From the NCBI GenBank assembly GCA_027717865.1, contig JALLOM010000005.1:1-33375 (forward strand): a stretch of 33,375 bases of DNA, in the 5' to 3' direction. A program made the translations under genes and the position numbers. Of this stretch, positions 1 through 33,375 are shown piece by piece. The notes beneath the pieces were generated by a model. That model did no database searches. It saw nothing but the letters and a program-made list of their open reading frames with translations, and had not been told where the DNA came from. Within the stretch, counting starts at the first letter, position 1. Each line of letters starts with the position of its first letter. The DNA is from Acidobacteria bacterium AH-259-O06 (GTDB taxonomy: Bacteria; Acidobacteriota; UBA6911; RPQK01; JADFOI01).

Positions 1-28
1 AGAACGGCCGAGCGGTCGGTCAGCCCTG

Positions 29-67
29 GCGGACTAAACCTTCTATTCAATTGAATAGGAGGTCCGC
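29..67. repeat. Imperfect long palindrome with a perfect 16-bp core (CTATTCAATTGAATAG, 43-58) flanked by GCGGAC/GTCCGC arms
   Basis: Read directly: GCGGACtaaaCCTtCTATTCAA|TTGAATAGgAGGTCCGC; lies upstream of the transposase remnant. Confidence 0.7.
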
Positions 68-88
68 TGTTGGGATGGAGAAAGCTTA

Positions 89-105
89 GCGAGCCACCGG
101 TTCGC
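89..105. repeat. Dispersed hairpin repeat, copy 1 (GCGAGCCACCGGTTCGC)
   Basis: One mismatch from the copy at 4098-4114; both are preceded by a similar GGnGAAAG...TA/AGCGAGCC context. Confidence 0.6.
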
Positions 106-190
106 CGCCCCCACCCCCGTCCTATCCGAAAATTCGGCCGTGACATAACGACCTACAAAATCGGGACTTTGACCAGTATACAATGGGCTT

Positions 191-738
191 ATGAAGGCCG
201 AGATATACCCACTCCAGGTGCTCCTCCTGACCGTCTCAGGCTGGGTAAAGCGCCGCCAACAGGACGTCATCGAGTATTTGGTCGAGGAGAACCGCGTCCT
301 GAAGGAGCAGATGAAGGGCCGTCGGCTCCGGTTGACTGACGAGCAGCGACGGCGACTCGCCGTGAAGGCAAAGTGCCTTGGCCGCCAAACACTCAATCGA
401 GTGGCAACCATCGTGACGCCGGACACGATCATGCGGTGGCATCGTCGCCTGATCGCTCTCAAGTGGACCTACGAAACCAAGCGAGTGGGCCGACCTGGGC
501 TCATGAAGGCAATCGCGGCCCTGATCGTACGGATGGCCCAGGAGAATTCGAGCTGGGAAGATACTGCCGGATCCAGGGTGAGCTCAAACAGCTCGGGCAT
601 CGGGTCGCGCCCAGCACCATCGCCCGGGTGCTGAAGGACAATGGGATCAAACCAGCACCCGACCGTCCCTCGTCCTGGAAAACTTTCCTGGAGGCTCATT
701 GGGGTGAGGTGGCCGGGATGGACTTCTTTCCGGCGTGG
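191..738 (+). pseudogene. Decayed transposase with an integrase core (rve/IS3- or IS481-like), frameshifted and 3'-truncated
   Basis: Frame 191.. encodes ...RVATIVTPDTIMRWHRRLIALKWTYETKRVGRPG...MAQENSSW; the match continues in frame 373.. as YCRIQGELKQLGHRVAPSTIARVLKDNGIKPAPDRPSSWKTFLEAHWGEVAGMDFF and then stops abruptly. Confidence 0.8.
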
Positions 739-994
739 CTTCTCTTGCAATGTGTCGCCTTCCGTCTAAACTACGTCACTTTCTCTAAATCCCTTGACTT
801 TATGGGCCTGTCCAGTTATCCACGTGTGCTGCTCTGGCTTGGTCGGTCACCTAAGCAAGGGTTATCCGACCCAACCATCAGCAATACCTCACTCCAGCCA
901 CGCAAACCCCTTCTTGCGCCTCCTTTCTCTTCCAGCATACAATTGCCGCGAAAAAGCGGTTTTCGCCACTTTGCGCTAGTGAGGAGAGGTCATC

Positions 995-1678
995 ATGCAT
1001 GGGAGGCTCCCAACTTTCCGCACTTTACGGTGGACAGCGCCTTTGTTCGCCCTTCTGTCTATCTTTGCGAGTTGTGAGAGGGGGCCGACGCCCCTAACTG
1101 CCCATGTCCCGCTCCACCTGGAAGATCATCTGGACGCGGCCACCATCGAAGGGTCGGAGGTCCCGGCAGAACTTCCCGAGGCGGCGGAGTGGGGCTTCGA
1201 TGAGCCGCATCCAGACTGGAAGCCCGTAGTGCCTCTGGACCCGGCCAGGAAGCCGGTGCAGGCAACGCGGACCCAGGATGCGCTGCGGCTCGTACTAAGC
1301 GAGGCGAACAGCGGTGTATTTCCTTGGGGGCCGGGTCTACTCGGGGGTATTTACGTCGATCTGCCCGACTGGAAGCGCGAGGAGTGGGCGCATGTTCTGG
1401 TCCGGGCCCGTACCTCAGGTGAGGTCGATTCAGTCGGGATTGCGTTCAATCTGCGGAAAGAGCCTGGGTCCGAATTGTACTATTCGTTTGACTTTGGTGG
1501 CGAATACGTTGATGTGATCAACGACGGCTCGGTGCAGAGCTACCTGATGCGGGCCGACTGGTCAGTTGGAAGAGAGTGGAAGGGGCCTTGGCGGCAGCTT
1601 GGCATCGAAGTGTTCGCCGAGGAGCCGGCCAACATCGACATCCTCTCAGTGAGTGTCATCCCCAAGGAGGCCAACTAG
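995..1678 (+). CDS. N-terminal part of a lipoprotein-like/sulfatase-associated protein, ended by an in-frame TAG
   Basis: Hydrophobic N-terminus with Cys (LFALLSIFASCERG). Same reading frame as the downstream sulfatase ORF, with only TAG at 1676-1678 between them. Confidence 0.7.
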   Translation: MHGRLPTFRTLRWTAPLFALLSIFASCERGPTPLTAHVPLHLEDHLDAATIEGSEVPAELPEAAEWGFDEPHPDWKPVVPLDPARKPVQATRTQDALRLVLSEANSGVFPWGPGLLGGIYVDLPDWKREEWAHVLVRARTSGEVDSVGIAFNLRKEPGSELYYSFDFGGEYVDVINDGSVQSYLMRADWSVGREWKGPWRQLGIEVFAEEPANIDILSVSVIPKEAN

Positions 1679-1690
1679 GCGACGGCCCGG

Positions 1691-3487
1691 GTGGGCGTGA
1701 GCACGGAAGTCCGCGGTGGGGCCCATCGGCGCGCTCTCTACGCTCATGCACCAGCACGGCTTGAGTACCGCGTGAAGGTGCCCGAAGCCGGCCGCCTCGA
1801 CGTCGCTTTCGGAGTGCTGCGGGACGATGACCCGGTGACCTTCAGAATCACGGCGGCGCGGGAAGGGGACCAGGCTGAGACCCTGCTCGAAGAGAGCTAC
1901 GCCGACCAGGAGCACTGGGCACAGCGTACGGTGGATCTTTCCGGCCTGTCGGGGCAGACGGTCACCCTGGCGCTGGAGGTGGACGCCGAGCGCGCCGGCA
2001 CCGTGGCGCTGTGGGCGGCGCCGACGCTGACCGGCGACCGCAGCATCGAGAAACCCAACGTGATCTTCTACATCATCGACGGCGGTGCGGCCGATTACAT
2101 GAGCGTCTACGGGTACAACCGCCGCACTACCCCGAACCTCGAGCGCCTAGCGGCCGAGGGCGCGGTCTTCGAGCACGCCTACAGCAACTCGAGCTGGACG
2201 AGGCCCTCCACGGCCTCGTTCATGACCTCCCTGCACAACAGTGTGCTGGGCGGCATCCGGGGTTGGGGTGCTCATCCGGTGCCGGAGCAGGCCGTGACAA
2301 TGGCGGAGCACATGCACCGGGCCGGCTACCAGACAGCGGTGTTCGTCTCGAACCCGTATGCCGGTACCCTGAGCAACCTCGAGCGCGGAGTCGATGTATT
2401 CCGGGATGCCAACGTCACTCCGAAGTCAGCGTCTTCGGCTAAGCTGCACCAGGACTATTGGCGGTGGCGCGAGGCGTACCCTGCCGAGCCTTACTGGGTG
2501 CACTTCCAGACCGTGGACGTGCACCCGAAGTGGGACCAGACGCGGGATGCGCCCGCCCCCTTCGCTGGCCTTTTCAGCAGTCCCGAGCTGCGCCAGACGT
2601 ACTACGAGTGGGAGCGACAGCTGGCGGCGGCAGCTGGCTTTACTCACGTACCGTGGCTCAGCCTAGAAGCCCTCGACAAGACCGGCATCAACTACGCAGC
2701 CTTCTTCAATGCTGCCCGGAGTCTCTATGACGAATCCATGGCCCACCAGGACTATCAGATCGGCCAACTGGTGGAACGCCTCAAAGCCAGAGGCGAGTGG
2801 GGGCATACGCTGCTCATCGTCGCCGCGGATCATGGCAGCGCAGCGGCCCACCTCCCCGATCCGTTCCCGCCGGGCTGGGGACCCATGTTCAGATCCTCCG
2901 TGACCCGAATCCCGTTGATCGTGGTCTGGCCAGAGCGCATCGCTCCGGGGCAACGCTTCAACCAACCCGTCTCGATGATCGACATGCTGCCCACACTTCT
3001 AGACCTTTCTGGCTTGCCGATGCCTGAGGTGATGCAGGGGCAGTCCCTGGCCCCCTTGCTGCTGGGGGAGGAGGGCTGGGAGGTGCGGCCGGTGATCCTC
3101 GACGAGTTCGGGATCGAGGATACGGGTGAGCTGAGCGGTTACATCGAGGTGATCGACGGGCAGTGGGGCGCGTCGCTACTTATAAACCCGAGCCCGTCGG
3201 GTCGTCTGTCCACGCTGTCGGATATTCCAAAGAGCCGTGTTGGCGATTACAAGCACTCGCGCCAGAGGCGTCCCGTGCCCCTGCTGCTTTACGACCTGTG
3301 GAACGACCCGTATACCCAGCACAGTTTGCACGAGGAACGACCCGACCTGGTGGAGAAGTACACCAAGTTCCTTGAGGCGCAGTGGGAGGTGCACCAAGCC
3401 CTGGCGAAGCAGTTCACGCCGGGCGAGGAGTCGCCGCTCACCCCCGAGCAGCTCCGGACCCTTCGCTCGCTGGGCTACATCCAGTGA
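1691..3487 (+). CDS. Sulfatase/alkaline-phosphatase-superfamily hydrolase
   Basis: KPNVIFYIIDGGAADYMSVYGYNRRTTPNLERLAAEGAVFEHAYSNSSWTRPSTASFMTSL, LLIVAADHGS, RIPLIVVWP, SMIDMLPTLLDLSG, LRSLGYI. Confidence 0.88.
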   Translation: MGVSTEVRGGAHRRALYAHAPARLEYRVKVPEAGRLDVAFGVLRDDDPVTFRITAAREGDQAETLLEESYADQEHWAQRTVDLSGLSGQTVTLALEVDAERAGTVALWAAPTLTGDRSIEKPNVIFYIIDGGAADYMSVYGYNRRTTPNLERLAAEGAVFEHAYSNSSWTRPSTASFMTSLHNSVLGGIRGWGAHPVPEQAVTMAEHMHRAGYQTAVFVSNPYAGTLSNLERGVDVFRDANVTPKSASSAKLHQDYWRWREAYPAEPYWVHFQTVDVHPKWDQTRDAPAPFAGLFSSPELRQTYYEWERQLAAAAGFTHVPWLSLEALDKTGINYAAFFNAARSLYDESMAHQDYQIGQLVERLKARGEWGHTLLIVAADHGSAAAHLPDPFPPGWGPMFRSSVTRIPLIVVWPERIAPGQRFNQPVSMIDMLPTLLDLSGLPMPEVMQGQSLAPLLLGEEGWEVRPVILDEFGIEDTGELSGYIEVIDGQWGASLLINPSPSGRLSTLSDIPKSRVGDYKHSRQRRPVPLLLYDLWNDPYTQHSLHEERPDLVEKYTKFLEAQWEVHQALAKQFTPGEESPLTPEQLRTLRSLGYIQ

Positions 3488-3604
3488 GGGTGAGGCCCTC
3501 CTCATCCGACCTTGTCGCTTTCCGTGTAAAAGTACGACACTCCCCTATTTCCACTTTTCTGTAGGATTTGTGCTTCCTAAAGCGGTCGCCTACGTTGCTA
3601 AAAA

Positions 3605-3649
3605 GCGGAGGAGAGGCTCAGCGCCTCCGCTTGGCGCGCGGTTTTTTTT
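3605..3649 (+). terminator. Possible terminator hairpin (GCGGAGG/CCTCCGC) followed by a T8 tract
   Basis: GCGGAGG 3605-3611 and CCTCCGC 3624-3630, T8 at 3642-3649. The T tract is 11 nt from the stem, so not canonical. Confidence 0.35.
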
Positions 3650-4097
3650 GGTTTGCTCGCGCGCGACGAGTGGGGAGGTCACTCCCGGATTTTTTCGACG
3701 ACCTCCCGCTCACCTCCAAAATGGAAGTGGTTTAACGCGCCCCTTCTTGATGGTGTTCGCTTAAGGGAACCTTAAAGCACAGCCCTGAAGCCAACCGAAA
3801 CAGGGATATACACCAATGCCTTGCCTTCTGGAGATCGTCCAACACAGAGCAACCTCGGCGAAGTTTTCCTTCGGGCTTGGTCAATTTCTTTGATGGGAAG
3901 ACGCGGCCCCCCCGGGGGGAGATTATTTTTCAGGGATTTGGTAAGGCAGAGGAAGCCGCATCTGTAATTAAAGACGCAGGGGGGAGGGGGTTGGTTCCGA
4001 AATAAGGTCCGCAGTTTTTTGCGCACCTCTTCACTGACTCTTGACTCCTGACTCCGGTGTCCGGACTCCCGGCGGGCTTCTCGTATGGGGAAAGTAA

Positions 4098-4114
4098 GCG
4101 AGCCACCGGCTCGC
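4098..4114. repeat. Dispersed hairpin repeat, copy 2 (GCGAGCC-ACC-GGCTCGC)
   Basis: Perfect 7-bp stem; see copy at 89-105. Confidence 0.6.
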
Positions 4115-4386
4115 CGCTGGAGCGACCCAGAGCAAGTGCTCAAGTTCGGGCCGCCGAAGTCCGATAAGAAAAGAAGGAACAGGAACTTTCGTTCTGAACG
4201 CCACCACGACGGGGTTGATGGAGTCCTTCGTGGTGGTCCTCCAGGGTCTTGGGAGGCAATTATGCGCAAGAAAAGCGAAGTCTCGTCTACGCACAGGCGG
4301 TCCACTCGCTCTTCACAAAACTGGACGTATCTAGACACATCTTTGCGACTCAATCTTTTATAGTCAAGGAACCTTCTCCTAGGGCA

Positions 4387-5090
4387 ATGAACTTGCATAA
4401 CGTCAAGCAACGGCTACTACTTATAGATGACGATGAGGGACTATGCGAGTCGATTACCGAATACGTGCAGGCGAAAGGTTTTGAGGTTAAAACCGCCCAC
4501 GATGGTGAGACCGGCGTTGAGATAGCTATCTCCGGTGAATACATGCTGATCATCCTCGACGTGATACTGCCTGGAATCGACGGCTTTGAGGTTCTACGCC
4601 GCATTCGTGCCCGATCTTCTGTACCCGTCGTCCTTATGTCAGGCCTTCGCCGCAAGGAAGCGGATCGGATCATGGGTTTGGAGATCGGAGCCGATGATTA
4701 CCTCGAGAAACCGTTCAATCCGCGGGAACTGGTGGCACGTATTCGCGGCATCTTGCGCCGCACCCATCCGGAGGCACCAAAGCCTGAGAAGCTTTCTGTG
4801 GGGGACATTGAACTGGACACTGGCACCAGGATTGTAATCCGCGCGGGTGAGCCGATGAAACTAACCTCTGCTGAATTCAATCTCCTGGAGGTATTCCTAC
4901 GCTCGGCAGGGCGTGTTCTGAGCCGCGAGCAACTGGTGCATCGCGCGTCCTGTACCGTCTTCTCATCGACACACACGTGAGCAACCTGCGCAAGAAGCTT
5001 GGTCCTCACGCTGACGGGACAGACCGCATCAAGTCGATCCCAAATGTCGGGTACATTTACACGTATCCGAGCGGATCGCATGATTGTTAA
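4387..5090 (+). pseudogene. OmpR/PhoB-type response regulator, frameshifted in the winged-helix domain
   Basis: Receiver LLLIDDDEGL...LDVILPGIDG...ADDYLEKPF; DNA-binding part LSVGDIEL...LTSAEFNLLEVFLRSAGRVLSREQL, then the other frame gives VLYRLLIDTHVSNLRKKLGPHADGTDRIKSIPNVGYIYTYPSGSHDC*. Confidence 0.85.
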
Positions 5091-5234
5091 GAAAAATTTG
5101 GCATCTCCGATATTCGTTGAAGGCTTCTGGAAGTTGGGATAGGATGTTTCGTCGCCTCACTTGGAGAGGTCTGGGATGACACTGGAGAGATCCTACCCTT
5201 AAAGAATCTCCCTTACCAGGTGGGGCGCCAGTTT

Positions 5235-5251
5235 GGAGCCTTGAAGGCTCC
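5235..5251. repeat. Small hairpin GGAGCC-TTGAA-GGCTCC
   Basis: Direct reading. Confidence 0.5.
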
Positions 5252-5260
5252 GACGGTAGT

Positions 5261-5315
5261 GCGCGGTTTCCCATAGGGGGGAAATATAGATCGCTTGGTT
5301 GCGGGGAAACCGCGC
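5261..5315. repeat. 12-bp perfect inverted repeat GCGCGGTTTCCC...GGGAAACCGCGC
   Basis: Arms 5261-5272 and 5304-5315 with a 31-nt loop. Confidence 0.7.
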
Positions 5316-5456
5316 TTGGTTATTACACGCAGACGGGCGGAGGTTGTTTCACGATGAAGAAACTATCTCGCTTATTCACAAGAAAACCCTAAAGCCCCAG
5401 GGCGACTGTGCAAAATATTTCCCCTACACCTTTCAGCGGTGTGTACTTGTAAACGA

Positions 5457-5478
5457 GTTCGGACACCGGTGTCCGAAC
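5457..5478. promoter_or_regulatory. 22-bp perfect palindrome GTTCGGACACCGGTGTCCGAAC, putative operator
   Basis: Perfect dyad 44 nt upstream of the first gene of a compact operon; central GACACCGGTGTC recurs at 21765-21780. Confidence 0.6.
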
Positions 5479-5521
5479 ATACCCATATATGCGTGACTAG
5501 CCTTGACAACGTGCCCATCGA

Positions 5522-5773
5522 ATGATCGCCACCCGGGCGGCGGTCATCCGTGGATGCGACGCCATCGCCACGTTTCCGCTTGATCGCTTCGATCTGAAGT
5601 ACCTGTACGACCATTACTACGCATTCGGCGCGATCGCAAACCTTCTTCAGCGCATGGAGAAAGACCAGGGCGTGGGTAAGTTCACGGGCCAGGGCGAGTT
5701 GCTGAACATCACAAACGAGTCGCTGCACGAATTTCTTGATGAGATTGAGAAGCGACAAGGGGGTGCGGTATGA
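5522..5773 (+). CDS. Hypothetical small protein
   Basis: 83-aa ORF overlapping the next gene by ATGA. Confidence 0.5.
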   Translation: MIATRAAVIRGCDAIATFPLDRFDLKYLYDHYYAFGAIANLLQRMEKDQGVGKFTGQGELLNITNESLHEFLDEIEKRQGGAV

Positions 5774-6045
5774 CAAGCACCAACAGTGAAGTAACCGTAC
5801 CCGTCCCGCTGTCGCAATTGAAAGAAATTCACCAAATCTGGTTGGAGTTTGCTTCGATCCTCAGCGTCACCGACAGGGGCAAATTTGACTCACTAATGAA
5901 CCTTCTGGAACCGATTCAGGAGCGCATGTCAGACATCGTTTTCGAGGAGTGGGAGAGCCTTATCAGCAAAGCTGAGAGAGGGTCGAAGGACCGCTACGAA
6001 GTAACCCAGGAAGGCCGTGATGCCGTGGAAGGGCGTGCCGAATGA
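5770..6045 (+). CDS. Hypothetical small protein
   Basis: 91-aa ORF, ATGA overlaps on both sides. Confidence 0.6.
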   Translation: MTSTNSEVTVPVPLSQLKEIHQIWLEFASILSVTDRGKFDSLMNLLEPIQERMSDIVFEEWESLISKAERGSKDRYEVTQEGRDAVEGRAE

Positions 6046-6437
6046 AAAAAGCGCACCCAGCAAAAAAGACTCTCGATTACTTGGCAAAGAAACTAAAAGG
6101 CGAATCTCCGGCTTCGATAGTGCTCTACGACGGCGTACTGAATGAGCACAGCATCAGTTTGGAGAGCTTCGTTCAGACTGAGGAAGTGGAGGCCGCTGAA
6201 CTCAAGTTCGATGAGGCTTACCAGCGAATTGCGGAACTGGCGTCTGACCTTCCAGAAAAAGCGGAACAAGAAGTGATAGAACAGCTGCAGGAAATGGAAT
6301 CCGGCCTTATTTCAGTCAAGATGCTGGCACTTGAGGAAATGTTCAACTTATTTGTCGGCTTCGTTTTGAATTTTCTCGGCATTTCTTGGAAAGGTTGGCC
6401 GTTTGGGCCCGATGAGAAAGAGGGAAAGAAGAGGTAG
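6042..6437 (+). CDS. Hypothetical acidic protein
   Basis: 131-aa ORF in the same compact operon. Confidence 0.6.
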   Translation: MKKAHPAKKTLDYLAKKLKGESPASIVLYDGVLNEHSISLESFVQTEEVEAAELKFDEAYQRIAELASDLPEKAEQEVIEQLQEMESGLISVKMLALEEMFNLFVGFVLNFLGISWKGWPFGPDEKEGKKR

Positions 6438-6454
6438 AAAGGAGATACGCAACA

Positions 6455-6652
6455 ATGAGCATCGCCGTCGAAATCAAATGGAAGGAACTCGAAGAGCTAC
6501 CTCAGGCCTCTGGTGCCAATTTCAAAGGATTAATGACCCTAATGGAAGAGGCTGGTCAAGATGTACGCTGCCTGGTTATCACGCGATCGCTTCAGCCATT
6601 TGAACCTGGGTGGGCGACACTCAAGCGCCGCAAATTCAGGCTCGATTGCTAG
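6455..6652 (+). CDS. Hypothetical small protein
   Basis: 65-aa ORF preceded by a purine-rich AGAAAGGAGATACGCAACA. Confidence 0.5.
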   Translation: MSIAVEIKWKELEELPQASGANFKGLMTLMEEAGQDVRCLVITRSLQPFEPGWATLKRRKFRLDC

Positions 6653-6663
6653 AATCAGCCGTC

Positions 6664-6939
6664 ATGAGCGCCCACCGCAAACTGGCCCTACAAGTCCTGA
6701 AAGCCGCTCTTGAGGACGCCTTTAAGGGCGATAAAGAGGCCCGCGCTTTCCTCTTGGAAGGCACATCCTTTGTGTTCTGGTGCGAGGTTGCGGGGCTTGA
6801 GCCGTCCAAGGCCAGGAATGCGGCGAGGCTGAGCCTCTCTACCGGGCGATCAGAATTAAAAAGGAGAGCTAAATATGGGAGTCAAAGTGAGCCTGTTACG
6901 ACTCAAGTTGTCACTCATGGGCCGTCAAAAGAGATGTAA
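6664..6939 (+). CDS. Hypothetical small protein resembling phage/element accessory proteins
   Basis: MSAHRKLALQVLKAALEDAFKGDKEARAFLLEGTSFVFWCEVAGLEPSKARNAARL...; family resemblance from memory only. Confidence 0.5.
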   Translation: MSAHRKLALQVLKAALEDAFKGDKEARAFLLEGTSFVFWCEVAGLEPSKARNAARLSLSTGRSELKRRAKYGSQSEPVTTQVVTHGPSKEM

Positions 6940-7014
6940 GCTCACCAGGGGATGATCGAACGGGGTGAGGGTGAGCTGGTTACGGTGCGAGGAAAGACCA
7001 AGCAACCCCCATTT

Positions 7015-7036
7015 GTTACCCCAGGCGTTACCCCAG
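7015..7036. repeat. Tandem 10-mer GTTACCCCAG-gc-GTTACCCCAG, candidate arm-type integrase site of an older element
   Basis: Perfect repeat, 12-bp period, 55 nt from the tRNA 3'-fragment at 7092. Confidence 0.6.
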
Positions 7037-7091
7037 AGCAGAAATGGTTGAATCCGGCGGCTGTGAAATTGCTGTAAGTTGTTTAAAACAA

Positions 7092-7140
7092 TGGTGGAGA
7101 CGATGGGATTCGAACCCACGACCTCCTGAGTGCGATTCAG
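7092..7140 (-). other. att site: displaced 3' half of tRNA-Ala(CGC) including CCA
   Basis: 49 bp identical to 20313-20361; tRNA homology stops at the 5' side of the anticodon stem. Confidence 0.95.
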
Positions 7141-7269
7141 TTAACGCCTCTGTTTCATATGATTTCACCTGAGTTCAGAGAGTTCCACAACAGATTGATA
7201 TTCTTAGTATTTATCGGTGTTTTATTGTATCATTCTGTTTCAGGAAATATCACTAAAGCACGTGTCAAG

Positions 7270-7289
7270 TGGAACCAATATGGAACCAA
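7270..7289. repeat. E1 putative arm-type site TGGAACCAATATGGAACCAA (left)
   Basis: Identical to 20236-20255; each is a double TGGAACCAA. Confidence 0.8.
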
Positions 7290-7321
7290 AATGAAATTGG
7301 TTCCAAGAAGCAGGAGTGAAA

Positions 7322-8554
7322 ATGCCAACGGCAAAGTTGACTGACAGGCTGCTAAAGAACCTGAAAACGGAAAAAACGGTTGACGAGTTTTGGGACAAGG
7401 CCTTCCCGGGCTCTTTCGGAGTACGAGTGATGAAGGGCGGTCGCAAGACGTTTGTCTTCATGTACAGAACCGGCGGCCGCAGGCGCAGAATGAAGCTGGG
7501 AACTTATCCGGCGCGGAGTCTGGCGGAGGCCAGGCAGCAGGCGTTCGACCTGCTGGGTGCAGTGGAGCGAGGGGAAGACCCGGCGGAAAAGCGCAAGCAG
7601 GAACGCAACGCCGGCACGTTCGAGGAGCTGGCGCAGTTATATCTTGAGATGCACGCCAGACCGCACAAGAAACCGGCCAGCATCAAAGAAGACACCCGCA
7701 TTTTCCACACATACCTACTGCCAGCCTGGGGCAGAAGGAAGTTTCAGTCCATCACGCGCTCGGATGTAATCCGTCTTCTCGATGAAGTTAAGTTCAAACG
7801 CAGGGCGCCGGTAATGGCCAACAGGGTTAAGGCGTTGACAAGTACCATCTTCAATTTCGCGGCCAGGAAGGCGCTGGTGCCGGAGACATTTGCAAATCCT
7901 TGTGCCAATGTCGAGCAGCCGACCAGGGAGAAGAGCCGGGACCGCGTGCTGAGCGACGATGAAATCACGGCACTGTGGAAAGACCTGGAGAACCGAGCGG
8001 AACCTACCGCCTCCATCTACCGGCTAATACTTCTGACGGCCCAGAGGCCGGGGGAAGTGAAGGCCATGCGGTGGAGTAGTATTGATAGTGAGAACATCTG
8101 GACCATCCCGCCCACCGAAACTAAAAACGAGCGGGAACACAAGGTTCCCCTGTCATCTCATGCTCTGGCTGTCATCGAGCAACTACGACCCCTGACTGGG
8201 GATACAGAATTTGTCTTTGCGGCACCCAGTGGTGGACACATCAAGTGGCTCCAAAAGATGAGCCAGCGGATTCAAAAAAACGTGGGCTTCAATTTTCGCC
8301 CCCATGACTTACGCCGAACCTGCGCCACCAACCTCAGCAAACTGGGTGTTGATGATGTCACTATTGCCACAATCCTCAATCACTCATGGCCATTGCGTCA
8401 CATGACGGCCGTGTACAACCGGTGGGAAAGGCTGCCGGAAATGAAGCGGGCGTTGGAGCGTTGGGGAGCACGTCTTGATCAGATCCTCAAAGGAGAGCCG
8501 GGGAAGGTCGTAAATATCGGCTTAAATAAGAAGGTGAGCGCCGAGCACGCCTGA
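7322..8554 (+). CDS. P4-type tyrosine integrase with N-terminal arm-binding (DUF4102-like) domain
   Basis: AKLTDRLLKNLK...FGVRVMKGGRKTFVFMYRTGGRRRRMKLGTYPARSLAEAR; catalytic TAQRPGEV, HDLRRT, LNHSW, YNRW; AGGAG before the ATG at 7322. Confidence 0.95.
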   Translation: MPTAKLTDRLLKNLKTEKTVDEFWDKAFPGSFGVRVMKGGRKTFVFMYRTGGRRRRMKLGTYPARSLAEARQQAFDLLGAVERGEDPAEKRKQERNAGTFEELAQLYLEMHARPHKKPASIKEDTRIFHTYLLPAWGRRKFQSITRSDVIRLLDEVKFKRRAPVMANRVKALTSTIFNFAARKALVPETFANPCANVEQPTREKSRDRVLSDDEITALWKDLENRAEPTASIYRLILLTAQRPGEVKAMRWSSIDSENIWTIPPTETKNEREHKVPLSSHALAVIEQLRPLTGDTEFVFAAPSGGHIKWLQKMSQRIQKNVGFNFRPHDLRRTCATNLSKLGVDDVTIATILNHSWPLRHMTAVYNRWERLPEMKRALERWGARLDQILKGEPGKVVNIGLNKKVSAEHA

Positions 8555-8567
8555 CGGCCAGTGTAAG

Positions 8568-9800
8568 ATGCTGGTCTGCAAAACTATTGTGGAGCGAAGG
8601 ATTACCCTCACGGAAAGCAATGCACCGCGTGTTTTTGGTCGGTTTGTTGAATGGTTGGGGAGAGCCGAGATCAAACAGAGCCTGACATCGGTTCGTCGCG
8701 AACTACAGACAGAGCAAGGTCTGTATTTGAAGAAGTGGGTCGAGCCGAAAAACCGATGGTGGATGGAGCTTTCCAAAGCCGTTGAAATAAACCGAAAAGG
8801 CCAGCGATTTGTGGGTCGGGTCAATGAAATGTCCTGGTTCTTTGAAACAGCAAGCTACATGTCACGGCTCTACCCCGGTATGCCACGTGATAAACGGAAG
8901 GAGTTCCGACAGCGAATTCTCGGCTCCGACAACGTTACGCCCGTCCTGACAGAAATCAACATGGCTGCCCACTTCTGGCAGATGGGTTTCGATTTGGAGT
9001 GGGCGGAACCGAAGACACAGGGGGAGAGAATTCCCGAGTTCATCTGTAAGAGCGCCCAGCTAAGTTACGATGTGGACTGCAAAACCAAAACCGTAGACGC
9101 TGGGCGAATGGTTGCACGGCCCAGCTTCTACAAGCTCGTTGATCTGATAGTAGAACGGCTTCGGAGAAGGGGTCTCCATGGCGATATCCTGATAGTCACT
9201 CCAGATCATCTCCCGAGCAGTGCCGAGTGGCAAGCATCAGTTGTTGACGCCGTTAGCGACCAAGGACCGGGCGGACCGAAGGAGCTCCTACTTGACGACG
9301 GGACATCAATAATTACCTCGTTGGCAACAGAAGATGTCCTTGCCTCAAAGCAAGAAATTGACTCAAGGCTAGCCTCCCGCCAGCGATTTACTCATGCCGC
9401 GGTCCACCCAGTAGACACGATAGGAACAGATTACGTAAATCCTATTATTGTCTATGCACAAAGCCGCAGAAACGATGCGTTTCGGAAAAGCGTACTAAAG
9501 GATTTAAGAGAAGCACGGCGGCAACTTTCCGGAGAACGGGCAGGAATCATCGTGTGCTTCGTACCGGAAGTCGAGGATTTCGGCAAGGTAGCAAGTGAGT
9601 CTGCCCTGAGGGCAGTGGCCGAAAAGTTCTTCGAAAAGCATGCCGCGGATTCCGTTTACGGCGTCACCTTCATTTCCGACAGGAAGATTGAGACAACGAA
9701 TAGGTTTGTCGAGACCCTGTATCCTGCCATAACGTTCTACAATTCCCACTATGATCCGAAATGGGGACGTGCGACACTCTACATGGCAACCTCATTTTGA
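8568..9800 (+). CDS. Unknown protein with candidate PD-(D/E)XK nuclease motif
   Basis: 410 aa; TEINMAAHFWQMGFDLEWAEPKTQGERIPEF...YDVDCKTKT fits an E...PE/D...(D/E)xK pattern. Confidence 0.75.
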   Translation: MLVCKTIVERRITLTESNAPRVFGRFVEWLGRAEIKQSLTSVRRELQTEQGLYLKKWVEPKNRWWMELSKAVEINRKGQRFVGRVNEMSWFFETASYMSRLYPGMPRDKRKEFRQRILGSDNVTPVLTEINMAAHFWQMGFDLEWAEPKTQGERIPEFICKSAQLSYDVDCKTKTVDAGRMVARPSFYKLVDLIVERLRRRGLHGDILIVTPDHLPSSAEWQASVVDAVSDQGPGGPKELLLDDGTSIITSLATEDVLASKQEIDSRLASRQRFTHAAVHPVDTIGTDYVNPIIVYAQSRRNDAFRKSVLKDLREARRQLSGERAGIIVCFVPEVEDFGKVASESALRAVAEKFFEKHAADSVYGVTFISDRKIETTNRFVETLYPAITFYNSHYDPKWGRATLYMATSF

Positions 9801-9955
9801 GCCTACGGATTTACTCCCATCGAACCACCGGCTCACGTAACCTGGGAATCTGGTCAGTCGTGACAGGGCTTCATTGAACCATTTGTGAACAATTTGCTGC
9901 TGGATACCGTATCAGATGAGACCCGGCAAGGGGAACCGCCGGCATCACTGGCATC

Positions 9956-10402
9956 TCACCTAACAAACAGCTTCGTCTCCGTTATCGAACGACGCCCTGG
10001 CCACGCGTGGGTTAGGAGTCGATTCGGATTGCCTTGAAATAATCCGTTTCTTTGGTTGTAGTTCCTGCGCTGTTGCATCTCAGTTTTCCAACATCTCTTG
10101 CAAACCCACACCTCTAAAAGTCTGACCCCGGGGCCGGGGATCTTGGCGCAATCTGAAGACTTCCCGCAGGCAGTGCAGTCCATCCGTTTCTGGAGAATGA
10201 CCGTTATTTTCTCGACCCATCCATTAGGGAAGCGCTTAGCCTCAGACTCATCAACATGGATGACTTGGAGGCGCCGCCGTTTTCTGGGGTCCAATATCTC
10301 CTCCCTGATCCGCCCGCTCTTTAAGATGTAGTGGCCCTCGCTCACGATCCGTACTACTGGCCCGTCCTGTCCTTTTTTCATGTTCGATGTGAAGCGTAGC
10401 AT
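9956..10402 (-). CDS. Hypothetical zinc-ribbon-like protein
   Basis: 148 aa with CTACGKSSDC...WVCKRCW; divergent from the AlpA-primase operon. Confidence 0.5.
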   Translation of the reverse strand: MLRFTSNMKKGQDGPVVRIVSEGHYILKSGRIREEILDPRKRRRLQVIHVDESEAKRFPNGWVEKITVILQKRMDCTACGKSSDCAKIPGPGVRLLEVWVCKRCWKTEMQQRRNYNQRNGLFQGNPNRLLTHAWPGRRSITETKLFVR

Positions 10403-10421
10403 GTCGGTATGAAACGAAATG

Positions 10422-10430
10422 TGATATAAT
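10422..10430 (+). promoter_or_regulatory. Extended -10 (TGATATAAT) upstream of the AlpA/primase operon
   Basis: Matches TGnTATAAT; about 170 nt upstream of the AlpA ATG. Confidence 0.5.
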
Positions 10431-10608
10431 AATGGAAATAGTACATCCGCAGCATCGTCTTTTGCGGTTCTGCGGAAGGAACAGTAAAATTTGAACGGCC
10501 TACGTGGTCAAACGGGGGGAACCCTGAATAAGGGGAGAGCCTAAGAGGCGAGGCTCCCAGAAGACCCGATATGGACCCATGGCACGCCTAATCAAAAGGA
10601 GCCGTGTC

Positions 10609-10812
10609 ATGAGTCTCAAACTCCTCACCCAAAAAGAAGTCAGTAACCTCGTCGGTCTCTCTCGCACAACGATCTGGAGATTGGAGCGCGCAGGCCAATT
10701 CCCGCGCCGTCTCCAGGTTTCCACAAAGGCCGTCCGCTGGAATCAAGCCGAAATCTTCGACTGGATCAATTCTAGGCCATTGGCAGGAACGGAGGCCAAC
10801 CATGGGGTATGA
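10609..10812 (+). CDS. AlpA-family helix-turn-helix regulator/excisionase
   Basis: LLTQKEVSNLVGLSRTTIWRLERAGQFPRRLQVSTKAVRWNQAEIFDWINSR; AAGGAG upstream. Confidence 0.9.
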   Translation: MSLKLLTQKEVSNLVGLSRTTIWRLERAGQFPRRLQVSTKAVRWNQAEIFDWINSRPLAGTEANHGV

Positions 10813-13150
10813 GCCAGTTAAAGCGAATCATTCTGGTGCTTCACTCCCGCAGAATCCTGCCGGTCCTCAAATCACATGCAGCCGAATCTTGGATAGTGCT
10901 CTGGCCTACGCCCGAAAAGGGTGGAAAATCTTCCCCCTGCACTCCCCCGTTGGCGATGGGTGTACTTGCAATAACCCCAAGTGCAAGGCTATCGGTAAAC
11001 ACCCCCGCACACGCAACGGCCACAAGGACGCCACGACGGACCCTGAGCAGATAAAACGCTGGTGGACCCAATGGCCGGCTGCGAATATCGGCATGCCCAC
11101 CGGCAGAGAGTCGGGGATAGTTGTGCTGGATATGGACCCGAGAAACGGCGGCGCTGAGTCTTTTTACCGCCTCCAGGAAGAGCACGGCAGACTGCCCGAT
11201 ACGTTGAGCCAGAAGACGGGAGGGCAGGGGGATCAGTGGTTTTTCCAGTATCCGGCGGAGAGCGTGGTTCGGAGCCGGAACGGAATCCGTCCAGGAATCG
11301 ATATCAAAGCCGACGGGGGTTACGTGGTGTTACCACCGAGCCTCCATGCAAGCGGAAGGCGGTATGAGTGGTTAAGAGACCCGGAGAAAGTGCCGATAGG
11401 TGACTGGCGGCCAGACCTGTTTTCGGATTACGAGGCGAGGCCGGAACAGGCGCGGCCCTTGCCAGAGAAAATCTCCGAAGGCCAGCGGAACACAATCCTC
11501 ACATCCTTAGCTGGATCGATGCGACAGCGAGGGGCCAAAGAAAAAGCAATACTGGCGGCGCTAGAGGTCGAGAACGCCCGGTGTGAGCCGCCGCTTGAAC
11601 GCCGGGAGCTACAAAGCATTGCGGCGAGTATATCAAGATATAAGCCGGGTTCTTCTGAAGCGATCCAGTGGCCGGAGCTGCGTGATCTCCCGGCTGCCAG
11701 GCCGGCGGTTCCATCCTTGCCCGTCGAGATGATACCGGAGGCGCTGCGGCAGTGGATCAGCGACATTGCGGGTCGTGCCTGTATCCCCCTGGAAATGGTG
11801 ATCTGTCCGGCGCTTGTCGGACTCGGCGCGATTGTGGGCCGCTCGGTTGGGATCAAGCCAAGCGAGTTTGATGATTACCTTGTAGTTCCGAATCTCTGGG
11901 GAGGAATCATCGCCAGGCCAGGTGCGATGAAAACCTACGCCATCACTGAGGCACTGAAACCAGTCACTCGGCTAGCGGCACTGGCGCACGAGGAGTATGA
12001 GGCAACGGCAAACCTATCAGATGCTCACATCGACAGGATCAAGAGCGAGATTGACTCCATCAGGGGCGATATGAAAAAGGCGGCCAAGACTGGGGAAGGA
12101 CTCGACGAGCTGGAGGCGGAATTGGGCGAGAAGAAAGCCGAATTGAGGCAGGCGGAGGTGTATGAGAAACGCTACGTGACGCAAGATCCCACGGTGGAGA
12201 AGATCGGGGAATTGCTCAGACACAACCCCCGCGGATTGTTGCTCTCCCGGGATGAGCTGGCTGGCTGGCTTCGGACTCTGGAAAAATCGGGTCGGGAAGG
12301 TGACCGGGAATTTTACCTGGAGGCATGGAATGGTACAGGAAGCTATACCTTCGACCGCATAGGCCGGGGGACCGTTCGCGTTGATGGCCTTTGTCTGTCC
12401 ATCGTGGGCGGAATCCAGCCGGGAAAGTTATCCGCATACATAGAACGTGCAATCCGAGGGGATGCCGGCGCAGATGGCTTACTTCAAAGGCTCCAGGTGA
12501 TGGTGTGGCCGGATGATTTCAGGGACTGGGCAAAACCGGACAGCCATCCTGACGCTGGGGCGAGGGAGCGGGCTTTTCAGGTGTTCAAAACACTGGCCGA
12601 GTTGCACATCGAGCCCCAGAGCGGCGGGGAGATCCCCTTCCTGAGATTTGACCCTGAAGCACAAGTGCTTTTCGACGCCTGGAGAGGCGAACTGGAAAAG
12701 AGGCTCCGAGGGGACGAACTGAAGAACACGCCAGCCTTCGAGGCGCATCTGAGCAAATACCGTTCCTTGATGCCTTCGCTGGCGCTTCTGTTTCACCTGA
12801 TCCACGGCGGATCTCATGATGTTTGTCTCGATTGTGCCCGATTGGCGGCTGGGTGGTGCGAGTATCTGGAGCACCACGCAAAGAAAATCTATGCTGAGGA
12901 ACTGGCACCAGGACTCGGCGGCGCTCATGCTCTTGCAGTAAAAATTCGGCAGGGAGCCGTCAAGGACGGTGACAGTATCCGTGACACCTACCGGCATAAA
13001 TGGGGAGGATTGACAAACGCCGAGAGTGTGTCGGCTGCACTTGAGGTTCTCCACGATGCCGGATGGATAAGAATCGAGACTGTCCAAACCGGCGGCAGAG
13101 ATTCCGAAATCATCCGGCTGCATCCGGAACTTGGAGGCGAAAAGCAATGA
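10802..13150 (+). CDS. Bifunctional primase/polymerase (PrimPol) fused to DUF3987-like helicase domain
   Basis: ALAYARKGWKIFPLHSP...KHPRTRNGHKDATTD...WPAANIGMPTGRESGIVVLDMDPRNGG; C-terminal LLLSRDELAGWLRTLEKSGREGDREFYLEAWNG. Confidence 0.9.
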   Translation: MGYEPVKANHSGASLPQNPAGPQITCSRILDSALAYARKGWKIFPLHSPVGDGCTCNNPKCKAIGKHPRTRNGHKDATTDPEQIKRWWTQWPAANIGMPTGRESGIVVLDMDPRNGGAESFYRLQEEHGRLPDTLSQKTGGQGDQWFFQYPAESVVRSRNGIRPGIDIKADGGYVVLPPSLHASGRRYEWLRDPEKVPIGDWRPDLFSDYEARPEQARPLPEKISEGQRNTILTSLAGSMRQRGAKEKAILAALEVENARCEPPLERRELQSIAASISRYKPGSSEAIQWPELRDLPAARPAVPSLPVEMIPEALRQWISDIAGRACIPLEMVICPALVGLGAIVGRSVGIKPSEFDDYLVVPNLWGGIIARPGAMKTYAITEALKPVTRLAALAHEEYEATANLSDAHIDRIKSEIDSIRGDMKKAAKTGEGLDELEAELGEKKAELRQAEVYEKRYVTQDPTVEKIGELLRHNPRGLLLSRDELAGWLRTLEKSGREGDREFYLEAWNGTGSYTFDRIGRGTVRVDGLCLSIVGGIQPGKLSAYIERAIRGDAGADGLLQRLQVMVWPDDFRDWAKPDSHPDAGARERAFQVFKTLAELHIEPQSGGEIPFLRFDPEAQVLFDAWRGELEKRLRGDELKNTPAFEAHLSKYRSLMPSLALLFHLIHGGSHDVCLDCARLAAGWCEYLEHHAKKIYAEELAPGLGGAHALAVKIRQGAVKDGDSIRDTYRHKWGGLTNAESVSAALEVLHDAGWIRIETVQTGGRDSEIIRLHPELGGEKQ

Positions 13151-13599
13151 GCAGTTTTCAGTCCAAGTGGATGGAATTTTCACCACGAACGTCCAAAGAA
13201 CGTGTTGACAAAAGTGACAAAAGCCCTTCTGTCAGTTTTGTCAAGTCGATTTCAGAGCATGGTCAGCAAAAAAACGGCAAGCAGGCCGACCATTCCTGGC
13301 AGGACTTCTACCCGGACTTGGATCCGGCGGACTTTGAAATTGAGGAGACGGCTGGCGGCATATCAGGAAGAAAGGCGAAGGGGAACGTGGCCGGGACGGT
13401 CGGTTTCTTTATTCCCTGGGAGAGACTGAAGGAAGGACCAGCCGGCCAGGTCGAAGACCCCGGGGAGTGGGAGACTTCCGAGCTGCGCATTCCCAGCCAG
13501 GTGAAAGCCAATTTTGTTGACGTGTGGAGCCTGTGGCGGAGGCGGTGCGGTGTGGGCTTCCGCTTTCGCTTCCTGCGGTGCGAAAGGGCCGGCGGATAA
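13147..13599 (+). CDS. Hypothetical protein coupled to the primase gene
   Basis: ATGA overlap with the primase stop; 150 aa. Confidence 0.55.
   Translation: MSSFQSKWMEFSPRTSKERVDKSDKSPSVSFVKSISEHGQQKNGKQADHSWQDFYPDLDPADFEIEETAGGISGRKAKGNVAGTVGFFIPWERLKEGPAGQVEDPGEWETSELRIPSQVKANFVDVWSLWRRRCGVGFRFRFLRCERAGG
13205..13244. repeat. Iteron-like/inverted repeat cluster just downstream of the E1 primase gene
   Basis: TGACAAAAG twice in tandem (13206-13223); TTGACAAAAGTGACA versus TGTCAGTTTTGTCAA is a 15-bp inverted repeat with one mismatch. Confidence 0.6.
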
Positions 13600-13697
13600 G
13601 CCAATGAGAGATGCAAACCTGCACCGAAGGACACAGACCACCGGATAACATCCAACAGCTTTGTCCAAGTTGAGCGGCCATCAGCGATAATCACTCG

Positions 13698-13841
13698 ATG
13701 AAATCACTGTATCGAGGCCATCGTTTTCCACCCGAAATCATCAGCCACGCCGTTTGGCTCTACTACCGCTTCACCCTCAGCTTTCGAGACGTGGAGGATC
13801 TGCTGGCGGAACGAGGGATAAACGGGTCAAGAGAGGGTTAA
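13698..13841 (+). pseudogene. IS6-like transposase N-terminal remnant
   Basis: MKSLYRGHRFPPEIISHAVWLYYRFTLSFRDVEDLLAERGI, truncated at about 13820. Confidence 0.85.
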
Positions 13842-14235
13842 GAAGCGGGTGAGGCTGAGTTGGAGGGAAAATGGAAGTCCCAGAAGATGATCCATCGATT
13901 CTACCTATTCCTGGGTCTCGTGGACTGGTTTCCAGACGGGCGTTCCATGGGTGGCGAGAGTTGAGAGCAGGGTTCGAAGTAGTGCCAAGATCATGTCGGC
14001 CAATGATGAGCGAGGTCGGGCCTAAGTTCAATGAGCTCAGGCGGTACGGAATAAATAGAAACATTTCCACGAAGGACGCCCGGCTGTGCATTACTCCGGA
14101 CTCGTCTTTCACCTCGCCAGCTAAGATGCCTACCAAAATATTGATTGTCTTGAAAATAAGTGGTCACAAGAATATCCTGGTTGCATAAGCATTACAGAAG
14201 CTTAATTTTGGAGCGTCTGTAACTTCAAAAAGTCG

Positions 14236-17200
14236 ATGACTAATGGTGTGTCCGCTCAGGAGGAAGCTATCCGCAATCAGGGCATAGCCTTATTCACCTT
14301 TCTAAAGGAACTGACTCAATTGCGGACTAGAACGATTCGCGACATTGACCAGTATGATGAGATTCTCTGGTTTAGCGAGATCCCTCGAGAACCCCAGTGC
14401 CACTGTTCAACTTGGTATAAAGGTGCCGAGGGGGGAACTTCTGATGCTTGGCTAGAAGTTCACAAACCTGAGTTGAGACCACCTCCGGATCCCGGGACTG
14501 AACTCTCGCCGTGGCTCGTCATGGGTCAGATTGAAGATTCCTCTGGGGATTTCCCTGAACTTCGCTCTGAGATCTCGGTCGAAAATGAGATTGGCGAGGA
14601 GAGGCAATTTGAACGGAGACGCATCGAGGAATATCCACAGATAAAGGAACTTTGGGAAAGCTATATTGAGAGTGCCTGGTGGCCGTGGGCGGAGGTTGAT
14701 CGGCGACTACAAGCCGTGCAGCGGGTTTATACAAGGTTGTTTTCCATCTATCAAAAACAGCAGCGGCTAGGCGAGCAGTACGAAGTAGTGCTTGGACTAG
14801 GTCTCCTCTCCTGGAAGACATCAGAAGGACACCATATCAGGCGACACATCGTTACAGCCCAGACAGACCTACAGTTCGAATTGTCTCGCGGAATAATAAG
14901 CGTGGGTCCTGCTGGAGAGGGAGCTAACCTGGCCTTGGAACAGGATATGCTTGATCCAAAGTTTCGTCCCGATGTCAACGAACTCAACGCATTCGAAGGC
15001 CAGTTAAAAGAGATTGGTGACGATATTTGGAATGGGGTGAACCTCGAGTCCCTACTTTCCAGTTGGATTCACGCAGTATCTCCAAGTGGTACTTTCGAGG
15101 ACAGTTTGCTAGCGTCGCCAGGCGTCGCGGAAGAGCCCAGGCTTCATTGGGCACCTGCGATCCTGCTTCGTAAGCGCTCAGAGCGTTCCTTCCTGAAGGC
15201 ATTCGAAGAAATTCTCAGGCAGTTAGAGAGCGACACGCCTGTGCCGAATGGGGTTGCCCAGTTCGTAAGTGTGACGTCTGATTCGGAGGGGACTCAGAAT
15301 AGCTTGGGGACTTCGCAACAGAACGGAGATTCCGGCGAGCTGTATTTCCCTCTAGAGTCGAACGAGGCACAGAGGCAAATCATTGAACGTCTCCAAAGTC
15401 ACCAAGGAGTGTTGGTTCAGGGACCACCAGGCACTGGAAAGTCCCACACCATTGTAAATCTTGTCTGCCACCTGCTGGCTACTGGCCAGCGAGTCCTGGT
15501 AACTAGCCACACTGCGAGAGCCCTCCGTGTGCTCCGCCACTACATTCAAGAAAAAGTGCCGGCTATCGCTCCTTTGGCGGTTGTGGTGCTGGGAGACGAT
15601 CGGGAAAGTTTGCAAGCCATGGAAGAATCAGTCCAGGGTATCACCGATCGCCATAATTACTGGGAGCCAACCGAAAGTGACAAGTTGATTGTCCGCTTAG
15701 AAGAGGAGCTCGATACAACACGGCGAGATGAAGCATCAGTGTTAGGAAATCTGCGGAGTATCCGAGAGGCCGAAACTTATGTCCACCCGCGTATTTTTGA
15801 AAACTACGAAGGGACACTTCAACGAATCGCAACAAGGCTTCATGGTGACTCCGATAAATATAGCTGGTTCACCGACACACTTTCAGATGATGCTGAACTC
15901 CCCCTCCGACCAGCCGAGTTGTCAGAGCTTCTATCGCTGCTGCGTGATGGCGAACTTGCTAGTGATCGCTTGCACGATGATGTCATCGATCCGGAGAATC
16001 TAGAGCCTCCAGAGACGGTGACTCAGCTTATAAGAGACGAAACAGAAATGCGGAGAAAGTTTGATGCTGCCGAGTCAGCCCGAAATCATCCAGGCTATCC
16101 CGGGCTTAGGAAGGCGAGTTCTGAGGTTAGACAGAATCTGTCTAAGAAACTTCTGGCTTTGGTTCACAACTCTGACCGTGTAACCAGGCATATCCAACCA
16201 TGGACCAAAAAGGCAGTCACAGAGATTCTGGGGGATCGCGATAGAGCCTGGCGACACCTGTTCGAGACTACGAAAGCCGCAACTGCGAAGATCGGTGACC
16301 GAGCTCGCTGGGTTGACTCAACTACGGTCACTGGTCTAGAAAAGCGCGATTATTCAATCGTAAGAGCGGACGCACAAGCCCTCCTCACGCATCTAGAGCG
16401 AGGTGGAAGGTGGGGCTTTGGGCCTTTCAGGCCGAATCCAGTCAAGAACGGACTTTATCTGATAAAGGGAATACGTTTGGATGGCCAGTTGTGTAACAAG
16501 CTGCACTTACTCCAAGAGTTGGTTCACTGGTTAGTTGCTAGGCAACAAATCATAATATTACAGAAAATCTGGAAACCATATACTGAGGTCCCGCAAGGGA
16601 CGGTTTCTGACCAAGTTGCCCACTATGAGGATATGTGTGAACCGCTGGAAGAGGCTATCTCCCTCCATTCAGAGAAGAAAGAAATTCAGGAACTGATCCC
16701 GGGTATCCCAGGATTATCTGAGCCGACTTGGCATGAACTCGAGAGTCTGCAATCTTTGCTGGCAGCATCAAAGGCGGTAGATCTCGAGCTGGATCTTTTG
16801 GAGGCGACTCGCCAACTTGATGAAGTGGCGGAGACTTACGAGTCTCTTTTTGATCTGGCTAGTAGTGTTGAGGTGAGATGCTTAGTCGATGCTGTGCGCG
16901 GACGGGACGGGGGAACCTACGCCCAACAATATTCCTCTATTACCAAGAGACATACTGCGCGATTGTCTAGGTTGCGACGTGACGACCTCTTGACTCGATT
17001 GGCATCGGGTGCTCCCCTCCTTGCAAAGGCCGTCTCAGAAACCCCAGAGGAGGTCGTGTGGGATGAGCGCATCGAAAACTTGAATCTAGCTTGGAATTGG
17101 TCCAAGGCAGTACGGTGGATAAATCGCATGTGTGACTCTCAAGCCGAGGAGCAACTCCGTCTGCAACTGGATGAAGCTCGAAATCGGGCCCAAAAACGGC

Positions 17201-20025
17201 TCGGGGAAATTTCTTCCGTCAAGGCATGGGGCTATTGCTTCGCAGCCATGACGGAACACCAACGCCAGCATCTAATCGCTTGGTCTAAAGCAATGAAAAG
17301 CCTTGGTAAAGGAACCGGGAAGTATGCACCGATGCACCGTCGAGCCGCAAGAGAGCACATGGCGGAGTGCCGCACAGCAATTCCCGCATGGATTATGCCC
17401 TTGTATCGTGTGGCTGAGACAATGCGGCCTGGAAAAGACTTGTTCGACGTCGCTATCATTGATGAGGCGAGTCAATCTGGACCTGAAGCTTTGCTCCTCA
17501 CATATCTAGCGAAAACAATTGTAGTGGTAGGCGATGACAAGCAAATCGCTCCGGAGTTTGTTGGAATCGATCGCGAAGATGTTAACCAATTGAGATTACA
17601 GCACATCAGCACATTACCTCATAATGATCAATATGGTGTCGATAATAGTTTCTTTGATCTGGCAGAGATTCGTTATCAGGGTCGAATCCGACTTCGTGAG
17701 CACTTCCGATGCATGCCTGAAATCATCCAGTTCTCAAATAACCTATGCTATAAGACCCAGCCGTTAATCCCCTTGAAACAATATGGTCTAGCTCATCTAG
17801 AACCGGTCGTTGGCACCCGGCACGTTTCAGACGGATACTTAAAGGGTGTCAGGAATCGCGTCAACCCTCCAGAAGCAAACGCTATTGTGGCTGCGATCAT
17901 TGAGTTATGTGGAAACCCGGCTTATCGCGACAAAACTGTCGGTGTCATTAGCCTTCTAGGGTACTCTCAGGCTCAGCTCATCGAAAGAACCCTGCTTGAG
18001 CGGTTGGGTCCGGAAACAATGGAACGACGACAAATCGTTTGTGGTGACGCCTATGCATTTCAAGGGGACGAGCGGGACGTAGTTTTCCTGAGCTTAGTAA
18101 GTGCACCAGTGGAGGGCAGGAGAATCAGAACTCTGGCAAGTGCTCGAGACGAACGCCGTTTTAACGTAGCTGCCAGTAGAGCCCGTGACCAGCTGTGGCT
18201 ATTCCACACAGCAACTCTAAACGATTTGAGTCCCAATTGCCTTCGCTACAAACTTTTGGAGTATTGTCAAAATCCTACTGTCCAAACAACAAGTCTTGCA
18301 GGTGTCTCGATGAAAGACCTTCGGCGCCTCGCTGCTTACAGTGACCGCCGACAAACTCCTCAGCCTGATCCATTCGATTCATGGTTTGAGGTTGATGTGT
18401 TTCTCAAAATCGTGGACCGTGGATATCGAGTGATTCCACAATATTCCATTGCGAACAAATGGATTGATCTTCTAGTTGAGGGGATGGATGGGCGGATTGC
18501 AGTGGAATGCGATGGGGACCACTGGCACGGACCTGAGGAATACGAAAAGGACACGGGTCGGGAGCGAATGCTTAGACGATGTGGTTTGGTTTTTTGGCGA
18601 ATAAGAGAAAGTGTTTTCAGACTCGATCCTGACAAGGCGATGGAGAGTCTTTGGGAAAAGCTGGAACGCTATAAAATCTTTCCGAAGGGTCATGTGGCTA
18701 CAGGTGTAGGAGAAGATGGCAAGAAAACGGGCGACTTTGCTAATGATACTGACACCACTGCGCGGTCGGAGACAGTGGAAGGCCAGTTGAATCTTGCCAG
18801 AAGCGGTGAACAACCGGCCAAGTTAAGACCAACTATCTCAGAGGAAGCTGACGAACAGTTGCCTGAATCTATAACGGGAATGGAGTCAGAGAGAGCTATT
18901 GGTTTATTGCATCCCTATCGAAATTGGAATGCTCATCCTCTTGAAGATCCTCGGCAGGGACCCCCGCCTTCTCTTATTCCGGGACTTCTTGAGATCATCG
19001 CTGAGGAAGGGCCAATGTTTGCCTACAGGGCCTTTCAACTCTATGCGCGGGCCGCCGGAATCCTACGGATCCAGAAACCGCTCAAAACTCGATTCGAACA
19101 AGCATTGACTGAGGCAATTCGCCGCGGAGATGTGCTAGACCGCGAAGAAATTGGAAAAACGATCGTTCGGAGGGCTGAAACCCCAGCGGTGGTGCTCAGA
19201 GAGCGAGGTGATCGAACCTTTCAAGAAATCCCTCCATTTGAAATTCTGAAGTTAATGGGTGAACTCGAAAAATCAAACCCTGAATTGGACAAGAAGAGGC
19301 TATTTAGACAGGTGTGTGAACATCTAAGTATTCGTCGACTTACAAAAGGGATACACCAAAGTTTTTCGGAAATCTATCATGAATTTGAAGTGAATTCCGG
19401 CCGTTCCACCGAACGAGAAGATTCAATAGAAGGCATTGAAAACAATACTAAATTTGAGTTAGTTCAATCTCCGACAGGAGATACAGTAAGGAACGAATCT
19501 CCCTCTGTTGAGCTTCAGCCATATGTAGAGTGGGAGTCACATCCTTTGCCTGATCCTCGAGACTCAATTAGCAGCGACATTATTAGTGGTCTTGTTGAGA
19601 TTATTGCTGCCGAAGGTCCAATGTTAGCCTACAGGGTCTTTCAGTTGTACGGAAAGGCTGCTGGGATACAGAGAGTGAGAGAATCTCTTCGGATCCGGTT
19701 TGAGGAAAGCTTAGCAAGAGCTATAAAGATTGGATTGATTGAGGAAGAAACGGAAGGTGGCAAGCAGGTAGTCCGTAAAGCAGGTGCACCCAAGGTCATC
19801 TGGCGAAGAAGGGCCAGCAGACGGTTCCATGAAATTCCACAGAGTGAGATCACAGAACTATTAAAGACAATCCGAGAGATCAACTCAACTTGGGATCGTG
19901 AGACTTTATACAGAGAGGTGATTAGATATCTGGAAATTGGACGTTTGACGGCAAGTGTTCGTAGTACTCTAGACAGGATATGTTCGGACATAGAGATGGA
20001 AGAGAAAAATAGTGAAGAGCGTTAA
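14236..20025 (+). CDS. Giant UPF1-like (SF1) helicase with DUF559/Vsr-like nuclease and two tandem DUF3320-like C-terminal modules; candidate single-gene defence protein
   Basis: Walker A LVQGPPGTGKSHT; Walker B IIDEASQSGPEALLL; VVGDDKQIAPEF; GDAYAFQGDERDVVFLSLV and FNVAASRARDQLWLFH; nuclease WFEVDVFLKIVDRGYRVIPQYSIANKWIDLLVEGMDGRIAVECDGDHWH; two related C-terminal modules. Confidence 0.9.
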   Translation: MTNGVSAQEEAIRNQGIALFTFLKELTQLRTRTIRDIDQYDEILWFSEIPREPQCHCSTWYKGAEGGTSDAWLEVHKPELRPPPDPGTELSPWLVMGQIEDSSGDFPELRSEISVENEIGEERQFERRRIEEYPQIKELWESYIESAWWPWAEVDRRLQAVQRVYTRLFSIYQKQQRLGEQYEVVLGLGLLSWKTSEGHHIRRHIVTAQTDLQFELSRGIISVGPAGEGANLALEQDMLDPKFRPDVNELNAFEGQLKEIGDDIWNGVNLESLLSSWIHAVSPSGTFEDSLLASPGVAEEPRLHWAPAILLRKRSERSFLKAFEEILRQLESDTPVPNGVAQFVSVTSDSEGTQNSLGTSQQNGDSGELYFPLESNEAQRQIIERLQSHQGVLVQGPPGTGKSHTIVNLVCHLLATGQRVLVTSHTARALRVLRHYIQEKVPAIAPLAVVVLGDDRESLQAMEESVQGITDRHNYWEPTESDKLIVRLEEELDTTRRDEASVLGNLRSIREAETYVHPRIFENYEGTLQRIATRLHGDSDKYSWFTDTLSDDAELPLRPAELSELLSLLRDGELASDRLHDDVIDPENLEPPETVTQLIRDETEMRRKFDAAESARNHPGYPGLRKASSEVRQNLSKKLLALVHNSDRVTRHIQPWTKKAVTEILGDRDRAWRHLFETTKAATAKIGDRARWVDSTTVTGLEKRDYSIVRADAQALLTHLERGGRWGFGPFRPNPVKNGLYLIKGIRLDGQLCNKLHLLQELVHWLVARQQIIILQKIWKPYTEVPQGTVSDQVAHYEDMCEPLEEAISLHSEKKEIQELIPGIPGLSEPTWHELESLQSLLAASKAVDLELDLLEATRQLDEVAETYESLFDLASSVEVRCLVDAVRGRDGGTYAQQYSSITKRHTARLSRLRRDDLLTRLASGAPLLAKAVSETPEEVVWDERIENLNLAWNWSKAVRWINRMCDSQAEEQLRLQLDEARNRAQKRLGEISSVKAWGYCFAAMTEHQRQHLIAWSKAMKSLGKGTGKYAPMHRRAAREHMAECRTAIPAWIMPLYRVAETMRPGKDLFDVAIIDEASQSGPEALLLTYLAKTIVVVGDDKQIAPEFVGIDREDVNQLRLQHISTLPHNDQYGVDNSFFDLAEIRYQGRIRLREHFRCMPEIIQFSNNLCYKTQPLIPLKQYGLAHLEPVVGTRHVSDGYLKGVRNRVNPPEANAIVAAIIELCGNPAYRDKTVGVISLLGYSQAQLIERTLLERLGPETMERRQIVCGDAYAFQGDERDVVFLSLVSAPVEGRRIRTLASARDERRFNVAASRARDQLWLFHTATLNDLSPNCLRYKLLEYCQNPTVQTTSLAGVSMKDLRRLAAYSDRRQTPQPDPFDSWFEVDVFLKIVDRGYRVIPQYSIANKWIDLLVEGMDGRIAVECDGDHWHGPEEYEKDTGRERMLRRCGLVFWRIRESVFRLDPDKAMESLWEKLERYKIFPKGHVATGVGEDGKKTGDFANDTDTTARSETVEGQLNLARSGEQPAKLRPTISEEADEQLPESITGMESERAIGLLHPYRNWNAHPLEDPRQGPPPSLIPGLLEIIAEEGPMFAYRAFQLYARAAGILRIQKPLKTRFEQALTEAIRRGDVLDREEIGKTIVRRAETPAVVLRERGDRTFQEIPPFEILKLMGELEKSNPELDKKRLFRQVCEHLSIRRLTKGIHQSFSEIYHEFEVNSGRSTEREDSIEGIENNTKFELVQSPTGDTVRNESPSVELQPYVEWESHPLPDPRDSISSDIISGLVEIIAAEGPMLAYRVFQLYGKAAGIQRVRESLRIRFEESLARAIKIGLIEEETEGGKQVVRKAGAPKVIWRRRASRRFHEIPQSEITELLKTIREINSTWDRETLYREVIRYLEIGRLTASVRSTLDRICSDIEMEEKNSEER

Positions 20026-20155
20026 AGAGTAATCTTGTGCCATTTTCCAACGCCTCTCCTTGGTCTCGAATACTTTCATGAATACTTAGATTAGGTATTC
20101 CGCAAAAGGAGCAAACGCGGAGAGGCTTCACGGGCTAAACCCCACATGATTAAAA

Positions 20156-20180
20156 GTGTAGTCAATAGCGTAATGAAATG
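20156..20180. repeat. Diverged copy of E2-type arm repeat inside the right end of E1
   Basis: GTGTAGTCAATAGCGTAATGAAATG, two mismatches from GTGTAGTGAATAGCGTAGTGAAATG at 31934. Confidence 0.65.
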
Positions 20181-20235
20181 AGCGGGCAGATGTGGGTCTG
20201 CGAGGTCGAAAAGAAGGCCCCTACCGCGTGTTTTT

Positions 20236-20255
20236 TGGAACCAATATGGAACCAA
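20236..20255. repeat. E1 putative arm-type site TGGAACCAATATGGAACCAA (right)
   Basis: Identical to 7270-7289. Confidence 0.8.
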
Positions 20256-20312
20256 TTCCTAGAAACCCGCTGAGCGGCTTGGCAAAATATAACTGTACAG
20301 GATTGATTGTAT

Positions 20313-20389
20313 TGGTGGAGACGATGGGATTCGAACCCACGACCTCCTGAGTGCGATTCAGGCGCTCTTCCGAACTGAGCTACGTCCCC
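20313..20389 (-). tRNA. tRNA-Ala (anticodon CGC), complete, CCA encoded
   Basis: GGGGACG acceptor pairing with CGTCTCC, G3:U70 alanine identity pair, loop ATCGCAC with anticodon CGC, GTGGG-TTCGAAT-CCCAT T-arm, ACCA end. Confidence 0.97.
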
Positions 20390-21495
20390 ACACTTTTGTT
20401 TTCAACGGCTTGCGGCAATTCTGTAACTTCGGGATTTTCGGGTGTAGTGAATAGCGTAGTGAATTGAATCGATTCAATTGACTTCACTTTGTGCTCATCG
20501 GCGGGGTTGGCATAGCGTTTAACCATGTCCAGCCGCTTCCATCCTCCAAGTTCCATTACCGTGATCAGATCCACTTTTCCTTCTGTAACCAGGCGTGTGG
20601 CGAACGTGTGCCGCAAGTCGTGAATCTTTAAGTTGGAGATTTTAGCACGTTCGCAGGCCGTTTCAAACATGGTGCGGATGTCCTTCAGGCGGCTTGTAGG
20701 GTCGTGCTTTTTGGTGAACACCCACTCACACCTGCTTCGGGCCATTTGAGCCTTGAGCGGCTGAATCAGCTCCTTTCGCAAAGGTATGGTGTATTCCATT
20801 TTATTCTTTGCCTGAGCTGACCTGGCGATCAAATAGCCGCCGGTCAGGTTGATGTCGCTCTTTTTCAGGTGGAGGATTTGTGATTTCACCCGCAAACCAA
20901 CATAGATCCCGAGCAGGATGATTGTTCTGAGCCGCTCAGAAGCGACTGCTAGGAACTGTGTTTCTTCATCTCTGGACAGGGCACGCTTTCGCTGATTCTC
21001 TTCAAACCGTTCAAGCCCTATAGTGGGATTCACGCCCTCAAACTTTTTCTCTTTGATGCACCAATTGATCAGTCTGCTCAAACAGGCCATTTCCCGGTTA
21101 AAGCCGATCCGCGCCTTTTCGCGCTTGAGCCGGTACTTCTTGAGCAGGAATGGGTGAATTTTGCTGAGCATTTTCCCATTGAAGGATTTTTTGAGTTGAA
21201 CAATGTTTTCACGGTAGGACTTGACGGTTTTAGGCCTGAGCTTGCCGATCTTGATCAGCTCTTCCATGGCAGCCAGAAACAGCTTGGCCGCGTCGTCAAA
21301 TTTGATGTCCTTTTTCTTCCGTCCGATTCCGGCCTCGCCCTTCAGAATGGCCGCCCGTTTGACCTGAGCGATCTCACGGGCGACCGTCTTGTTGATATTG
21401 CGTCCCAGGCGTTCCTGGTAGCGTTGGCCATCATGCCGGAAGTCGAGGCACCAAGTCTTACCCCTCAGATAAATTCCATCTCCACGTCTAGCCAT
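20380..21495 (-). CDS. Tyrosine recombinase/phage integrase whose stop codon lies inside the tRNA gene
   Basis: MARRGDGIYLRGKTWCLDFRHDGQRYQERLG...LLGIYVGLRVKSQ...IHDLRHTFATRL...LGGWKRLDMVKRYANP; GGAGG upstream of the ATG at 21495; TAG at 20380-20382. Confidence 0.93.
   Translation of the reverse strand: MARRGDGIYLRGKTWCLDFRHDGQRYQERLGRNINKTVAREIAQVKRAAILKGEAGIGRKKKDIKFDDAAKLFLAAMEELIKIGKLRPKTVKSYRENIVQLKKSFNGKMLSKIHPFLLKKYRLKREKARIGFNREMACLSRLINWCIKEKKFEGVNPTIGLERFEENQRKRALSRDEETQFLAVASERLRTIILLGIYVGLRVKSQILHLKKSDINLTGGYLIARSAQAKNKMEYTIPLRKELIQPLKAQMARSRCEWVFTKKHDPTSRLKDIRTMFETACERAKISNLKIHDLRHTFATRLVTEGKVDLITVMELGGWKRLDMVKRYANPADEHKVKSIESIQFTTLFTTPENPEVTELPQAVENKSVGT
20442..20463. repeat. 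E2 putative arm-type repeat GTGTAGTGAATAGCGTAGTGAA (left)
   Basis: Identical to 31934-31955; contains GTAGTGAA twice with 12-bp period. Confidence 0.75.
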
Positions 21496-21517
21496 TTTTC
21501 CTCCTTTTTCTTTACAA

Positions 21518-21682
21518 TCAGTCGAGATAGCCCAGCCTATATTCACCCCTCATGCCCGGCCCCTCAGCATCCAGGCCATGAGAAACACGGACGTTTCCCG
21601 CGAGGCCGTGGCCCCCTTTCAGGATGAGGTTGTCCATCGCCTCTGCGGCCCGCTGCATAACCTTCACGATATCGGTCTGCAT
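21518..21682 (-). CDS. Possible small protein upstream of integrase
   Basis: MQTDIVKVMQRAAEAMDNLILKGG...YLGYLD-type 54-aa ORF; short, no SD checked. Confidence 0.3.
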   Translation of the reverse strand: MQTDIVKVMQRAAEAMDNLILKGGHGLAGNVRVSHGLDAEGPGMRGEYRLGYLD

Positions 21683-21764
21683 TCATCCATCGGAGCAAGC
21701 CAGACGACCCGGAAGGCTGTTCTCTGGACACACGTCGAGACTGGTGCAAAGTGCATCTCATGAG

Positions 21765-21780
21765 CTGACACCGGTGTCAG
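21765..21780. promoter_or_regulatory. 16-bp perfect palindrome CTGACACCGGTGTCAG
   Basis: Shares GACACCGGTGTC with 5457-5478. Confidence 0.5.
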
Positions 21781-22015
21781 AACCTCCCCTGGAGGTGTTG
21801 GGTGTCCTAAGCATCCTTCAGGCCCGCTTTCTCACCAAAAACAAAGCCCCCGCGTCCACTGGTGAATCCCTTCCAGGCTGTCACGCGAAGAAAGGCAGCA
21901 AAAGCGAGGGCGATTTCTATTTTGACATAGGGATCTGAGATTCACTAAGTCTCCTTCCTTCACGTGACACCTATCATGTTACACTCGACCCCCGACAATG
22001 GCAACAAAAATCCCC

Positions 22016-22432
22016 TCAAATGGTCCCTTCGCTGGAATAGTGGACGGCCATTTTGTCTAAAAGTGGAACATTTGTTCCAGCTTGCACACCCTCTTCCCGA
22101 CTAAATTCTTTTGAATCAGTGGTTTCTTCTTCCCTTTTTTCATCAAGTGGAACATTTGTTCCAATATCGTTCTCGATTGTTGTATGACTCGTCCCCAAAA
22201 TCTCTGCAATTCCTCTGGTACTCTCTCCATCCTCAGCAAGTTCACGTGCAGCTTGGCGACGTTCTGGAATGGACATTTTTATGAACTGGCCATGTTCTAG
22301 TTCCTGCTTAGCCTCGATTATCCGTCGTCCAGTCTCGATGATCGATTCAATGCTGGAGCGCCAAGATCTCAGTTTACTGAAGGAGATGGTACGGTTAACC
22401 GTACCCGTCGCACCGCCCGATTCCCCATCCAA
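22016..22432 (-). CDS. DUF3102-like / helix-turn-helix DNA-binding protein
   Basis: SIESIIETGRRIIEAKQELEHGQF...ERRQAARELAEDGESTRGIAEILGTSHTTIENDIGTNVP. Confidence 0.6.
   Translation of the reverse strand: MDGESGGATGTVNRTISFSKLRSWRSSIESIIETGRRIIEAKQELEHGQFIKMSIPERRQAARELAEDGESTRGIAEILGTSHTTIENDIGTNVPLDEKREEETTDSKEFSREEGVQAGTNVPLLDKMAVHYSSEGTI
22061..22079. repeat. AAGTGGAACATTTGTTCCA dyad, copy 1
   Basis: Identical to 22145-22163; TGGAACA-TT-TGTTCCA. Confidence 0.65.
22145..22163. repeat. AAGTGGAACATTTGTTCCA dyad, copy 2
   Basis: Identical to 22061-22079. Confidence 0.65.
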
Positions 22433-22996
22433 GCACTGAAAGAGCTCCGTAGAATCCCGCTGGGCCTGTCTTCAAAAGCTGTTTGCACTGCCGAAATCCC
22501 GCAAATTCCCTTTTCGTCAAAATATGGCTCAGGTTTGCGAGAGAACTTCGCCGAGAATGGCGCTCATTGAACGAACGGCAAAAAGCAAGGGTAAGGGGTA
22601 GAGGCCGTTTCAATGCATTCAAGGTTAAAATCCTACCCAGGCTAGGCCTGCAAATCCGGTTGATCGGCGTGGCCCCGAATATCACCTGGGGTTTATAAGT
22701 CCCTTTCCTGCGCCGAATGCCACAACTTGCCGAATGATCATCGGGATGTCACCCAAGCCCCCTCCTAGCCTTTGGAACTCGTTGAAAATATTAAGAGCTT
22801 GCCTCCAAAGGGGCCAGGGGGCCCCAGGGGGAAGCATGGGTTGAAAGAATTTTAAAAGACCCTGCTTCCCCACCCCCGAAAGGAGGGTTCGGGAGTTGGG
22901 CCCCCGGCCTCATTCTTAGGCGACCCGGCGCAGGTCTAAACGCCGGGCCGCCCTCGCCATAGCAAAGGCCACCCTTATGGATGACACGTTTGCCCT

Positions 22997-23023
22997 GCGC
23001 CCTGGGCGGACACCACAGGGCGC
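22997..23023. repeat. Hairpin GCGCCCTG...CAGGGCGC downstream of the E2 late-gene cluster
   Basis: 8-bp perfect stem, 11-nt loop. Confidence 0.4.
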
Positions 23024-23107
23024 GCGTTCCCCAACCCGGCCAAATTACGTGTTATGACTCACGTAGGGCGGGACCGCCCGCCCAGCCCGCCAGGGAAACT
23101 CAAAAAA

Positions 23108-23773
23108 CTACGAAGCGAGACGTTCTCGCGCATATTCCAGCCAGAGCTGCGGTTCCCGCGTCACGGCTTCGCTGAAGCCCTCGGCCAGCGACTCGACTTC
23201 GCCAGTAGCCACCAGCTGCTGTGCGCGCTTTTCGATGCGCGCATAAGCCACGCCGCCTTCGAAAACCGGCTCCGGCTTCTCCTTCTTCACTCGCTCGCCC
23301 TCTGGGATCATCTTCGAGTGGGAGACAATCGGATCCCCTCTCTTGCTCAGAAGAAATTCACCCATAGTCTCCTCTTCGGACTCCTCGGCCTTCTTCAAGG
23401 CAGCCATCAGCTCCTGCCGATCCGAGAACCCGCTGCGCTTGATGCGCTTCAAAATTTCATCGTAATTCAATTTTTCACCTCCAATCTCGTCCAAAATTTC
23501 ATAAGTTTCATTGATCGTTTCGTGGACCTCCTCGATCTGCTTTTTAACCTTTCCACTTTCGGTGAGCATCAGCCACAGTTGTTGACCGCGCTGTGTCGAT
23601 CGAACGACTTCAGCTAGGGCTGCCTGTGGTGTCAGTTTGGCTCTCTGGCTGCCCGTGGCCTTCCATTTAGCGCGCTCGCTTTCAACGAATTTCACAAGGG
23701 CTTCCCAAAGGGCTTTCACGAGGCCCCCGGAATCCTCGAGATCCTCAGGCAGCTCCAGAGCGTTCGTACTCAT
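23108..23773 (-). CDS. Hypothetical, possibly phage-structural-associated protein
   Basis: 221 aa, ATGA-coupled to the upstream gene. Confidence 0.6.
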   Translation of the reverse strand: MSTNALELPEDLEDSGGLVKALWEALVKFVESERAKWKATGSQRAKLTPQAALAEVVRSTQRGQQLWLMLTESGKVKKQIEEVHETINETYEILDEIGGEKLNYDEILKRIKRSGFSDRQELMAALKKAEESEEETMGEFLLSKRGDPIVSHSKMIPEGERVKKEKPEPVFEGGVAYARIEKRAQQLVATGEVESLAEGFSEAVTREPQLWLEYARERLAS

Positions 23774-24519
23774 GCCGCTGTTTCCCTTCGTGTTTGTGGC
23801 TTCTCATGCTCCTCGGCGGTTTCCTCGGGGGATAGAATTTCCGCCAAAGGCTTCACCTGGCCGTCGCGTAGAAAAGTACTTATATTTTCGAGGCCGGCGC
23901 CCTCGACGTGATCGAAATTCAACAGTCGCAGATGCATCACCAAATGTGCGCTTAAAGTCCTGCGCAGGCTCAGATACGGACGCCGCAACTTCACACCTCG
24001 AGTGTCCTCGATGAACTCGAGGATTTCGCCCATGGGGCGCGCCAGCGCCAGGGCTTTCTCGTATAGTTCCAAAAGCTCCACCACGATCCTGTCAATAGCC
24101 GGAGTGAGTGCAAGAATCTCCCTAAATCCGCGTTCGTACTGTTCACGTAGCTCGCGTTGGTGCGCCTCTGCTGACTCGTTTCGAAGTGTGTTTAATTTGC
24201 CTTCGCACTCAGTAACGGCGATTCGTAAGTCTTCACGCTCGCGACCGGCAAGAAACCAAGAATCATTTAGTTTCGCCAACTCTTTTTGGGCCTTCTCACT
24301 CCCAACTTTGGCCATTAGGACAATGTTTTTACGCTTCTGTTCAGCCTCGGCTTCAACTCGCTCCGCCTGCTCGAGGTCGGCTCGAAGTTTTTGTTGCTTC
24401 ATTGTCCAGTCTTGGATGTTTTTCTTAATCGTTGCTGATTTTTGTATTCTCATTCCTTTCCCCTCTTCTGAATTGTCGCCTGCGGGCGACTTTTTCTCAC
24501 TGTTCGTAACTCCTATCAA
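23770..24519 (-). CDS. Coiled-coil protein of unknown function
   Basis: 249 aa, Lys/Glu-rich helical N-terminal half, coupled overlaps on both sides. Confidence 0.65.
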   Translation of the reverse strand: MIGVTNSEKKSPAGDNSEEGKGMRIQKSATIKKNIQDWTMKQQKLRADLEQAERVEAEAEQKRKNIVLMAKVGSEKAQKELAKLNDSWFLAGREREDLRIAVTECEGKLNTLRNESAEAHQRELREQYERGFREILALTPAIDRIVVELLELYEKALALARPMGEILEFIEDTRGVKLRRPYLSLRRTLSAHLVMHLRLLNFDHVEGAGLENISTFLRDGQVKPLAEILSPEETAEEHEKPQTRRETAA

Positions 24520-24881
24520 ATGCTCCTGGCGAATCTCCTAAAAGCGACGATGTCGAAACTGACCGCACTCGGAATCGAGGCTCCGCTGCTGCAATTGCCC
24601 CAGCCGATCCGAAGCGCGTTTGCCGCATTGACCCGATAATCGGCCATGAACAATCCGGAAGCCAAAGCCGTTTTAGGGTGAACGATCACCAGATCACCAC
24701 TGGCCAGGCTCAGGGCCGTTAGGCCGGTTGTATAGGATCTTTCCTCGATCGAGTTGGCGGCGACGCTTGAAGTTTCCGGATTGATCGTAACCCCGCTGCC
24801 AAGACGCATGCCGCTCGTGCCGAGGGAATCCAGGCCCAGATCACCAAACAGAACCAAGCCCATAGATAATCTATTAGGCAT
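24516..24881 (-). CDS. Candidate small virion-associated protein
   Basis: SGVTINPETSSVAANSIEERSYTTGLTALSLASGDLVIVHPKTALASGLFMADYRVNAANALRIGWGN resembles short beta-rich phage proteins; inference from memory. Confidence 0.55.
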   Translation of the reverse strand: MPNRLSMGLVLFGDLGLDSLGTSGMRLGSGVTINPETSSVAANSIEERSYTTGLTALSLASGDLVIVHPKTALASGLFMADYRVNAANALRIGWGNCSSGASIPSAVSFDIVAFRRFARSI

Positions 24882-24961
24882 TTTAATTTTTCTCCTTTGC
24901 GGTTGTCTGTTGTTTTTTCATTCTTCTTCTTTTTTCGTCTCTTTGATTTTCATGAGTTCCA

Positions 24962-26440
24962 TTAGTCTCCGCCCCCGAGTGTCCAGTCCGGCGCGTTGTG
25001 TACTTTCCAAGCAGGCACGTAAGGCGCAAGCGGGATGCTCAACCTAGCCGGATCATAGCCACCCTGCTGCTGGTTCGCCAGCACCAGCGCGCCGGCGGCG
25101 GCGTTAATCACATCATCCCGCCCACCGGGCCCGTGGTCGATTGAGTCTTTGCCGCTCCTGCTCGTCCGACGTTCCAGATTACACAACTGAGAAATCAGTC
25201 TTTTATGGTGCAGCAACTCGATTTGCTCGCTATTCAAGAGCGGTAAAAATGCTATATAAATTTCACTCTTCGTCTTTTCGCTGGTTCTGTACTCAACCCC
25301 ATGAGATCTGAACTGCTCTCGCGGCCATTGCCCGGCGTATCTGTCGCCATGGATTGTGCTGATCCGATAGCGCTTGAGCAATTCGCAAAATTCAGAGACT
25401 ACCTGCTTTGGCGAAAACGGCGGCACCCTCTCGCGCACACAGTCAAGGGCAAGCTTGCCATTCTCACGGTGTGCAATCCCCAGGGTCATACTGTCCTGGC
25501 TGCCTCCGCTTGGATCACAGAATCCGAAGTATCGGATGCTCTCCAGAGGCGGCAACTCACGCCGATCAGGGAGAACCACGGCCTCGACCGCCTCGCTGTT
25601 GACGAATGATTCAATATCCCGCCGAAACTCGGCCAGCCACTCGGCCCGGGCTGCCGATTCGTCCTCTTCCAGCGCCTTCTGAATGACCGACTCAGGCACC
25701 GTGGGATTCATGTCTCGCGTCTCGCCCTGCCAGACCAGAATTTCACCGTCCTTGCCGAAATAGTTTTTGTAGGCTTTCCAAAGTTCGCCACGCCGAGCGT
25801 ATGGAGAGCTGAGAGCCAATAGCAGACTACCGGGAACTGTGGCCATACCGGGACGCAGAGCATTCAGGATTTCGGTGTCAGGATTCGCGGACTCCTCACT
25901 TCTCCAAAACGCTACTTCATCGAGCAGCGCAGCAATGATAGAGTAACCCCTTGTCGTCCTGTATGACGCCGTGTGGACCTCGATCACAATCCGGTTGTTC
26001 AGCTCGATTGACTCCTTCGTTTTGTTCGCGACCATGGCCGATAGCATGGGCACTCCGTCCAAAAAGCCAGAGACGTATCTGAGAATTACCCTCGCCTGCT
26101 TCCGATCCGCAGCAATCACCATAACGGTCCCGACCTCACCCGGCGCCAAGTGCTTCGAGTAGTCCTTAAAACAGGCCAAGAACACGGCCGTAAGCGCCGC
26201 TATGAGGCTTTTGCCGCCTCGCCTGCCCACTACCAGCCAGCCCTCGGAAACCGACGCCGGCGGCTTTTCTCGGCCGGTAAAGCGCTGGAGTGTCTCAAGG
26301 TCAGTCTTGCCCAGCTTCAACCCGAATAGCGCCTTGAGAAACACGCGCCAATTGCCCCAAGACTTACCCTTAAACCAGGACTTGAAGAGCGCCGGGTCGT
26401 TCATGGCGTCGATGATGGTGAGTGATTTAACAGTTTTCAT
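24962..26440 (-). CDS. Phage terminase large subunit
   Basis: GWLVVGRRGGKSLIAAL (Walker A), IIAALLDEVAFW (Walker B), YFGFCDPSGGSQDSMTLGI and GGRDDVINAAAGAL nuclease motifs. Confidence 0.9.
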   Translation of the reverse strand: MKTVKSLTIIDAMNDPALFKSWFKGKSWGNWRVFLKALFGLKLGKTDLETLQRFTGREKPPASVSEGWLVVGRRGGKSLIAALTAVFLACFKDYSKHLAPGEVGTVMVIAADRKQARVILRYVSGFLDGVPMLSAMVANKTKESIELNNRIVIEVHTASYRTTRGYSIIAALLDEVAFWRSEESANPDTEILNALRPGMATVPGSLLLALSSPYARRGELWKAYKNYFGKDGEILVWQGETRDMNPTVPESVIQKALEEDESAARAEWLAEFRRDIESFVNSEAVEAVVLPDRRELPPLESIRYFGFCDPSGGSQDSMTLGIAHRENGKLALDCVRERVPPFSPKQVVSEFCELLKRYRISTIHGDRYAGQWPREQFRSHGVEYRTSEKTKSEIYIAFLPLLNSEQIELLHHKRLISQLCNLERRTSRSGKDSIDHGPGGRDDVINAAAGALVLANQQQGGYDPARLSIPLAPYVPAWKVHNAPDWTLGGGD

Positions 26441-26505
26441 TAGACTTCCAGTAATGCCCGGAGTTTGTTTGACAACTCGATACACTCTTCAGGAGTCACG
26501 CTCAT
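26440..26505 (-). CDS. 21-aa micro-ORF coupled to the terminase gene
   Basis: MSVTPEECIELSNKLRALLEV, stop overlaps the terL start (TAATG). Confidence 0.35.
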   Translation of the reverse strand: MSVTPEECIELSNKLRALLEV

Positions 26506-26508
26506 TTG

Positions 26509-26994
26509 TTAATCCTCTTCGGGCCCGTATTCCCTTGCCAGGTAAGTCTGTAAGTCCTCAGCCGGCCGGGACCGCCTCTCCATGCCCAGCGTCACGAGAC
26601 ACCGCCGTTGCTCTGCGAGGAAAACCGAAAGCCTCGCTATTCCTGGTTGCAAATCCCACACATTATTCTGCTTGTTTACCTGAACAGCAGCCTCCGTTCT
26701 TAATAGGTAGTGCCATATCAGTAGCTCTGCCATTCGTGCCGATTTCCAATTGGCCACCATGAGCTTTTCCGCGCCGCTCATGTACGCTTCCCCGCCCTTA
26801 TCAGAAATCAATTCGCCGGCCTCAAGGTCTGCCAGCGCCGCGACCCGCTCCAGGTAAGCCGGTAGTGGCTTCCCTACCTCTAACCTCTTCAATGCCGGCA
26901 GTGCGCTCTTAGCCCGGTTTAAATTCCCTGGCTGCCCTCCAGGCTTTCTCCTTGCGTTCGTCTCACTCACGACTCTGCTTTCTCCAAAATCCAC
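26509..26994 (-). CDS. Candidate terminase small subunit
   Basis: 161 aa directly upstream of terL; begins with RRKPGGQPGNLNRAKS; position-based inference. Confidence 0.55.
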   Translation of the reverse strand: MDFGESRVVSETNARRKPGGQPGNLNRAKSALPALKRLEVGKPLPAYLERVAALADLEAGELISDKGGEAYMSGAEKLMVANWKSARMAELLIWHYLLRTEAAVQVNKQNNVWDLQPGIARLSVFLAEQRRCLVTLGMERRSRPAEDLQTYLAREYGPEED

Positions 26995-27019
26995 TCAAAA
27001 ACGACCTTTTTACGATTCA

Positions 27020-27042
27020 TTCACCTACGCTATTCACTACAC
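27020..27042. repeat. Inverted copy of the E2 arm-type repeat
   Basis: TTCACCTACGCTATTCACTACAC is the reverse complement of GTGTAGTGAATAGCGTAGGTGAA, one inserted base relative to 31934. Confidence 0.7.
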
Positions 27043-27290
27043 TCGTCTACCGCCTCACCCAAACCCTTATTCACACTGGCTTTCATAGACAAGGCGATTG
27101 TTTTCATATCATGTGCCTTATCACGTTCGTCCCTGGAGAATCGGTGGAGTGCAAGGCGTATTTCTGTGCGCCCCCACTTTTCAAAGTTGACGATAAGTTG
27201 ACGAAGTTGACGATAAGACGACTTTCCTAGGTTGTTTCTACATTCCGTCTCTTCTTGAGAGCTAATAGGGAAAGTCATCATATCGTCCAC
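27030..27290 (-). CDS. Hypothetical small protein
   Basis: 86-aa ORF downstream of the primase; overlaps iteron-like repeats. Confidence 0.4.
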   Translation of the reverse strand: MDDMMTFPISSQEETECRNNLGKSSYRQLRQLIVNFEKWGRTEIRLALHRFSRDERDKAHDMKTIALSMKASVNKGLGEAVDECSE

Positions 27291-27311
27291 TTTTCGGGGT
27301 TATCGTCAACT
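27185..27311. repeat. Iteron-like cluster (AGTTGACGA), candidate E2 replication origin
   Basis: AGTTGACGA at 27185, 27196, 27205; inverted TCGTCAACT at 27303; near match TCGTCCACT at 27283. Confidence 0.55.
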
Positions 27312-28853
27312 ATTTTGAAGTTTGACTCGCTTGCGTGCAGCGTTGCCACCGGCAGCAGAAGTTTTTTCAAATCCCTTCTCTTCCAACTGGAATGCGAACT
27401 TCCGTGAAGTTACTGGCTCCTCTGTGCGTTCCTTGCACCACTGGCTGTAATCCTCGTAGAGTTTAGCGAACAACGTAACAGCCACAGCATCGCTTTCGCA
27501 TCGTTCTTCAATCCATTGATGAAGAACATCCATCTCTTTACGGTACTCCTGAGTAGCTTCTGCGACGGCTTGGCAGTCCCCGAAACCTTCTCGTTGCCAC
27601 TCAAGACAACCTTGCACGATCCATGTTAGAATCCCCGCTCGCTCCTGCCAGAGTTGCTCGTCTAAATCGTCAACTCTCCGGCCATTTTCCTTTGTAAAAA
27701 CTGCGCAAAACGGAATGAGTGCGATGCGTCGCCACATTGCCAAACTGGTGTCTTCGACAATGGGGCGATGGTTGGTAGCTAACCACAATTTGTGCGTTGG
27801 CCAGAACTCGAAATAGTCGCGATTCATAAATCTGGCCTTAACGGGATCCCGGCCGGTGAGAGATTTCACCCGAGTGGCGTCCAGGCGCCGGTTCTCAGCG
27901 GTTTCAATGGCGGAACAGAATCGAGCCCCAAACAGGTCCGCCAGGATGGTGGGATGCGTGTCACCTCGTTTGTCTCGGCTGAGGAGCAGATCCGGAGCCA
28001 CTGCCTGAGCGTAATCTCCCAAGACTCGACGTACAGTGGACAGCATGGTTGACTTCCCATTACTGCCTGTGCCCCAGCAGATGATGAGGTCGTCTTCACG
28101 GGTGTTGCCGGTAGCCGAGTAGCCGGTTCGCCTTTTCACATACCGAATGAGCGTCGCATCCCCAGGGAAAAGTTCCTGCTGGAATTTCATCCAGCGGGGG
28201 GCATCAGTTTCGGGACGATAAACAGTGCCGGCTAGCTTAGTGAAATATAGGTCTGGCGAATGGGGGGACAGTTCTCCAGTTCGCAGATCGACCACCCCAT
28301 TTCCACAGTTCAAAAGCCAGGGATCGGTGTCAAAAATGCTAGGTTTGGCTAGAAGGTATCCCTTCGCCAAATCAATTACGTCCCGTAATCTCCGGCGACT
28401 CTGAATCTTCAGTGCCAACTTTGTGAGTTCTTTCCTTTGTGCCGCTTTTTTTAGTGCCTTTTGGGTGAAGAACTTGAAGAGCAGTTCCCCGGCGAGGCGA
28501 CAGGTTTCATGCCCACCCAGATCCTTGGCCCATCGCTGACCGTCGTAGGTAAGCCACCCCCACTGGGGCACGAAAAGACAACGACCGATGAGCAGGTCGG
28601 CAAGTAGTTGCGCGTTTGCCAAGTCTGTGAAGGATTCGCCTACTTTAATTTGGGTTTGCGCCGATCTGATGTTTATCCCCACACTCTCTTGCGTCGCATC
28701 CGGGGTTGATCTCACGATCTCACGGAATTGGTCCCAAGTGCCGTCCTTCTCTGGTTCTAGAATCTTTTCCGTGTCCTGTTTCTCGGGGGGCTTCAACCCC
28801 GACGCTCTTAGCACGTTTTTGTAATCCTCAATGTCAGCCAATTCCGTTGTCAC
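27306..28853 (-). CDS. D5/P4-family primase-helicase
   Basis: ICWGTGSNGKSTMLSTVRRVLGDYA, LFGARFCSAIETAENRRLD, KLWLATNHRPIVEDTSLAMWRRIALIPF. Confidence 0.93.
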   Translation of the reverse strand: MTTELADIEDYKNVLRASGLKPPEKQDTEKILEPEKDGTWDQFREIVRSTPDATQESVGINIRSAQTQIKVGESFTDLANAQLLADLLIGRCLFVPQWGWLTYDGQRWAKDLGGHETCRLAGELLFKFFTQKALKKAAQRKELTKLALKIQSRRRLRDVIDLAKGYLLAKPSIFDTDPWLLNCGNGVVDLRTGELSPHSPDLYFTKLAGTVYRPETDAPRWMKFQQELFPGDATLIRYVKRRTGYSATGNTREDDLIICWGTGSNGKSTMLSTVRRVLGDYAQAVAPDLLLSRDKRGDTHPTILADLFGARFCSAIETAENRRLDATRVKSLTGRDPVKARFMNRDYFEFWPTHKLWLATNHRPIVEDTSLAMWRRIALIPFCAVFTKENGRRVDDLDEQLWQERAGILTWIVQGCLEWQREGFGDCQAVAEATQEYRKEMDVLHQWIEERCESDAVAVTLFAKLYEDYSQWCKERTEEPVTSRKFAFQLEEKGFEKTSAAGGNAARKRVKLQNS

Positions 28854-29107
28854 TGTTCGAAAACCTTCTTGGGGACTCCGGGGTATCCGTCATAGAATTT
28901 TTTGGACTGCTTCAACTTCGCCTCATATTTGTCCAGCTCATCCCAGATAGTCTTTTCCGTTACCTGAATTCGGCTCTGCTGCAAAACATATGCATGAAAC
29001 TTGGTTAATTCCTCCATACGCTCTGCCATTTCATTGACCCTATCAAGCGCTTGATCCAACTGAACTGCCAGATTGATAACAAAACCCTCATCGACCTTAT
29101 CCCTCAT
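28850..29107 (-). CDS. Hypothetical helical protein
   Basis: MRDKVDEGFVINLAVQLDQALDRVNEMAERMEELTKF...; overlaps both neighbours. Confidence 0.55.
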   Translation of the reverse strand: MRDKVDEGFVINLAVQLDQALDRVNEMAERMEELTKFHAYVLQQSRIQVTEKTIWDELDKYEAKLKQSKKFYDGYPGVPKKVFEQ

Positions 29108-29321
29108 TTGCTCGCTCCAGATTCTCCACCGCCTCCTGAACCGAAACCCCTTCCAGCTGTTCCCACCACTCATCCAGTTCGTCTTTGGAAAAGTAGATCC
29201 TTGAACCTATCCGTCTGAACGGGACGGTTCTTCTATCCACGCAAGCTCGTAATGCCTTTTCGGTTTTATCTAGAAACCGCGCTGCTTTCTTGAGATCCAT
29301 AAGCTCTGCCTGGTCGCTCAT
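29097..29321 (-). CDS. Excisionase/MerR-like helix-turn-helix protein
   Basis: LMDLKKAARFLDKTEKALRACVDRRTVPFRRIGSRIYFSKDELDEWWEQ. Confidence 0.85.
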   Translation of the reverse strand: MSDQAELMDLKKAARFLDKTEKALRACVDRRTVPFRRIGSRIYFSKDELDEWWEQLEGVSVQEAVENLERANEG

Positions 29322-29583
29322 TTCGAATCGTCCCTGACATTCCTGAAGAGGTCAGATGCGGGCGCCTTCATAAGCTTCGCGATGAGTTCAGCTTCGGTTG
29401 CGGTGGGCTGGACCTTGCCGTTCCCTTTTCGATATTGTTTTTTGCCCGTGGCGAAACCCTCTTCGAGAGGTAGTCGATTACTAATTTTACGAGCTGGGGA
29501 TCGTTGACGGCTACGATTGGGAGGGCAGAATCGACATCCTCGCCCTCAAGAAGTGTAACGTAGAAATTCGGCTTTTTGTGCAT
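29318..29583 (-). CDS. Small protein requiring a -1 frameshift at A_AAA_AAC (29437-29443); 0-frame alone ends at 29368
   Basis: 0 frame MHKKPNFYVTLLEGEDVDSALPIVAVNDPQLVKLVIDYLSKRVSPRA; -1 frame after the heptamer KKQYRKGNGKVQPTATEAELIAKLMKAPASDLFRNVRDDSK*, ending in ATGA overlap with the next gene. Confidence 0.5.
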
Positions 29584-29629
29584 CACCCTCTTAAGGGCCG
29601 AAAAAACCGAAAAACGTATACAAGGGAAA

Positions 29630-30526
29630 CTAGATTTTTTTGAGGTAGGTCAAATTGCGGTGGATTGCCTGCTTTTCACTGGATGGCCTAGTCCGATTTT
29701 CTCGGGCTCGTTCTTTACTCGTAAAGCCTTGCGCCCAGAGATTCATTCGCCGTCGATCCAATGGCTTTAGTTTTGAAAGCATCTCTCCGAAGAGAATTTT
29801 GCGCTCGGGGTCTTGGATGGTCGGATCTTCGACTTCTATTATTAGGCGATCATCATCTTGCGATGATACTTTGTCGCGCCAAAAGCCTTCCTCAGAGAAG
29901 TAAAAATTCTCGTGCCCATTTGGGCATATCCCTTCTTGGCAGGGTTGCCTGCAGAGATTGCATTTGAGCTTGGAATCCTTGCGTGCCCGCTTATCCAGAA
30001 GCAATTTAAAGTATCGCACAACTTCCGGCCACAGCCATTTGTGAAAGTCTGCGACATTCAAATCTAGAGCATCACCCGAATTCTCCAAGGCCATTTTTAC
30101 CGCATTCATCGGGCAGAATTCTGTGACATACCTGACCAGGCTCAGATTGGCCCATAGGGGGTTTCCGGTCAGTGTTGTTTCATACCTTCTAAGATTTCGT
30201 ACCGCATCGCGCACCTCTGCGCTCTCGTGGGCACGGCGATTGTTGATAATGTATGGAATGCCTATTTTTCGTTGAATTTCTGGCCGAGTAATCAATGTCA
30301 CGATGTAAGGATCATCATCGGGGCGCAGCGTACCCTCGTGTATCATTAGCCCCATTGGGGAGCCGGTAGGCCAAGAGATTTCTGGAGTTTGAAGTACGAC
30401 GGGATTGAGCTCACACCCTCCAGAGTAAACTACCCGAAGATCGGGCAGAACCTCGGAATAGTGGCGCGGGCTTCTGCTAAGCAGTCGCTCGTGCTCAAAA
30501 TCCTGAGGTGTAATGATGGTTGCCAT
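29630..30526 (-). CDS. Unknown protein with zinc finger and C-terminal sigma-region-4/HTH-like segment
   Basis: CNLCRQPCQEGICPNGH; LKPLDRRRMNLWAQGFTSKERARENRTRPSSEKQAIHRNLTYLKKI; GGGAGG upstream of the ATG at 30526. Confidence 0.7.
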   Translation of the reverse strand: MATIITPQDFEHERLLSRSPRHYSEVLPDLRVVYSGGCELNPVVLQTPEISWPTGSPMGLMIHEGTLRPDDDPYIVTLITRPEIQRKIGIPYIINNRRAHESAEVRDAVRNLRRYETTLTGNPLWANLSLVRYVTEFCPMNAVKMALENSGDALDLNVADFHKWLWPEVVRYFKLLLDKRARKDSKLKCNLCRQPCQEGICPNGHENFYFSEEGFWRDKVSSQDDDRLIIEVEDPTIQDPERKILFGEMLSKLKPLDRRRMNLWAQGFTSKERARENRTRPSSEKQAIHRNLTYLKKI

Positions 30527-30596
30527 CAGCCTCCCACGCTGCCCCCACATTTAAAGGCCCAGCCGGGCGTGCTTCCCGCCTTATCAGGTTGGTGCT

Positions 30597-30893
30597 TTAC
30601 TTTTTTCTTGCCCTCTTCTTCGACGATTTCTTCTTTGGCAATCTCTTTCCCTCTGGATTAACCTTGCTCGCGTCAACTACCAAAGAGTTCTCCGATTTAA
30701 ACCGTTGAAGTCCCACCTTGACAACAGGAACCACAGCTGCTGGCAACAAATCGTCGTCCGTAGAACCAATATTTGCAGCTCTGATTCCAAATTCCATGTA
30801 AATACCCCAGAGGCCGTCATGGATATCTAATTTCCTTACCAGGGCTTCAGCAACCTCCTTATAGCTAAAAATATATTGTTTTATCTCAGCCAT
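30597..30893 (-). CDS. Hypothetical protein with basic C-terminus
   Basis: MAEIKQYIFSYKEVAEALVRKLDIHDG...LPKKKSSKKRARKK. Confidence 0.55.
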   Translation of the reverse strand: MAEIKQYIFSYKEVAEALVRKLDIHDGLWGIYMEFGIRAANIGSTDDDLLPAAVVPVVKVGLQRFKSENSLVVDASKVNPEGKRLPKKKSSKKRARKK

Positions 30894-31573
30894 GTTCCAC
30901 ATCCTCTCGACAAGAAAGGTGTAGCTTCCCCATATGCCTCCCCTTGCACTCCACCAACACCTCCCACCAGTTCGAATGCTTCCACATTTGGTTCTCCTGC
31001 TATTTCTTCCCAGTGAAGCTCGTTTGATTGCAACCGCACCTGATTTGTTGGAGGTTGCGGAGATGCTAGCGGTAGGCCCTCAAGTTGTTGCCCAGTACCG
31101 TAAGTTAAAGCGAAAACCTGTGAAAAAAGTTTCTGTTGATAAAGGACTTGAAAGTTGGCAAGCATTCTGAATGTTTCGCTCGCTTGTTGTTCAAGTTCCT
31201 GTAGAAAATCGTAGGAACCAGCTCTGGTCGCAATACTAGTTACTATGAATTGATTCAAACTTACACCGTCACGCTGTGCCATCTTCACCGCCTGCTTGTG
31301 AAGACTCTTTGGAAGGCGCAAGGCGACCCGCCCAGAGTAACCATCCGATGAAAATGGTGCAGGAATTTTGAGCTCTTGTTCCAAAGCCGACTTTACCCAA
31401 TTAAAAGCCGCCTCTTCTAAATTACAATAGGCCTCTTCGCAGGCATTTCCTTCAGAAAAACACCCACGGAATTCGAGAATCTCCGCTGTGTAGCCACCGC
31501 GTTCATCAGGTCTTAAGACTCTGGAATATGGAAGTTGGAGAATGCTTTTTACCTTTTCATCGGACGCTTTCAT
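30881..31573 (-). CDS. hicB: HicB-like antitoxin, extended
   Basis: VLRPDERGGYTAEILEFRGCFSEGNACEEAYCNLEEAAFNWV plus ribbon-helix-helix-like GRVALRLPKSLHKQAVKMAQRDGVSLNQFIVTSIA. Confidence 0.85.
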   Translation of the reverse strand: MKASDEKVKSILQLPYSRVLRPDERGGYTAEILEFRGCFSEGNACEEAYCNLEEAAFNWVKSALEQELKIPAPFSSDGYSGRVALRLPKSLHKQAVKMAQRDGVSLNQFIVTSIATRAGSYDFLQELEQQASETFRMLANFQVLYQQKLFSQVFALTYGTGQQLEGLPLASPQPPTNQVRLQSNELHWEEIAGEPNVEAFELVGGVGGVQGEAYGEATPFLSRGCGTWLR

Positions 31574-31576
31574 TTT

Positions 31577-31867
31577 TTATTTGTCCTCCAAGTTGAAAAG
31601 TTCTTCTTCCCAAGTTAACACGTCGTCATCGAAAACATCGCAAATGCTGTGAACCGTTCCTTTTTTCAAGACTCCATGATGGGGTATGCTCAAAGGAATC
31701 CAGCCTTTCTCCTCGTTCACAAACGTGGGTTCTTTCCCCTTCGAATCATCTCTCTTCCGCCCTAGTTTCGTTGCAATACTCACAAGCTTACGATGATGAA
31801 TGTTTCCAGCACCCTGCCGTGCCTGCGCTATCTGTTTCTTGATCTTCTCCAGCTTCTTCGAGGTCAT
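31577..31867 (-). CDS. hicA: HicA-like toxin
   Basis: LEKIKKQIAQARQGAGNIHHRKLVSIATKLGRKRDDSKGKEPTFVN...PLSIPHHGVLKKGTVHSICDVFDDDV directly upstream of the hicB-like gene. Confidence 0.75.
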   Translation of the reverse strand: MTSKKLEKIKKQIAQARQGAGNIHHRKLVSIATKLGRKRDDSKGKEPTFVNEEKGWIPLSIPHHGVLKKGTVHSICDVFDDDVLTWEEELFNLEDK

Positions 31868-31890
31868 GATAGCGTATATGATATCATGAC
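31863..31890. promoter_or_regulatory. Putative HicAB operator, 9-bp inverted repeat overlapping the hicA start codon
   Basis: GTCATGATA (31863-31871) ... TATCATGAC (31882-31890). Confidence 0.6.
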
Positions 31891-31933
31891 GTCAAGAGTG
31901 TTTGTCAGTTTCGCATGGGCGAGCAATTCTGGC

Positions 31934-31955
31934 GTGTAGTGAATAGCGTAGTGAA
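31934..31955. repeat. E2 putative arm-type repeat GTGTAGTGAATAGCGTAGTGAA (right)
   Basis: Identical to 20442-20463. Confidence 0.75.
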
Positions 31956-31960
31956 ATGCA

Positions 31961-32000
31961 CGGGGAAAACAGGGGAATTGTGGGGAACTGTGGGGAAAGC
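31961..32000. repeat. Four 10-bp phased repeats nGGGGAAnnn
   Basis: cggggaaaac aggggaattg tggggaactg tggggaaagc. Confidence 0.7.
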
Positions 32001-32038
32001 CTCGACTGGCTCAAATCCTTACCAATCAAGGCTTTCCC
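31993..32038. repeat. 10-bp inverted repeat GGGAAAGCCT...AGGCTTTCCC at the E2 right end
   Basis: Arms 31993-32002 and 32029-32038; followed by TTTGCTTT. Confidence 0.55.
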
Positions 32039-32072
32039 TTTGCTTTCAGGCAGTTAGAAAAAGGTCCGAAAA

Positions 32073-32117
32073 CTGAGTGCGATTCAGGCGCTCTTCCGAA
32101 CTGAGCTACGTCCCCAC
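32073..32117 (-). other. att site: displaced 5' half of tRNA-Ala(CGC)
   Basis: 45 bp identical to 20347-20391, ending at the anticodon stem-loop. Confidence 0.95.
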
Positions 32118-32129
32118 TGGAGAAGCTTG

Positions 32130-32157
32130 ATTTTACCACTTGCAAGCACAGGGACAA
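32130..32157 (-). promoter_or_regulatory. Probable native promoter of the tRNA-Ala gene, now upstream of the truncated 5' half
   Basis: Minus strand TTGTCC - 16 nt - TAAAAT, 14 nt before tRNA +1. Confidence 0.5.
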
Positions 32158-32263
32158 AGAAGGACAAAGAAGGGCAGCCGTGAGGGGAAATCCGGCGCGA
32201 TTTTTTAAACCTGCTCGCTCTGTGCGGCAGAACCGGATCCTGCGCTCTGAGGTGGAACACATC

Positions 32264-33375
32264 TCACGATTGATGTGCTGTCGATCGGGACCATGCCATG
32301 CCAAGACTCATAAGCAGCAGAGAGAGCAGGATGCCTAATGCAGTTGGAGAGAAAATCCAAATTCCGCTTCCTGCCGTGATCACGTGTACAACCGCGGTAG
32401 CGATCACAGAGATGATTATGACCGCTAAGCAAGAGCCTCCTGGGCCGCAAGAGTAAAGTCCGAATACGACCGGCGCAAAAAAGGTTACCGAAATCAGGCT
32501 ATAGAAAATCGTTAGAGCCGAGATCACGGAAGGAAGGACGATGGCGAGTGCTACCGCCAGAACGCCGGCAACTGCCGATGTGTAGCGGCTGATGCGTAGA
32601 AGCTGCTGCTCATCTAACTCCGGCCGTATGAATGTTTGGTAAAGGTCCCTACTCAAGGAGGTGGAAAGCATGAACAAGACTGCATCGGCTGAGCTGATCT
32701 CGGCGGAGAAGACGCCAGCTAGAAGCAGTGCTCCTAACCAGAGGGGAAGCAGCTCGGTCATGACATAGGGTAGAGCCAATTCCGGGTTCCCAAGATTGGG
32801 GAATACAGCGGCCGCTGACATTCCCAGAAGAACAGGGAAAAAAGCGTAAATGAACAGTACCCCGGCGTTGGCACCCACCCCAATTCGCACGGCCCGGGTG
32901 CTGCGGGCTCCGTAAACTTTTTGCAGCAGCCCCGGGGACACAATGAAGGCGGGGACAAGCAGCACCAGGTAAGCCAAGATTCCTTCTAAACCGATACCGG
33001 TCATGTTGAAATAAGACTGGCTGTAGGCCTCCTGCTCAAGGATGCTGCGGCGGAGAGCACTCCAGCCACCCACATTGGAAAGAGCCAGAGGCACTGCCAG
33101 GAGAAAGGCCGACGCCTTGACCAGCAGTTGAACCAGATTGATCCATACGGTCCCTTTTAGGCCGCCGGCCGAGAAATACACAACCACGACCAATCCTCCC
33201 AGCAAGCAGCCCACTGACTTGGTGGTTCCAACCACGACCCCCAGGATCCAGGCGACAGCAATTAGCTGGCCGGCCAGGATGGCCAGCGTCCCAGCCCAAA
33301 GGAGCAAGGCGGAGAGTGCCCGAACAGCCCGGTTGTAGCGAAACTCCAGAAAGTCTCCAACCGTCAGAAATTGCC
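32264..33375 (-). CDS. Sodium:solute symporter (SSF family), 5' end outside the window
   Basis: Open to the window edge: QFLTVGDFLEFRYNRAVRALSALLLWAGTLAILAGQLIAVAWILGVV...; multiple hydrophobic segments. Confidence 0.88.
   Translation of the reverse strand, partial: QFLTVGDFLEFRYNRAVRALSALLLWAGTLAILAGQLIAVAWILGVVVGTTKSVGCLLGGLVVVVYFSAGGLKGTVWINLVQLLVKASAFLLAVPLALSNVGGWSALRRSILEQEAYSQSYFNMTGIGLEGILAYLVLLVPAFIVSPGLLQKVYGARSTRAVRIGVGANAGVLFIYAFFPVLLGMSAAAVFPNLGNPELALPYVMTELLPLWLGALLLAGVFSAEISSADAVLFMLSTSLSRDLYQTFIRPELDEQQLLRISRYTSAVAGVLAVALAIVLPSVISALTIFYSLISVTFFAPVVFGLYSCGPGGSCLAVIIISVIATAVVHVITAGSGIWIFSPTALGILLSLLLMSLGMAWSRSTAHQS

Follow-up and report, generated by a model that had tools for sequence, protein, structure and literature searches.

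Stacked integrative elements appear to restore opposite halves of one tRNA-Ala(CGC) gene in an acidobacterium

The only complete tRNA-Ala(CGC) gene in a contig of Acidobacteria bacterium AH-259-O06 lies between two integrative elements, which we call E1 and E2, and exact halves of the same gene lie at their outer ends. We consider it very likely, from the sequences, that these stacked elements restore opposite halves of the tRNA, that the middle gene is a chimera of an E1 3' half and an E2 5' half, and that the E2 integrase belongs to a clade that carries the integrase-proximal half of its target. The architecture, the tRNA halves, the site free of E1 and E2, the recurrence of the arrangement, and the clade can all be read directly from the DNA.

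Results

Three copies of tRNA-Ala(CGC) and the elements between them

The window (the whole stretch of DNA that was analyzed, 33,375 nucleotides) is an entire contig (C445; JALLOM010000005.1) of a fragmentary MAG, which comprises 508 contigs and is 72.6% complete (GCA_027717865.1). Its features are given in Table 1.

Table 1. Features of the window. Coordinates are positions in the window; a dot means that no strand applies.
Feature	Position	Strand	Evidence
Probable E0 (third element, restores the 3' half), right end	6624..7091	.	flank homology and arm sequence
E0 arm-type repeat TTTGTTACCCCAGGCGTTACCC	7012..7033	+	shared with integrase-bearing end in G001
Displaced tRNA-Ala(CGC) 3' half	7092..7140	-	49/49 identity with 20313-20361
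E1, 3'-restoring integrative element, ~13.2 kb	7141..20346	.	bounded by tRNA copies and own arm repeats
E1 arm-type repeat GGAACCAATATGGAACCAA, left end	7271..7289	+	
E1 tyrosine integrase, 412 aa	7316..8554	+	Pfam Phage_integrase 3e-20
E1 primase-polymerase / DUF3987 protein	10802..13150	+	Pfam 1e-76 and 2e-46
E1 helicase-nuclease, defence-like, 1929 aa	14236..20025	+	Pfam MTES_1575, AAA_11, AAA_12; PADLOC PDC-S37 5e-67
E1 arm-type repeat GGAACCAATATGGAACCAA, right end	20237..20255	+	
Complete tRNA-Ala(CGC), attachment site of E1 and E2	20313..20389	-	ARAGORN; cloverleaf-like fold
15-bp common core CTGAGTGCGATTCAG, anticodon stem-loop minus outer pair, putative crossover region	20347..20361	-	
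E2, 5'-restoring, satellite-like integrative element, ~11.7 kb	20362..32072	.	bounded by tRNA copies and own arm repeats
E2 tyrosine integrase, 388 aa, frame intact	20380..21546	-	Pfam 8e-26
E2 arm-type site TTCACTACGCTATTCACTACAC, integrase-proximal, within integrase coding sequence	20442..20463	-	
E2 terminase large subunit	24962..26485	-	PHROG 1e-21
E2 D5-type primase-helicase	27306..28853	-	Pfam D5_N 1e-27; PHROG 4e-107
E2 HicB-like and HicA-like pair	30881..31867	-	HicA under its curated cut-off
E2 arm-type site TTCACTACGCTATTCACTACAC, distal end	31934..31955	-	
5' half of the chromosomal tRNA-Ala, displaced by E2	32073..32117	-	45/45 identity with 20347-20391
Probable promoter of the original tRNA, TTGTCC-16-TAAAAT, stranded beside displaced half	32130..32157	-	
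Sodium:solute symporter (SSF transporter), chromosomal right flank	32264..33307	-	Pfam; adjoins tRNA-Ala(CGC) in G001, G007, G010

The original prediction described a complete tRNA in the middle, exact halves on both sides, and a 15-bp core common to all three copies, and this layout was borne out by ARAGORN, which found a single tRNA in the window, and by sequence matching. Apart from the core, the three copies have no sequence in common. The 45-nt match on the right consists of 43 nt of the tRNA and 2 bases upstream of it. A 22-bp stretch of the 3' half, used as a probe, had two exact matches in the window and none in shuffled sequences, so the matches between tRNA halves are not due to chance. 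Judging from these matches, the 3' half of the middle tRNA is from E1 and its 5' half is from E2.

E1 has the form of a 3'-fragment tRNA island, in which an integrase gene is accompanied by a 3' fragment that has been displaced to a position downstream of the complete tRNA. Relatives of its integrase in a sister species (G001) and in G012 are 81-84% identical. E2 has the form of a 5'-fragment island as defined by Islander: the integrase gene lies within the element, the displaced 5' fragment lies upstream of the complete tRNA in the same orientation, and the tRNA is uninterrupted in a relative that lacks the element (contig C323 of the sister species). The stop codon of the E2 integrase (TAG, 20380-20382) is within the tRNA. 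The protein has the R, K, HxxR, and Y residues of a tyrosine recombinase, and these positions (R219, K247, H309, R312, and Y345) are invariant in the alignment of the E2 family. The two E2 arm sites match each other without mismatches, and shuffled sequences yielded no such pair.

The site without E1 and E2 in relatives

If E1 and E2 were absent, 7092-7140 was predicted to be joined to 32088-32117, and this junction is found in contig C323 of the sister species: positions 6999-7140 of the window align directly into 32088-32400, and the complete tRNA is identical. The right flank of the sister species is 97.5% identical to the window, and the SSF transporter is also beside tRNA-Ala(CGC) in two further genomes (G007 and G010). 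Because synteny of the right flank is kept in all three relatives, it is the copy at 32073 that represents the chromosome's own, displaced 5' half. It follows that E2 brought a 5' half and E1 a 3' half, and that the middle gene is element-borne in either order of arrival. The junction and the synteny thus uphold what had been proposed about the origin of the two halves. When we searched the window's own genome for the host's left flank of the array, we did not find it.

We propose that two, and probably three, elements stacked at tRNA-Ala(CGC) via crossover in the anticodon stem-loop, presumably catalyzed by the tyrosine integrases that they encode. E1 (and the partly visible E0) would carry a 3' half, and insertion would leave a complete gene to the right of the element and the displaced 3' half to its left. 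E2 would carry a 5' half that immediately follows its integrase gene and supplies the stop codon. Insertion of E2, whether before or after E1, would rebuild the tRNA at the left end of the element and would strand the chromosomal 5' half and its promoter at the right end, 11.7 kb away. If either E1 or E2 alone were lost, a complete tRNA gene should remain.

Alternative explanations

The outer halves have the core in common and could recombine directly, so E1 and E2 might instead be one composite element with a complete internal tRNA that inserted once through the 15-bp core; a similar succession of an E1-type end, a tRNA, and an E2-type integrase end occurs at tRNA-Pro in the same genome. This seems very improbable, as there are two intact and distantly related integrases, each of the two families of arm repeats brackets one element, each element has its own complete att arrangement, and gene orientation and GC skew reverse at the tRNA. 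Also, E1-family integrases are found at other 3' halves without E2-type integrases, and vice versa. We rejected a single composite element because of the two integrases, the two arm families, and their separate occurrence. The middle tRNA, as the sole complete copy, could be taken for the original chromosomal gene, with decayed duplicates or solo attachment remnants on either side, but the probability of this is close to nil: both outer halves are exact and end at the core, chromosomal DNA on the right is found past the outer 5' half, and the gene in the sister species joins the outer flanks, which rules this explanation out. The contig could also be an assembly chimera in which separate integrated loci were joined across the tRNA repeat, given that the MAG is so fragmented and that related elements lie at other tRNAs of the same genome. 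We think that this is highly improbable, as a repeat of 45-49 bp is rather short to cause a misjoin, the two flanks are precisely re-joined in the sister species, and independent assemblies from several phyla contain the same junctions between integrase and tRNA.

The preferred reading of opposed, stacked elements leaves the number of elements to be considered. An array of two elements had been predicted; E1 and E2 were both upheld, but arm sequences in the sister species indicate that the array probably has at least three members. The DNA that precedes 7092 probably forms one end of a third element, E0, and the outer 3' half at 7092 probably belongs to E0 and not to the chromosome, as the sister species has the same arms together with a left end that bears an integrase and is on a different contig. 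Specifically, its contig C251 has a peptidase gene, ~40 bp that match 7050-7091, the 3' half, a TTTGTTACCCC..GTTACCC arm, and an integrase (a left element end), while in C323 the arm precedes the complete tRNA (a right element end). Positions 6624-7091 are 88.7-93.7% identical to DNA beside the same tRNA in the sister species, and a variant form of the arm repeat lies upstream of an integrase in L052. The assignment of E0 is based on this flank homology and one arm site, with the left end of E0 being outside the contig. The DNA to the left of 7092 might instead be chromosomal, with no E0; the contig left of 7092 contains neither an integrase nor a further 3' half that we could find, and GC content is ~62-66% at 1001-3500 versus ~50-54% farther right. 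Given the arrangement of the two contigs of the sister species, we consider this unlikely.

The E2 integrase clade carries 5' halves in several phyla

To find relatives in genome contigs, we used an alignment as the query (a query with the single integrase returned no match). The E2 integrase falls in a clade with support of 100/100 and with members in Acidobacteriota, Nitrospirota, and Methylomirabilota. The integrase genes of these relatives terminate either inside the 5' end of a tRNA gene or a short distance upstream of it, and the tRNAs concerned are those for Pro, Lys, Arg, Met, Ser, and Thr. Within the clade, there were 11 5'-side and 3 3'-side cases; outside it, the tree had 1 and 6, respectively (Fisher p 0.016). 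We found displaced 5' halves at five further loci (G025 Arg, L157 Ser, L176 Ser, G026 Lys, and G002 Lys), and at G026 Lys the distal arm is close to the displaced half. L157 is from Nitrospiraceae and L176 is from Nitrospira. Both ends of a 5'-type element are on one contig only in the window, G025, L157, and L176. Where the tRNA is reversed (G034 Glu and L169 Gly), it is the 3' half that is displaced. Furthermore, all six integrase frames that enter a tRNA stop at or before the anticodon loop, within the carried half. As read from these junctions, the carried half would always be the integrase-proximal one, usually the 5' half, and this rule explains both the 5' and the 3' cases in one clade.

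In the same genome, an E1-type end, a tRNA, and an E2-type integrase end adjoin again at tRNA-Pro (710 bp, 72%); we searched this locus for a displaced 5' half and found none. Another potential junction of this kind (C33 of G004, a 94-bp match) has a host-like promoter upstream and lacks any E2-type integrase that we could find, and we therefore left it out of the count. Among the matches listed in a search of phage records, the integrases were only ~25-29% identical. Beside a Nitrospira integrase in L166 there is a tRNA 5' half that stops at the anticodon loop, the form expected of a free attP site.

Promoters of the restored tRNAs

In a promoter scan with the E. coli matrix, 0 of 19 restored tRNAs beat shuffled sequences at 0.05, versus 6 of 10 tRNAs with host upstream DNA. 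With the same matrix, this contrast weakens if the three Glu loci are collapsed into one (Mann-Whitney p 0.059), and five of the six displaced 5' halves likewise have no clear promoter. The absence of host-type promoters at the restored tRNAs suggests that they may be expressed from the integrase transcript, and they would then depend on transcription of the integrase gene. A promoter match inside the E2 integrase gene (20666-20639) is weak, and we did not use it as evidence.

Discussion

Restoration of the 5' half is seldom met in bacteria, according to a review, and in the part of the Islander report drawn on here (PMC4383910) there are 159 5'-fragment islands and 3,760 3'-fragment islands. 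The original prediction that a 5'-restoring element is less common therefore holds for that catalogue (159 of 3,919), but 5' restoration is the rule in the E2 integrase clade, and the arrangement seen here recurs in the lineage. Like E2, the 5' islands of Islander have a tyrosine integrase, crossover at the anticodon, a complete tRNA at one end, and a displaced 5' fragment at the other. That part of the report links 5' islands to no particular integrase clade and mentions no case of a 5' island and a 3' island at a shared tRNA. It also gives 125 tandem arrays of at least two islands at one tRNA, four of them with at least three. Those arrays resemble this one in having serial elements at one tRNA, each with an integrase and a displaced fragment; compared with the tandems as described there, the members here restore opposite halves, and the tRNA that they share lies between them and is apparently built from two elements. 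Overall, 5'-restoring islands were already known and are rare.

The archaeal pTN3/TKV4 integrases also use a carried 5' half as the attachment site. In those archaea, the reconstituted tRNA is parted from its original promoter, and its expression is ascribed to the promoter of the integrase (PMC8371274, PMC5495485). The integrase gene of pTN3 is disrupted by integration; that of E2 remains intact, since its reading frame terminates within the half that the element carries. E2 also resembles phage satellites such as PICIs, as it is ~12 kb and has an integrase, a D5-type primase-helicase, a terminase, and no recognized capsid or tail genes. It differs from PICI-type satellites in having a large-terminase gene, and the likeness is in gene content alone.

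A clade that follows a 5' rule makes it possible to test what determines which half an integrase carries and how a tRNA is expressed after its promoter is lost to an element. Programs that search for islands on the assumption of a 3' fragment would place the ends of 5'-type elements wrongly. More tentatively, and we lean against it for now, this integrase clade may habitually take tRNAs from the 5' side so that they lose their promoters and come under the control of the integrase operon in an addiction-like arrangement, with opposed elements stacking around a shared tRNA that is wholly owned by the elements. If this is true, the host's supply of the tRNA would depend on the element, which would stabilize the element in an addiction-like manner.

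Two elements at one tRNA gene

ARAGORN calls one tRNA in the window, and exact repeats of 49 and 45 bases preserve a 3' half and a 5' half of it on the outside, as the original prediction described. The three copies have 15 bases in common, which are the anticodon stem-loop minus its outer pair. E1 (restoring the 3' half) and E2 (restoring the 5' half) each carry their own exact direct repeat just within their two termini, which matches expectation for arm-type integrase sites. The sign of GC skew flips at the tRNA.

tRNA copies and elements in the window, and displaced tRNA halves (fragments left at the far end of an element) at related loci
Feature	Position	Strand or direction	Details
tRNA-Ala(CGC), complete	20313-20389	minus	ARAGORN
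tRNA-Ala(CGC) 3' part	7092-7140		exact repeat, 49 bases; sequence identity
tRNA-Ala(CGC) 5' part plus two upstream bases	32073-32117		exact repeat, 45 bases; sequence identity
E1	7141-20346		integrase at left end, primase-polymerase/DUF3987 protein, 1929-aa helicase-nuclease
E1 helicase-nuclease	14236-20025		very large; resembles candidate defence proteins (PDC-S37, Mokosh, Hhe)
E2	20362-32072	opposite to E1	integrase, HTH protein, terminase large subunit, D5-type primase-helicase, HicAB-like pair
Displaced 5' half, G025 Arg	10 kb away		39/40 identical
Displaced 5' half, L157 Ser			43/43 identical
Displaced 5' half, L176 Ser			41/43 identical
Displaced 5' half, G026 Lys	another contig		40/40 identical
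Displaced 5' half, G002 Lys	another contig		37/38 identical
Displaced 3' half, G034 Glu		tRNA reversed relative to integrase	42/42 identical
Displaced 3' half, L169 Gly		tRNA reversed	48/48 identical; outside supported clade

An E2-type arm site also lies within the right end of E1 (20156-20177), 3' of the restored tRNA (the gene rebuilt with an element-carried half); the middle junction thus resembles a complete E2 attP of arm, core, and arm. In the sister species G001 (L093, about 10239), another sits 3' of the restored tRNA within the right end of E0, a probable third element; a fourth, inverted with 3 mismatches, is mid-E2 in the window (27021-27042). A motif near TTGTTTTCAATAACTTACAGC borders tRNAs on element-occupied sides in the window and at L026, L036, L096, and L102 (3' side for 3'-type elements, 5' side for some 5'-type elements).

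The site without E1 and E2

On G001 contig C323, window sequence 6999-7140 continues directly into 32088-32400 through an identical complete tRNA, which is the predicted junction (7092-7140 joined to 32088-32117). A symporter gene adjoins this tRNA in G001, G007, and G010, as at the right flank of the window. Together, the junction and neighbourhood indicate that the 5' half at 32073 belongs to the chromosome, E2 having supplied its own, as had been proposed; the earlier interpretation of the locus is right in its core. The probable original promoter (TTGTCC-16-TAAAAT) remains with the displaced 5' half.

A double TTACCCC repeat lies in the 93 bp left of 7092, and in the same position on C323. 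Another G001 contig, C251, has a peptidase gene, about 40 bp in common with 7050-7091, a 3' half, a variant TTACCCC-type repeat, and an integrase with 34% identity to the one in E1. We read C251 as the left end and C323 as the right end of a single 3'-restoring element; the left flank of the window is then likely the right end of E0, whose copy of the 3' half would be the one at 7092. The left end of E0 is absent from the window contig.

Gene content

No capsid gene was recognised in the annotation of E2, and its gene set indicates a phage-satellite-like element. A distant match to its terminase (24965-26485) occurs in Virus Rctr16k, a small (16.7-kb) virus from an enrichment culture. The HTH-protein gene region (22048-22163) contains a 32-bp repeat twice, each copy ending in AAGTGGAACATTTGTTCCA; these are possibly operator-like palindromes.

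The G001 element at the same tRNA has E2-related terminase-region genes (L093 2286-6072 versus window 22913-26952) and an E1-like integrase end, which suggests that integrase modules were swapped between satellite backbones. Immediately before the E2 integrase start, 69 bp (21547-21615) are 98.6% identical in this element (L093 8797-8865), and other common genes are about 70% identical; the segment may have been exchanged recently or may be a regulatory site under conservation.

The E2 integrase clade

Relatives of the E2 integrase were drawn from whole genomes and named MAGs (Acidobacteriota, Nitrospirota, Methylomirabilota, and others). Their genes end inside the tRNA 5' end or no more than about 100 bp before it, on the same strand; the tRNAs beside E2-type ends are Ala, Pro, Lys, Arg, Met, Ser, and Thr. 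The clade has 100/100 support (maximum-likelihood tree). By the tRNA end beside which the integrase gene ends, it includes 11 5'-side members, 3 3'-side members (all tRNA-Glu(CTC), in a single subclade, support 100/98), and 4 without an adjacent complete tRNA, versus 1 5'-side and 6 3'-side outside it (Fisher p 0.016). Two of those four (L160 and L166) have, behind the integrase, what looks by eye like a tRNA-Ser 5' half breaking off near the anticodon loop, as it would in a free attP or a lost junction.

Whether the displaced half is 5' or 3' follows tRNA direction (table), which indicates that the carried half is always the integrase-proximal one. An E2-type double arm (TTTCACTACGATTTTCACTACA) lies within about 200 bp of the displaced Lys half in G026 (compare 31934 in the window). 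All six integrase frames that enter a tRNA stop at or before the anticodon loop, so integration would leave the integrase whole, unlike in the archaeal element pTN3. For pTN3-like integrases of archaea, the half used is the 5' one, and expression of the tRNA is attributed to the integrase promoter; 5'-half use is seldom met in bacteria, according to a review (PMC8371274; PMC5495485).

In a scan with an E. coli matrix, 0 of 19 restored tRNAs showed a promoter upstream that outscored 95% of shuffles, versus 6 of 10 tRNAs whose upstream DNA is the host's (one of the six passes 0.05 narrowly, p_shuf 0.03). The Mann-Whitney p was 0.012, rising to 0.059 when the three Glu loci counted as one. This contrast suggests that restored tRNAs may be expressed by read-through from the integrase gene. 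Among six displaced 5' halves, only the window's has a clear promoter.

Opposed elements at other tRNAs

Islander (a database of tRNA-targeted islands) lists 3760 islands with a 3' fragment versus 159 with a 5' fragment, and 125 arrays of two or more islands (PMC4383910). Both types at one locus had been called unusual. A limited literature search found no description of 5' and 3' islands on one shared tRNA, but the arrangement is not unique to the window. A second tRNA gene of this genome, tRNA-Pro(GGG) on C132, is flanked 5' by an E2-type integrase fragment and 3' by an E1-type end, and this junction aligns with the window junction over 710 bp; more Pro 3' halves are on other contigs. In G002, tRNA-Lys has a broken E2-type integrase on one side; from the other, an integrase of a different family faces it. 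These two loci indicate that opposed stacking recurs in this family of bacteria. tRNA islands of this kind are already known and the window locus is a variant form; what makes it of broader use is the clade to which the integrase of E2 belongs.

Follow-up and report, generated by a model that had tools for sequence, protein, structure and literature searches.

The integrative element and its genes

All positions given here refer to the window, the whole stretch of 33,375 nucleotides that was analysed. Within it, E2 forms an integrative element that is complete and unidirectional and spans 20347-32117, with 11,726 bp between the copies of a perfect 45-bp flanking repeat that corresponds to the 5' half of tRNA-Ala(CGC) (Table 1). 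The limits of 20380-31867 in the initial annotation are therefore too short. The E2-borne 5' half restores the tRNA-Ala gene after integration, as can be read directly from the sequence. The 15-bp core is found at positions 7126, 20347 and 32073 of the window and once, at L051:10443, in the empty E2 site of a congeneric genome (L051, genome G282), where the tRNA gene is uninterrupted and where positions 10443-11737 are 97.5% identical to window positions 32073-33375. The 21-bp repeat near both ends of the element has variants at 20157-20177 and 27021-27041(-), amounting to four matches in the window vs none in 100 shuffles. Coding coverage of E2 is ~89% and no broken frame was noticed.

Table 1. 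Position and basis of assignment of features of E2 and its attachment site
Feature	Position	Strand	Basis or remark
Intact tRNA-Ala(CGC)	20313-20389	-	ARAGORN; neighbour E1 contributes the 3' half and E2 the 5' half; repeats D2/D3
attL-side 45-bp repeat	20347-20391	.	tRNA-Ala 5' half brought by E2; exact match to 32073-32117
15-bp core CTGAGTGCGATTCAG	20347-20361		Within attL-side repeat
Tyrosine integrase, 388 aa	20380-21546	-	PF00589 8e-26; PHROG_1 (integrase) 3e-52
21-bp repeat near left end	20443-20463	+	Candidate integrase arm site
HTH/DUF3102-like protein, 138 aa	22016-22432	-	HTH_38 4e-5, DUF3102 5e-4, both below Pfam cut-off
p221, candidate particle-assembly factor	23108-23773	-	No family; L051 homologue 39% over 155 columns
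p249, scaffold-like candidate	23770-24519	-	Predicted long helical hairpin
p121, small strongly conserved protein	24516-24881	-	84% identical in L051
TerL (terminase large subunit), 507 aa	24962-26485	-	PHROG_2 1e-21; Pfam TerL_ATPase 8e-5, just under Pfam cut-off
p161, candidate small terminase subunit (TerS), 161 aa	26509-26994	-	Position and family alignment of 19
86-aa ORF	27030-27290	-	No profile match
D5-type primase-helicase, 515 aa	27306-28853	-	D5_N 1e-27; PHROG primase 1e-107, PHROG_2478 4e-107
107-aa ORF	28850-29173	-	Start codon uncertain; overlaps next gene
AlpA/excisionase-like HTH, 74 aa	29097-29321	-	HTH_17 2e-9; PHROG_66 4e-6
72-aa ORF	29368-29586	-	No profile match
p306, putative regulator, 306 aa	29630-30550	-	CxxC...CxxxxH pattern and C-terminal HTH-like stretch; from sequence reading alone
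101-aa ORF	30597-30902	-	No profile match
HicB-type antitoxin, 230 aa	30881-31573	-	PF05534 1e-9
HicA-type toxin, 96 aa	31577-31867	-	PF07927 1e-4, below Pfam cut-off; 3 bp from hicB
21-bp repeat near right end	31935-31955	+	Exact copy of left repeat
attR-side 45-bp repeat	32073-32117	.	Chromosomal tRNA-Ala 5' half, displaced

The integrase, the HTH protein, which is AlpA/excisionase-like, and the HicA/HicB pair of the initial annotation are all borne out by profile matches. The D5/P4-like primase-helicase is also matched by profiles, with the correction that its frame corresponds to just the helicase part at the C-terminus (PHROG profile positions from ~380 on); no P4-alpha-like primase half was seen in its profile alignment. 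The 138-aa HTH/DUF3102-like gene encodes the inverted repeat TGGAACAnnTGTTCCA twice (repeat D6), and p306 has no family match in profile searches.

The terminase and its downstream block

Beyond the PHROG match, the assignment of the terminase large subunit is upheld by a profile of 15 sequences that matches solved PDB terminases (E 3e-4 to 2e-3). Alignment indicates conservation of the Walker-A-like GRRGGKS motif, the DE motif and the nuclease acidic residues. E2 TerL looks like an intact protein and a working packaging motor. A second terL of the family is present in the same genome (L033), with a product 74% identical to E2 TerL and a pN/pS of 0.30 between the copies, indicating purifying selection; no recognised head genes surround it. 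Although p161 matches no family in profile searches, it groups with proteins of 118-178 aa encoded directly 5' of terL at 19 loci and sharing the C-terminal pattern 'LGL-R...DL-YL'. Because of this position and weak family pattern, the probable TerS of the initial annotation can be considered a reasonable, if indirect, assignment. The order terS-terL is kept throughout the TerL family in the 19-locus alignment.

Downstream of terL, the three small coupled genes described initially do overlap by 4 bp, and none of their products, p221, p249 and p121, has a family match in profile searches. The profile searches that had been suggested for 23108-24881 returned no capsid or portal family. The AlphaFold2 (AF2) model of p249 is all helix (pLDDT ~90 over much of 30-120), a hairpin weakly suggestive of a scaffold-like protein; Foldseek found nothing at E <= 0.001 and its helical matches were uninformative; the model of p121 reaches a pLDDT of only 32. 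Homologues of p121 and p249 were absent from 50,697 phage records and IMG/VR. Weak p121 matches (E about 0.006-0.009, most with internal stops) were attributed to chance, and a weak PADLOC match of p249 (4e-4) was rejected as located in a coiled-coil region. In comparison with the congener (L051), p249 is 65% identical with a pN/pS of 0.29 and p121 has a pN/pS of 0.19, dS exceeding 1 for both, while the C-terminus of p221 is common to L033. In the congener the genes for p161, p121, p249 and p221 flank a TerL only 31% identical to that of E2, and therefore travel as a packaging-linked block.

Absence of recognised head genes and relatives of similar layout

Among the E2 proteins searched, Pfam and PHROG profiles gave no match to capsid, portal or tail families, and the same libraries, as a positive control, detected portals and capsids in relatives of E2. 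The initial view of a terminase without recognised head or tail genes is therefore sustained, and the capsid/portal set named there as counting against a satellite was looked for with none found. Equally, neither intact nor decayed portal or capsid genes were found near E2 terL. As the whole assembled genome, a 73%-complete MAG, contains no match to the PF04860/PHROG_12 portal or the PHROG_10 capsid, E2 is not a fragment of a neighbouring prophage. No helper prophage was recognised in this incomplete host genome.

Members of the TerL family are encoded by numerous small elements lacking a head set, among them chromosomal islands, plasmids, circles and the virion-derived Rctr16k. Complete circles with TerL and no head set are L067 (9,338 bp) and L070 (9,705 bp), and plasmids pKNA06 (Komagataeibacter nataicola) and pDJL3 (Rhodococcus qingshengii) equally combine a terminase with no head set. 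These head-less relatives couple TerS-TerL to one or two assembly parts, and the phage genes added, for instance for a tape measure, a neck protein or a prohead protease, differ at the position next to terL rather than representing one conserved capsid. Rctr16k (KX853514), a ~17-kb circle recovered from a virus preparation at 219x depth and annotated with 'no head proteins' (PMC5099504), has a TerL only 27% identical to that of E2 and is, judged from its genes, related to E2 in layout more than in sequence. Some candidates were set aside: L055, a Roseomonas plasmid, does not count as a complete example, since a transposase-like gene follows a terL truncated to 169 aa, and the Pseudomonas element AH14b has no terminase. 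L078 and L093 are not head-less, as both carry an HK97-type capsid protein, with no large ORF remaining for a portal.

Interpretation and alternatives

E2 is bounded by att sites, has its own integration and replication genes and does not have a full set of particle genes, features expected of a phage satellite. Its own packaging motor without head or portal, together with similar elements in many unrelated bacteria, makes parasitism of a helper phage the most likely explanation: E2 is probably a satellite that depends on a helper for heads and fills them with its DNA by means of the terminase it encodes. The initial satellite interpretation is partly supported, in that E2 is a complete element of satellite size with its own terminase and no recognised head set, and in that this layout recurs in many elements. 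The integrase recombines the 15-bp core in the anticodon stem-loop of tRNA-Ala(CGC), as the sequence shows. Excision would proceed by the AlpA-like factor together with the integrase, and the D5 helicase would replicate the excised element. TerS and TerL would subsequently cut E2 DNA and pump it into proheads via the portals of a helper tailed phage, a route that is suggested because TerL is intact and portal and capsid are missing. More speculatively, p121, p249 and p221 might adapt or remodel the borrowed particle. HicAB, as its family suggests, may stabilise the island. Against this reading count the need of E2 TerL, in want of its cognate portal, to dock on a foreign one, the indirect TerS assignment, the absence of p121 and p249 homologues from the phage records and IMG/VR, and the low identity between the TerL proteins of Rctr16k and E2.

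That E2 is the deletion remnant of an ordinary prophage, with terS-terL kept and head and tail lost, would agree with the occurrence of the same TerL family near portals in full phages and with terL being followed by a few unknown genes. This origin, named in the initial annotation as a refuting alternative, is unlikely because the L051 block adjoins a very different TerL and terL, p121 and p249 are under purifying selection. Perfect att repeats, intact and dense coding, the head-less layout in complete circles and plasmids of unrelated bacteria and the second terL without recognised head genes equally speak against it. Just as improbable is a very small autonomous virus with head proteins too divergent to be recognised. 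The orphan status of p121, p249 and p221 and the strong conservation of p121 (84%) would fit, but the remaining genes are too small a set for an HK97-fold shell plus portal, with p249 predicted helical, p306 reading as a regulator and p121 having only 121 residues, and the differing assembly genes of relatives do not point to one conserved capsid. Least probable is an integrative plasmid-like island with the terminase as cargo or domesticated and transfer by other means. Although relatives are listed as non-mobilizable plasmids and a helper prophage is not recognisable in the assembled genome, terS and terL retain their order throughout the family, relatives have acquired further phage genes (tape measure, neck, prohead protease), and Rctr16k stems from a virus preparation.

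Comparison with known satellites

E2 resembles cfPICI and the Mulch/Flayer satellites, which rely on a helper for missing particle parts (PMC10690885), in possessing its own TerS (by family alignment only) and TerL. These elements, however, also encode a head (major capsid, portal, scaffold or protease, connectors), of which none is recognised in E2. With PICI/SaPI, E2 shares size, tyrosine integrase, primase and an AlpA-type regulator; some have their own TerS and particle-redirecting proteins such as SaPIbov5 Ccm (PMC8569155), but they depend, as described, on helper TerL. P4-like satellites and AH14b, with integrase, AlpA-like regulator, primase/helicase, ~11-17 kb and no structural genes, are similar, E2 showing integrase, AlpA-like regulator and a D5-type helicase in which no P4-alpha-like primase half was seen. 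In AH14b no terminase was found (PMC4936722), and p121, p221 and p249 show no match to Sid/Psu-type capsid-size genes. PICMI are likewise small satellites without head genes, but have no identifiable packaging genes (PMC10803314) and a fis-proximal site, in contrast to TerL and the tRNA-Ala site of E2. The E. coli RepA_N satellites, tRNA-proximal islands that have some but not all structural genes of a phage (capsid, decoration, tape measure) and no terminase genes (PMC10448857), can be seen as the mirror image of E2. Rctr16k shares integrase, replication gene and TerL with no annotated head proteins (PMC5099504), but also encodes a Mu-like protease and part of a tape measure, both absent from E2.

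In the literature consulted, satellites either have no TerL or have TerL together with a head. A TerL without portal implies a motor capable of working on the portal of another phage, which bears on the specificity of terminase-portal docking. Tentatively, a large, cross-phylum class of terminase-anchored satellites of 8-17 kb might exist, with a portable one-family TerS-TerL, one or two interchangeable assembly parts and no portal, the own motor docked on a helper portal and the particle, including tail length, rebuilt by the added part; candidates for such parts are a helix-rich protein, a prohead protease/scaffold, a tape measure and a lone capsid protein. As the TerL family spans phyla and many of its members go under the label of plasmid or phage, databases may contain a mislabelled class of mobile elements. 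Relatives occur in isolates of Methylobacterium (sp. 4-46), Komagataeibacter and Rhodococcus, which makes the satellite interpretation testable.

Integration site

E2, an integrative element with its own terminase, and the adjoining E1 share one tRNA gene, exact repeats of which delimit both elements with the core CTGAGTGCGATTCAG common to all three repeat places. A single copy of the core is present at locus L051 of the congeneric genome G282, flanked on the left by sequence that matches window 6999-7140 at 94% and on the right by sequence that matches 32073-33375 at 97.5%. The empty site is therefore known, and E1 and E2 entered the same tRNA gene next to each other. At the level of sequence, the integration site, att sites and extent of E2 are thus established. 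The 21-bp repeats, not expected by chance, look like candidate integrase arm sites. E1 is possibly an anti-phage defence island.

Features of E1, E2 and their integration site
Feature	Position	Remarks
E1	7092-20361	Adjoins E2, same tRNA
E1 integrase	7316-8554	
E1 Prim-Pol/DUF3987 primase-helicase	10802-13150	
E1 helicase-nuclease	14236-20025	1,929 aa; PADLOC PDC-S37 5e-67, Mokosh-like helicase parts, MTES_1575 nuclease 2e-24
tRNA-Ala(CGC)	20313-20389, minus strand	
Exact 49-bp repeat, tRNA-Ala 3' half	7092-7140, 20313-20361	
Exact 45-bp repeat, tRNA-Ala 5' half	20347-20391, 32073-32117	Spacing 11,726 bp
E2	20347-32117	
21-bp repeats	20443, 31935	Just inside both E2 ends

The sole intact tRNA-Ala(CGC) here (20313-20391) takes its 3' half from E1 and its 5' half from E2, and this host gene is thus composed entirely of parts of two mobile elements. 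The 69 bp immediately upstream of the E2 integrase (21547-21615) are 98.6% identical, in inverted orientation, to L051 8797-8865, left of the same tRNA site, which far exceeds the ~70% of shared genes.

Gene content and selection

The gene set of E2 appears intact, with every gene on the minus strand, several 4-bp overlaps and listed ORFs covering ~89%. Profiles support an integrase, a D5-type helicase, an AlpA/excisionase-like HTH protein, TerL, HicB and HicA; portal, capsid, tail and neck families had no match among E2 proteins in profile searches. TerL matches PHROG terminases at 1e-21 and its family profile reaches solved terminases, with the Walker-A-like GRRGGKS, the DE motif and nuclease acidic residues conserved throughout the aligned family. 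The 161-aa candidate TerS (p161), encoded 5' of terL, has small counterparts in matching position at 19 loci (12-43% identity to it) with a C-terminal pattern in common. The largest products without assignment are of 306, 249 and 221 aa; by eye, the first combines a zinc-finger-like pattern with an HTH-like end, while the model of p249 is a helical hairpin formed by residues 18-71 and 75-170, with a pLDDT of about 90 for much of the stretch 30-120. Structure prediction for p121 gave no usable model. In the 138-aa HTH gene the inverted repeat TGGAACAnnTGTTCCA is encoded twice in the gene's own frame (22048-22163; peptide GTNVPL); the copies are perhaps binding sites of the protein itself.

That E2 is a deletion remnant is countered by selection on its genes and by a conserved block. 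E2 TerL and the full-length copy in L033 (C465, in the same genome) are 74% identical with a pN/pS of 0.30, and against L051 homologues pN/pS is 0.19 for p121, 0.29 for p249, 0.58 for p221 and 0.52 for p161, at synonymous sites saturated or nearly so. Judged by these substitution patterns, the genes named are under selection, p121 most strongly. In L051, p161, p121, p249 and p221 keep their order around a TerL 31% identical to that of E2, so that p161-terL-p121-p249-p221 forms a unit with exchangeable TerL; the L051 block adjoins a different replication protein (Toprim/AAA_25). L033 itself (2316-19900), a second terL locus, has a helicase that differs from that of E2, together with AlpA and a ParB-like gene; p121 and p249 are absent from it, and its element ends were not found.

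Relatives of the terminase

Sampling of 297 genomes in the phylum found the TerL family in 24; it also occurs in 55 IMG/VR contigs and six plasmids. Many relatives are small elements that carry TerS-TerL together with a replication helicase, an integrase or recombinase, and, beside terL, a 190-320-aa protein that is helix-favouring by composition. Others carry, in addition, one or two genes for phage assembly. L040 encodes a tape measure (3e-57) as well as a neck protein (1e-23), and tape measures also occur in pDJL3 of Rhodococcus (3e-195) and in L067 and L070, both complete circles. Rctr16k combines a Mu-like protease (5e-29) with a piece of a tape measure (2e-12), and pKNA06 has DUF2213 (2e-34), whose grouped relative in L068 matches a head maturation protease (2e-65). 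The complete circles L078 (9,422 bp) and L093 (8,117 bp) encode TerL and an HK97-type capsid protein, with no remaining ORF of portal size. True phages with a portal also contain the family.

Small integrase-bearing elements or contigs (L040, L066, L067, L070, L073, L077) combine terL with a tail tape measure, as does L078, in which no integrase was identified; no portal was found in any of them. The presence of a tape measure on a satellite hints that tail length or the entry of DNA is being controlled. Plasmid pKNA06 of Komagataeibacter (25.8 kb) is an apparent head-to-tail dimer of a ~13-kb unit with terL and DUF2213.

In a quickly built TerL tree of 78 rows with many weak forks, loci with and without portal are intermixed. 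Portal state, scored with profiles grown from six seeds, changes at least six times among 56 scored rows (portal in 20), several of them near-duplicates; in incomplete portal-less loci a portal may sit >4 kb off.

Helper, mechanism and known satellites

The 3.6 Mb assembled for the genome of E2 yielded neither a portal (PF04860, PHROG_12) nor a PHROG_10 capsid protein, while the same searches find matches in control genomes. At a completeness of 73%, the assembly may lack a helper prophage; one could also have gone unrecognised, or the helper could be an external phage. E2 would be excised, replicated by its helicase and packaged by its own TerS/TerL into helper heads; p121, p249 and p221 might conceivably remodel the particle, for p249 in view of its helical form and of protease or scaffold genes in the same place in some relatives. 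Rctr16k, a ~17-kb circle from a virus preparation (PMC5099504), has a TerL just 27% identical to that of E2, and its particle evidence thus supports the kind of element rather than E2 itself.

TerL is common to E2, cfPICI and Mulch/Flayer satellites, but is accompanied by a head set only in the latter two (PMC10690885). PICMI, with packaging genes absent (PMC10803314), and AH14b (PMC4936722) lack the terminase present in E2, whereas E. coli satellites have capsid and tape-measure genes instead of a terminase (PMC10448857). E2 does not fully fit any of these definitions. Tycheposons include elements with genes for a terminase and a capsid. Set against the descriptions of the former systems, E2 is probably satellite-like in its working.
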